From Artocarpus heterophyllus (taxonomy: Eukaryota; Streptophyta; Magnoliopsida; Rosales; Moraceae): a stretch of 64,000 nucleotides of DNA. The notes under the pieces were generated by a model, which made no database searches, was not told where the DNA came from, and was given only the letters and a program-made list of their open reading frames with translations. Of the stretch, positions 1 through 64,000 are shown one piece after another. Position numbers and translations under genes: made by a program. Numbering within the stretch: position 1 is the first letter of the stretch; every line of letters starts with the position of its first letter. Location: assembly GCA_025403435.1 (NCBI GenBank), contig CM046340.1:26601710-26665709 (forward strand), written 5' to 3'.

Positions 1-1221
1 AATCCCTTCCTAGGGGTCAAGACCACCATGGTCTTCCTATGGACCAACGATGGAGGCCTTAGGTCCTCTCTTCGAAAACCTTCTCCCACTTAATCTTTTG
101 AAGTTAAGGTTTTATTTCAAAATTATGCATGAATAATTTTAATATGAGCGGCACTCCCTATTCTATATGACATGTTATCAATATACATGGCAAATCATAT
201 TATAGTGCAGACAAGCAAAGCAATCAAGCAAAGCTACAAGCAAATTAATAATAACCGTAATATTATGGTTTCATCCTAGAGAATAAAAAACTAAGATTAC
301 AAGAGAATAATCGAGACATTTTATCGATTCTTCATCCTTGAATCCTCAAGCTGTATCCTTCTTCATGTAATACCCATCTTCAAGTCTTAAATCCCATATG
401 AATCAAATACTTCATATTTCCAGTCATATCCAAATTTAATGTTTCTCAGAATCGCCTCAAAAATAAAATTAAAATTGTACTGCAAAAATTACACCCTTTC
501 TGGAAATTTTCTAGCTCTCGGTCGGCAGGCCGATCTGGTTGATCGGCCTGTCGGTCATGCTTCATCGGCCTGCCGATCTCAAAGATCGGCCTGCCGACCC
601 ATGAAAGTTTGGCCTGCCGGCAGAGCCAGCCAATTTCTGCCCCACTATCGGCCTATTGAACCACACGTTAGGCCTGCCGATCTGTGACCATCGGCCTGCC
701 GAACTATGATGTCTGGCATGCCGATCGAGCAATAATCCCTCATTCCAGAAAATACAATTTTAATGCAATTTGTTAATTTTGTTTTCAACAATTCAAAAGC
801 ATAAAATTAGAGACTCAAAAAATATATGGGGTCGCCATCATCATTCTTCTAGATCCATCTTCTAGATCCGTCTTCTCCTAATAATTATTTAATTACAAAA
901 TTTTATAAATTTGAAATAAATAATAATTCCTAGACGGAGATGATAGTCTGCCATCTAATTACATGAAAACCTATATACACATTCTAAACTCTAAGGAACC
1001 ATAACCGCTATTAATTAATTAATAAATAATTAAACAATGATTTAATCAACCATAATTAATTAATAAACATTCACCACATAATCCATGACAACAAATATAT
1101 TATATGGAAACTTAGAGTGCCATCTCTCTATAAAATTCAATTCAAGCATAGGAGAGATAAAGATCACAAAATTTATGCATATATCATGATCACAAACTTG
1201 TAAATTTATGTAAAAACCATG
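1..1221 (-). mobile_element. Untranslated leader of copia element A
   Basis: This stretch lies downstream of the primer binding site of element A, which reads on the minus strand and leaves the window at its left edge. It is closely similar to 7290-8320, the leader of element C, including the block with CCACCATG and TATGGACCAA near position 20-50 (compare 7305-7330). No long open frame is visible. It contains the palindrome array at 522-724, described separately. The gag of this copy would start beyond the left edge. The element assignment follows from the adjacent PBS and LTR; the transcript-leader role is inferred from position. Confidence 0.7.
522..724. repeat. Array of ~21-bp-spaced near-palindromes in copia leader
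   Basis: Nine units match TCGGCCTGCCGA, or its reverse complement TCGGCAGGCCGA, with 0-3 mismatches. They start at 522, 543, 565, 586, 609, 648, 669, 691 and 713. Successive starts are 21-23 bp apart, except one gap of 39 bp, roughly two units. Each unit is TCGGC and GCCGA arms around a 2-bp centre (CT or AG). The sequence between units is not conserved. Apparent reading frames through the array (rich in Arg, Pro, Ala, Cys) are a by-product of the repeat. Confidence 0.9.
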
Positions 1222-1233
1222 GCTCTGATACCA
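1222..1233 (-). other. Primer binding site of element A (initiator Met tRNA)
   Basis: On the minus strand this reads TGGTATCAGAGC, the standard complement of the 3' end of plant initiator methionine tRNA. It lies two bases inside the LTR end at 1236, which fixes A as a minus-strand element with its 5' LTR to the right. Confidence 0.92.
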
Positions 1234-1621
1234 TTTGTTGGAAACATGGTACATAGCGGAATTTTCAAAATTTTTCATCAAAGTAATTTTCAAAACACAA
1301 GTTTGACATGCTATATGTATAAATTAGACAGATCTTACTAACCTTTGTGTGAAGAACCTCCGCAACCTGTGTAGAGAAGTAATGTTCTAGAAGAGCCTCA
1401 ACCAACTGGTCTTCTTTGTTATTCTCTATCCATAACCGGAGTGAGTGTAGGCTCACACGTACAGTTCTTCCACCAGTGACTCTCCTTCCAACTGAGAGAG
1501 AGAACCCAAAGCTAGTGTTTGTGATTTGTGAACAAAAGCTCTTAGGGAGTTTTCAGATGCTCACTAGAAGAGTATCACTCTTAATCTCTTAATTAATCTT
1601 AGTAAATCATCAGACTCACTG

Positions 1622-1638
1622 CCTTTTATAGCTATTGG
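1622..1638 (-). promoter_or_regulatory. CAAT and TATA boxes of LTR A
   Basis: On the minus strand CCAATAGC runs directly into CTATAAAAGG. The equivalent positions in related LTRs also carry TATA-like sequence (5572-5580 in B, 8725-8741 in C, 30954-30966 in I), which supports this as the retrotransposon promoter. Transcription would run leftwards. Confidence 0.65.
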
Positions 1639-1749
1639 TCCTGGGGTCAGTCCTTATTAGATTAGGTCTCAAAAACTCAAAACAGAATCAAGTTTGGATT
1701 AATATCTGATAAGATCCACGTAAAAACACGTAATCTTATCGCTCGTTGA

Positions 1750-1782
1750 TCGGCAGGCCGAACACGTCATTCGACAGGCCGA
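1750..1782. repeat. Two-unit palindrome array upstream of LTR A TATA box
   Basis: The units are TCGGCAGGCCGA at 1750 and TCGACAGGCCGA at 1771, 21 bp apart. They lie about 110-160 bp upstream (minus strand) of the TATA box at 1622-1638, so inside U3. Confidence 0.85.
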
Positions 1783-3222
1783 ACTCCCGTGAAAAATCTC
1801 CGCAAATCTTTTATTTTCCACCCGCGATTCTATAGGATAAAGTCTCAGTTTTGATTCAAATAACCCAATAGAGAAGATATCTGATCAAAACAAACTTTAT
1901 CAAGATAATCTCTAAGAAAATAAATCAATTCACAATAATTCTACAAGTTTATCTTGATTTAATTTATCCAAAATTAAATCAACCGATAAACAGACAAGAA
2001 TTATCCGATCCTAATAATTCAACAAGTTTATCTTAAATTAATTTTATTACAAAATTAATTCAACCAATAAACAGACATGAATTATTTGATTCTTACAAAT
2101 TTTAAACCAATCTGATAATTTCGACATAAGTCACCAATTATTGGAAAAGCACGCCGTGTCGTTAGAGGATTTTGTGAGCTAGCAAAGGGGACCAAAATGG
2201 ACCTATAAAGTTCAAGTTCACGATAATTATGAAACCCAATATCCCATATATACATTTCACAACTATCAACTCCAACGCTACTCCACTAAAAGCTTGGAGC
2301 TGCACTCTCAAACTTTATAAAATTACGAAGCTCGTGTAGCTAAGTCTCCATGACATATCAAAATGTATCGTATCCCCATATGATAATCTATAACCGGCTT
2401 AAGGACAAGTTCTGTCTTACCTTCCTGATTATTTTTATTTTACGTTCCATTGTCTCAACATTTGAAAACTTACCATCCAAAGATAGTATACCATTCGGTT
2501 ACACCTATGTATCCAAACTGTTGAGCGCTCCAGTTTTCCAATTACAGGACAACGCATATAAGAGGATATCATTACTCCTAAAGAGGAGCTATGGATTCCA
2601 TATCTATGAATAACAAGTCTACGCTATCAAGAGTCATGCCTCCAACGTACCAGCATGCATACCACTATTGAGATGTGGGAGTCAGCCATTGGCACATCAA
2701 AAGACACAAGTCGAGACAATGGGCCCACTATTCATCTCAGGATTAAGATACAATACAAATGACTGTCTAAAGTGAATCAATTTACCAAGATAGAATTATT
2801 AATCCAAATCAATTCACTTTATGTCCCGATCCAACACATCGTCACCTATGACAACATGCCAATGTTTCTATTCACGGAGTCCAACTCCGATGGTCAATAA
2901 AAACCATCTGCCAATAGGGATATAGACAACATAACAATTTTTACGTGAATAAAGCGCCCAACTTTATTCCCTCGATTGCGGATCATATGTTTTAGATCGT
3001 CACCTTAAGAATCGTGTCTTCTGCATAATCATCCCATCATATGCCCAATTCTTAAGGTTTAGACAGAAAGTCTCAGACTACTGTTTGCTTATCATATATT
3101 CAACAAATATGAACGTAAATAGGACAATATTTGGTATATATAAATGAATAAATTCTTTATTGATAAAAAATATCTCCAAAAACATATTACATTTTTACTC
3201 CTTAGGGCATACATGTCTAACA

Positions 3223-3950
3223 GACTCTCCAAAGTCTTATGAAGAAAGAGAATACATGAAGAAGGTGCCTTATGCTTCGGCAGTAGGTAGTCTCATGTAT
3301 GCCATGATTTGCACACGACTAGATATTAGTTATGCGTTTGGGATTGTAAGTTGATTCAGGCGGATCCAGGACTGAGCCATTGGGTTATGGTAAGCCATAT
3401 TTTCAAGTACCTGAGAAGGACTCGAGGGTAAATGCTTATATATTTGGGTGAGGACTTAACTCCTCTAGAATATACTGACTCAGATTTTCAATCCTGTCTG
3501 GATTCTAGGAAATCGACTTCAGGTTTGGTGTTTACTCTGGGCGACAGTGCCATTAGTTGGAGAAGTGTGAAGCAAGATTGTACTTCAGATTCAATGGTGG
3601 AGGCCGAGTATATGGCAACTAGTGATGCTTCGAAAGAAGCAGTGTGACTCCACAAGTTCCTTGGGGATCTTGAGGAAGTTCCTGGTATGGATAAAGCAGT
3701 ATCACTGTATTGTGATAATAGTGTGGCGGTAGCTAATGCTAAGGAACCAAGATTTCACAAGAAGAGTAAGCATATTGATTAAAAATATCACGTGATAAAC
3801 GACTTCGTTGAGGGCGGGCATGTCATGATGTGCAAGATCACGTCAGAGGAAAATTTAGTTGATCCATTTACGAAGACACTTACTGGGCGAGTTTTCGAGA
3901 GGCATGTGGAAGCTATGGGGATGCGAGATTTGTCATATTTACTCACTTAG
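3223..3950 (+). pseudogene. 3' end of Ty1/copia pol (RT end and RNase H) of element B
   Basis: The + strand encodes the end of a copia polyprotein. The RT-to-RNase H linker (VPYASAVGSLMYAMICTR, residues from about 3270) is followed by RNase H blocks: SRKSTSGLVFTLGDSAISW at about 3507-3565, EAEYMA at 3602, LYCDNS at 3710, and the C-terminal SEENLVDPFTKTL region near 3845-3880. The final stop is at 3948. It is broken by stops near 3350, 3428, 3643 and 3779, so it is non-functional. Its 5' part is cut off by LTR A at 3222. Only 14 bp separate the stop from the LTR at 3965, normal for copia. Confidence 0.88.
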
Positions 3951-3953
3951 CGC

Positions 3954-3963
3954 AAGTGGGAGA
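3954..3963 (+). other. Polypurine tract of element B
   Basis: AAGTGGGAGA lies directly before the LTR start TGTTAG at 3965. A purine run here is where plus-strand DNA synthesis is primed in LTR elements. Confidence 0.75.
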
Positions 3964-5399
3964 TTGTTAGACATGTATTCCCTAAGAAGTAAAAATGCAA
4001 TAAGTTTTTGGAGACATTTTTATCAATAAAGAATTTATTTATTATTTCTTTATCAAATCTTGTCTTCTTTATGTTCATATTTGTTGAATGTATGTTAAGC
4101 AAACAATAGTCTAAGACTGTCAGTCTAAACCTTTAAGAATTTGGCATATGATGGAGAGATTATGTAGAATACACGATTCTTAAGGTGACGGTCTAAAACA
4201 TAAGATCCATAATTGAGAGAATAAAATTGGGTGCTTTATTCATGTAAAAATTGTTATGTTGTCTATATCCCTTTTGGGAGATCGTTTGTCTTGACCATCG
4301 GAGGACTCCGTGAATAGAAACATTGGCACGTTGTCATAGGTGATGATTTGTTGGATCAGGACATAAAGTGAATTGATTTGGATTAATAATTTTGTCTCGG
4401 CAAATCGATTCACATTAGACAATTATTTGTATTGTATCTAAATCCTAAGATGAATAGTTGGCCTGTTGTCTTGACTTGTGTCTTTTGATGTACCAAAGGA
4501 TGACACCCAATCTTAATAGTGGTATGCATGCTGGTACGTTGGAGGCATTACTTTTGATAGCATAGTCTTGTTATTCATAGATATGGAATCCATAGCTCCT
4601 CTTCAGGAGTAATGATATCCTCTTATATACGCTGTCCTGTAATTGGAAAACTAGAGCACTCAACCATTTGGATACATAGGTGTAACCGAATGGTATGCTG
4701 TCTTTGGATAGTAATTTTTCTGATGGTGAGATAATGGAATGTAAGATAAAAATAATCGGGAAGGTAAGACAGAACTTGTCCTTAAGTTGATTATGGATTA
4801 TCATATGGGGATACGATACACTATGATATGTCATGGAGACTTAGCTATACGGGCTTTGTAATTCTATGTAGTTCGAGAGTGCAGTTCCAAGCTTTTAGTG
4901 GAGTAACGTTGGAGTTGATAATTATGAAATGTATATCTGGGATATTGGGTTTCGTAATTATCAGGAGCTTTAACTATATAGGTCCATTTGGTCCCCTTTG
5001 CTAGCTCACGACATCCTGAAACGATACGGCGTGCTTTTTCAATAATTGGTTACTTATGTCGGATTTATCAAATTGGTTGAAATTTAGAAGAATCAAATAA
5101 TTCATGTCTGTTTATTGGTTGAATTAATTTTGTGATAAAATTAATTCAAGATAAACTTGTTGAAATATTGAGATAGGATAATTATTGTCTGTTTATCAGA
5201 TGATTTAATTTTGGATAAATTAGATCAAGATAAACCTGTAGAATTATTGGGAATTCATTTATTTTCTTAGAGATGATCTAGATAAAGTTGTTTTGATCAG
5301 ATAACTTCTCTATTGGGTTATTTGAATTAAAACTGAGACTTTATCCTATAGATTCTTAGGTGAAAAATAAAAGATTCGAGGAGATTTTTTTATCGGCAG

Positions 5400-5455
5400 T
5401 TTGGCCTGCCGATGGGGCCTATTCGGCCTGCCGATTAGGCTGTTCGGCCTACCGA
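5400..5455. repeat. Three-unit palindrome array in U3 of LTR B
   Basis: Units start at 5400 (TTGGCCTGCCGA), 5423 (TCGGCCTGCCGA) and 5444 (TCGGCCTACCGA), with a half unit TCGGCAG at 5393. Spacing is 23 and 21 bp. The array sits about 120 bp upstream of the TATA-like sequence at 5572, the same position as in LTR A. Confidence 0.85.
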
Positions 5456-5571
5456 TGAGCGAAGGATAAGATCACCCGTTTCCACATAGATCTTATCAGA
5501 TATTGATCCAAACTTGATTCTGTTTCAAATTTTTGAGACCTAATCTGATAAGGACTAACCCTAGGACCAAC

Positions 5572-5580
5572 CTTTATAAG
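5572..5580 (+). promoter_or_regulatory. TATA box of LTR B
   Basis: CTTTATAAG follows a CCAA at 5567 and aligns with the TATA region of LTR A. Moderate support only. Confidence 0.5.
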
Positions 5581-5975
5581 TAGGGAGAAAGTCTTAAGAG
5601 TTACTTAGATCAATTGAGAGATTAAGAGTGATACTCTGCTGGTGAGAATCTGAAAACTCCCTGAGAGCTTTTGTTCTTAAATCACGAACACTAGCTTTGG
5701 GTTCTCTTGATTAGTTGAAAGGAGAGTCATTTGGTGGAAGAGCTGTACGTGTGAGCCCACACTCACTCCAGTCATGGATAGAGAACAGCAAAGAAGACCA
5801 GTTGGTTGAAGCTCTTCTGGAACATTACTTCTCTTCACGTTTTGCGAGGGTTCTTCTGTATACAAAGGTTAGCAAGATATAGTTAATTTATGCATATAGC
5901 ATGTCAAACTTGTGTTTTGAAAAATACTCTAATGAAAAGAGTTTTAAAATTTCGCTGCGCACTCTTTTTCCAACA

Positions 5976-6837
5976 TCCTTAACCAAACAAGTTTCAATAA
6001 CCAGAAATTCACACTTACCCCCTCGAGAAAGGAAGTCCTTGCAATTTTTCTTGATGTGCCCAACTCTCCCACAGAAAAAGTACTTGAGCTTCTTTAGGTT
6101 CTTCTTTTTATTCTTATTGTCATTGCCTTTTGTTAGGACAAAAGACTTCCCATTCTTAGCCCTTTGCTTTTTTCCATTCCCTGGGTTAGGATTGTAACTA
6201 GATGCAACTACCAAGTTATCTTCACCACCAGTAGGAGTTTCATTGATTAGATTTTTGAACTCCTATAATTGCTTCATCAGCTCAGTCAAGGTCACATCCT
6301 GTCTATTGCTCAAATGATATAAAGCTCTAAACAAAATGAACTCTTTAGATAAAGTCTCAAAGACCATAGTCATTTGTGACTTAGCATAGATATCAACTCT
6401 ATAGGTTTAAGCCTCAGTGAGGTAGCCCATGACCAACATCATATGCCCCTTCACACGAGTACACGGTATTTGTTTGTGATTTAAGAGTTTTTGAAGTGCC
6501 CCTTGCTGTTTCGTTAAAGCTTGGCCTCCAAACATGTTTTCAAGATTATCCAAGATCTACTTAGTAGTCTCATAATTTTCATGTTGACCTTGCAGCATGT
6601 TATTTATGCTAGCCATAACGTAACCAAGGGCCTGATTGTTAGCATCTTTCCAACGATCATGCACTTGGATTTGCTCATTAGTAGAATCCCCGATAGGTTC
6701 GAGAGGACGCGATGTTGTCAGCATAAATTTTGCTTTCTCAAAGAAAAAGACGATCTTCAGGTTCCTTTATGATCATTATAATTCTCGCTGATTAACATGT
6801 TCTTATCAACTATCGATGATAAAGCATTTTTAGTCAT
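5976..6837 (-). pseudogene. Ty1/copia gag of element C (truncated)
   Basis: Read on the minus strand, the frame starts at an ATG at 6835-6837 (MTKNALSSIVDKNMLI) and carries copia gag features: the LDNLENMFGGQA segment at about 6520-6560, VKGHMMLVMGYLTEA at about 6410-6460, VFETLSKEF near 6350, and a Lys-rich stretch before a CCHC zinc knuckle at about 6015-6085. The knuckle reads YFFCGRVGHIKKNC, so its first Cys has become Tyr. There is a frameshift near 6770 and stops near 6560, 6415 and 6265. The frame is cut at 5976 by LTR B, just before protease would begin. Confidence 0.85.
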
Positions 6838-6842
6838 TTTAA

Positions 6843-8320
6843 TCTACAATAAAGATTCATACAGCAAATATAAGCAAACATTCCACAACAATTTAGTAAA
6901 ATAACACAAACAAGTAAACATACAATTGTGTTTATATGTCAAAACCTTGAAAAAATCACAACCTTACAACAATAATGCCCAACTCAGAATCCAACAAGCC
7001 GCCTAGGGGAGACTTGCTGAATTCAATTAGGAACATAGATCTCCTCTTATTAATATATGCCATCTAAGACCTGTATGATCTAGCACGTATTAATAATCGT
7101 TTACGTTGGCCATTAATATCATTAACAGAGCTCCTAGGAGAGGTTAGCAACAAAATTAATCTTGAGTGTGTAACCATCGCTTTAATTATTTTATCCATGA
7201 TTTATAATTGCTACCTAGGAGTGTACAATGATACGTCATATAAAAATAAATTATCCCTTTAGAGATCCAATGCAGTACATGATGAAATCCTAGCCCAGGG
7301 GTTTGAACCACCATGTGTCACCTATGGACCAAAAATGGAGGCTGTAGGTCCTCTCTTTGAAAACCTTATCCTACTCAATATTTTAAAAGTTAAGGTTTTA
7401 TATTAACATGCATGAATAATTTTTAATGAGCAGTACTCCCTATTCTATATGGCATGTTATCAGCATACATGGCAAATCATATTATAATGCAGACAAGCAA
7501 AGTAACATGCAAAACCACAAGCAAAATAATAAATAAATAAATAGTCATAATATCATGGTTTCATCTTAGAGAAAAGAAAATAAAAATTAAAAAAATATCA
7601 ATTAAAATATATTATCGATTTTTCAAATCCTTTTTCATATAGCATCCATCTTCTATTCTTCAATCTCTTATAAATCAAAAGGTTTATTTTTTTTATCGTC
7701 AAAAAATTTCATCTTTCTTAGAATTATCTCGAAAACAAAATAAAAAATGCACTAAAAAATGCATCTTTTTTGAAAAACGATCTGCCCTACTGTCGGCCTA
7801 CGGAATTGGAAGTTTGGCCTACTGACCGAGCTGAACTAGCGTTTTTACAAGAAATTATCTTTTAAACTATTTTTTAATTTTATTTTCAACAATTCAAAAA
7901 CATAAAAAATTTACAAGCATAGAAAAAATAGAACTCTTATCATATTTATCTTCTAGATCTGTTTTCACTTCGAATGATTATTTAATTGTAGAATTTTACA
8001 AATTTAAAATTAAAATAATAAATCCTAGACAGTGATGATAGACCGCCATCTTATTACATGAAAAAACTTAGTTACACATTCTAACCTCTAAGGAACCATA
8101 ACTGGCATAAATTAACTAATTAATTAATTATTAAATAAAAATTTAATCAACCATAATTAATTAATAAGCATTCACTATATAATCTTATGACAACATTAAT
8201 TATATAGAAACCTTAGAGTGCCAACTCTTTAAAAATTAAATTCAAGCATTGAAGAAAATAAGATCACATAATCCATGTACATAGCATGATCACAAACCCA
8301 TAAAATCAACGTAAAAGACT
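6843..8320 (-). mobile_element. Leader of copia element C
   Basis: This lies between the PBS at 8321 and the gag start at 6837. It is AT-rich and lacks a convincing frame. 7290-8320 matches the leader of element A (1-1221). A degraded pair of palindrome units starts at 7793 (TCGGCCTACGGA) and 7814 (TTGGCCTACTGA), 21 bp apart. Confidence 0.7.
7793..7825. repeat. Decayed two-unit palindrome array in C leader
   Basis: Units at 7793 and 7814, 21 bp apart, each with 2-3 mismatches to TCGGCCTGCCGA. It sits at the place corresponding to the nine-unit array of element A. Confidence 0.65.
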
Positions 8321-8332
8321 CTCTGATACTAA
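8321..8332 (-). other. Primer binding site of element C (degenerate)
   Basis: The minus strand reads TTAGTATCAGAG, a decayed initiator Met tRNA complement, next to the LTR end at 8334. It sets C as a minus-strand element with its 5' LTR to the right. Confidence 0.75.
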
Positions 8333-8842
8333 TTATTGGAAAACAATATGCAGTGGAATTTTAAAAAATTTAAAATTAGAGTATCTTCTTAGACACAAGT
8401 TTGACATGCTAGATACATAAATTAATGATAGATCTTACTAACTTCTTTTGTATACCAAAGTGGGCTCGAATACATGTAGAGAAGAATCTTCTAGAAGAGC
8501 CTCAACTAACTGGTCTTCTTTGCTATTCTCTATCCACAATTAGAGTGCGGGTGGTCGTACGTCGTACAGTTTTTTTTCTAGTGACTCTCCTTCCAAACAC
8601 TTGGGAAGACCTAGAGCTAAGGTTCTTGATATTAAACAATAGATCTCAAGGAGTTTCAGAGTTTTTCTCATTAGAGTATTCACTCTATACTTCTCAAATG
8701 ATTTAAATAACAAATAAACCTTACCCCTTATTTATAGTAGTCAGACCTGGGGTTAATCATTATCAGATTAGGCCTCAAAATTGGAGTTTAGATTAGTTTC
8801 AAAGTAATAACGTGTGAAGCAAATCTTACTCTAACTACCATA

Positions 8843-8872
8843 GTTGATCGTGCCTAGTGTATCGCGGTCGAC
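8843..8872. repeat. GTCGAC-type palindromes in U3 of LTR C
   Basis: GTTGAT at 8843 and GTCGAC at 8867, 24 bp apart, occupy the U3 site that holds the TCGGC/GCCGA array in LTRs A and B. The less decayed version is in LTR I at 31056-31100. Confidence 0.6.
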
Positions 8873-9407
8873 TATGTGGTTGTGGTACTAGAGTTCAAAT
8901 CGAATTTGAACTCCTTAAGATGATCTAATAGATCCAATCTCAACTAATTAGATAAATCATATCTTAATTGACCCGGGTATCCTTTATGGACCCTCAATTT
9001 TAATTTAAATAATCCAATAGAAAAGTTATCTGATTAAAATATTCATATACAGATAAACTCATACAAATAAAATATTATCTAAATAATTCAACATATTTAT
9101 GTTAAATTAATTTACAAAACTAATTCAGCCGATAAACTAACAAGAATTATTAAATCCAATCAACTTAAATATTAGCCAATCTAATAATTTAACATAAGTT
9201 AGCAATACGTAGGAAAAACATGACATATCGTTACAGGATTTATTATGAGCTAGCAAAGGGGACCCAATAGACATATTAGATCACACTCCTATAATTATAA
9301 AATACAATATCACAGATACATATTTTATAATTATCAACTCTAATACTACTCCACTAAAAGCTTAGAGCTGTACTCTCAAACTATATAAAATTAAAAAGCT
9401 CTAAAAG

Positions 9408-9412
9408 ATAAC
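9408..9412. repeat. Target-site duplication of element D, left copy
   Basis: ATAAC, matched exactly by 18249-18253 on the other side of D. Confidence 0.85.
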
Positions 9413-9505
9413 TGTAACGCCCCCTTACAGACGTTACAGATGTCGTTACATTCATACATTACATACTTATTTGAACTTTAAATGTAAACATAGTTAAGAA
9501 AAACG
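9413..9505 (-). mobile_element. LTR D 3'-terminal fragment (inverted)
   Basis: This is the reverse complement of about 14517-14609, starting TGTAACGCCCCC. It joins pol sequence at about 9506, with ACGTA shared at or near the junction. Confidence 0.88.
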
Positions 9506-11501
9506 TATGAATGGACAGATGCATGCCAGTTTTCAAGAACTGAAGAAGAGGCTAATGACAGCTCCAGTATTGGCTATACCGGAAGGGAATGATGGATTTG
9601 TAATTTATAATGATGCATCTAGGATGGGCCTTGGAGCTGTTTTAATGCAAAATGAAAGGGTGATTGCTTATGCATCAAGACAACTAAAGGATTACGAAAA
9701 GAACTATCCTACTCATGACCTTGAGTTAGCAACAGTCATTTTTGCGTTGAAGATATGGAGGCACTATTTATATGGGGTCCAATGCAAGATCTTCACTGAT
9801 CATCAAAGTCTGAAGTACTTCTTCATGCAAAGAGACTTGAACATGTGACAATGAAGATGGCTAGAGTTGGTGAAGGATAACGATTGTGAAATCCTTTATC
9901 ATCCTGGAAAAGCTAACCGAGTGGCCGATGCTCTAAGTAGGAAGTCAGTTGCCACGTTGATGTCAATGCAAGCAATGTCTCCACCTTTAAGAAAGGAAAT
10001 TCTAGACTTCGGTTGAGAACTTATAGCAGGTCAGCTCTCAGCACTTTCTCTTGCTCTGACGATGTATGATGAAATTCAGAGAAAACAAGATGAAGATGTA
10101 AGTCTTGTAAGGATTAAGCAGGAAATGAAAGGAGGAAAATGTCAAGAGTTTTCTATTGCAGATGACGAACTTTGTACCTCAAAGACCGCTTATGTGTTCC
10201 CAATGTTGATGACTTAAGGGAAAAGATCTTGGCAGAAATTCATGACACTCCTTACTCTATTCATCCAGGTGCAACAAAGATGTATAATGATCTAAGGGGT
10301 AACTTTTGGTGGTTTGGAATGAAACGTGATGTTGCTTTGTATACAAAGAAATGTATGACATGTCAGTAAGTTAAAGCTGAACACCAGAGACCTGGTGGTG
10401 ATTTATAGTCTATCCAAATACCAGAATGGAAATGGGAGAATATAACAATGGATTTCATTATTGGTTTCCCAGAACTATGAACGGTTATGATGCAATTTGG
10501 GTAGTTGTGGATCAACTGACTAAGACGGCGCATTTTGTTCCTATCAAGATCACTTACTCTATAGGACGGTTAGCGAAACTCTATGTTAAGGAGATTGTAC
10601 GACTTCATGGAATTCCCAAGTCAATCATCTCAGATCGTGATGGTAGGTTCATATCTAAGTTTTGGAAGAGTGTACAGACTGCTATGGGAACCAGGCTACA
10701 TTTCAATACAACTTTTCATCCTTAGACAGATGGCCAAACGGAGAGGACAAACTTAATTTTAGAAGATATGCTACGGGCTTGTTCTCTCAATCTTAAGACC
10801 AGCTGGTGTAAAATGTTGCCATTAGCAGAGTTTGCCTACAACAACAGCTTCCAGGCGACACTTGGGATGGCACCTTATGAAGCTCTGTATGGTCGAAAAT
10901 GCAGGTCGCCTATATGTTGGCATGAAGCTGGTGAGAGGAAGTTGATGGAAAGCGTCGATGCTAAAAGAACTAGTTTTGTTAATGAAACTTCTGAGATGAT
11001 AAAGTTGATAAGAAAAAGAATAGAGACCGCTCAAAGCCGTCAGAAGAGTTATGCCGACAAGAGAAAAAGACTCTTAGAATTCACCGTGGGTGAATATGCG
11101 TTTTTGAAAGTTGCACCAATGAAAGGAGTTATGAGGTTTGGAAAGAAAAGCAAGTTAAGCCCTAGATTCATTGTTCCTTATGAAATTGTGAAGCGAATAG
11201 GCAAAGTAGCTTATCAGCTGAGGTTGCCTTCAAAAATGTCTGCAATGCACGATGTGTTTCATGTCTCCATGCTTAAGAAGTATGTCACGGACCCTATGCA
11301 TGTGATTGAGCCACAAGTGATCGAGATACAGGAAGACTTAAGTTATGAAGAAAAGCCAATAGAGATACTCGATCAAAAAACCAAGACCTTGAGGAATAAA
11401 GAAATTCCATTGGTCAAGGTGTTATGGTGAAATCATCAAGTTGAAGAAGCTTCATGGGAACGTGAAGATGACATGGGATCTAAGTATCTGTAGTTATTTT
11501 G
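9506..11501 (+). pseudogene. Ty3 pol 3' half: RNase H and integrase (element D)
   Basis: Translation gives RNase H ([20 protein letters not shown], then [13 protein letters not shown] at about 9611-9650, and TDHQSLKYF at about 9797-9825), the [16 protein letters not shown] end of RNase H (9900-9950), an integrase zinc domain (HPGATKMYNDLRGNFWW to MTCQ, 10262-10368) and the integrase core (DQLTKTAHFVP, SDRDGRFISKFW, LAEFAYNNS). The C-terminal tail EIPLVKVLW...VEEASWE resembles the chromodomain-like tail of Tekay/Del elements. Disabling stops lie near 9847, 10012, 10367, 10408, 10723 and 11428, several at expected Gln (CAG/CAA) or Arg (CGA) codons. The 5' side starts abruptly at the inverted LTR junction. 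Confidence 0.88.
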
Positions 11502-11524
11502 AGTTTTGAGGATGAAACTTTTAT

Positions 11525-11538
11525 AAGGTGAGGAGAAT
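11525..11538 (+). other. Polypurine tract of element D
   Basis: A purine-rich stretch (AAGGTGAGGAGAA) directly precedes the LTR start TGTAACACCC at 11539. Confidence 0.65.
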
Positions 11539-11774
11539 TGTAACACCCACCTATTTTGATGTAACAGATCATATTAAGTTAGTAACAACATTTAGTATAT
11601 TTTATTAATAATTTATGTTGTATGTTATGATTTTTGATCATAATGTTACTAACTATTTATTCTAAGTGTTATTACAGGTGACGATCGCATGGAATCGATG
11701 TGCTCAAGTGTTCATATTAGTTACAATGTATGTTTATTTATGAATGCTATGATATATTACATTTTAAGGACAGT

Positions 11775-11900
11775 TCGGTAGGTCAGACTTTCAAGTTTGG
11801 CAGGCCAAATAGCCTGTTAAAGATCGACAGGCCAATGGAAACCATCGGTAGGCCAGACTTCATGGAATCGGCAATCCGAACTGTGTAGTCGGCAGGCCGA
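11775..11900. repeat. Six-unit palindrome array near LTR D start
   Basis: Units start at 11775, 11797, 11824, 11845, 11868 and 11889. The last is a perfect TCGGCAGGCCGA; the others carry 1-4 changes, mostly C to T or G to A. Spacings are 22, 27, 21, 23 and 21 bp. Confidence 0.85.
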
Positions 11901-14171
11901 TGACAGTTGATGAGCAGTCAGCAGAAATCTCTCCAAATTTATGGCTGAGATAATTACGTTGATTGGGTGTTTTAATGAGATTAATTGGTATAATTATGGA
12001 TTAATTTCCTCATTTAAGGAAATAAAACGTTTGACTTGGCGTTGATTGAATGAAATTGATATCGGTTTACTATTTTTAGAAGGCAAGATATGGTAAGTGA
12101 GACTAATGGTTTTGACTTTTCCTAATTTTCTCTCCTTTTCCATGAAAATTTAGTCTAGATGAGTTCGCAAATTTCTGACTTAATAGAGAGTTTTGACTCC
12201 AAAAAATTTTTACGTTATACTTATTATGTTAAAAAAAAATGTTCTTTTCTTTCTCTATATCTCTCTCTCGTTTTCCCTCTCACTCTCTCTTCTTCACAAA
12301 TTTCTTCCTTGTCTTTTCCTCTATTCTCTTGCAAATAATTGAGACATATTGAGTTTTCTTTGGATGAATTCAAAGGAATTTGAGAAGAATCATTTTGAGG
12401 TAAGGGTTCGTTTTCGGTTTAATTTTGAAATGAAATCTTTCTTGACATGCGACTGCCATATCTTTCTCTACAAAATTCCGTTTACTCTGAATTTTTTAAA
12501 ATGTTATCCATGTATATGTTATGCAATGTTCCTCCAAGTTCCAGGTCGTTTCGATTTTTCTATGATAAGTTATGAATTTTCTATCATCTACCACTCATAG
12601 TAAAATGTTGTTGTTTGGCTATGATGCATGAAAAATGTAATTTTTGTTCAAGGAGTAAATGTGTTTTTGTTTGCTACGAAATTTAGCAAGAATATTCATG
12701 TATATGTTATGTTATGGACTGCAAAGTTTGGTAATGTTTTGATGAATGAATTATGTTTTATGAAATTTCTATGAGATTAGGTCAAGAAAACTGTTTTAAC
12801 AATGTTAATTTTGGACCTTTGTTTTATGTAATGTTTTATATGTTTAAATGATTTTATTGATGATGAAATAATTTTAAGATGTTGAAATGTATGATAATAA
12901 GATGTTAATATGAGTTTTAAAATTAAAATATATGTATTCTAATTGTTAGAAAATGCATGCAACTCACTGTCTGTATATTAAGGGCTATTTTGTTCACATC
13001 TTTTAATGAATGTTGTGCATTGTATGAAATCTTTATGATTAAAGAAAAATCATGGTAATATGTGTATATGATATCTTTGTTCTGCCAATCTGGGTGTTTT
13101 AATTTATGTGTGAATGTTGAGTTATTAAGTTTTTAATTCATGGAGGTTAGAAATATAGTGATGTTGATAATTTTGGTGATTATGGTCATGAAGGCATGTT
13201 ATAAATTATGTTTTAAGAAATGGATGTATGTGTAATGTTTTATGGAATGGATGTATTATTCTATGAATATAAGTATTAATTTTTATTTTGTATCTTTAAA
13301 TGAATAAATGGCATGAACACACTAAGGAATGAGCACATCGAGACCGCGGCGTCGTCACCGATATATATAAGGTTAAGTAAGCTAACTATAAAGGTAAGTA
13401 CATTCTCACCTGCAACATGATAGGTTTTATAAGGTTTGAAATTATGTGCATAATGATAATTATTCTATGATAAATTTTATGATGGTTTCATTTAAAGTTT
13501 TCTTATGAAATATTTTAATGTTCATAAAGTTATGCATGTATAATGATGGCATATTTCAAAGCATGAAAGTATAAATAAGTATATATATGTATCACCTAAA
13601 TAAGTGTTGCACACCAATGTTATAATGTGTTATGATGTCATGTTTGGTTTAGGATTAGCTACCCTTCTTCTTTCATAACGGCGCGCCTACGATGATGATT
13701 ATGGTGCAACACTTAGGCCCTTAAGATAAAATGGAATAAATTTGAATATGGTCAAGTAACGAAAGATATGTTTTTATGAAAATGTGCTTAATGCACTATT
13801 ATGATATGAAGATGATGATGATATTTATGAAATGTTTTTAAATTGTGAGAATTATATGTACTTACTAAGCATTAGCTTATTCAAGTTTATGTCATGTTGC
13901 AGATAAGGGTAAGAAAGTCATAGACTAGGCGGAGGATATAGAAAGGCGTGTGAGCAAAGTATGATGAATTGTAACTGGAAGAACGCCAAGAAGAAAGTTT
14001 ATATGATTTAAATCAAGTTTTACATTTTGGACATATTTATTTTTTAAGTTTTAAGAATACAAGAACTATGTTTTAATATTTTATTTTATCATTTTAAGAA
14101 TTTGATCTTTCGCATTTTGAAAGTTGAATCTGTTTTACAAATTAAGTTTTTTTAAAGTTTTTTTGGCTCTG

Positions 14172-14321
14172 TCGGCCTGTCGAACATCATTGGTCGGCAT
14201 GCCGATGTAAGAATGTTCAGCCTACCGATCACATTTTCGGCCTGCCGAACTTTGAAAGTTTTTAAGCCTGGATTTGCAGAGCCTCTGTCGGCCTGCCGAA
14301 GTCCCAAGTCTGGCCTGCCAA
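14172..14321. repeat. Palindrome array near LTR D end
   Basis: Units start at 14172, 14194, 14217, 14237, 14288 and 14310. Spacings are 22, 23, 20, 51 and 22 bp. These units are mainly in the CT-centred orientation, whereas the array at 11775 of the same LTR is AG-centred. A single LTR therefore carries two separate arrays. Confidence 0.85.
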
Positions 14322-14614
14322 AGTGTGGGAGCATATTGTTTTTAAATGATGTGATGTTTTTTTTATATATAAGTTATGATTTAACAATTTGGTATATTTA
14401 TTTTATTAAAGCAAGTCTATGATTAATTTTAAAGTCTAACTAGATTAATTATGAAATGGAATAAGTTAATGAATGTTGGTGTGAAAAAAAAAGTGTGTAT
14501 GTATGGATCCTGGTTACGTTTTCCTTAACTATGTTTACATTTAAAGTTCAAATAAGTATGTAATGCATGAATGTAACGACATCTGTAACGTCTGTAAGGG
14601 GGCGTTACAGGCTT

Positions 14615-14626
14615 TGGTATCAAAGC
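14615..14626 (+). other. Primer binding site of element D
   Basis: TGGTATCAAAGC, one mismatch from the initiator Met tRNA complement, lies five bases after the LTR end. Confidence 0.85.
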
Positions 14627-14826
14627 GGAAACTTTCGATTACAATTCATATCGCCACACGTCAATCCAGGTTCTCCAAGTAAGTATGTTTTAAAAGAAGA
14701 TGTTTTGATGCAAGTATGATGATAAGATTAAGGTTTAGATGTTTAACGATTATTGATCTAGTAGTGAAAACCTGTCTCATATTAAAGGATTATTTTTAAG
14801 TTCCTAATTCTTTTAGGAGATTAACG

Positions 14827-17388
14827 ATGGACGGTCACAGAAGAATGCAAACGCCCACCCAGACTAACGAAAGGCTTATGACCATGATCGCTGAGCTACA
14901 GAGGCAACTTGAGGAGCAAAGAAGAGAAATTGCTGCATTAAGGGCCAACGGCTAGAATGACGATAGACGAGGCAATGACGTGCCTCCTCCTCCTCCGCAG
15001 CCACCAGTTAATGAAGTTCCAGCTCCTGTTGCTGAACCCAGAGCAGTTAATTAGGAGCCCCTACTGGTCAAATGGAAGAGAGTTAAGCCAGTAGACTTCG
15101 AGGGTTCAAAGGATCCGCTAGCAGCTCAAGGATGGTTTAAGACGATTGAGGCCACCCTAAGACTCATGGGCTTCACGGACAATGAAAAGGTCCTCTGTGC
15201 CTCGTACTGCCTCACCATGGAGGCTAGGATATGGTGGGACAACATCGAACTGAGCAGGAACGTTGAAGAGATGTCACGGGCAGACTTTGTTCACGAGTTT
15301 AACACGAAGTTTTTCCACATGAACATTACAAGGAAGCATTATGAGGAGTTCGAGAATCTACGCCAGGGGGATATGTCAGTCACAGATGTTGTGACAAAGT
15401 TTGACCAGCTAGCCCGTCTATGCCCAGGGATGGTTATGGATGAAAATGAAAGGGTCAGAAGGCTGATCAAGGTCCTCAGGCCTAAAATTGCTGCTATCAT
15501 TGATGGGACAAATCCACCCAGGACTCAAGAGCAGGATGTCATGAGAGCCTAACGTGCGGAGTTCCACTTGTCCAAACTTAGAAGGAACCAGCCATAGTCG
15601 GGCCAACAAGCCAATAATGCAAACAACCAGAACCGCCCTCCACATCGGAACAACAACAACAACAACAACAGTAGCAACAACAACAACCAGAATTGGAGGA
15701 ACAACAAGAGGAAGGGCAATCCTCAAAACCAACAGGGCCCAGACAATAAGAGGCATAATGATGGTTAGCACAACAATAATAACAGGCGGTTTCAACCAGG
15801 TGCCAAATGTGAAAAGAAACATCCAGGGAATGCCGCTTGGGGACAAACCAATGTTTTATTTGTGGCCGTGAAGACCACTTTGTCAAGAACTGCCCCAAAC
15901 TGATGAATGCCAATGCCCCTCAGAGAGCTCCTCCTCAAGCCCAGCTTCATCAGATGCAAGCTTTCCTTGAAGGGCCACTTATCAGTCAAGGAGGAATTGA
16001 AGCCCCACCGGCAAATGCCTGCATTTATGCCATGACAAAAGAACAAGTGGCTGCTGAAGCCTCCAATGTGGTCACAGGTCAGATAACAAGTTTATCTAAT
16101 GATGCTTATGTTCTCTTTGACACAGGTGCTACTCATTCTTTTATATCCACGTCATTTGTTAAAAAGTTAGGGGTTCGTTTAGAGCCTATGAGACAGGGAT
16201 TCACTACGACACTACCCTCCGGGGAAGTGATATTATCTACGCACTGTCTTCGTACAGTACCCCTATGGATTTCTGATAGGGAACTTTTTGTCAACCTCAT
16301 TGTGATCGACATGCATGATTATGATATGATTCTTGGGATGAATTTCCTAAGCAAGTACAATGCTTCTATAGAATGTCAGAAACGAAAAGTGATCTTCCAT
16401 CCTGAAGGTGATCAAAAGTTCGTGTATGTTGGTGAGTCTAGAAAGAAACCCAGCATGTTTTTATCTACAATGAAAGCAAGGAAGTTATTAGCAAGGGGCT
16501 GCATGGGCTATCTGGAGAACATTGTAGACAAAAGCCAAGAAGAAAAGATAAGAATTGAAGATGTACTTGTAGTTCATGAATATACAGAAGTGTTTCCTGA
16601 TGATCTGACAAGTCTACCACCAGAAAGAGAAGTCAAATTTGAGATTGAGCTCGCTCCAGGCACCAAACCGATCTCAAAAGCACCTCATAGAATGGCACCG
16701 GCAGAGTTAAAAGAGCTTCACATGCAATTAAAGGAGCTACTTGACAAAGGCTTCATCAGGCTGAGCTACTCACCATGGGAAGCTCCAGTTTTGTTTGTAA
16801 AAAAGAAAGATGGCTCTATGAGACTCTGCATTGACTACAGAGAGCTGAACAAGGTGACAATCAAGAACAAGTACCCGTTGCCTCGAATCAATGATTTGTT
16901 TGATCAGCTCAAGGGTGCATCTGTGTTTTCAAAGATTGATCTACGGTCAGGTTATCACCAGCTGAAGATTAAAGAAAGAGATATTCCCAAGACTACCTTC
17001 AGGTCGAGGTATGGTCACTATGAATTTGTGGTTATGCCTTTTGGTTTGATGAATGCACCTGCTGCTTTTATGGATTTGATGAACCGGGTATTCAAGGATT
17101 TCCCTGATAAATTTGTTGTTGTATTTATCGATGATATTCTTGTCTATTCAAAGAATCAAGAAGAACATGTGGAGCATTTAAGGATTGTACTGGAGACTTT
17201 AAGAAGGCACCAGCTATATGCAAAGTTCTCCAAGTGTGAGTTTTGGCTTGATAAAGTGTCTTTCTTGGGGCTTGTTATATCGAAGGAAGGGATTATGGTT
17301 GACCCTACTAAAGTAGAGGTTGTTCTCAACTGGAAGCAACTGACAAATGCAAGTGAAATAAGGAGCTTCTTGGGACTAGCAAGATATT
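14827..17388 (+). pseudogene. Ty3 gag, protease and reverse transcriptase (element D)
   Basis: Gag starts at ATG 14827, with an early coiled region (ELQRQLEEQRREIAALRA). The gag core is at 15070-15550 (WFKTIEATLRLMGF, ARIWWDNIE, FNTKFF). An Asn-rich stretch is encoded by an AAC microsatellite near 15650. A zinc knuckle reads [14 protein letters not shown] (about 15855-15895). Protease has [11 protein letters not shown] (about 16117-16150). RT spans about 16650-17388, with [26 protein letters not shown] and FIDDILVY. Stops at 14953, 15052, 15550, 15595 and near 15766, and a one-base deletion in a G run near 15825, disable it. RT stops at LGLARY, where the inverted LTR fragment begins. Compared with element E, about 27 codons are missing between here and the start of 9506-11501. 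Confidence 0.9.
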
Positions 17389-18248
17389 AAACTGAAAATG
17401 AACCCTTACCTCAAAATGATTCTTCTCAAATTCCTTCGAATTCATCCAAAGAAAACTCAATATGTCTCAATTATTTGCAAGCGAATAGAGGAAAAGACAA
17501 GGAAGAAATTCATGAAGAAGAGAGAGTGAGAGGGAAAACGAGAGAGAGATATAGAGAAAGAAAAGAACTTTTTTTTTTAACGTAATAAGCATAACGTAAA
17601 AAATTTTTGGAGTCAAAACTCTCTATTAAGTCAGAAATTTTCTGACTCATCTAGACTAAATTTTCGTGGAGAAGAAGAGAAAATTAGGGAAATTCAAAAC
17701 CATTAGTCTCACTTACCATATCTTGCCTTCTAAAAATAGGAAACCAATATCAATTTCATTCAATCAACGCCAAGTCAAACATTTTATTTCCTTAAATGAG
17801 GAAATTAATCCATAATTATACCAATTAATCTCATTAAAACACCCAATCAACGTAATTATCTCAGCCATAAATTTGGAGAGATTTCTACTGACTGCTCGTC
17901 AGCTGTCATCGGCCTGCCGACTGCACAGTTCGGCCTGCCGATTCCATGAAGCCTGGCCTGCCGATGGTTTCCATCGGCCTGTCGATCTTTAATAAGCTAT
18001 TTGGCCTGCCGAACTGTCCTTAAAATGTAATATATCATAGCATTCATAAATAAACATACATTGTAACTAACATGAACACTTGAGCACATAGATTCCATGC
18101 GATCATCACCTGTCATAACACTTAAAATAAATAGTTTGTAACATTACGTTCAAAAATCATAACATACAACATAAATTATTAATAAAATTTACTTAATATT
18201 GTTACTAACTTAACGTGATCCGTTACATCAAAATGGTTGGGTGTTACA
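17389..18248 (-). mobile_element. LTR D 5'-terminal fragment (inverted)
   Basis: This is the reverse complement of about 11539-12410, ending GTGTTACA at 18248. The left junction is with RT at the AAA of AGATATTAAACTG. It contains five palindrome units at 17909, 17930, 17953, 17974 and 18000, which are better preserved than their counterparts in the full LTR. Confidence 0.88.
17909..18011. repeat. Five-unit palindrome array in inverted LTR D fragment
   Basis: Units start at 17909, 17930, 17953, 17974 and 18000 (spacings 21, 23, 21 and 26 bp). The first two are perfect TCGGCCTGCCGA. It is the reverse complement of the array at 11775-11900. Confidence 0.88.
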
Positions 18249-18253
18249 ATAAC
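18249..18253. repeat. Target-site duplication of element D, right copy
   Basis: ATAAC, identical to 9408-9412. Confidence 0.85.
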
Positions 18254-19124
18254 CATCCATGAGATATCACAATGTGTAATATCCCCATAAGACATCCATA
18301 ATCGGCTTAAGGATAAGTTCTATTTTGCCTTCTCGATTATTTTTATCTTATGTTCTATTATCACACCATTGGAATGCTTACTATCCATAGATAGTATACC
18401 ATTCTATCACACTTATGTATCCAAATGGTTGAGCACTATAGTCTTCCAATTATAGGATAATGCATAGAAGAGAATATCATTAACTCTACAACAGAGCTAT
18501 GGATTCTATATCTATGGATAGCAAGTCTACGTCAATCAAGAGTCATGCCTCCAACGTACCGGTATGCATACCATCATTAAGTGAGGATGTCACCCTTTGG
18601 TACATCAAAAGACATAGGTCAAAATAACGAGCCCATTAGTCATTTCAAGATTAAAACACAAAATATGTCATTGTCTAAAGGGAATTGATTTGTACAAATG
18701 AAATTATTAACCAAATCAATTCAACTTTTTGTCCCAATCCAATACATTGTCACCTATGACAATGCACTAATGTTTCTACTTGTGGAGTCCCACTCCGATG
18801 AACAAGACAAGCCATCTCCAGTTAAGGATGTAGATAACATAACAATCTTAGCATAAAGCTCACAACTTTATTCCCTCAATTACAGATCTTATGATTTAGA
18901 CCATTATCTTTAAGATCCATGTCTTCCACATAATCTGTCTATCTTATGCACGATTATTAAAGGTTTAGACTGATAGTCTCAGACTGTTGTTTGCTTATCA
19001 TACATTTAACAGAAATGAACATAAAGAGGACAAAATTTGGTATATGAATAATAAATTATTTATTGATAAAATATCTCTAAAAACATATTACAACATTTTA
19101 CTTCTTAGGGCACTATGTCTGACA
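18254..19124 (-). mobile_element. 5' LTR of copia element C, right (5') part
   Basis: It continues the LTR interrupted at 9412 and matches LTR A from about 2340 to 3222. It ends at 19124, with the reverse complement of TGTCAGACATAG marking the LTR start. The bases after 19124 are outside element C. Confidence 0.87.
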
Positions 19125-19880
19125 GACTCGCCCAGTGACATCGCTCTTAACAGCCAGTTCACCATCCCCTTGCATGAGATGCAATTTGGGCTTGTAACAA
19201 GGGACACTACGAGTGGCTCGTTGATGCGATCTGGGCTAATGATGAGGGGTGTTGCAAGTGGCTTGTCGACGATAGTTAGTGTGGTTTGGGCTTATGACAA
19301 AGGGGATCAACTGGGGCTCACGATTTTTGGGTTTTCGGTAGAGGCTGAATTTGGGTTTGGCTCACAAAGCCTGGGTTTAGGTTTGGGGTTTTTAGTTGGC
19401 AGTGCTGGCAAGCGAAAGGTTGGGGGCTCGCCCGATGGCAATGAAGGAGAAGGTGGGGTGCCTATGGTGGGCTCGATTGGCGGCGTAGGCGAGGGAATGG
19501 CTAGTGGTCTTTGGTTGGGCTTTTAAAGGAATATTTTTGCTAATTTTTTGGCTAATTTTTACTAATTTAGGGTAATTTTTAATTTTTTAAAATGGTCTAA
19601 TTTTCTTAAGAACTTAGATTTGATTTTTGGAAAAAAAATGATCTAATTTTTGTCTTAAAAAATCTAATTTTTTTTTAGTGAAAAAGATTTGATTGTTTTT
19701 AATCTTTTTAATGTTTTAATTTTAATTTCTTGAAAACATATTAGGTTTTTTACTAAAATACCCTCACTAAAGTGGTCAAAATATTTTTTTTAACGACCAA
19801 TTTAACGGTTAGAGACCAAATTGTTCCTTTTTTAAAAGGTTAGACCCAGTTAAATTAAAAAAAAAGGGTTGGAAATCAAA
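19125..19880. mobile_element. Possible MULE-like element remnant with GC-rich core
   Basis: The left part (19125-19526) is GC-rich with an uninterrupted frame, but shows no domain I recognise and is dominated by Gly. The right part has an AT-rich flank ending in a sequence (about 19790-19880, ACCAAATTGTTCC then TTTTAAAAGGTTAGACC) similar to the right end of the next element at 21335-21391. I read it as the right-hand part of a related non-autonomous DNA transposon, cut at 19124 by element C. This is inference from one shared end. Confidence 0.35.
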
Positions 19881-20259
19881 TATAGTAGAACAATGTTACA
19901 AATTTAAAAGAAAAAATAAAGTTTAAGAAGAAAACATGAAATGTTTATTTGCTGTCTGAGCCTAAAATAATCATTATAGAATTATTCTAAAAGTGTACTT
20001 ATTTATTATATGTTTATTTGATATTTGAGCCTAAAATTAATCAGTATGGAGTTTTCTAAAAGTGTACTTATTTTTAATATGTTTTATACAACCTAATGAA
20101 TAAACAAATTTGTTTATGTATCAATGTGTTAATTTTTAGTTATTAAAGAGTATAAATTTTTAGGAGCCAACAACGCTTAAAATTTGTGAGAATATGGGAA
20201 GAGAAATAGAATAGGAAGGGAGAGAAGTAAACAAATGACCATTAGACTTAAAAAAAGGA

Positions 20260-21391
20260 TAAATTACTTAGGAAGTCCCCATCCTTCTTAAAAAGATACG
20301 ATACGGTCCTCATTCTTTTTTTATTATTTTTTAATTGAGTTTAATCTTTTAATTTAGGTGCAAATAGACTAAAAGTAACCGACGTCCTTTTATTTCCCCT
20401 CACACATGTTAAACACTTAAGGGACATTTTCGCAAATATAGTGTTAACAAAAACAACATAATAAAATAAAATGGATGATGTGGCTCGTAGAACAATTCAG
20501 AAGCTGCCATATAGGCTTATTGCCCACATCATCAAAGAAAAAAGAAAAAAAAAAGCCCTTTGCCAAATGAATGCTCAAACAAATTTATTGTTTACCAAAA
20601 AGTAAAACCTGTTCTTTTTCCAAAACTTCTATAGACATCCCCCCATTCGTTCACCTTCCCTAACCCAATGGCGACGCCCTCCCCTCCCCCCTTCGTCCCT
20701 TTCATCTGTCATTCAATCTTATTATTGTTGGCAGAGATTGTCCTCTTCGAAATCATGTAAACTTTCCCTGCCATCATGGCAAGCTATGTCGAGGAGGTTG
20801 AGGCCGGCACTAGATTGGTTTGGCAATGAAGACCGATGGGGTGGGGTTGGGTTAGGCTCATGATTGAGGCATCTTGTGTTCGATGACAACTTTGCCCAAA
20901 TTCTATGACAACATTACGACTTATCCTCACTCAAATTTAGATGTCGATGATAAGTTCGCCCAGTGCACTTGGCAATGTTAGACTAGATCATGACAGTGAC
21001 GACAGGTGTTTGGGTTTTCGACCATTGATGAAGCTTTGGGTCTCTGGCCATGGTGTGAGCTTTGGCAATGGCATAGACGAAGAAAAAACAACTGTTTGGG
21101 TTGTTTTTATTTTTTATTCTTGTTTGTTTTTGTTTCATAACTTTTTTATCTTTAAATAAATATTTTAGATTTTTAGGGTTATTTTTGTCTTTTAAAAGAA
21201 AATTAAAGTCATGTGAGGAGCACATGATATAAATTCGTCCAAAATTTAATGTTTAACTGTTAAATTAGTCCTTTTACACCTAAATTGAAAAGCGTGACCC
21301 AGACAAATGAATAATAAAATAAAAATAAAATAAAATAAAAAAACCAAATCGTACCTTTTTAAAAGGTTGGGGACCAAAACTCTATTCAATT
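20260..21391. mobile_element. Non-autonomous MULE-like element with GC-rich core
   Basis: The ends form an imperfect terminal inverted repeat: AGTCCCCATCCTTCTTAAAA with GATACGATACGG near 20275-20308, against the reverse complement of 21330-21370 (GTCCCCAACCTTTTAAAAAG and GTACGATTTGG). The interior 20640-21080 is markedly more GC-rich than its flanks and holds no recognised domain. No transposase is visible. Boundaries are approximate and I could not confirm a target duplication. The superfamily is a guess from the long inverted repeats. Confidence 0.45.
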
Positions 21392-21530
21392 GAATAGGAA
21401 AATTTTCTTAATATCCCATGTACTGTATTGAGATCTCATGTTTCTCCCTTATTACACAAACATAATTGGACTCTTTTATGATGTTACATTTATTACAAAA
21501 GTAATTCTTGACAGGTCAATTTTAATATTA

Positions 21531-23222
21531 GAAGTATACTTAAAAAGGAAAACATGCACCTTCAAAAAAAAAAAAAAGAAGGAAAACATAACTAAGTAGG
21601 GTCCTATGCATTTGAGAACAACTAGTTCAACAGTGCAATTAAAAAATATATTTATAGACATCACATTAGAAAAGTATCTTTTTAGAGGCTTGCTTGATAA
21701 AAAAATAATAATAATTTGAGCATGTTTGAGAAAAATTATTTCAATATGAAAAAAAATAAAAGAGAAAATAATTTGAATAATACAGCTTTAAGAAAAGCTC
21801 ATATGACAAAATAGTACTTAAGAGTGTTACAGAAAAAGAACTTATATAAAATAAGCTTTTTACAAGGGTCACAATTGAAAACATATATATATTAGGCATT
21901 CCAAGAAAAATATTTAAATATGGGACACATTTAAAAAGAGTTATTTTAATAGTCATAGTAATAAAAAAATATTTTAATAAGCCACCTTTAAAAATATGAA
22001 TCTGTTTTAATTAATAGATTTACCAAAATACATATTTTCAAACCAAACATGCAGTTCAAGAATATTTATAAAAATAAACATTTTGGTGAGGGAAAAATCA
22101 GATAAAAAACAATTAGTGTGTGCACCAATATATAAGGAGGAAAAAATGCTTAAATAAGGATACTTTTGAAAAAGAAATATGTAGAGAAATAATTTAAAAG
22201 AAAGAATTTGAGAGGATTATAAGGATCAATACAAGATTTAGGGGGTAATAAGAGCTTGGTAAAAATAAAAGTAAAAAACAAAAAAGAAACAAACAAAAAG
22301 ACAAAATAAGTTGACCTAATTTTTAAACAATGCACAAAAGGCAACTCTCATTTAATAGATAATAGAATAGATTAGAAGTGCAACTAAGAAGGAAAACATG
22401 TGTAGAAAAAAGAATGAAAGCATAAATAAGTAGAGTCCTATGCATTTGAGAAAAATTATTTCAGTAATGCAATTAAAAAATATTTATGAAGGCCACATTT
22501 GAAAAAGTAATTTTTTAGAGGCTTGTTTGAAGAAAAAAAGAAGAATAAGTAGGACATGTTTGAGAAAAATTATTTCAATGTAAAAAAACTAAAAGACAAG
22601 ATAATTTGTATAGGAAAGAGAAGTTACATAAAATAACTATTTTTAAGTGCCACATTGAAAAAAATATATATATACATCCTAGGCATTGCAAGAAAAAATA
22701 TTTAAATAGGTGACACGTTTGACAATAGTTATTTTAATAGAGCACAGTGATGAAAAATATTTTAATAAGCTACATTTAAAAAATTAAGACTTCTTTAAAT
22801 AGTAAAATTATCAAAATAAATGTTGTCAATCGAAACATGTATTTCAAGTGAAGATATAAATAAATATAATATATTTAAGAAAATAAATATTTTGGTGAGG
22901 GAAAATCAAATAAAAAAACAATTAGCGTGTACCAATGTCAGGAGGAAAAATGTTTAAATAAGGATACTTTTGAAATATATATCTACATATATATATATAG
23001 AGAGAGAGAGAAAAAAATTAGAGAATAAGAAAAGAATTTAAGAGGAATATAAGGATCAATATTACAAGATTTGGATTTTGGTGAGGGGGAGGGGGCTTGT
23101 AAAACAAGCAAATTAGAAAAATTTAGTAAAAATAAAAGTAAAAAAGCAAAAGAAAACCAACAAAAAGACAAAATAAGCTGACCAAATTTTTGTAGTGCAC
23201 AAAAGGCAACCCTTACTTATTA
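21531..23222. repeat. Tandem duplication of an ~840-bp AT-rich segment
   Basis: Copy 1 (about 21531-22350) and copy 2 (about 22374-23222) align over most of their length with an offset of about 843 bp. Shared landmarks include GTCCTATGCATTTGAGAA (21600, 22435), CATGTTTGAGAAAAATTATT (21721, 22555), TTTTGGTGAGGG (22081, 22891) and GTGCACAAAAGGCAAC-like ends (22330, 23196). Copy 2 also has an AT/GA microsatellite at 22980-23010. No reading frame is convincing. Confidence 0.75.
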
Positions 23223-24417
23223 TACAGATGGTAAATGATATTGTTGCGAATTAGAGGTTATAATTCTACTAAGAGTAAAAAACATAAATGAAAAATAAGC
23301 AAAAAAACACACACAAAATTTATAATAGTTTACCATCAATGTAAGAGCTATGTCTACTTTTATACGCTACAAAAATTTACTACATGCTAAAAAAATGTTT
23401 TTGTAAGAGAAAATTACACACAATATCTCTCTAGGTTTCCCTATTTCTATATATATGTGTTATTGAGTTGAAAAATAATCTACTGCCTCTATCAGAATAC
23501 ACAAAAAAAAGGTCAATTCCTAAAAATAAATGTTTATCCACAACTGGTCATCGTGGCCTCAGCCTCCCATCGCCACAACGCCTAATGTTGTTTTGCTTTG
23601 GAAATTCCTCAACCTAGCGCAGCTGCCCTGCCTGGTGAGTGTCACGTGCTAGTCACTCTGCTACAAGTACTGATGCTCCCATCGCTCATCACTATGACTT
23701 CCAAGACCCAAAGTCAATCCTTGTAATCCTCTAAGTAGGGTGATAAATTGTCGAGGCTTTAAATAAGGTTGTACACTCCTTAGCAGACACGATAATTTTA
23801 TGCAAAAAAATTTAAAATAAATAATAAATGTTAGTAAAATTGATATATGAGAAAAGGGATACATTACCACAACAAAACTAGTATGGTGTTTAGGAAGTGT
23901 GGCTTGAATCAATTTTAGTTAACAACACTATTGCATGTGATAACTTTATACGGTAGCTCACTTTTTTTAATACTGTAACATGTGAGAACTTTACGCCTAG
24001 CAACCAAAAGTTTTGATTGAATTAAGATTGCCAGACACAGTATAAGTGGATTCACATGCTAGAGATATTTTTAATATCATCCCAAGAACGAATATTAAAT
24101 AAATTAGAGTTTCTCGTTCTAACAGATGAATAATAGGCGATACTAGTTAAAAAAATTGGACTAAATTGGATTTGTCTTAAGTGAACTTGTATGCTCAAGT
24201 GTTCATATATTATTAAATTTCCCATAATTTAGTTTCCATTTATTTTCTCTTGTTTTTGTAGGTTTTATTAATTTTCCCTCTTAATATAGTTTGTCTAAAT
24301 AAAATTGAGAATATTATAATTTCAAAAATTACTAACTTAATCTTCATGAGAATAATACTTTGCTCAAACTATATTGCTTGATATGATTCATGTACCTTGC
24401 GAAAATACACATAAAAT
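23223..24417. other. AT-rich stretch, possibly 5' LTR of the Athila-like relic
   Basis: No gene is recognised. Its right end runs directly into a degenerate Athila-type PBS at 24421, so some of it is probably that element's 5' LTR, but I could not place the LTR start because no second copy is visible. A short GC-rich patch lies at 23525-23740. Confidence 0.35.
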
Positions 24418-24420
24418 TTT

Positions 24421-24438
24421 TAGTGTCGTTGGCGGTAT
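24421..24438 (+). other. Degenerate primer binding site of Athila-like element
   Basis: TAGTGTCGTTGGCGGTAT resembles the TGGCGCCGTTGCCGGGGA-type PBS (Asp tRNA) used by Athila/Tat elements, with differences mostly C to T and G to A. It is supported by the Athila-type gag downstream at 26380. Confidence 0.5.
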
Positions 24439-24462
24439 TATCATCAGCAATATTGATACAAC

Positions 24463-26326
24463 CAGGATCGGCTCAATAAATTTTGGGACCCTAAACAAAC
24501 TATTTAAAAGGTGCCTTTTTATAAAAAAATATATATATATATTTTTATGAGATATTCGAAACTAAAACTTAAAATTAAGGAAACTTTTCAATAACAAGCA
24601 ACAAATTATGTCTGATGAACACAAAACAAAAAAAATAATAACAAACAAAATAAAATTACATCGAAGTCAATAAACAAGTTTCCTATTAAAACAATAACAA
24701 GCTTTGAAGAGCAAATTAGGGCGCAGAGATATGAGAGAAAGAAAATAAGAATTTAGGCTTTCAATTTTGACTCTTAGAATATAAATATATTTTTTGTTTT
24801 TACATTTATTTATTATTACTCTTATTATAATAGAAGAAACTACAATAAGAACCTCTAAAAGATCTTATTAAGAAGACTCATTTATTGTCTATTGGATCGA
24901 CGGCTAATGGTCTAATGGTTAAATTTTAACAAGCTCGTTACAAGTTGGATAAACTTGCACATACCATATTAATTAACCTAAAAAATTTGAAAAAGAAAAG
25001 GCTGATTCAAAACTGTTTCTCCTCCTCCTCTACGAGTCACTTGAGTTCTTCTCCACCACAACAGAGGCGCCACGACGTTGCCACCCCTTCCGTTTGGGTC
25101 GAAAATCAATGGTTACTAAATCCCGATAAAACCATCTGCGACTCCTTTGCCCAGTCCAGCGCATTGGGTCACGAGATTCCGTCGAGATTCCGACACCACC
25201 TTTACTGACCCTGGGTCAAGATGGCAAAGGGCCGACGCAAAACCAGTCACGGTGGTCGCGCGTAGATTCTCCTCGCATCTTCAGCCCCTTTGCCTCCGTC
25301 TCCGACGACCCCCTCCGGCCCATGACCTCTTTCACAAATTTGTCGCTTCAATAGTTCGCGAACCACAATCTTCACCTTACGCCCACAAATCTGTCGCTAC
25401 AACGGTGGCAAATTATGCCCTTCTCCGCTCCCCAATTCCGTCACTACAGTGGCTGCGAACCATGCCTCTGCCTTCTACTTAGATCCCTTTGCTATGCAAA
25501 CTATGACGTCCTCCCTCTGCTCCGTTTACGTCGCCACAGTGGTCACCAGCCTCGTGCGATTCCATCTTCCATGAGTCGTGATGACGGTTTGGTTGGCTCT
25601 ACCTGTTGCCATCGATCGTGAGCTAAAGAAATGGGTTGCCGGAGAAAATGGTTGCCATTATGTCACCGGAGAAATGGGTTTTTTATTTTTTATTTTTTGG
25701 CAATTTTCATTTATTCTATGGAATTATCTGATTTAGAAATGGTTCATATTAAATGTGATTTTTCTGTTGTATATCATATGGCACTTCATTTTAACACTGT
25801 TTGATTTAATCGGACGGCTAAAAGATTGAGTCTTATCAACAAGAGAAAAACAATGGATCTTATTATAGCATTCCCTATTACTATTATTATTATTATTATG
25901 AAGTATTTTATTATTACATTGTAACTAAGTTGAAATTTCATGTTAAAAAAAATCAAGTTGAAATTTGAAATAATAATGGACCAATTTTTATAGAAACGTT
26001 TACGACTCTATTTTGAAAGGAAACGATTAAGTTTCTATTTTGATTTTTTTTTAAAGGGATATTTGTTTTATTTTTTATTTTTCTTTCTTTAATAAAGAAT
26101 ACATAATTATAATTGGTTTGGTTACCTAAAAAATCTCAATGAGGTTTAATGCTCCTAAAAGAATGCCACTCTATCAGCATATAGATAATGAATTTTTTTT
26201 TTTTTTGAATTTTTAAAATAGGACTAATCTAAATACAACCTATTTTTTAAGGAAAAAAATTGGAGCCCTCCTAAATTTAAGGGCCCTAGACTATTGCTAA
26301 CCTCCCTAAAGGTTAAGCCGCCATTG
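24463..26326. mobile_element. hAT-like non-autonomous DNA transposon
   Basis: The left end CAGGATCGGCTC and right end (reverse complement CAATGGCGGCTT) resemble the CA-NGG-CGGC termini of plant hAT elements, and both ends carry a GGGCCC-like block some 20-45 bp inside. The flanks are GATACAAC (24455-24462) and GATACCAAC (26326-26334), an imperfect 8-bp duplication. No transposase frame is visible. It lies between the PBS and the gag of the Athila-like relic, in that element's leader. Confidence 0.5.
24836..25880. mobile_element. GC-rich block framed by inverted repeats, nested in the hAT-like element
   Basis: The left edge CTACAATAAGAACCTC...AAGACTCAT and the right edge (reverse complement CTATAATAAGATCC...AAGACTCAA) form imperfect inverted repeats. 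The core 25015-25625 is strongly GC-rich, with open frames rich in Ser, Arg and Pro and no recognised domain. It looks like a Pack-type element carrying captured sequence, but neither the donor gene nor the superfamily can be named from sequence alone. Confidence 0.4.
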
Positions 26327-26379
26327 ATACCAACTATTTTTTATTTTAATTTAGATGTTAATTTTCTTTTTATTTTGTA

Positions 26380-27480
26380 ATTGCCAAGTTCCTTTTGTTG
26401 CATATGTATCTAAGAGCTTTACAAGCTTTGATCCGGAGATTGAGCAAACTTTCAGGAAGAATAATCGGGAAAAGAAGAAAGGAAAACTTGTTCTTGACAA
26501 CATAGTAAAAAGGGCAAGTGAAGTGAAGGCAGCTGAAAATAGGGCTGTGGGAGAGTATATTACCACTAATGTTGCTAGAATTCTGTCAAGCATTATTACA
26601 CCAATCATAGAGGCCAATTACTTTGAGCTCAAGCCTACAATGATCTCAATGATCTAGAACACATGCCAGTTTGGGTTGCTTAGTGAAGATCCTAATGCAC
26701 ATATCGCATGATTTTACAGTTTTGCGATATAATGAAGTCCAATGGAGACTCAAATGATGCTATCAGGTTGAGCTATTCAGTTTCTCTCTCAAAGACAAGG
26801 CTTGGGGTTGGCTATACTTTCGTCCTTTGAATTACTTCATAACTTGGGATGAACTTGCTAAGAAATTCTTAGCCAAGTACTTTTTGGCATAAAAGGCTAT
26901 CTAGATGAGGAATTAGATCACTATTTTTCGGTAGCAAGACAGGGAGACTTTATCCAAAGCTTGAGAGGGATTCCAAGAATTATTGAGGAGGTGTTCCTAT
27001 CATGGAGCACCCAGATGGACACAGATCCAAACTTTGTACAATAATTTGAACATTAACAATGCAAAGTTGTTAGATGTTGCTGTAGATGGTGTATTGATGA
27101 CGGAGATTACAGATTAGAGTTTCAGCTTGATAGATGAGATGGCATCTAATGATTATAAGTATCCAAGGAGAGAACATTGGCGGGAAAACCAATAGAAATC
27201 CTTGAAGTTGATGCCTAGGTGGCTTTAACGAGCCAAGTTGCTGCTTTCGTAAAGAAATTGGACACAAAAGATGTGAATTTTGTGCAAACCCCAATCCTTT
27301 GTTGTGGACACTGTGGAGTACACAATGAAGTTGAGAGTTGTTTGATGGTGGTGGAGCAAGCTCATTGCATGGATAATTACAATAGTCGGTGATGGGACCC
27401 CAACTCTATACCTACCATCCTAGTTCTAGAAATCACCCTGATTTCTCTTATAGAAACACTAACCCTCAAGTGGGATTGAA
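26380..27480 (+). pseudogene. Athila-like Ty3 gag (degenerate)
   Basis: Fragments in several frames match the gag of Athila/Tat-type elements in order: SFDPEIEQTFRK near 26425; ANYFELKPTMISMI (26612-26655); a CQFGLLSEDPNAHIA-like block; LSSFELLHNLG-like remnants of the Trp-rich gag core; a GDFIQSLRGIPRI segment; and a zinc-knuckle remnant (CGHCGVHNEVESC) near 27303-27345, followed by an Asn/Pro/Tyr-rich tail. Stops and frameshifts are frequent. Lineage is by resemblance to the family; no pol of this element is visible downstream. Confidence 0.65.
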
Positions 27481-29957
27481 ATTAGATTGGGCCAAAAGAA
27501 CAAGCCTTTTTGCTTACTTATAGCCTGCTAAACCACAATCCACGTGGGTTCCAAGAGCATGGCTTGGGGCCACATATCGAGCCCATTCACGCCGAAGGAC
27601 AAGATACTAGGCCTAGGCTTGGGCCTTCGAAAGTACATGGTACAAAAACAACTATCAATACCAATCAATCTTTAATTTTGACCTAATAAATTGTCCAAAA
27701 TTTTCTCAAATTGAAAAAAGATAATTTTAAAAGGTTAATAAAACTTTATGCTTAGTCTTTTACTTCAAAAATATATAGAAGACTTCAAAAATAAGTGTTT
27801 TGTGTATTTTTTTTTTTGTTTTTAAATCTTTTGAGAGTTTTAATTTATTATATTTTACTTAAAGATAATTTGATAATTTTAAATGTCAAAATTAATTATT
27901 GACTAACGTAAGGTATAGATTTGTTTATTAAATCTATTGTAAAAGTATACATTTAATGGAATAAAAGACAAAAAGCATAGTTTTTAGATTAACCGAGGGT
28001 ATAAAAAGGTGAAGACATGACTTGTCAATTTTATATCTGTCTTTTTCAAAAGTATAATATTCAATGTTATTTAAGATATTGAGTATGCTTAGGAAATTGG
28101 TTGGAACTTGAAATTGAAACTTAAAAATTATAGTATATGAGAGCTTTACATTATAGTAAACTTTTGTTTTTTCACTAAAGTATGTGAGAACTTTGCATTA
28201 TAGTAGGCTGAACTTTGTTTTTCTAACATGCTTCCTAAACAAAGCCATTAACATTTTTGGTTTTTCCCTCTAAATATTATCGTGTTTTCCTTTCTCACAG
28301 TGTACTTTTAATTTTAATATGACTTGGTGCTTTTTAGGCATTAATTTGGTTTTTTTTATTTCTCTATAATCAAACGATTTCTATTTTTGGCTTTAAAAGG
28401 AGGACCCATTGAATAAAAGGGAGTTTGGAAAGTCTTTTGTAACCAATTGACTCTAACCAGCTATATTGTAAAGTTCTCGTTAACTATAGTAAAAAGTGAA
28501 AAGTTATTATAGTATATTGTTCTTACATATACAATTTTTAAACCAAAATTTTCAGTTCTAATATGTTTCTCAAACGTCCTGTAAAATAACAACATTTTTT
28601 GTTTTTCCTTTTTCATTTTATAAAATTCATCTACCAGATATATAACAACAATTTTTTTATTTCTTAAAGGTTATACAAAAGTTAGTTGTGATATTCACTT
28701 GGATAGTTTTAATTAAGCAATTTAATATTTTCATCTAGTGTAGCTTTCTTAGAAGACTCTATCTCATATTGCTATTTAGTTGAACATGTTTAATTCAAAG
28801 GATTTTTTTTCGTTGAATTCCAACCAGATCTTTTCCTGAAAGTTCTAATATAAAAATATTTTATTTCCTACGAGATATACTTGTTATCTTTTTCTTGCTT
28901 TGCTTTTTGTGTCCTTTTGGTTCCTTTTTATGGTGTTTGAAAAGCTGGTTCAACAATACTGTAAAACTTTTACATATTACAATAAAAAAGAAAAAAATTA
29001 CTACAATGTAAAATTTTCACATACTACAATATTTACAATTATAATTAATTATTCTAACCACTATACCAAACATCCTATTAATCTTTCCCCCTTCTTTATT
29101 CTTTTGTTTTTCGGTTCCTCTTGTTGTTTCTCTTTTGAGGCTGGCACTCATGCTTTGTGGGCTTCATCTTGCCATTTTGTTTAGTGAATGAAGAATCACA
29201 TTTAGCAAAAAAAAAAAAAAAAAAGGCATTAGCTCGTTTTATATTGTTATCCCTTTAAAAAAATTTTAAGGTAGAACTTTTGCTTTTAAAGATGAGACAA
29301 CTTGACCAAATTGTTATTGCTTACCAAACGAATTGGACGAAATTGTTTAAAAAAGGCTTCAATTATATATATTTTTATTTTAACTTGAAAAAAGAAGAGT
29401 TCAAAAGGTTAGCAGAGAGTGAAAGAATATCATATATATTATCTCTTATATGAGAGAAAAAATTGAGCAAACAAATGGTGAAAATGAAAAATGAAAAAAG
29501 AAAAGAGAACGCGTTGTTATATAGGTGACGTCATAGATGATTTTCTTTCCGTTAACGTCGTGAGGGAAGGTTTAAAAAACAGGCTTACGTGTCAAAGTTA
29601 CTATAAGGTGTCCAAACTCTATCGAAGAGACAACTAAAAGGAATAACGAGATGAGATAGCAAATCTTGATCCTTCTTTTTACCTAAGAGTTTATTTGGTA
29701 TCATTTTTATTTTTTTAAAGAGAAAAAATTATATTTTTTTGTTTCTATTTTTCATTTTCTTAAACAAAAAACATATTTGGTACATTTTATTTGCTTTTTG
29801 CTTTTAAAAACAAAAAATAAAAAATTAGTTGGGTAACGATAATTTTGGTATATATTTTTTTAAACAAGAACAAAAAAATCGTTGACTCGAGGTCGTCGAT
29901 CGAGTTAGATTAGCGAATCAAACTCATCATCAAAGTCGTTCATCAAACTCAACATCA
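27481..29957. other. AT-rich sequence without recognised gene
   Basis: Mostly AT-rich with homopolymer runs. Short variants of an ACTTT-ACAT-TATAGTA motif recur near 28150, 28195, 28500 and 28965, suggesting decayed small elements. The frame at 28900-29184 has no recognisable domain and low-complexity composition. I see no RNA gene. Confidence 0.5.
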
Positions 29958-30554
29958 TCAACTTTTTTGAAAAACATTATGCTCCGCTGCTGGCCTACCG
30001 AACTAGAAGTCTGGCCTACCAGTCTACGATTATCGGCTTACCGTTCGGCTTGTCGACAGAGCTGAACCAACGTTTTTCCAAAAAATAGTTTTTTAAGCAG
30101 TTTTTCAATTTTATTTTCAACAATTCAAAAACATAAAAAATTTATAAACATAGAAAAAATAGAACTCTTATCATCTCCATCTTCTAGATCCGTCTTCACT
30201 TCGAATGATTATTTAATTACAAAATTTTACAAATTTATAATTAAAAAAATAAATCCTAGACGATGACGATAAACTGCCATCTAATTAAATGAAAAAACTT
30301 AGATATACAATCCAACATCTAAGAAACCATAACCAGCACAAATTAATTAATTAGTTAATAATTAAATAAAAATTTAATCATTAATAATTAATTAATAAAT
30401 ATCCACCACATAATCTCATGACAAGATTTAATTATATAGAAACTTTAGAGTGCCAACTCTCTAAAAAATTAGATTCATGCATAGGAGAGAATAAGGTCAC
30501 ATAATCCATGTACATAGCTTGATCACAAACCCATAAAATCGATGTAAAAACCTA
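29958..30554 (-). mobile_element. Truncated leader of copia element I
   Basis: It matches the leaders of elements C (about 7770-8320) and A. Homology begins near 29958, so the rest of the internal region is missing. It contains palindrome units at 29990, 30011, 30033 and 30045 (spacings 21, 22 and 12 bp). Confidence 0.7.
29990..30056. repeat. Palindrome array in leader of element I
   Basis: Four decayed units, such as CTGGCCTACCGA at 29990 and TCGGCTTACCG at 30033. They sit at the leader position equivalent to 522-724 in element A. Confidence 0.65.
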
Positions 30555-30566
30555 GCTCTGATGCCA
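30555..30566 (-). other. Primer binding site of element I
   Basis: The minus strand reads TGGCATCAGAGC, one mismatch from the initiator Met tRNA complement, adjacent to the LTR end at 30569. Confidence 0.85.
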
Positions 30567-30568
30567 AT

Positions 30569-32481
30569 TATTGGTCATAGCAAAATTTTAAAAAATTTAA
30601 AATCAGAGTATTTTTTAAAACACAAGCTTGGCATGCTCAATATATAAATTAACGATAGATTTTACTAAATCTTTTCATATACTAAAGTGGGCTCGAATTT
30701 GTGAGAGAAGAACCTTCCAGAAGAGCCTCAACCAACTGGTCTTCTTTGCCATTCTCTATCCATGATTGGAGTGCAGGTGGTTGCACGTCATACACCTTTT
30801 CCTCTAGTGACTCCCTTTCCAACCACTTGAGAAGACCAGAGCTATAGTTCTTGATATTAAACAATAGCTCTTAGGGTGTTTTTAGAGTTTTTCTTACTAG
30901 AGTACTCTAACTATGCTTCTCGAATGATTTGAATAACAAAGAAAACTCACCCTCTATTTATAGTAGTCGGACCTTGGGCTAATCATTATTAGATTAAGCC
31001 TCAAAATTTGAGTTCAAAGTAAAAACATGTAAGGCGGAATCTAACTCTAACTACCGCAGTCGACTACGCCTAGTGTATCCCGATCGACTGCGTGGTCGCG
31101 ATACTAGAGTTTGAATCGAATTCATACTCCTCAAGCTGATCTGATAGATCCAATCTCAACAAATTAGATAAATTCTATCTTATTTGACTCAGACAATCTT
31201 TATATATCCTCAATTTTAATTCAAATAGCCCCATAGAAAACTTATCTAATTAAAATGGTTATATACAGATGAACCCATGCAAATAAAATATTATTCAAAT
31301 AATTCAACATGTTTATCTTGAATTAATTCACAAAAATAATTCAACTGATAAACTAACACGAATTATTAAATCCAATCAACTTGAATTTTAGCCAATCTAA
31401 TAATTTAACATAAGTTACCAATACATAAGAAAAACACGCAATATCATTATATGATTTATTAAAGCCAACAAAGGAGACCCAATGAATATATATAGATTAA
31501 GCTTCTATAATTATAAAATACAATATCACAGATACATATTTTATAATTATCAACTCTAAAGCTACTCCAATAAAAGCTTAAACCTACACTCTCGAACTAT
31601 AAAAAATTACATAGCTCCAAAAGCTAATCGTTCATAACATATCATAATGTGTCATATCCTCATAGGATGTCCATAATCAGCTTAAGGATAAACACTGTTT
31701 TACTTTCCTGATTATTTTTATCTTACGTTTCATTATCACACCATTGGAATACTTACTATCCATAGATAGTATACCATTCGATTACATCAATGTATCCAAA
31801 TGGTTGAGCGCCCTAGTCTTCCGATTACATGATAATGCATATAAGAGAATATCATTAACTCCAATAACAGGTCCACGTCAATCAAGAGTCATGTCTCTAA
31901 CGTACTGGTATGCGTACCTTCATTGAGTCAGGATGTCACCCTTTTGGTACATCAAAAGACATAAGTCAAGATGAGGCCTATTGGTCATTTCTAGATTAAG
32001 ACACAATACATATGATTATCTACAATGCACAAATAGAATTATTAACCAAATCAATTCAACTTTTTGTTCAGATCTAATACGTCGTCACCTATGATAATGC
32101 ACTAATGTTTTTACTCGTGGAGTCATACTCCGATGACCAAGAAGGCCATCTTCCATTAAAGATGTAGACAACATAACAATCAATGTAGACAACATAACAA
32201 TCTTAGCATGAATAAAGTGCCCAAATTTATTCCCCCGATTGTGGAACTTATGATTTTCACCATCACCTTTGAGTTATATGTCTTTCGCATAATTTGTACA
32301 CTATGTGCACGATTCTTAAAGATTTAGACCGACAGTCTCAGACTTTTGTTTGCTTATCATACATTTAACAAAAATGAACACAAAGAAGACAATATTTGGT
32401 ACTTAATAACAAATTCTTTATTGATAAAATGTCTCAAAAATATATTACAGTATTTTACTCCTTAAGGTACTATATCTAACA
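30569..32481 (-). mobile_element. 5' LTR of copia element I
   Basis: About 1,913 bp, same family as LTRs A, B and C. On the minus strand it starts TGTTAGATATAG at 32481 and ends at 30569 (terminal TGTTGG decayed to TATTGG). A TATA sequence is at 30954-30966. On the right it abuts Ty3 integrase sequence at 32482, so the element inserted into a Ty3 relic. Position 31056-31100 holds GTCGAC-type palindromes instead of the TCGGC/GCCGA array. Confidence 0.88.
31056..31100. repeat. GTCGAC-type palindromes in U3 of LTR I
   Basis: GCAGTCGACTAC (centre 31059-31064), then GATCGACTGCG (centre 31083-31088) and GTGGTCGCGA. Each is a near-palindrome around GTCGAC; the first two centres are 24 bp apart. They lie about 100-140 bp upstream of the TATA box on the minus strand, the same slot as the arrays at 1750 and 5400. 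Confidence 0.65.
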
Positions 32482-33060
32482 GGTCAACCATTCATTGGGA
32501 GCTCTATTATGAAGCCTAGTGAAAAGGAACATCTGGGAATGAGATTTGTTGCTTGAACATGCTGAGTTTGCTTACAATTAGCATTAAGCTAGACCACTGG
32601 TTGCAGCCGATTTTAGATTCTCCATGGGAAGAATCCAACAAGTCCATTAGATTTATCACCATTACTCATCCATGCCAATTTTAGTTGTGACACCAAAGAG
32701 AGAGCCAAGTAAATCAAACAACTTCATGAGCAGGTTCAAGACAAGATTAACAAAAAACTTAGAAATACAAAAGATAGGCTGACAAGCATAGGCGAAATGT
32801 TTCATATAAGGAGGGAGACAAAGTGTGGATTCATTTGAGGAAGAAACGCTTTCCTAATCGAAATTTCCTAAAGCTTTAACCAAGGGCTAATGGTCCCTTC
32901 AAAGTATTGTAAAAGATTGGTGAGAATGCATACAAGATTGGGCTACCTGGTGATTATGGTGTTTTGGCTACTTTCAATGTGGCAGACTTATCACCAAACC
33001 TAGATAACGCGCCACTTGACTAAAGGACGAGTCCTTTCCAACTAGGGCAAAAAGATGGAG
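32482..33060 (+). pseudogene. Ty3 integrase C-terminal relic
   Basis: Broken frames give DLLLEHAEFAYN, IHLRKKRFPNRNFLK, ANGPFKVLQKIGENAYKI and PGDYGVLATFNVADLSPN in order. This is the end of a Ty3 integrase of the type seen in CRM/Reina-like chromoviruses, where the ADLSP motif lies near the polyprotein end. Many stops are present. Its 5' side is cut by LTR I. Its gag and RT are not in the window; the Athila-like gag at 26380 is probably a different element. Confidence 0.65.
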
Positions 33061-36000
33061 ATGATAAAGGCTCAATAAATCTGATTGTAGCCCATGGAGC
33101 CCATAGCCCATTCAGCCCTAATGCTACATTTTTTGAATAGCCCCTAGTGGTGTTCATAACTTCCACTAGTTGGCTAATTAATTGAGGAAGAGTTACAAGT
33201 GTTGAGTTAAATGGGGTTTTTATTGCATTCTTAATTAGGGGTTTTAAGTGTTTATGTTATAGATTTTTATTATTGTATGTAAATGGTTGAGTGCTTTGTG
33301 GTCATTAGTGTGTTATTTAATGTGTTAAATGGCTTATTATGATTTTCAACATTATTGTAACTGATTTATCCATTGGAGGGTTTGTTCCAAGGCTATTTAT
33401 TTGGTATTTTCATATTTGTAACGAAGTGAATTGTTTTGAGTGTAAAACTAATGTAATTTCTATCCTAAACCCTGAATTTCTTATCTTTGGTGGATTTCCA
33501 AAGTGGTGAATTCAAAACCTAAGGGTGTTGATCGAATATGTATCCCTTAGTTAATTAACCTTGTTCAAAAATTACAAGTTTAAGTTTCATTTCATTTTAA
33601 AACCCTGACCTAGTTTTTCTTCAATCCTTTTAGCCGTGATTTCAAAATTAAATTCCAGTATGAGCAAATTAAGAATCACATTATCATTGTTATAAGGGCT
33701 TCTATCAAGGGAGAATTTTTGTAATTAATCTTAAAAAAAAGTAAGATTTTGATTATGAATAGGAATCATTCAGTGGGATGAAGATATATTTACACAACCA
33801 TTGAGTTAAATGATGAAAGTTGCAAAATTGATTTGTGATGAGACTTAAAAAATGCACTTTTTTTAACATTAAAATCAATTATTTTGCATTAATATTTCTT
33901 ATAAAACTCCTAAATTACAGCAATTTATTGATAAACCATGTTTTTGTGTCTTGGTGTGAAAATGTGTTTAAAAACGTGTTTTTAATGTATTTTATGTTTA
34001 ATAATATTTTCGGTAATTTTGAGAGTTGTTTTAGTATGTTAAATATGTATTTAATCTATAATAGTCAAAACCGTAAAAATAATAAGTGATTATTTTATTT
34101 TGAGTCTTAATGCTTAATAAAATGTTTTGAGTTTATAAATATGTTTTATTATATTTTTAGTAATTTTTAAAAATATTTCAAAGTCTTAAAAATTATTTCT
34201 ATGCTAAACTAAAAAGAGACTGAAAATCTTAAAAGTTTATAATTATTTTTATGTGTTTTAGAGAAAAATAAATATTTTTAATATTTTTTGTAAATACTAC
34301 GTTTGTAAAATAATTAATTTTGTCTTTATATTCTATCTTTAAATTTGAAATCTAGTAAAAAAAATAGAACAAAACGGCACCAAAACAGGTAAAATCGGAC
34401 ATCAAATGCATCAATAGCACAACAAATATTCGAATTTATCTACGAGTAGCCATGTGGTAGCCCTACAGCCGTCGGATGTGCCACCAGTTGAATCCGAACC
34501 GTCCGTCTGCCAAGCAGTCAGCAGCCCATCAGCATTGCGTCAGTAGTGGAATCCACGCGTCGTAAATCTTTTGGGCCGTGCGTCACAAGCGCCGACAAGT
34601 CGCCAAACACGTCAGAAGGGAATCTCAGATCTGCCCAATCACGTGCAGACGTTCACAATGCAACCGTTTTCCTAGCCGTTGATCTGTTGTCCAAGACTGA
34701 TCCTACTGTTAGGGACTGGTCCCAGTGGTTCCCACTCGGGCCCATTATTAAGCCTGTCTCTAGACCGTTAGATCGTATCTTTAAAGGTCCAGATTGTGCC
34801 TGTTTAGTACGTCTAACCGCTGCGCTGCAGAGAATCTCAACGAGCTTCTCAGACAATGAAGGAGGCTCCTACGCGTGGAGAATTGAGAGAAAATAGATCA
34901 TTACGATCCGAGTTTTTCGAAAATATCTACAGTAAAAATAATTAAAAAATTGTGTAAATAGTAAAATTTTTAGGCTATAACTACCGGATATCAGCCCCAA
35001 TTCCTGCAACCCCTCTTCGTAGTGTAAAACACTACTGTTTAAATAGTTAGTTTTTAGTTTTTAGTTTTAGTTTTTATTTGAATTTTTAGTCTATTTTTTG
35101 TAAAATATTTTTTAGTTTTTGTTGTAAAAATTGTGTTCAATAATATTTGTAGTATTTTATTTTTCTTTTAACTAAAGTGAAAGGCAAAAATTCTGACAAA
35201 ATTACTTAAAATATTTTTTAGTTTTTCTTAGTTTTCTAAGCAGTGATAATGCCAAATTATTTTCTTAGAAAACTTAGGATTTCAATATTTTTTTAGCTAG
35301 AACTTTTTCAAAATTATAGTTTTGATTTATCAATGATATAGACTGGCATGAATAATGCTTGGGAGGACCTTGATTAGTCGTAGATGAAGAATGACTGGGT
35401 AAATGCTTAACTTATTATATTGGTTTTTATTTTAGTTAAGTTTTGTTGAAATGGTACCCATTTATCAAGTTGTGTTTTTGCTACATTATAGACATGAAAT
35501 GACACTGCAAATGCTTGGTAACTCTTGATTTATTGTCGACATAGGATGACATAGTGTATTCTTAAACCAACTAATAAATAAATAAAAAAACTAAAATATA
35601 TTTAAGATAATTGTCAGAACGGAACCTTTAAACCTCGTCTCTATTATTATTGTTTTTATTATCGTTACTCTGCTTAAGTTATCTGTACCTGTTGTTGAAA
35701 TTCCATTTTTATTTACCTGTATTTCTTGTTATTAAAGTTTCAAATTGTAAAAATCTAAAAATGAAAAATGTTGTAAAAATATGTAAATATTATAAATAGA
35801 TTATGTAAATAATAAATATTAATCTTCATATTTTTCATTTTAAATAAAAAGAAAAAGTGAATATAACATATGTATTAGATTCACCGACCTCAAATTCATT
35901 GAATAAGTATTACTTGAGACAACCTTAAGGTTGAGATTATTTTAGAATGTGTTTATAGACACCCAATCAACTTGTTACGCCAACCACCTACTATATATCT

Positions 36001-36503
36001 AAACATAGATTACATAGACCTTTCCTAAAAATCCTAAATATATATATGATGCCTATCAGATCTCACATCTTGTCGGAGATCTCCGAGGTGATTAGGCTTC
36101 TTAGTGGCGCTCGTCATGAGTTGCTGAATGATCTGGTTTCTAGAGGACAATGTCCATCATAATGGAGCTAAACATTTTTCGAGCTTCAAAACTTGGTGGA
36201 TGCCATGTTAGAATTCAATTTTTTTTTTTCAAAAATTGTAAAAAATGCAAGTTTTTTAAAATTAATTTTAGTAAATTGCAGCTTTTAAAAAAATTTATAG
36301 TAAAAGTCATGTTTGTGGTGTAAATAATTTATTTATTCTTTTGTTTACAATGTTAACAATTTTTATTTATACAATAAATGAATTTATAAGACATATAATT
36401 TATTTATCATTTTATTTACAATGTAAATATTTCTTATTTACATAGTCAATAAGCTATTTATATCATGAATCTGTTATTTACAATAATTATTTTTTAAACT
36501 TCA
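33061..36503. other. Intergenic, probably retroelement-derived; no gene recognised
   Basis: AT-rich throughout except 34380-34910, a GC-rich block with an unrecognised frame (34546-34896) and several sites of the CCGTTAGATC/CCGTCCG type often found in LTR U3 regions. A TATA-like TTTAAATAG follows at about 35040. 35335-35395 and 35490-35550 are diverged direct repeats (ATGCTTGG ... GAATGAC or GATGAC). A 14-bp perfect palindrome, TCGGAGATCTCCGA, lies at about 36075-36088. I read this as a decayed LTR plus flank, without proof. Confidence 0.35.
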
Positions 36504-36508
36504 TATCT
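36504..36508. repeat. Target-site duplication of element E, left copy
   Basis: TATCT, matched exactly by 45559-45563. Confidence 0.9.
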
Positions 36509-36781
36509 GGTAACGCCCCGAAATTTATTTAACGTTAATGTAATGTAAATGATGAATTAGTGTGCCATAATTAACGTTTTAACATTAATTAGATTATTTG
36601 GTTGGATTTTGAATTTTTGGTTGTTTTGTTAATTTGATGAATCCAAATGATTTCTTATTGTTTTAAAATGATGTTTTGAGTTTTAAAACACAACAATTTG
36701 TAAAATGTTAAAAATACTCCGTTTTACAAAACCGTAGGCGGTACATGGTTTTCGCACAGTAAAATCGCCCACCGATTTTCT

Positions 36782-36789
36782 CTATTTAA
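36782..36789 (+). promoter_or_regulatory. Probable TATA box of element E
   Basis: CTATTTAA lies about 275 bp into the LTR, just before a CT-rich tract typical of plant leaders. The same site in the 3' LTR reads CTATTTAT. Confidence 0.4.
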
Positions 36790-37366
36790 TTCCTTCCTCT
36801 CTCTCTCTCCTCTCATTCCTCCCGTGACACACTCTCTCTCTCTCTCTCACTCAATTTCTCTCTCGGCAGCACTTTCTCTCTACATCTCTCTCAAATTTTT
36901 GAAACCAAATTCGAGTCCAAGCTTCGGGTTAGCAAGGACGAGGCTCGGGGACGTGATTCGGCAACCGAGGACGCGGATTGAAGCTTCGATTCGAGGTTAG
37001 ATTTGAAATTTTTAAACTTTTTACAAAATTCTCAATTTGGTGCATTTTTGAAATTTAGGGTTGTTTAAGCTTAGAAAACCATGGATTTGAGTTAAATGAA
37101 CTTAGAACAACTAGAATCTAAGCTTAGATTGAAGAAAAATGGATTGAATTCAAGATTTTTCATTTTTCTCCTCATTTTCTCATTTTTGGATTTTTGAGGA
37201 TTTCGAGTTTAAATCTTGTTTAAATGAGTTCAAACATGTTCTAGTATGTTTTTCTATCAACTATGATTGTTTTTCATGCCTGGGATTTGAGAAAAACAGG
37301 TTAGAATCAAGATTTGGATTTTGGGGATCGAGAAACCCGTGGCTGGGATTTCTGGATTTTCCCAGT

Positions 37367-37512
37367 TCGACAGGCCGGAGTGATGATCGGCAGGCCGGTG
37401 TTCTTCCGACCGGCAGGCTGAACCTGGGGAAGTGTTCGGCCGACCGAACTTTGCTTCCAGCAGGCCGAACTGTGCAGTTCGGCAGGCCGAAGCAGGGAGT
37501 CCGGCAGGCCGA
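37367..37512. repeat. Seven-unit palindrome array in 5' LTR of E
   Basis: Units start at 37367, 37387, 37410, 37436, 37457, 37479 and 37501, with spacings of 20, 23, 26, 21, 22 and 22 bp. Units are AG-centred (TCGGCAGGCCGA type). A 47-bp stretch holding two units (about 37420-37466) is absent from the 3' LTR. Confidence 0.9.
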
Positions 37513-38661
37513 CCGAGGCATGGAAAATTTTGTGATTTTTCACCCGTTTTCACTGTTTTGAACCCTGATTTAAATCTCAACCTTATAGAATGATTTTAAA
37601 GGTACAAATGGCACACTAGGACATCATGAAATGGTTTAGTAACATAGAATGTCTCGAACTAGATATTGATCGACTTAGTTTGTATCTAGGATCGTTCGTG
37701 GTTCCGCGGAGCTAACGTATAGCGGACCGGGATTACGGTGTGGGGCACCGGCACGAGTATTGAGGTAGGACTCCTATCCTATTTCTTTGGTAGCCTGGTT
37801 TTGAAATGATTTGGCTTGAAAAGCATTTTTATCAAAATGTTTTCAACGGTTGTTTGAAAATGGATTTATCGGTTATATTTTAATATACCGTGATTTGAAA
37901 TGAACTTCATAATGAATGTAAATGACAACACTCGGTAATTGGGTTTTGAATGATAATGATGATAAACATAAAGGCATGATGCCATATCAGAGATCGGGTC
38001 GTGTAGCGATCGACCTTGGGGGCAGGTCCCGAAACCCAGCTGGGCTACTACGATGGTGATGTCATGATTTGCCAAGGTAAAAGAAAAATGGTGTTTTCGA
38101 TTGTACGAGTAGACTGTTCTGTGTCAGAACGGCTCCACTCAAATTATGTATTTATTTATTTATTTAAGTTTTCTTTTGAGTACTCCTAACAATGAACTGT
38201 TTCTTTAAATTCAATTATTTATAAAACATAGTCCTACTGAGCCTTTCGCTCACGTTTTATTGTTTTAAATTTCCCCCCCTTCTAGGTGGTTTCTCATTTA
38301 GGTTTGGAGAGGATTCTTCGGACCGAACTCAGGAGCATTAGGAGGATTGATTTATATTTTTTATTATTTAAATCAAGGCATGTAAGATTTAACTTTATTT
38401 GTATCTGGACTGTGATTGTATTTATGATATTGTCAGAATCATGTGTGTGCATAAGTTGCGGGTTGTGGAACCCATACTCGCGGTTCTTTATTAATTTTTA
38501 TTACTTGCTTAATATTTATACATCCTTTTATAAAAATGTGGTGGAAATCTTCTTATTTATCATTTAATTTGATTCTTAAACCATTGGTTTCAATTAAATT
38601 CTCTTTTAATTAATCTAAATATTCCGCCACGTCACCTCCCGTACTCTGGGGCGTGACAGAA

Positions 38662-38673
38662 TGGTGTCAGAGC
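38662..38673 (+). other. Primer binding site of element E
   Basis: TGGTGTCAGAGC, one mismatch from the initiator Met tRNA complement, lies three bases after the 5' LTR. Confidence 0.9.
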
Positions 38674-38762
38674 TCAAGGTTATAAACCTTGGGAATTGTG
38701 CACACATAGGTTTGACAATGAAATACCTCTGACAGTCCAATTCTGTTTTCAGAAGTGAGAGA

Positions 38763-40606
38763 ATGGCACCTAGACGTCGTTCGACAGCTGACGTCGAGTT
38801 CGGGAATGATGAAAGCATGATGAGGTCTATGTTTGCGGCTTTCCGATAGATGGCAGCCAGGGCTAGTCCGGGAGATTCCGATGTTGGTAGTCGGCATGCG
38901 TACTTTAAGGAATTTCGACGGGCGTCTATTTTGACTTTTGATGGCAATGGGGATCCGCAGTTAGTAGAGTACTGGTTGGATTCAATCTTGAAGCATTTAG
39001 ATACCCTTGGTGTGTCTGAGGAGTATCGTGTGGAGTTCGCGGTGTATAAGCTCGAGGGTGGCGCTAACACTTGGTGGAAGCAGACTAAGCGTCTGGAGCG
39101 CGGTGGTGATATCAGTTGGGACAGGTTCGAGGAGCTGTTCTATGATCGGTATTTTCCGCAGGGGTATAGAGATCAGAAGGCAGCTGAGTTTTATAGATTG
39201 CAGCAGGGTGATCTGTCAGTTCGGGAATATGAGGCAAAGTTTAATAAGTTGGCTAGGTTTGCTCCATCGACGGTGGCATCGGAGCGTGAAAAGTGTATTA
39301 AGTTTCAGGAAGGGCTCAAGGCTCCTATTCGGCGGCAGTTGGTTGCTCTACGGCTTAGGAGTTTCGGAGAGCTTGTGTCGTCGGCGATCTCCGTGGAGAA
39401 TGATTATGTGCAGTATTGTGAGGACCGAGCCAAGGCTTCAGGAGGACCGTAGAGGAGTGGCAGGAAGAGCACCAGTAGTCGTCCAGCTCCGAGGAAAGGC
39501 AAGCAAGGAGATGCGACCAGTGGTAGCAGCAGTTCGTCTGGCAGCGGGCGCAGCAATCCCTACAGCTTTCATTGTCATTTCTGTCAACAGCCCAGACACA
39601 TCAAGAGGAATTGCCCGATCAGGAGTGTTTGTCTTGGATCTCAGACCGGGGAGGATGCCAGTCATTCGTCTCAGCCTCAGCCTCAGACTCTACCTCCGCC
39701 TCCGTAGTACCCGCAGTTGCAGTATCCGCAGTTTTCTCCTCAGCAATTCTCATATCTGGCACGGGGGCAACAGCCGTAGTATTTTCAGCGCAGTGTTCCT
39801 CAGTATAGAGCGCCGAGTAGAGGTAGTGTGCAGTCGTCTCCATCTAAGCAGTATCGGCCGAGTAATCCGGGACCCAGCAATGTCGGTAGAGAAAAAGGGA
39901 AGGCGCCAGTGCAGGTTCATGCAATGGCATCTGGAGGGTCAGATTCTCAGACTGGTAACGCGGTTGTTGACGGTATGATCTTGGTTTCTAGATCTTTAGC
40001 TCATGTTTTGTTCGATACCGGTGCCTCTCATTCTCTCATTTCGAGTTCTTTTGTACATGCCTTGGGATTAGAGATAGAAGAGTTTAATGAACCCCTAGTT
40101 ATAACTTCTCCCTTGGGACAGGTGTGTGTAAATTGTATGTGTAAATCTTGTAAAATAAAGATTGGGGATGAGATTTTGAAAAGTGATTTGATTGTACTCC
40201 CCATGAGCTCCTATGATGTAATTCTAGGGATGGACTGGTTGTCCAGGTATAGTGCAGTCATGGACTGCCAGCTTAGAAAAGTGACCCTAGTGTCTGATAA
40301 AGGGACGGTGATCACTTACCAGGGTGGTGGTGATTGGTTAATGAGTGAGCGTCTCATGAAGTCGTGTCTAGGAGGGCGAAGGAATCTAGGTTGTTGTGCT
40401 TTTCTTGCCAACCTGGATTGCGAGCCCTATGTTTCGAGTAGCAGTGTAGCGATTCCTGTGGTTGATGAGTTCGAGGATGTCTTCCCCGACGAGTTGCCAG
40501 GATTACCACTGCATCGGGAGATTGAGTTTGGTATCGAGTTGTTTTCAGGGACATCACCGATTTCTATGGCACCTTATCGGATGGCGCCGGCAGAAATGAG
40601 GAATTG
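38763..40606 (+). pseudogene. Gag-protease of element E
   Basis: One frame runs from ATG 38763 (MAPRRRSTADVEFG) through the gag core (ILTFDGNGDPQLVEYWLDS; WWKQTKRLERGGDISWDRFEELFYDRYFP), a Ser/Gly/Arg linker, a zinc knuckle CHFCQQPRHIKRNC (about 39570-39615), a Pro/Gln-rich spacer, protease (VLFDTGASHSLISSSFV, about 40005-40055; DVILGMDWLSRY) and the start of RT ([18 protein letters not shown]). It is interrupted by TAG at 38847, 39450, 39705 and 39777, each where Gln (CAG) would fit. The frame is lost by a one-base deletion near 40597, where one G of AGGGAA appears missing, just before the RT segment that starts at 40604. Confidence 0.92.
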
Positions 40607-43354
40607 AGGAAGCAACTTCAGGAGCTTGCTGATAAAGGATATATTCGAAACAGCACATCTCCGTGGGGAGCACCAGTTTTGTTCGCTAAGAAGCACGATG
40701 GGACTCTTAGGTTATGTGTGGATTATCGGCAGCTGAATCGTGTTACGGTGAAGAACAAGTATCCCTTGCCTAGGATTGATGAGCTATTTGATCAGTTGGG
40801 AGGGTCGCGGTACTTCTCGAAGATTGATTTGCGTTCAGGTTATCATCAGCTCAGGATCAAGGAAGAGGATATTCCCAAGACAGCTTTTAGGACTCGGTAT
40901 GGGCACTTTGAGTTTCTGGTCATGTCTTTTGGGTTGACGAATGCTCCGGCAGCTTTTATGGATTTGATGAACAGGATATTTAGGCCGTATCTGGATCAGT
41001 TCATGATCGTGTTCATCGATGACATTCTTGTGTATTCTAGGACTTGGGAGGAGCATGAGCAGCATCTTCGGATCGTGCTTCAGACTCTACGGGAGCACCA
41101 GTTGTATGCTAAGAGGGAAAAGTGTGAGTTCTGGTTGACTGAGGTCAAGTTTCTGGGTCATGTTATCTCGGAGCATGGTATTTCAGTGGATCCGTCCAAG
41201 ATTGAGGCTATATTGGAATGGGAACGACCAAGGAATGTAGCGGAGATTCGTAGCTTCTTAGGTCTTGCTGGATATTACAGGAAATTTGTAAAGGATTTTT
41301 CGAAGCTTGCAGCTCCGTTGACGAGATTGATCAAGAAAAATGTCAGGTTTGAGTGGAATGAAGATTGTGAGCTTGCTTTTCAGGAATTGAAGAATCGGTT
41401 GACTTTCGCTCCAGTATTAGTTATTCCTAGCAGTGACGAGCCATATGAGGTTTATGCGGATGCTTCAGGGCACGGACTTGGATGCGTGTTGATGCAGCAT
41501 GGGCGTGTGGTTGCGTACTGATCGAGAAAGCTATGACCTCACGAGCGGAATTATCCTACTCATGATTTAGAGCTCGCGGCGGTGATTTACGCGCTGAAGA
41601 TTTGGAGGTGTTACTTGTATGGAGCATCGTTTTAGGTCTTCTCCGATCACAAGAGTTTGAGGTATCTGTTCACTCAGAGGGATCTTAACTTGAGGCAGCG
41701 TAGATGGGTAGAGTACATGGAGGATTATGATTTCGCGTTGCAGTATCATCCAGGAAAAGCTAATGTGGTCGCGGACGCGCTTAGCAGGAAATCTTCAGGG
41801 ATTCTCGCTTGTTTGATTTTTGAGGACTGGAGCAGGGATGCGACAGTGAGTGAGTATCGGCTAACGTATCATGAAGACTGTGATCGTGTTTCGGTGTATC
41901 ACGTGGAAGCGACTCCAACTCTTGTTCGGATGGTGAAGCAAAATCAGTGGCAGGATCGGCATTTGCAGGGGATTTGGTCACGGATTTAGAACGGGGAGTA
42001 GTTCGAGGAATGGAGCGTGCATGCAGATGGATCGTTGTACTTCCGGGAGCGTCTTGCAGTTCCAGTTATCGCCGAGGTGACGAAAGCCGTTCTAGACGAA
42101 GCCCATAGGTCTCAGTTCGCTATTCATTCGGGGAGCACCAAGATGTATCGTGATTTGAAGAGGCAGTATTGGTGGAGAGGCATGAAGAAAGATGTTCGAG
42201 AGTACATGGCCAAGTGTTCGACGTGTCTTCAGGTGAAAGCCGAGCATCAGAAGCTTGCAGGTCAGCTTCAGCCGCTTCCTATTCCAGGGTGGAAATGGGA
42301 GCATGTGACGATGGATTTTCTCACAGGTTTGCCGAGGATGGAGCAGCGGCACGATGCAGTTTGGGTTATGGTCGACAGGTTGATGAAATCGGCGCATTTT
42401 ATTCCGTTTAGGTCGACGTGTTCTAGGAAGGTTCTCGGGGAGTTGTATATGTAGAACATTGTGAGGTTGCATGGAGTTCCTTTGTCCATCACCTCTGATC
42501 GAGACACCAGGTTTAATGCTAAGTACTGGAGGAGTTTTCAGGAGGCTTTGGGTACGGATTTGAACTTCAGTACGACATTTCATCCTCAGACTGATGGGCA
42601 GTCTGAGCGGGTTATTCAGGTTCTCGAGGATATATTGCGTGCTTATGCGTTGGACTTCGGCGGGAATTGGAAGCAATGTTTGCATTTGGCGGAGTTCACA
42701 TACAACAACAGTTATCAGGCGAGTATTGGCATGGCACCGTTTGAGGCATTGTATGGGCGACCGTGTCGGTCACCTGTGTGTTGGGCCGAGCCGGAAGATA
42801 GAGTTATTCTTGGGCCGGAAGAGATTCGTGATAGCAACGAGAAAGTCGCGGTGATTCGTGATCGGTTGAGAGCAGCTCAGAGTCGGCAGAAGAGCTACGC
42901 AGATAGAAGACGTAGACCCTTAGAGTTCGCGGTTGGGGATTTCGTTCTCTTGAAGGTATCGCCTCGTAAGGGAACTATGCGGTTCGGGGTGAGTGGGAAG
43001 CTCGCGCCGAGGTATATTGGGCCGTTCGAGATCACTCAGCGTGTTAGTGTGGTCGCTTATCGGCTTGAACTTTCGCCCGAACTTTTTCATGTTCACGATG
43101 TGTTTCATGTGTCGATGCTTAGGAAGTGTCCACCTGAGCAAGGCAAGATAGTTTTGTTTCGCGATGTGCAGGTTCAGGAAGATACGACGTACGAAGAAGT
43201 GCCGATTCAGATCATCGACCGGAAAGTGATTAGCTTGCGTCGTCGTGAGATACCGTTGGTAAAGGTCGTGTGGCAGCATCATGGGGTTGATGAAGCCACT
43301 TGGGAACTAGAATCGAGTATGCGGGAATTGTATCCGCATTTGTTTTGTTTTTGA
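40604..43354 (+). pseudogene. RT, RNase H and integrase of element E
   Basis: RT has [33 protein letters not shown] and the catalytic [10 protein letters not shown] (about 41013-41040). RNase H follows ([41 protein letters not shown]). Integrase has an HHCC domain (H...CSTC), the core MDFLTGLP...DRLMKSAHF, SDRDTRF and TDGQSERV, and the tail EIPLVKVVWQHHGVDEATWELE resembling a chromodomain-like tail. Translation ends at 43352-43354. Stops at 41519 (TGA), 41534 (TGA), 41633, 41987, 41999 and 42452 (all TAG) break it. In-frame sequence continues between stops, so decay is by point change. Confidence 0.93.
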
Positions 43355-43390
43355 GATGAGTTGTAAATTTCGAGGGTGAAATTTCTTTTA

Positions 43391-43402
43391 GGGGTGGAGA
43401 GT
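43391..43402 (+). other. Polypurine tract of element E
   Basis: GGGGTGGAGAGT directly precedes the 3' LTR start TGTAACGCC at 43403. Confidence 0.75.
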
Positions 43403-45036
43403 TGTAACGCCCTGAAATTTATTTAACGTTAATGTAATGTAAATGATGAATTAGTGTGCCATAATTAACGTTTTAACATTAATTAGATTATTTGGTTGGA
43501 TTTTGAATTTTTGGTTGTTTTGTTAATTTGATGAATCCAAATGATTTCTTATTGTTTTAAAATGATGTTTTGAGTTTTAAAACACAACAATTTGTAAAAT
43601 GTTAAAAATACTCCATTTTGCAAAACCGTGGGCGGTACATGGTTTTCGCACAGTAAAACCGCCCACCGATTTTCTCTATTTATTTCCTTCCTCTCTCTCT
43701 CTCCTCTCATTCCTCCCGTGACACACTCTCTCTCTCTCTCTCACTCAATTTCTCTCTCGGCAGCACTTTCTCTCTACATCTCTCTCAAATTTTTGAAACC
43801 AAATTCGAGTCCAAGCTTCGGGTTAGCAAGGAGGAGGCTCGGGGACGTGATTCGGCAACCGAGGACGCGGATTGAAGCTTCGATTCGAGGTTAGATTCGA
43901 AATTTCTAAACTTTTTACAAAATTTTCAATTTGGTGCATTTTTAAAATTTAGGGTTGTTTAAGCTTAGAAAACCGTGGATTTGAGTTAAATGAACTTAGA
44001 ACAACTAGAATCTAAGCTTAGATTGAAGAAAAACGGATTGAATTCAAGATTTTTCATTTTTCTCCTCATTTTCTCATTTTTGGATTTTTGAGGATTTCGA
44101 GTTTAAATCTTGTTTAAATGAGTTCAAACATGTTCTAGTATGTTTTTCTATCAACTATGATTGTTTTTCATGCCTGGGATTTGAGAAAAACAGGTTAGAA
44201 TCAAGATTTGGATTTTGGGGATCGAGAAACCCGTGGCTGGGATTTCTGGATTCTCCCAGTTCGGCAAGCCGAACTGTGTGTTCGGCAGGCCGAACTGTGT
44301 GTTCGGTAGGCCGGAGTGATGATCGGCACGCCGGTGTTCTTCCGACCGGCAGGCCGAACTGTGCAGTTCGGCAGGCCGAAGCAAGGAGCCCGGCAGGCCG
44401 ACCGAGGCATGAAAAATTTTGTGATTTTTCACCCGTTTTCACTGTTTTGAACCCTGATTTAAATCCCAACCTTATAGAATGATTTTAAAGGTACAAATGG
44501 CACACTAGTACATCATGAAATGGTTTAGTAACATAGAATGTCTCGAACTAGATATTGATCGACTTAGTTTGTATCTAGGATCGTTCGTGGTTCCGCGGAG
44601 CTAACGTATAGCGGACCGGGATTACGGTGTGGGGCACCGGCACGAGTATTGAGGTAGAACTCCTATCCTATTTCTTTAGTAGCCTGGTTTTGAAATGATT
44701 TGGCCTGAAAAGGATTTCTATCAAAATGTTTTCAACGGTTGTTTGAAAATGGATTTATCGGTTATATTTTAATATACCGTGATTTGAAATGAACTTCAGA
44801 ATGAATGTAAATGACAACACTCGGTAATTGGGTTTTGAATGATAATGATGATAAACATAAAGGCATGATGCCATATCAGAGATCGGGTCGTGTAGCGATC
44901 GACCTTGGGGGCAGGTCCCGAAACCCAGTTGGGCCACTACGGTGGTGATGTCATGGTTTGCCTAGGTAAAAGAAAAATGGTGTTTCGATTATACGAGTAG
45001 ACTGTTCTGTGTCAGAACGGCTCCACTCAAATTATG

Positions 45037-45067
<31 letters not shown>

Positions 45068-45558
45068 GTTTTCTTTTGAGTACTCCTAACAATGAACTGT
45101 TTCTTTAAATTCAATTATTTATAAAACATAGTCCTACTGAGCCTTTCGCTCACGTTTTATTGTTTTAAATTTCCCCCCCTTCTAGGTGGTTTCCCATTTA
45201 GGTTTGGAGAGGATTCTTAGGACCGAACTCAGGAGCATTAGGAGGATTGATTTATATTTTGTATTATTTAAATCAAGGCATGTAAGATTTAACTTTATTT
45301 GTATCTGGACTGTGATTGTATTTATGATATTATCAGAACCATGTGTGTGCATAAGTTGTGGGTTGTGGAACCCATACTCACGGTTCTTTATTAATTTTTA
45401 TTACTTGCTTAATATTTATACATCCTTTTATAAAAATGTGGTGGAAATCTTCTTATTTCTCATTTAATTTGATTCTTAAACCATTGGTTTCAATTAAATT
45501 CTCTTTTAATTAATCTAAATATTCCACCACGTCACTTCCCGTACTCCGGGGCGTGACA
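43403..45558 (+). mobile_element. 3' LTR of element E
   Basis: 2,156 bp, TGTAACGCC to GGGGCGTGACA. The differences from the 5' LTR that I saw are mainly C/T or G/A changes, plus three length changes: 42 bp (two palindrome units) present only here, 47 bp present only in the 5' LTR, and 12 extra bp in the TATT microsatellite at about 45039-45066. Confidence 0.93.
44261..44401. repeat. Seven-unit palindrome array in 3' LTR of E
   Basis: Units start at 44261, 44282, 44303, 44323, 44346, 44368 and 44390 (spacings 21, 21, 20, 23, 22 and 22 bp). The first two are an exact-length 21-bp duplication (unit plus ACTGTGTGT spacer) not found in the 5' LTR. Confidence 0.9.
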
Positions 45559-45563
45559 TATCT
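45559..45563. repeat. Target-site duplication of element E, right copy
   Basis: TATCT, identical to 36504-36508. Confidence 0.9.
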
Positions 45564-46212
45564 ACTTCCAAAAATTTCAAAAACCTGATATGTTTCTAAT
45601 TCTTCTTTGTTTTCATAATGCTAGAATTCATTTACCATAATGTCCGAATTCCTTCATTCGTGTCGATTGCTCGAGAGTTAACAACACAAACATTGCAATG
45701 CACTTAAAGTTTTCCCTTTCCGCTTGAAAGTAATCTCCTTGAAGAATTTTAGCCATGCGTTGAACGTTGATAGTTTGATTGTCACGATGGTACCCTCGAA
45801 AAAAAATCAATAAAGAATGACGGGTTGGATGTGCAACCAACCCCCAACGGCGCGCCTCATCCAAAGCTTGGTGCCACCAGACCAACCGGCCTTAAGGGTA
45901 CATTTTTGCACAAAACATCACGAGTCAAATATTACGTGATAGTCGCAAGTAATATATACAATTCGTATTCTTACCATATTTTTCTTTTTCAAATGAAAGC
46001 TAAAAACAAAGACAACCACGAGCCAATTTTACAAATGATTTAGTATAATTAAACATAAGCCACGTATATAGGATCTAGGATCTTTTTCAAAGCGAAAAGA
46101 GGGTTGGCAAAAAAAAAAAAAAAAGGAAATCTGTATGTAGAGAGTAGATCTCAAACTTATGCGCGTAGTATGTATTTTTTCTTTTCTATCCCCACAAGAT
46201 GAGATCTATGTC
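45564..46212. other. Region between element E and the Ca2+-ATPase stop codon
   Basis: A minus-strand frame at 45628-45885 (MVWWHQALDEARRWGLVAHP...) is open for 85 codons and of ordinary composition, but I do not recognise it; it may be a gene or transposon fragment. 46080-46212 is probably the 3' untranslated region of the ATPase reading leftwards. Confidence 0.35.
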
Positions 46213-47512
46213 CTACGAGTAGTACTCGCTAAAAGGGGTCTTGGGAACTGGAATGAGTTTTCCAATTATAGCAAGAGGCCAGCTGCAATAAGGCAAAGGC
46301 AGTTAAATTTAGAAGGATGCGATTCTAAAATAATTCTCGTCCACTTCTAAACCTGACTCGACTGTTGAGCTCATAACCTTAAATAGAAAAGTGTTCGACA
46401 TTCCTTTTATTATTTTGCTGACAAAAAAAAAACAAAAAAAGGAAATGTTGGAGCCATTCCCCCTCCTATATCTCCCTCAATTTGGAAATTCTGGGGCTCG
46501 TTAATGAAACAGAAAGTATATAATGCAAGTCTACTCAAATGATGGACCGCATTTTTACTAGCAGACCATGCCCAATGACACACAACACATTAACTGGGCA
46601 GGGGTCCTAAAGTGGGGTTTGTGGAGTATCAAACTCTAGACGCATCTTTGGAGGAGAAATAAATGTACTCTCATCAAATGCAAGACATCAGATAAGACTG
46701 ATTTATAAACCTCCTATCCAAAACTGCAGGACATAAAAACGCAAGAGTAACAGAGAGAGAATAATCAAATTGAACGCTAGGACTCATTATGTTAGACAAA
46801 ACTGAGGTTGACATTTGAATGGAAACAAATAAGAAGTGGCAATAAGTTATAACCTACCTGACAATCGCGATTCCAGCACATGCAAGCCAGTATGCCCAAT
46901 TAAGTCTCACAGTTGAAGTAAACTTTCCAAGGAATTCAACGATGACTATCTGCAAATAATAGAGACATCTATTGATACCAAATCCCTATAATACAAGCTA
47001 AAGAGTCCACGAAGATCACCCATTTTTGCCTCACTTGTAGAACAAAAGTAATCCCAATGATTCCCATGAAGAGGTGATTTTTAGTCACTCCACTAAAGAC
47101 ATTTATCTCATCAGGCTTTCGAGCATTAAACTCATTGAATATCTGCAGTTTGGACAAAAAATTTTGAGAGAATATATTTGTCAGATATTATACAAATTGC
47201 ACTGAGAGCATTGTAAATAGCATCAAGTTTACTTCTATTGGTTTTATACTTACTTGGCAGAGAACAAATGCATTGAATATTACGGTATTCTTAACATCAA
47301 CCGCATGCTCTCTGGTGTAATTATTCAGACAAAGAATGCTATTGCCTGAAAAGTTGAGGACCAAAAGAACGGCAACTTGATACAAAGCCTGTATCAAGTA
47401 AATTTTTGTTACTTCAATTCTTAAAAGATCCAAAAATATTTCAAAAATACACAGAAAATTGATACCTGTATCATTAAGTTCCTCCACATAATGTTCGTTA
47501 TAAGAAATTTCC
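46213..47512 (-). pseudogene. ACA: Last five exons of an autoinhibited Ca2+-ATPase (5' part absent)
   Basis: P-type Ca2+ pumps of the ACA family export Ca2+ from the cytosol; the ACA8/9/10 branch acts at the plasma membrane. Minus-strand exons, all with GT-AG introns, are 47512-47466, 47388-47254, 47142-47035, 46949-46858 and 46282-46213. Joined, they encode about 149 residues with no stop before TAG at 46213-46215. Diagnostic blocks are ITNIMWRNLMIQALYQVAVL, FNEFNARKPDEINVFSGVTK, NHLFMGIIGIT, EFLGKFTSTVRLNW and WPLAIIGKLIPVPK, covering the last transmembrane segments (about M7-M10). No upstream exon was found in 47513-48714, and beyond that lie copia F and TNL sequence, so the pump's catalytic domains are missing. 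The 3' part itself looks undamaged. Confidence 0.85.
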
Positions 47513-48716
47513 CTGTATAATAGTGAAATTACATCAAATACCCATATATAAATCCTTCTCTCTCTCTTTCCTTTTTTCCTTTGCAGGACAACTCATAGTA
47601 AATGCAACTATGGCCTTGTAAATACATTCAAGACTGAGCACACGCTACTATCTTATTTCCAGAAAGAAGCCTAATATTAAAAAATAGAAGAAACCACAAT
47701 TTGAGAAGGAATAATCAACTGCAAATAAGCACAGTGAAATGAAGATCAAACGCATTGAATTCTTGCCTTCTTTACTTTTCCCACTCTTCCCCTTTCCTTT
47801 TCCCGTTAGGGCAAAGAATATTGACTAAGAAACGTAAACTTCGTAACATAGAGTTGAAGAATGGACAGACCTTATATTTATACGAGAGAAAGCAAGTACT
47901 TTATTCCATGGCTAAGTAGCTACAATGAAAATTATAGGGAAAAAATAAATAAATAAATAAACAGCATGCATCAAAATGGTTTGTAGAACATAAAGCAAGC
48001 GTCACGAGAAACAACCAGCACATACAACAGACAACATGATTGGATTTGAGCAGTCCCAAAGAAATGACAAAATACTATGTTCATAGCATAAAAAAAATAA
48101 TAACAACAATAAGGGACAAGTTAAGATTTTTTTTTTTTAAAATGAAGGTTCATCGAAGTACATGCTTATTTTTCACCCTACAATTACAGACAGCAACGGA
48201 TGCGTATCAAATTTTTCCAACTCTTTGAGACACCATACAAAAACAAAATTCTTGACCATCAGCTTAATCATATTTTTCTTGGATAGAAAGAGAACTTGTG
48301 CACATTTTACAAGAACCTTCCTTACTCAAAATAACAAATTATGAAAATTACTAGAATATGTGTGCAACAGAATTTAAGGAGCCATAAATGTTGAATCTTA
48401 ATTGGCCCACGTGGAGAGAATACAATTTTTCAAAAAAAAAAAAAAAGGGGAAACTGCCTTCAACTGCAATAACCATGTGATGGCCACGGTTAATAAATGA
48501 ACCCATGTTTTAGTTCCTGGATGTGCAATTCAGACAAAAAACTACACCATCAAACGAGAATTGAAAGTGCCTAGAAAACCAAAATTCACGAAATTCAGGG
48601 AAAAATTAGTGCAAAACAGAGGAAAGCATCAATGGCAGGAGGTAACAAAATTTGATCCAATATGCTTCCTTTTCTCTTGAATTTGGTTGTTATAAATGTT
48701 TAGAACAACCTACATT
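47513..48716. other. Former intron or flank of the Ca2+-ATPase, and possible LTR of copia F
   Basis: AT-rich, no recognisable exon on either strand. The left part is intron, since it contains the splice acceptor for the exon at 47512. The right end abuts a PBS-like site at 48717; the preceding CTACA (to 48714) could be the end of an LTR whose start I cannot find. Confidence 0.4.
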
Positions 48717-48728
48717 TGGTATCAAAGC
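48717..48728 (+). other. Candidate primer binding site of copia element F
   Basis: TGGTATCAAAGC, one mismatch from the initiator Met tRNA complement, identical to the PBS of element D. It is about 1.6 kb upstream of the copia gag at 50348. Without a recognised LTR on its left this remains tentative. Confidence 0.45.
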
Positions 48729-49020
48729 CTTGAACCTCTGCCTTGATGTTCAAATTTTTGAACAAATTTTTGTTTTTCCACGACAATGTAGCCGTGACTT
48801 AGGTTTTGATTTTTCCTTGGCATTTCTTATCGTTGATGCTAGAAAACAATTAGGTTGATGTTTTCTTAATGTTCTGTGATGAAAACCGTGATAATTCAGC
48901 CACCTTGATGATCTACAAATTCAAATTTTTGAACCGTTGAATTCGATCTTGATCAAATGAATTATTCATGTTTTTCTTGCCTTCTAAATTCATATATCAA
49001 TATAATTTTGAATTCTGATC

Positions 49021-49360
49021 ATTTTGCGATTTGGAACTGCTGAAATGGACGTTGGAAGGAGGGAAAACCGTCGGGTTTTCCATTGGGTCTCACGGGTCAC
49101 AACCGGGTCAGAACGACTCGGCTGGAGGTAGGAGACGACTTAAACGACGAGTCGTTTTTCCATTTAGACAAAGAAACGACACGTCATTTGAGTCATCTCC
49201 TACCTCCATCTAGGTCGTTCTGACCTGGTTGTGACCCACGAGACCCAACAAAAAACCCAACGGTTTTCCCTCCCTCCGATGTCTATTTCAGTCGTTCCAA
49301 ATAGCAAAATGACGACGAGTCATTTTTTCATTTAGACAAAGAAATGACACATCGTTTCGG
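49021..49360. repeat. Long hairpin with duplicated loop
   Basis: The left arm 49021-49140 pairs with the right arm 49191-49310, about 120 bp each with few mismatches (for example GGTAGGAGACGACT against the reverse complement of AGTCATCTCCTACC). The 50-bp loop at 49141-49190 contains AACGACGAGTCGTT, itself a small palindrome, and is repeated directly after the right arm at about 49311-49360 (GACGAGTCATTTTTTCATTT). It lies in the presumed leader of copia F. Confidence 0.8.
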
Positions 49361-50347
49361 TTGGCGAAAGACTCCCTCCTTAGTGGAACGATGCCATTTT
49401 GCGGGGAACACCCCCCCCGCCACTAAAGGCAAAATGACGCCGTTTAAGAAAGTGAATTAAAATATTACGAAAAAAAAATTCTTTTTTATTTAATTTTTTG
49501 TTTTTGGATATGCACATAATTTTTGTAATAATTTCATGGGAAATTTATTTTATACATTATGTGCCAAGTATTGTTTTATGTGCATAATTTTATTGTTGTT
49601 ATTATGTACATATTTTGTTTTTTGGAAATGCATTTTATGCATAAATTATGAAATTAATTATGCATATAATTTAGAAATTATTCTAATTTCATGAATGTTT
49701 TATTGAAAAACATATTGTGATAATTGATGTGCTAATTATTGTTGTACGCATAATTTTGAGTTTTATTATGCATGTTATTGAATTAAATTAACTTATTTAG
49801 CACAAATTGAGATTTTGTTCATAATAAATATTTGCCTATAGAATATGCAATTTTCATGAATAATTTTATGAACAAAATTAAATGTCTAGTGATCCATATG
49901 ATTTTGAGTAATTAGAGCTTAGCCACAGCACCTCTAATTATGCAAAATTATATATTAATTGGTTTAAGATCACATTTGGTTAAAGGACGTTTATTGCAAT
50001 TAGTTATACTCAATATAATGAACTTTATCCCACAGGAATTTTTATTATATTAATATGACTAATTGGGATAAAATATCAAATTATATTTTCTAATTTACCC
50101 ATAGGTATTAGAAAATGGAACATAATTTGATAATTTTGTCTACAGTGAAATGAATCTAATTGAATTAGAACTTTAGCCCACAGGCAAGTTTTATATCATA
50201 GATTCATGATTTTATGCATGATTTACATTGGTAAAGCATAATTTATGTCTATTAGTCTCAATATTTTGGATCATAAGCATGTTTGTTTTTAATTATGCGG
50301 TCATACAATTTGTGAATTTCTCTGATGTTTGATGTGCTATCCTTAAG
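49361..50347. other. Rest of presumed leader of copia F
   Basis: 49361-49440 is GC-rich with a further short inverted repeat (GCCATTTTGC at about 49391 against GCAAAATGAC at about 49428). 49440-50340 is AT-rich with repeated TGCATAATTTT-type words and no convincing frame. Confidence 0.5.
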
Positions 50348-53085
50348 ATGAAAGGGGATAATTATAAGGTTTGGAAGGAGAGGATTCTCCTTCACTTGAG
50401 GTGGATGGACATTGATTATACTATAAGGAAAGATGAGCCCGTAATTACTGAAACTAGCACTCAGGATGAGATTGCTCTTTATGAGCATTGGAAGCGATCT
50501 AATCGCCTTAACGTCATGTTCATAAAGACTAAAATCTCTGCTGGCATATGTGGTTCCGTCGAACAATATGACAAAGTCTGGCATTACTGAAGGCTATTGA
50601 TGAGCGATTTGAAACTTCAGATAAGGCACTTGCCAGCACCCTAATTATGAGGTTCTCGTCCTTAAGGCTCACCAGTGTGAAAGGTGTGCGTGAGCACATC
50701 ATGGAGATAAGGGACATAGTGGCTCAACTTAAGAACCTTGAGGTGGATATATCTGAGTCTTTCCTGGTGCACTACATTCTGAACACCATTCCAAAACAAT
50801 ATGGGCCCTTTAAGATTTCCTACAATACACATAAAGACAAATGGTCAATTAATGAGCTTCTGACCACGTGTACTCAGGAAGAAGGGTGACTTGTAAAGAA
50901 AATAGGTGAAACCGCACTGACAACCACTAGAGGAAAGAATCAGAATCAGGATCATAATCAAGCCAAGGACAAAGGGAAAGGTAAAATACCTCCCAAAGCT
51001 ATCATTAAGAAGGAATCCAAGTGTTTCTTCTGTAAAAAGAAGGACACATGAAGAAGGATTGCACAAAATTTCAGAGTTGGCTTGAGAAGAAAGGTAATCT
51101 GATCTCATTGGTTTGTTATGAATCTAATATGGTTGATGTTGTTTATAACATATGGTGGATTGATTATGGATCTACAATCCATGTTTCGAATACCTTATAG
51201 GCTATGCGAAACCTAAAGAAGCAAGTTGGAAGTGAGCTGAGCATCTCTTCAGGAAACAAGATGCGTTCACATGTGGAAGTCATCGAAACATGCACCTTAG
51301 TTTTAAGTAGTGGTTTTATTTTGGAGTTGGATAAACATTTTATGTTCCAAACTTCTCTAGGAACTTAATTTCTATTTCCAGACTTGTATCTTTAGGATAT
51401 TCTTTTACTTTTTCAGATAAATATTTCAGTTTATTTTATAAATCTGATCTTGTTGGGAATGGTATTTTTTCCGATGGTCTTTTCTCAATTAATTTGCAAA
51501 ATGAACCACATTATACTGCTATGCATGTTCAATCTGGCATAAACGTTGTGTTATAAACAAGGATTCCTCTATGTTGTGGCATCAGAGATTAGGAAATATC
51601 TCCCTTGAGAGAATCAAGAGGTTAGTGAATGACGGAGTACTCAGTACTTTGGATTTTACTAACTTCAAGACTTGTGTAGGCTGCATTAAAGGAAAGCTAA
51701 CAGACAAGTCTAAGAAAGGTGCCAAGAGGAGTTTGAAAATATTAGAAATCATACATTTAGATATTTATAGTCCAGACATGGACTCATATGGTCCGAAATA
51801 ATTCATCTCTTTCATAGATGATTACTCACAGTACATATATCTCTACTTGCTTCATACAAAGGATGAAGCATTAGATGCCTTTAAGGTTTTCAAGGCTAAA
51901 GTAGAGAAACAATGCGAAAAGCAAATAAAAATCGTGAGGACAGATAGAGGTGGAGAATATTATGGTAGATACACTGAGGATGGACAAGCTCAAGGTCCAT
52001 TTGTGAGGTTTCTTCAAAAGCATGGGACAGTTGCCTAATACACCATGCCTGGTTCCCCGGATCAGAATGGTGTAGCAGAAAGAAGAAACTGAACATTAAT
52101 GGACATGGTAAGGAGCATGCAGAGTAACTCCAACCTGCCTAAGTCCTTGTGGACTGAAGCTCTTAAGACGGCTATGTATATATTAAACTGGGTTCCAACT
52201 AAGGCTGTCCCAAAGATGCCATCTGAGTTATGGAAAGGTTGGAAACCGAGTTTGTGACATATACGTGTTTAGGGATGTCCGTCTGAAGTAAGAGTATACA
52301 ACCTACAAGAGAAGACGCTAGATCCGAGGACCATTAGTGGGTATTTCGTTTGATATGCTGAAAGGTCCAAAGGATATAGATTCTACTGTCCAACTCACAA
52401 CACTAGATTTGTGGAATCAAAGAACGCGAAGTTTCTTGAGAATGACTTGATTAGTGGGAGCGATCAATTTCAGAACATAGTTTCTGAAAGAGATCATACT
52501 AAAGCTCAACCATCTACATCAAATGATAGGTTGATCATAGTTCATAGCACTCCTATAGTTCAACCAAGTGTTGTGCAACCAATCATTGAGGTTCCACAGA
52601 TTGTTGATAATAATCTAGAAGGTCAAGTTGCTCAAGAACCACCGGAAACAATCAAGCAACAAGTTGGACAACAGATTCCTCAGGAAAATGTTGAACCAAC
52701 ATTAAGGAGATCTACTAGAGAAAGGAAATCGACAATTTCTAGTGATTATGTTGTGTATCTGCAAGAATCGGATTATAACATTGGAGCTGAAAATGATCCT
52801 GAAATATTTTCGCAAGCCATAAGTTGCCAAGAATAGAAACTTTGGTACAATGCTATGAAGGATGAGATAGATTCTATGGCATCCAATGGAGTCTAGGATC
52901 TTGTCAAGTTGCCTGATGGTGCAAAAGCCATAGGGTGTAAATGGGTCTATAAAACGAAGAAAGACTCATTGGGAAACATCGAAAGATATAAGGTAAGACT
53001 CTCGCCAAAGGATTCACTCAGAAGGAAGGAATAGACTACAAGGAGACCTTTTCTCCTGTATCTAAGAAAGATTCTCTCCTCATCA
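50348..53085 (+). pseudogene. Ty1/copia gag-pol of element F, truncated in RT
   Basis: In order: gag N-terminus (MKGDNYKVWKERILLHLRWM) and the UBN2-type gag core to about 50888; zinc knuckle CFFCKK...HMKKDC at about 51023-51066, broken by a one-base loss; protease remnant WWIDYGSTIHVSNT, where the catalytic DSG has become DYG; GAG-pre-integrase MLWHQRLGNISLERIKRL (51571); integrase with HLDIYSPDMDSYG, RTDRGGEYYG and PGSPDQNGVAERRN; the proline/glutamine-rich linker ending LRRSTRERKS; and the RT start WYNAMKDEIDSMASNGV to ETFSPVSKKDS. It stops abruptly at about 53085. At least eight stops and several frameshifts make it non-functional. Lineage not assigned. Confidence 0.9.
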
Positions 53086-56000
53086 TCTATAATGTTTCAT
53101 AATTTTACAAAACATTTTTTTACTTATTAATTAATTTAGAACTAAAACCATTTTTACTTTGCAACAGAAGTAATATTATATTCTAGTAGTTCAACATTTT
53201 TCCAACTATACATACATATTACTTAAGGTTGTATAGTATCACTTATAAGCAAAAGAATTATAAATAACAAAAACTAGTAAGGAAATTAAAATGCACGATA
53301 TCTATTTCCTATAACTTCACTCTGATAGTCTGCCTCTTCGCCACTGTCCATCAAATATTACTGATAGGTTGTTTACCTTTAGTATTAACATACCTGGTTG
53401 AGATTTCATACAACAAGTAGGAACTATAACTCACAAAATATTTAAATTAACATATAACAATAAAATGCATGTGTCGATTATGCTCAGTTTTGATCGTGTC
53501 GTATTAATTTATCGGGCCTAAGTAGTCATACCAGATGCACACGATCAACAGGAAGTTAGGGTTTACAAGGTCCCAATAACATCATGATCTAATTTAACTT
53601 TATTTTTAAATCTTGAGCCTCTCCGTAGGTCAAGAAGTTGGTACGATACTCAAATTAGATCTTTTCTTAGAGAGTTTCACGAACTATGTAATATGGCATG
53701 ACATAGCACACTTAACATAAAACTAACATGCTTATTATTTTATTTTTGAAACATTTATTTTAAAACTATTTATATTGTAGCCGAGATTCTTACTTACCTG
53801 TTTCCTTGTAGTGGGTTTCTGTATAAGCCCTGAATTCGTTATCCTTTATTGGAATCAATTCTGTATGAAACACCCATTAAGAATGTGTAAGAATAACTTT
53901 ATTTTATGCTATTTAGATTTTAGTATAATCATAAGAATTTTTATCCTAATTCCTTCAGCAAAAGATCATAAAAAGTCTTTATTTTTATTACAAGGATTAA
54001 TTATTAAATCCTTATAATATCTAATTTTCCTTAGTTGCCTTTAATTCATATTAAAATTGATAATTAATTAATTTAAAATAATTAATTAATTATCTTATCA
54101 TTAACAAGTCTATATGACCTCAATTAACTAAATTAGAAATTTTCTAAATTCATAATTCTTGAACTAAGTTCTAATTAACCATTTTCTTAGTTTAATTAGT
54201 GGGCTCGTAATTGGTTCAAAGCTCATTAGGCTGAAAACCAATCCTAAGACGTTCTATGTGTCGTACTGTTAAAACTATGACCTTAGTGACTTTTCAGACT
54301 AAAGCGGGCATGTTTACTGTTGTAATACTAAAAATCCAATGCGTAGGGTTTGAACATAAAAACTGTTAAAAGTTTTTGTAACACAAGTGCTTGAACTATA
54401 TTTGTTTAGCTCAAAATTTTGTATCAAAATTGCGCTTTAAAATTTCATTCGAAAATAATAAAACACTAAATCTAAGGCTTATATAGTTTGTTGTGAGTGT
54501 CATAATATCTGATTTTATATATAAAAAAAAACAAGATTTTGTAGCCACACTATAATCATTTTTAAAAACTAGAACCAAAGGGTACTTTTTCGATTAGTTT
54601 TAGAAAATTCCCGTGAAACTATATATTAAAGACAGTTTTTCTTTTAAAGTTTTTCTTCATGAAAGCTGCTTGTTTTAATTACGTGAATTAATAACTTTCA
54701 TACTCATCTAAAAATCCTGATCACTGTCTTTAGTATATTTGTTTTTCGGCTATTATTTTGCAAACTTTATCGATTAAAAGGTTTTTGACTGCTTTTATAA
54801 ATCCCAATCAAAGTCGATTTTAGAGGTAGATTTTTACAAAACTTTATTCATGGAAATTCTTTGTTTCATTGAAAGTCAAAACTTTTGTGACGGTAAAAAT
54901 TGCAACTTGGCCTCAAAACGGCCTAAAACTTTGAAAATTTGTTTTAGCCTATAAATATAGCTTTCGGCTAGTTTTGAGAAACTGACCATAACTATATTTT
55001 AAAGGCAGATTTTGGAAAAAGTTTTTGCATGAAAGTTGTCTGTCTCATCGAAAACTAAAACTTTTGTGTTTGATAAAGACCTAAATTAGCCCGAAATGGA
55101 CAAAACATTGGTTGATCCCCTATAAAGATCTTTGTGTATGTGTATATTCTATATCTGTTGATCCCCTATGAACAGGATTGGAGTTTACTCTTGATGACCT
55201 CTTTAAAGCTCCAACTTTCTTCTTCTTCTTCTTCTTCTAATCCCCTCTAGTCCTTCTCTTCTACTTACTATGATTAGTCATTTTTGTGATGGAAAGTAAG
55301 AGAATTTTTGGAGGCTTGTTTACAGGAAAGACCGAGTCTTGAGAGACGGAAAAGAGAGAAAATTTCTTGGTGGATCCTTCATCAAAAATGGTTTTTTTGA
55401 TGGTGAGAATGGAGGAGAGAGTTTTCTTAGAGAACCTTTGCACCATACACAAATTGGAAGAGAAAATGAGAAGGAAATTTTTTTTGGAGATTTTCCTTTG
55501 GTATACTTGGTTTTTGCAAGGAAATGGAGAGAAAAATGGAGACCAAAAATGAGGTCTTGTGAGGGTACAAGTATTTATAGACTCAACTTAATTAATCCCT
55601 CCAATCTAACCATTTTTTAATTAATCTCCTAAGTGACTTTGGTAAGCTAAATTTTTTGCTTATGCTTCCCTAATACTGGCGCTAACTTTTAATAAAAATA
55701 AGTGAAATTTTTGTCTCGTAAATGCACCAAGGACAAGTTTCAAATTAAGCTAAATCATGGTCAAATCTAAACTTTTTGATCGTATCTCTAAAGATTCCTA
55801 CCAAACAAAATATTTTGTACTACCAAGAGATCACTAACTTAGCTAGTAGGAATTTTTGATTTTCGACAGGTCGTTTCCTATTTTTCAAGTAAACTTATAT
55901 GCTAGCTACAGTATGAATCGATACAGATACATGCTTTAATCGCGTACCAATTTTAAACTATTTTTGTCTTAAAATTATTTCTAAACTAAATAAAAATCTA

Positions 56001-56394
56001 AACTTGACTTTTTTGAAATTTCTATCGAAATTACTACTCGTGTAACTCCATTTTTATATAAATGGGTAATTAAGGACTTGCTGAGTGTTAGAATGTTTCT
56101 CGATACACTGATAACTTCATTTTGACTTGAAAATTCTTGTTATTAAAATTCTCAAGTTATTTATGGGTTGACATTTCTTTAGCTTTAAATCGCGATAGAA
56201 TTTATCAACCAAATTATTAACCACAAAAATTAATAAATTTTAACTTAAAATTTGCAATGGAATTTTATGGAATATTTAAATTAATCCTATAAATCCTTTA
56301 GTCATAAAAATTAAACATGATATTTTTAGAAACATCCTTGCTTTAAATATATAAATAAACATTATTTAATTTTAAAATTTTCTCGATCATTACA
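53086..56394 (-). mobile_element. LTR of family G, minus orientation (left arm of inverted pair)
   Basis: On the minus strand it begins TGTAATGATCGAG at 56394 and is homologous to 60067-62990 in the opposite orientation down to at least about 53830. The left limit is uncertain; the copia F frame ends at about 53085. It has a TATA sequence at 55571-55580 (minus, CTATAAATAC) and a TTC microsatellite at about 55209-55237. It lacks roughly 550 bp of U3 present in the other arm. No PBS, gag or polypurine tract is recognisable beside it, so it may be a solo or truncated LTR. Confidence 0.65.
55571..55580 (-). promoter_or_regulatory. TATA box of LTR G (minus copy)
   Basis: The minus strand reads CTATAAATAC, followed by CTCACAAGACCTCATTTT. 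The plus copy has TCTATAAATAGG then CCTCATTTTGG in the same arrangement. Confidence 0.6.
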
Positions 56395-57290
56395 ATCTTG
56401 ATGGTGGAGCCCAAATAACTTTTCAATTATGAAAGAGCTGGTCTTTAATAACATTTGGATGTCTACTCCCTCTAAATTAGTATTTGTGAATTATTTTCCG
56501 GAGATTTTTGCTTAAAATGGTGGTTGGAAGACTCTCAAGCTTTCCACATCATGCAAGGTCAAATTCCCTCAAACGATGAAGACCCTCAATTGATGATCAA
56601 GAAATTTGTTTTATTGATGTGCCACTCACTTTTAATACTTCTATATTCCTTAGAAGCACTGGAAGATTCTTGGTATCTTAGTAGTTAAAGAGATCCAATT
56701 CCACAAGTTTTTCGAAAGACCCAATTGATGAGGGCTATTGTTTTACTGCAGTGCTTGATGCATTCAAGTATGTTATATTCGCTGATATCTTTGATAGGGA
56801 TTTTACGTTTCGTGCAGCCACAATGTGTAAGAGAACTAAAACGCCTTTGGAAATAAGCGGAGAAACCTCAACTAAACTTGTACAGTCCTCACAATTAATG
56901 CTTTCTAGTTTTGGAATCCGAGATAGATCTGGAAGTTTGATCAATTGTTTGGAATAACCAAGATTGATGCGCTTCAAATTTGCAAGATTCTAAGAAAATG
57001 TAGTGGATAATTTTTTTTCCCTGACCAAAAACACATAAGCCTATATAGGTATTCATAAACATTTTACACGTGCTATTCAATCCATTAATTAATATGGCAA
57101 CATACCTGTACACCACTCCAAACTTGCTTAAGCTTGCTATGGGGCATGTGAACGCCGTAAAAGATCTCAAAGCACAAAAATAAGAATGGACACAAACATA
57201 GAATCCTGAGTACTATAGAATTTTTTTGAAAAAGCAGAAAATTCCACGAGTTAGAATTCAATTTTCTCGATTTGATTGGATCCATTCTGC
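56395..57290 (-). pseudogene. TNL immune-receptor fragment, copy 2 (LRR region)
   Basis: The minus strand has a small exon end VHMPHSKLKQVWSGVQ (about 57106-57160) with a GT donor, an intron, then an LRR exon from 56989: LKRINLGYSKQLIKLPDLSRIPKLESINCEDCTSLVEV, followed by ITYLNASSTAVKQ and further LRR-like blocks with stops. It matches copy 1 exon for exon (59754 and 59623) and so is a partial tandem duplicate. It ends at the LTR G boundary at 56394. TNLs recognise pathogen effectors; this fragment lacks TIR and NB-ARC and carries stops. Confidence 0.75.
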
Positions 57291-57929
57291 AATATTAAAG
57301 GTAGATATAACACTAGATAGAATGGTTGTATACAATAGAAACTATAGAACTCTCAATGAAACATGTGATATAGATGTTTAGACAATGTGACTATGATAAG
57401 GTGAAGTTATTAAGTAAAAATAAATAAATAAATAAAAACTTAATTTCAAAAAAAGGTTAGCAAACTAATTAAATAATTTATTAACAACTTCGAAATATCA
57501 TATTGAAACAAACAATATCACACGTAAAATTGGAATTATGAAGTCCAAACAAAAATTTTCATCACGACATTCTAAACATCTAAAAAAAAAAAAAACCAGA
57601 TGCAAGTAGCCCATAGAATATGTCACACACAATAAAATAAAAATAACAATAATGAATTGCTTTCTTAAAAAGTGATTTCAAATTTCAGGCAAGGCAAAAA
57701 AACAAAGAAAAGTAGCTGTATAGAGGGATTTGGAACTAATGCGAAATGTCTGTCTTGGAATGTTGGTTACGAGTGTCGACTGATAGTAGTTAATTCCTCA
57801 ATCACAGAATTATATTGATATAACAACCCAACTCTAATCCTTTTCAATTCAAATGGCAACTCCAACTTCCAACTTCCAACTTCCAATTTGTTCAAAACGT
57901 CCATTCCGCCTAGGTCTGTACTTCAAACT

Positions 57930-60066
57930 CAATGATGCGTCTCTTGCATCACAATATCTCCTAGGGTTGTGGTCTTTAAAGTACAAGTGAAGACATGGTC
58001 GGATTTAATACCACTACTACTAGTGATTTTAGATTTTTCAGCCTCATCACTGAGCCACTTAAAATGGTCATTCAACAAATTACCATTATGTAGACGACGT
58101 TTCTGAATTTCACCAGACTTGGTTTTAAGAGGCAACTCAAAATCAATGTCTACTCTATCTTCCTCCGAGAAATGGAAATCTGGAGGGATTAATACCACAA
58201 CAAAGCAAACAACCAAACCCGGGAACCAAGAATTATTCCAATCATTAGGAAGCTTCATACTAACTCAATCACCCTCAGCTCGATGGTTGAACCACTTTGG
58301 AATTGCATTTTCCGCGTAACAAACATTAATTGTAGAAAACGATCCTTGTTGCCCCTATGTGAACGATAATATTGTATAAAAAAATTACTTAAATCCTTAA
58401 AAATTTACTTAAAAGCCATTTTGATACTAATAAAGAGAATAAAAATAAAGAAATGCGCGCATACCATTGATTCTTCAAGTCTGTATAAGAAATCGGTTAG
58501 CTTGTTGCGTGCATTTCATTCTAATTTCTAGCACATTGTAAACAAAAATTCTTTCAGAAAGTAACCCAGCGCATTGCCAGTCAGATGTCATAGTGTGAAT
58601 CTAGGGCCTGAACTTTATATTGTCTCTAATGAAATACATCCACTTGCATTAAGTTTGTTTAATGACAATGGAACTTGTGGTAAAAATCGAAGCCTCTTGC
58701 AATTTCTTACGTATAATCTTTCCAGCCGATGAAGTTGTATGATGCTTGAAGGCATTTTCTCAAAAGGGTTCCCTCCCAGATTTATACGAGCTAACGAGGA
58801 TAAAAGGCCTAGCCAATGTGGAATTTCTTCAATATTGCAGCTATGTAGATATAGCCTTTTGAAAGGGAACGAAGAAAATGTCCTGAGTTGAAGATATTCG
58901 AATTCCAAACGGCAGTCATGGTAGGACAAGAATTTAAAACTAGTTAAATTATAAACCCACTTTGGGACAAACTCGAGTTTTGTACCGCCAAATTACACCT
59001 TGATGAGAAAGCTCAAATAGCTTTTCAATGATACACGAGCTAATGTTGGGTGACATTTGGACCTTTGTTTCCTTTAATTTAGTATTTGTCCATTTTTTAA
59101 CTCTGGGCAATCGTTTAGATCAATGAATTCAAGAGAATTCTGCTTAAAAATGTTGATTAGGAGACTCTCAAGCTTTTCACATCTTACAAGATCAAATTCC
59201 CTCAAACGACCAAGACCCTCAGTTGATGATGAAGACACTTGTTTTATTGATGTGCCACTCAAATTTGAGACTTCTATTTTCTTGAGGAAACCTGTCAGAG
59301 TCTTGATATGTTGACAATCCAAGAGATCCAATGGAACAAGATTTTCCAAAAACCCAATTAATGAGGGCAATTCTTTTATTGCTGTCCCTGCTATATTTAA
59401 GTATGTCATATTCCCATATATCTCTGGAAGGGATTTCATGTTAGTGCAGCCACGAAGTGTAAGAGAACCAAAACATCTTTAGAAATTAAGCAGAGGAACT
59501 TCAACTAAACTTGTACAATCCTCAAGATTGACAGTTTCTAGTTTTGGAACCCGAAGATAGATCTGGAAGTTTAATCAGTAGCTTGGAATAACCAAGATTG
59601 ATATGCTTTAAGTTTTCAACATTCTACAAAAGAAAACAAAGTAATATAGTGAACAACTTTTCCTTCTTGACCAAAAACACATGTATAACTATATAGGCAA
59701 TCATAGACATTGAACACATGATGTTTTATTCATTGATTAATATTACAACATACCTAACACCACTCCAAAGTTGCTTTAGCTCGCTACAAGGCATGTCAAG
59801 TTCAACAAAATTTTTACCCTTATAATTAGATGGCAAAGACTTGAATGGGTAGTTACACCAGCAGAGATATCTAATCATGTATCCAAACTGTGTCACCATA
59901 TTTGATGGTTACAAGAGATTTTTCCAAGAGAACCATCTATCAATTTTTCTACAAGATCTCTTGTCTCTAAGAAAACATGCAATATCAAGAAGAATATTGC
60001 AATGTCAGGTATGGGGAACTATTTTTAATTTGTTGAATGCACTTTCCCAATCTTCCATGGTTCCAA
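57930..60066 (-). pseudogene. TNL immune-receptor fragment, copy 1 (NB-ARC end, LRRs, C-JID)
   Basis: On the minus strand: 60066-59754 encodes the NB-ARC end (NILLDIACFLRDK) running too soon into the first LRR exon (YPFKSLPSNYKGKNFVELDMPCSELKQLWSGVR), so a segment between is deleted. An LRR exon follows from 59623 (INLGYSK...LPDLS; IYGNMTYLNIAGTAIKELPSLIGFLENL; SGTSIKQ), then terminal LRRs at 58929-58615 (IEEIPHWLGLLSSLARINLGG) and a post-LRR C-JID domain at about 58343-57930 (AENAIPKWFNHRAEG, LVVCFVVVLIP). Stops (for example GD*VSM near 58260) and frameshifts show it is dead. The TIR domain and most of NB-ARC were removed or displaced by the LTR at 60067. Confidence 0.82.
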
Positions 60067-62990
60067 TGTAATGACTAGAAAAATCTAAAAATTAATAAGT
60101 ATAATTAATTAATTATTTATTTTTCTATAACTACGCAATGGAGTTCATAGGAAAATATAAGTTTAGAATTTATGAGCTTAGATTTTCAGTAAGAGTTACG
60201 AGAAATGTTCACGAGAGAGCATTAGATTAATTATGTCGTATAGAACTTAAGAATTTAAGTTATGGGCTTTCTGAGAAAAAAAACCCCAAACGTTTAACGT
60301 GGAAATTTAACTCAAATTTCCATAATTTCATAAATAGTGTAAATTTGGTAATATTCAATACTGTTAAACATCTCGAAGATATTATTAGGAAACTGTTTAC
60401 GATCAGCGGACCTTTCATCTTTAAGTTAAAGATGAATGGAGTTATCAGCAAGGAAACTAAGATTTAATAGATTAAAATTTTAAGTATGAGTACTGAGTAA
60501 AAGATGTACATATAGAAACTTTAACACAGTTAAACAAAATTGTTAAGCACTTATTTAATTTAAAGAGCTTATTATTAGTAAAACCAAGAAATTAATATTA
60601 CAAGCACTAAGAACTTAGTCCATTTTAGTAAAGGGTGATAAAATCTTAGAATTAAATAATGTAATTTATATATTTAAATCAAGGATTTTCATGGAAATAA
60701 CATATTGATTTTTTATGACTAAAGGATTTATGAAATTAATATAAATATTCCACAAAATTCTATGATAAATTTTAAAGTTGAATTTATTAACTTTTGTGAT
60801 TTAATAATTCGGTTGATAAATTCTAACGCAACTTTAGGCGGAAGAAATTTCAATCCATATGTTATTTGAGAGTGTAAATTACAAGAATTTTCAAGTACAA
60901 TACAGTGTTAATAGTGTACTAGGAAAAGACTCTAATGCATAGCAGATCCTTAATTGTCAATTAATTTAAAATCGGAGCTATATAAGTAGCAATTTCAGTA
61001 AGAAATGTCATGCAAACTTGGAAAGTAACACTATCAAAAACTACGTCATTACCGAGTCTAGATACTAAAAAGCCAAGTATAGATTTTTATTAAGCCTAGA
61101 ATAAATTTCTAGACTCAACCCAATCAAAATTAGTACATGATTAAACTTATATTGATATCTACTCATAGTGTGGTTAGCGTGTCACTATATTTGAAAAATG
61201 GGAGGTGACCTATCAGATATTAAAATTTTCCATTAGCTAAGTCAGTCATTGTTGATAGTATAAAGAATATCTGCTTAAGGAGAAACTTGCAAGAAAGAGC
61301 AAGGCACAAATAGCAACCCTTGAATCAAGGAAGTCTTGTAAGATATGTGATCAAGTTATGACATGAATAGTGTGAAAGCATAGGCTAGGTAAGTTTCAAG
61401 GCATTGAGTGCATCAAATGCAATCTTTTCTCTCTTTTCCTCTTAAGATTGGTGCCACACTTAAGGCCCCTAAACCAAAGTTTCAACTCATCTAAGTCACT
61501 TAGAAACTAAATTAAACATTAGTTTGGTGGAGCAATTAGATTAGCCTTGGTCTATAAATAGGTGAACCATAAACAAACCTCATTTTGGTTACAATTTCTC
61601 TCCAAAACGTCTCCCAAAAACCAATTGCTCTAAAGTAGGTTCTCTAAATTTTTCTTCACCATTTTTATCCTAATCTCAACTATTCAAGACCAAATCAAGC
61701 TCAAGTCTCACAAAAATTTTTCCTCTTCTTCTCGGCCTTCCAAAAATCTGATCTTACTACAAGCTTTCCCTAAGAATAATTTCTCCAATTTTCTTGCCCC
61801 AGAACCAGTTTTTCTCTACCCAAGTCTTCAAAAATTTTCCCTCCATTTCACCCTAAGATCACTCACCAAAGAATAAGAAAAAAGAGAAGAACAAGTAAGG
61901 AATAGAGGAAGGAGAAAGTTTGATCTTTGGTAGTAAACTTCAAGGGGTAAATTTGAATCCTTTTTCTTTTACTTACTTAGACAAACAAAGATTAGATTTT
62001 TTATAGAATTTATAAAAATAGACTTTAATTAGGATTTATAAAAATAGTCAAAACTTTTTAATTAATAAAATTTGCAAAGTTTTAACCAAGAAACAATTAT
62101 GCAAAAAAAATGATAACTGGGATTTTAAACAAGCATAAAAATCATTAAGAAACATATTTAAAACAAGTGATTTTTATGAGGAAAAAACTTTTTAAGAAAA
62201 TTGCCTTCAACATATGATTTTATATTTAACTTTCTAAAACTAATCGAAAAGTACCTTATAGTACCAGTTTTTATAGACAAAGATCGTGTGATAATAAAAT
62301 CCTATTTTTGAACAAACCAAGAAATTATAGCGCTATAGAAAGAATATATAAGCCCTAGATTTAGTGGGTTTGATTTTGGGCATTATTTCACAAAGCAATT
62401 TTTATTTGAATCTCTAAGTTAAACGAATAAGATTTTATAAAGATAAACTTTAATAGTATTCAGTTTGACACTAAGACAGCTATCATAAAAACCTAATACG
62501 CTAGAGTCTTGTCCTAGTACCACGATGCTAGGCACAGGCCCAATGCCCGTTTTAGTTTGAAAGGCCACTCGGGTCATTGTTTATCAATAGTGTATATGAC
62601 ATCATAGAATCATTTTCAAGCTTAATGGGCTAAAAGCAATTATGAGCCCATTAAACGAATTAAGAATTAGGTAAATTATAATTTAGTTTAAAAATCATGA
62701 ATTTAGGAAATATCTAAATTAGTGGATTAAGGTCATATAGATTTAGTGACAATAGATAATTAATTAATTGTATTCAAATTAATTAATTATTAACTTTGAT
62801 ATGAACAAATGGTAATTAAGGAAAAATTTAAATATTATGAGGTTTTAATAAAATAATTAGTCCTTGAAATAGAAATAGTGAATTTTATGGTCCTTTGATT
62901 AAAGGATTTAAACAACGGTGATAGAAATAGAGATCTTGTAATATAAAAATGTAGATATAGAATCTCAAAAAGTGTAAGTACATGGATTCT
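60067..62990 (+). mobile_element. LTR of family G, plus orientation (right arm of inverted pair)
   Basis: It begins TGTAATGACTAG at 60067 directly against the TNL fragment. It is homologous to the reverse complement of 53086-56394, with good agreement around ATGACTAAAGGATTTAT (60715) and GGTTGATAAATTCTA (60811), down to about 62930. Positions of about 60105-60650 are extra relative to the left arm. TATA is at 61551-61562. The right end is approximate. No PBS or coding sequence follows, so it may be a solo LTR. Confidence 0.65.
61551..61562 (+). promoter_or_regulatory. TATA box of LTR G (plus copy)
   Basis: TCTATAAATAGG, with a matching sequence at the corresponding site of the inverted copy. 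Confidence 0.6.
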
Positions 62991-63305
62991 TTTAGGGAAT
63001 CTCGATGCAAATAGAACTCTAAAGAAAAAGAGAAGAACTTCCCAAAGGTCACAGCCTGTCTATGGGTGGTTGCTTTGAAATTAGTACCCGATTAAATCAA
63101 ACTTGAAATAATATTTTCAAAGCAACATATTTCCTCCCCAACCAACAATCATAGAGAGAATAAGTTTTGTAGATCAGTTAAATACCAACCTATAGAGATT
63201 TGAATCACACCAAGTAGAGATTATAAAAGCAGAGGACTGCTTTTACTAACCAATGAGATGAAAGTAATGTCGCAAAGATGATATATAAAAGAATGACAAT
63301 ATATC
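62991..63305. other. Short unassigned stretch between LTR G and LTR J
   Basis: About 315 bp without a recognised gene or element. The last five bases, ATATC, would be the target duplication of LTR J, but the partner is outside the window. Confidence 0.4.
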
Positions 63306-64000
63306 TGTTGGAAAAACCAGTACGCAGCAAAAATTTTAAAATTTTAATCAGAGTATTTTCTAAAACACAAGTTTAGCACACTATATGCATAAATTAACCA
63401 AATCTTACAACCTTGTATGCCAAAGAGCTCCTGCAATTTGTGAAAAGAAAGGCGTTCTAGAAGAGCCTCAACCAACTGGTCTTCTTTGCTATTCTCTCTC
63501 TACGATCGGTATGTATGTAGGCACACCTTTTACAGCTCTTCCCCGATAACTCTCCTTCCAACCAATTGAGAAAACCCAAAACTAACATTCGTGAATTGTG
63601 AACAATAGCACTTCGTGGAGTTTCAGAGACTCACAGACTAAAGTGTTCACTCGTAATTTCTCAACTGATCTAAATAACTTAGAAAACTCACTCCCTGTTT
63701 AAAGGGGTCATCCCATGGTTGGTTATTTTTAGATAAGGCCTCAAAATTTGAATCTAGATCAATATCTGATAAAATCGTGTAAAAATGTATGATCAAATTA
63801 TCGCTCGGTCGGCAGGCTGAACTGGCAGATTGGCCTGTCGAACTTACTCCATCGATCGGCCTGTCGAATTTACAATAAATGATCCCTGTGAATCTTTTAT
63901 TTCCCACCTGAGATTCTTTGGATAGAGCCTCAGTTTTAAATCAAATAACCTAATAGAGAAGTTATCTAATTAAAATAGTCATATCTAGATAATCTCTACA
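63306..64000 (-). mobile_element. Copia LTR J (same family as A, B, C and I), partial
   Basis: It starts TGTTGGAAAAACC at 63306 and matches the 3' part of LTR A (from 1236). No PBS lies to its left, unlike A, C and I, so this is either the 3' LTR of a minus-strand element or a solo LTR. It runs off the right edge. Confidence 0.83.
63809..63867. repeat. Three-unit palindrome array in U3 of LTR J
   Basis: Units start at 63809 (TCGGCAGGCTGA), 63830 (TTGGCCTGTCGA) and 63856 (TCGGCCTGTCGA), with spacings of 21 and 26 bp, at the same LTR position as the arrays in A and B. Confidence 0.82.

What the first reader, a model, noticed from the sequence alone, without database searches (positions are those of the whole stretch)
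522..63867. Arrays of TCGGC-NN-GCCGA near-palindromes phased at ~21-22 bp, shared by unrelated retrotransposon families
I count eleven arrays: 522-724, 1750-1782, 5400-5455, 7793-7825, 11775-11900, 14172-14321, 17909-18011, 29990-30056, 37367-37512, 44261-44401 and 63809-63867. Each is built of a 12-bp near-palindrome with a CT or AG centre. Most successive starts are 20-23 bp apart, about two helical turns, and longer gaps are often near one unit more. The spacers are mostly unrelated, so this is not an ordinary tandem satellite: only the palindrome and its phase are kept. The arrays appear in Ty1/copia LTRs and leaders and in two different Ty3 LTRs, which do not otherwise share sequence. That suggests convergent selection, transfer between families by template switching, or a host factor (a dimeric DNA-binding protein bound on one helix face, or a silencing mark). 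Each unit holds two CG sites, and the GCCGA arm resembles the core of AP2/ERF-type sites; both links are inference. I do not recognise the array as a described element.
Basis: partly seen in the sequence, partly recalled or inferred. Interest (0 to 1): 0.88.

Follow-up and report, generated by a model that had tools for sequence, protein, structure and literature searches.

The report
Shared palindrome arrays in unrelated retrotransposons
Three families of jumping genes (retrotransposons) from two unrelated groups in one genome, apparently a plant's, carry arrays of the same short near-palindromic DNA word about every 21-22 letters, likely docking sites for a shared host protein that would switch them on; closely similar arrays were already known from another retrotransposon group.

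Summary
The window has 52 matches (<=2 mismatches) where 3.7 are expected, 47 of them in the arrays. The host genome (985 Mb) holds 78,652 exact copies against 221 for the backwards control. Exact pairs peak at 20-23 bp (10,616) and 42-44 bp (11,068) but are nearly absent at 30-32 bp (25): the register is a 21.5-bp repeat, not helix face in general. In all five arrays unit arms show 4-15 times fewer transversions than the spacers between them. A CCGAG cap follows the terminal unit at 26 of 86 array ends and 0 of 422 internal sides. Best reading: enhancer-like binding-site arrays for one shared host factor (inferred, factor unknown). The kind is known: the palindromic CGG-CCG repeated motif of Sirevirus LTRs (PMC2829016), described there as Sirevirus-specific. 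Here one such motif is shared by a classic-type copia family and two Ty3 families, which is the new part. AP2/ERF and general helix-face readings are not supported.

The parts
522..724 (-). Array A1, copy 1: 8 units (9 with three mismatches allowed) in the leader (between LTR and gag) of copia family A (element on the - strand)
   Evidence: enclosed by an inverted repeat
7793..7825 (-). Array A1 in a second copy of family A, 2 decayed units
29990..30056 (-). Array A1 in a third copy, decayed units
1750..1782 (-). Array A2, 2 units, in the LTR of family A
5401..5455 (+). Array A2 in the inverted LTR copy, 3 units
63809..63867 (-). Array A2 in a further family A copy, 3 units
1236..3222 (-). LTR of copia family A; primer binding site TGGTATCAGAGC at 1222-1233 (-)
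3965..5975 (+). LTR of copia family A, inverted copy; polypurine tract AGTGGGAG at 3955-3962
11775..11900 (+). Array B1, 5 units from 11797 plus a weak one (four mismatches) at 11775, near the start of the Ty3 family B LTR
14172..14321 (+). Array B2, 6 units, near the end of the same LTR
17909..18012 (-). Array B1 in an inverted, truncated LTR copy, 5 units
11539..14609 (+). LTR of Ty3 family B (bounds read from the sequence printed); primer binding site region from 14615
9413..18248 (.). Rearranged Ty3 family B insertion in a family A copy, 5-bp duplication ATAAC on both sides
37367..37512 (+). Array C in the 5' LTR of a Ty3 element, 7 units
44261..44401 (+). Array C in the 3' LTR of the same element, 7 units
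36509..38658 (+). 5' LTR of Ty3 family C element (2150 bp)
   Evidence: target-site duplication TATCT on both sides of the element
43403..45558 (+). 3' LTR of Ty3 family C element (2156 bp)

Best explanation
Arrays of a 12-bp near-palindrome repeated every 21-22 bp sit in the LTRs or leader of one Ty1/copia and two Ty3 retrotransposon families of this genome, and they likely act as clustered docking sites for one host DNA-binding protein that would drive the elements' transcription. Shown: motif, register, genome-wide abundance, sharing across superfamilies, low transversion rate in the unit arms, preferred AG/CT centre in both orientations, terminal CCGAG cap. Inferred: that a protein binds; that it is a dimer (near-palindrome of 16 bp, GWTCGGCAGGCCGAWC type); that neighbours bind cooperatively two helical turns apart; that binding activates the promoter. 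Selection would keep the units while the element is active; after insertion methylated C would decay to T. Unrelated families would either have converged on the same factor or passed an array between them long ago, the spacers having since turned over.
For: Excess of motif: window, 20 grid stretches of the genome (98 matches against 26 for the backwards control), genome 78,652 against 221. Register. Constraint: transversions in unit arms 4.4-15.2 times below interleaved spacers in 5 of 5 arrays; below matched control windows in 4 of 5 (A1 4.1x, B1 5.7x, B2 5.3x, C 0 of 390 sites; A2 equal). Sequence-specific and not merely foldable: AG/CT centre in 44 of 52 listed units; 56 one-sided changes against 2 complementary two-sided ones. 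Sharing: A is copia (integrase before RVT_2), B and C are Ty3; no flank similarity above controls between families. Precedent: Sirevirus RM clusters in LTRs, proposed as regulatory (PMC2829016 sections 9 and 19).
Against: No binding, expression, methylation or small-RNA data. No known plant factor matched: CRT/DRE core in 7 of 60 arms, LOB-domain core GCGGCG in 0 of 52 units. The genome-wide count is driven by copy number: 13 of 13 arrays in the grid sample and 20 of 20 further loci fall with families A, B or C, so it is not 78,652 independent events. Arrays lie at quite different places in their LTRs (B1 and B2 at about 258 and 2633 of 3071, A2 at about 1440 of 1987, C at 858 of 2150), untidy for one promoter-bound function. 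A2 arms are no more conserved than conserved A2 flanks. The centre is AG/CT in only 61 of 98 matches of the genome sample. Arm asymmetry is weak: 9 changes at positions 4-5 against 1 at their mirrors in 30 units, but 3 against 7 at positions 2 and 11 and 18 against 13 in all; the sign test of 0.02 was on positions picked afterwards.
Confidence: 0.48

Rival explanations
1. The arrays matter as RNA: neighbouring self-complementary units pair into hairpins that feed small-RNA silencing or serve leader RNA functions, as proposed for maize Sirevirus palindromes.
For: Arrays A2, B1, B2 and C (one copy each) fold better than shuffles (z -2.0, -4.1, -2.6, -6.3). The leader array A1 lies in the loop of a long inverted repeat: its 70-base flanks pair far better than shuffles in 11 of 11 copies tested, the twelfth having too short a flank (z -2.8 to -8.1; about 60 stem pairs). 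A2 flanks lean the same way weakly (z -2.2 to 0.1; 11 of 12 below 0). The maize work is described in PMC10760457 (passages).
Against: Of 31 LTR-array copies one has flank-pairing z below -2.5. Within units 56 changes are one-sided and 2 compensated, and both of those could be CG decay. The covariation term of the A1 alignment is unfavourable (+3.7; 9 of 115 pairs with two-sided changes).
Confidence: 0.16
2. A host silencing factor, not an activator, reads the arrays: a sequence-specific protein that brings DNA methylation to them.
For: 44 of 68 changes in the 52 listed units are C-to-T or G-to-A and transitions in arms exceed flanks in 5 of 5 arrays (1.1-2.0x; against matched windows in 4 of 5, B2 being 0.9x), as expected of methylated DNA. 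Three families share the same word.
Against: Elements would be expected to lose such sites, yet transversions are rare in them. Methylation of retrotransposons is not known to need this motif (established knowledge, not searched).
Confidence: 0.16
3. A mobile minisatellite-like module was copied between families (template switching or gene conversion) and is decaying without function.
For: Arrays gain and lose units (the C 5' and 3' LTRs of one element differ); CCGAG cap shared by A1 (both ends), B2, C and one A2 copy: 26 of 86 ends against 0 of 422 internal sides; 4,627 sides of exact units genome-wide; slight excess of spacer similarity between arrays.
Against: Cross-family flanks are no more alike than control windows (best score 33 against 37 in far windows and 34 in shuffles; means 20.5, 19.1, 20.0). 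Neutral decay does not spare unit arms while spacers change.
Confidence: 0.13
4. An element-encoded protein binds the arrays to lift silencing, as VANC proteins do on tandem motifs of VANDAL transposons.
For: VANC targets are described as tandem repeats in non-coding regions that diverge rapidly (abstracts of PMC5735166 and PMC10398659).
Against: The open frames looked at in families A, B and C matched gag-pol domains only (no exhaustive gene search). Sharing of one motif by unrelated families is unlike VANC specificity.
Confidence: 0.06

Closest known systems
Repeated motif (RM) clusters of Sirevirus LTRs (Bousios et al. 2010, PMC2829016; sections 9 and 19 and passages read)
   Same: Short palindrome with CGG-CCG core, many copies clustered in LTRs with diverged flanks, GC- and CpG-rich; ours is CGG-N4-CCG, as are the Citrus, Vitis and Usier motifs in its Table 3
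   Different: There reported as Sirevirus-specific and absent from classic elements, with motifs differing between most elements; here one motif is shared by a classic-type copia family and two Ty3 families, with a 21.5-bp register and a CCGAG cap
Palindrome cis-region of maize Sireviruses (Bousios et al. 2016; not held, known from PMC10760457 passages)
   Same: Palindrome clusters in the LTR; proposed cis-regulatory and small-RNA roles; PMC10760457 reports the same palindrome as the commonest motif of structured regions in Helitrons too, so sharing between unlike elements has a precedent
   Different: Different word (CACCGGACNNNGTCCGGTG); copia and Helitron rather than copia and Ty3
VANC target motifs of VANDAL transposons (abstracts of PMC5735166, PMC10398659)
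   Same: Short motifs arrayed in non-coding transposon DNA, rapid array turnover
   Different: Transposons with their own binding protein; family-specific targets
CRT/DRE (AP2/ERF) sites (recalled core RCCGAC)
   Same: GCCGA arm resembles part of the core
   Different: Core present in 7 of 60 arms only
LOB-domain (LBD) sites (PMC10118128 passages)
   Same: Plant dimeric factors said to discriminate palindromic DNA
   Different: Core GCGGCG absent from 52 of 52 units

Membership tests
Sirevirus repeated motif (RM) | Palindromic unit with CGG-CCG core | tested here: met
   TCGGC-AG/CT-GCCGA; against Table 3
Sirevirus repeated motif (RM) | At least 8 copies per element, clustered in the LTR | tested here: inconclusive
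   Units per array (three mismatches allowed): B1 5-6 and B2 6-10; C 6-9; A2 2-4; A1, in the leader, 7-10 in ten copies and 2-3 in two decayed ones
Sirevirus repeated motif (RM) | Clustered in the upper half of the LTR, upstream of the TATA box | tested here: inconclusive
   C and B1 in the first half, A2 and B2 in the second half, A1 outside the LTR; TATA position not established
Sirevirus repeated motif (RM) | Carried by a Sirevirus (multiple AGGGGGAG polypurine tracts) | tested here: not met
   The window's A copy has AGTGGGAG at 3955, a third-position G-to-T variant that PMC2829016 gives among the commonest in classic elements, and no AGGGGGAG before that LTR; AGGGGGAG 0 in five A-bearing loci, which need not all reach the 3' junction; B and C are Ty3
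Ty1/copia (family A) | gag, integrase, then reverse transcriptase RVT_2 | tested here: met
   copy in L024; fragments in the window itself gave no match above the curated cut-offs
Ty3 (families B, C) | RVT_1 upstream of integrase | tested here: met
   C: (RT 40526, integrase pieces 42002 and 42455). B is rearranged: RVT_1, Ty3 capsid and integrase C-terminal matches present, order not readable in this copy
CRT/DRE (AP2/ERF) site | RCCGAC core | tested here: not met
   7 of 60 arms
LOB-domain site | GCGGCG core | tested here: not met
   0 of 52 units
VANC-type anti-silencing target | Element-encoded binding protein | not tested
   no exhaustive gene search in full-length copies

The most novel reading that the evidence does not exclude
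A single regulatory word, with its centre, its 21.5-bp register and its CCGAG end cap, is a common control code used by retrotransposons of two superfamilies in one genome: one host protein would read it, making it the handle by which unrelated elements exploit, or are policed by, the same factor. The Sirevirus RM would then be one instance of a general code of plant LTR elements, not a Sirevirus peculiarity.
Probability: 0.35. Interest if true: 0.78.

Novelty: new variant of a known kind. Interest (0 to 1): 0.62.

Why it matters
If one host factor reads the same array in unrelated retrotransposon families, it becomes possible to ask directly who controls LTR promoters in a plant, and whether elements converge on that factor or exchange its binding sites. 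With 78,652 exact copies such sites would also be a large sink for that protein and a ready source of new regulatory sites near genes.

Tried and rejected
Rejected: helix-face phasing as a general rule (30-32 bp 25 pairs, 20-23 bp 10,616, 42-44 bp 11,068; 25-27 bp 1,077, many of the listed ones being a few recurring spacers). AP2/ERF and LOB cores. One inserted small element with shared edges: a first look suggested A1 and B2 flanks were related (one 84-base match), but controls did as well; only the five-base cap survived. Simple within-unit RNA pairing. A first divergence test open to misaligned units was replaced. Led nowhere: exact pair scan of viral contigs, 0; LRR fragment search for the host, 1 unnamed hit; papers for the motif letters gave 208 hits, of which only 10 were listed, unrelated by title; the maize 2016 paper and the LOB structure paper are not held. 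Host species not identified; most named top protein hits are plants. Dropped before counts: the five isolated matches are not in the 52-unit list, which adds five units with three mismatches; one A1 copy with a short flank dropped out.

Full report
WHAT IS THERE. The motif TCGGC-NN-GCCGA occurs 52 times with at most two mismatches in the window, where dinucleotide shuffles give 3.7; 47 lie in the arrays and 5 are isolated. 28 of the 37 neighbour distances up to 70 bp are 20-23 bp. Where 'the 52 listed units' are named below, they are the 47 plus five array units with three mismatches.

HOW MANY INDEPENDENT CASES. Self-comparison, element ends and alignments reduce eleven arrays to five positions in three families. 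Family A is Ty1/copia: the window holds two inverted LTRs (1236-3222 minus, 3965-5975 plus) and a primer binding site at 1222-1233; its coding fragments in the window gave no Pfam match above the curated cut-offs, but a copy elsewhere (L024) encodes copia gag, integrase and then RVT_2. It has array A1 in the leader and A2 in the LTR. Family B is Ty3, with B1 near the start and B2 near the end of a 3.1-kb LTR. Family C is a Ty3 element with 2150- and 2156-bp LTRs, TATCT duplications on both sides, and its array at offset 858 in each LTR.

GENOME SCALE. The window lies in an assembly of 985,004,640 bases. Exact TCGGCNNGCCGA: 78,652 places; the same pattern read backwards: 221. In 20 stretches of 10 kb at round coordinates (one mostly N) there are 98 matches with up to two mismatches against 26 backwards, and 46 of 59 distances up to 70 bp are 20-23 bp. 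Exact pairs: 20-23 bp 10,616 (control 3); 25-27 bp 1,077 (control 0); 30-32 bp 25 (control 0); 42-44 bp 11,068 (control 0). So the register is a repeat of about 21.5 bp with its double; three helical turns are avoided. Other distances were not counted genome-wide. These counts mostly reflect copy number: 13 of 13 arrays in the grid sample and 20 of 20 further loci fall with families A, B or C (the 20: 11 with A, 9 with B; one cluster there joined A1 and B2 through a single weak match). Other carriers may exist; I did not tally the genome by family.

THE UNIT. Flanking bases extend the near-palindrome to about GWTCGGCAGGCCGAWC. The centre is AG or CT in 44 of the 52 listed units and in 61 of 98 matches of the genome sample; arrays of either orientation occur. 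Turned to AG, positions 4-5 carry 9 changes and their mirror positions 1 in the 30 units of one copy per site, but positions 2 and 11 go the other way (3 against 7) and the arms total 18 against 13, so arm asymmetry is only a hint. Position 13 is C in 3 of 30, and the CRT/DRE core is in 7 of 60 arms. The four arrays measured (A1, B1, B2, C) have G+C 0.53-0.66 against 0.35 for the window.

CONSTRAINT. With 5 to 12 copies per array (43 in all), transversions per site in unit arms are 0.007-0.040 and in the spacers between them 0.090-0.205, ratios 4.6, 5.2, 11.7, 4.4 and 15.2 for A1, A2, B1, B2 and C. Against windows chosen with the same conservation filter, arms are lower in A1, B1, B2 and C but not in A2. 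Pairs of copies are not independent, so no p-value is given. Transitions in arms are 1.1-2.0 times those in flanks, and 0.9 (B2) to 2.0 times those in matched windows, as methylated CG and CHG sites would decay. Concerted homogenisation should have levelled the spacers as well, and it did not.

EDGES. CCGAG follows the terminal unit at A1 5' 10 of 12, A1 3' 8 of 12, B2 5' 3 of 6, C 3' 4 of 5, A2 3' 1 of 12 and none of the other 39 ends (26 of 86), and 0 of 422 internal sides; genome-wide 4,627 sides of exact units, about 2.9% of twice 78,652. Beyond those five bases, cross-family edges are no more alike than far windows or shuffles. The cap may be an extra half-site or a trace of common origin.

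LEADER HAIRPIN. Only A1 is clearly enclosed in a long inverted repeat: flank pairing z -2.8 to -8.1 in 11 of 11 copies tested; of 31 LTR-array copies one (C in L012) reaches -3.0 and the rest lie above -2.5, A2 leaning weakly negative. The stem is kept in most copies but with little covariation. Arrays themselves fold better than shuffles (z -2.0 to -6.3), as self-complementary units must.

WHAT IS KNOWN. PMC2829016 (sections 9, 19 and passages) describes palindromic repeated motifs in LTRs of 13 Sireviruses, 12 of them with a CGG-CCG core, as Sirevirus-specific. Maize Sirevirus palindromes have been linked to small RNAs, and the same palindrome is reported from maize Helitrons (PMC10760457 passages), so a palindrome shared by unlike elements is not without precedent. 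Family A has an AGTGGGAG tract rather than multiple AGGGGGAG tracts, so by that paper's criterion it is of the classic type. I found no report of one such motif shared by copia and Ty3 elements in searches, which cover only openly licensed papers and of which I saw listings.

JUDGEMENT. The kind is known; the sharing by copia and Ty3 families, the fixed register and the cap are new to my searches. I favour binding-site arrays for one host factor with an activating role (0.48), and leave RNA-structure, silencing, mobile-module and anti-silencing readings open. The protein, its effect and the route by which three families came to share the word are untested.

Noticed in passing
9408-18253: The Ty3 family B insertion has ATAAC duplications on both sides but its interior is rearranged: inverted LTR ends at both edges enclose pol-LTR-gag-pol pieces in the other orientation, as self-integration before insertion could give.
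   Followed up: partly
1-6262: Copia family A: two inverted LTRs, one followed directly by an antisense frame with a weak zinc-knuckle (gag-like) match, the other beside a pol-like fragment; again suggestive of self-integration.
   Followed up: partly
400-860 (-): The copia leader array lies in the loop of a long imperfect hairpin, flank pairing seen in 11 of 11 copies tested.
   Followed up: partly
56014-61264: Inverted and direct repeats; two minus-strand frames (58618-58992, 59077-59478) match Pfam LRR models, resembling resistance-gene pieces.
   Followed up: partly
49019-49312: A 139-base inverted repeat with a 16-base loop, 84% complementary.
   Followed up: no
48717-52833: A further copia-like coding region (gag_2 match, weak integrase-core match) with no units near it; its LTRs were not delimited.
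   Followed up: no
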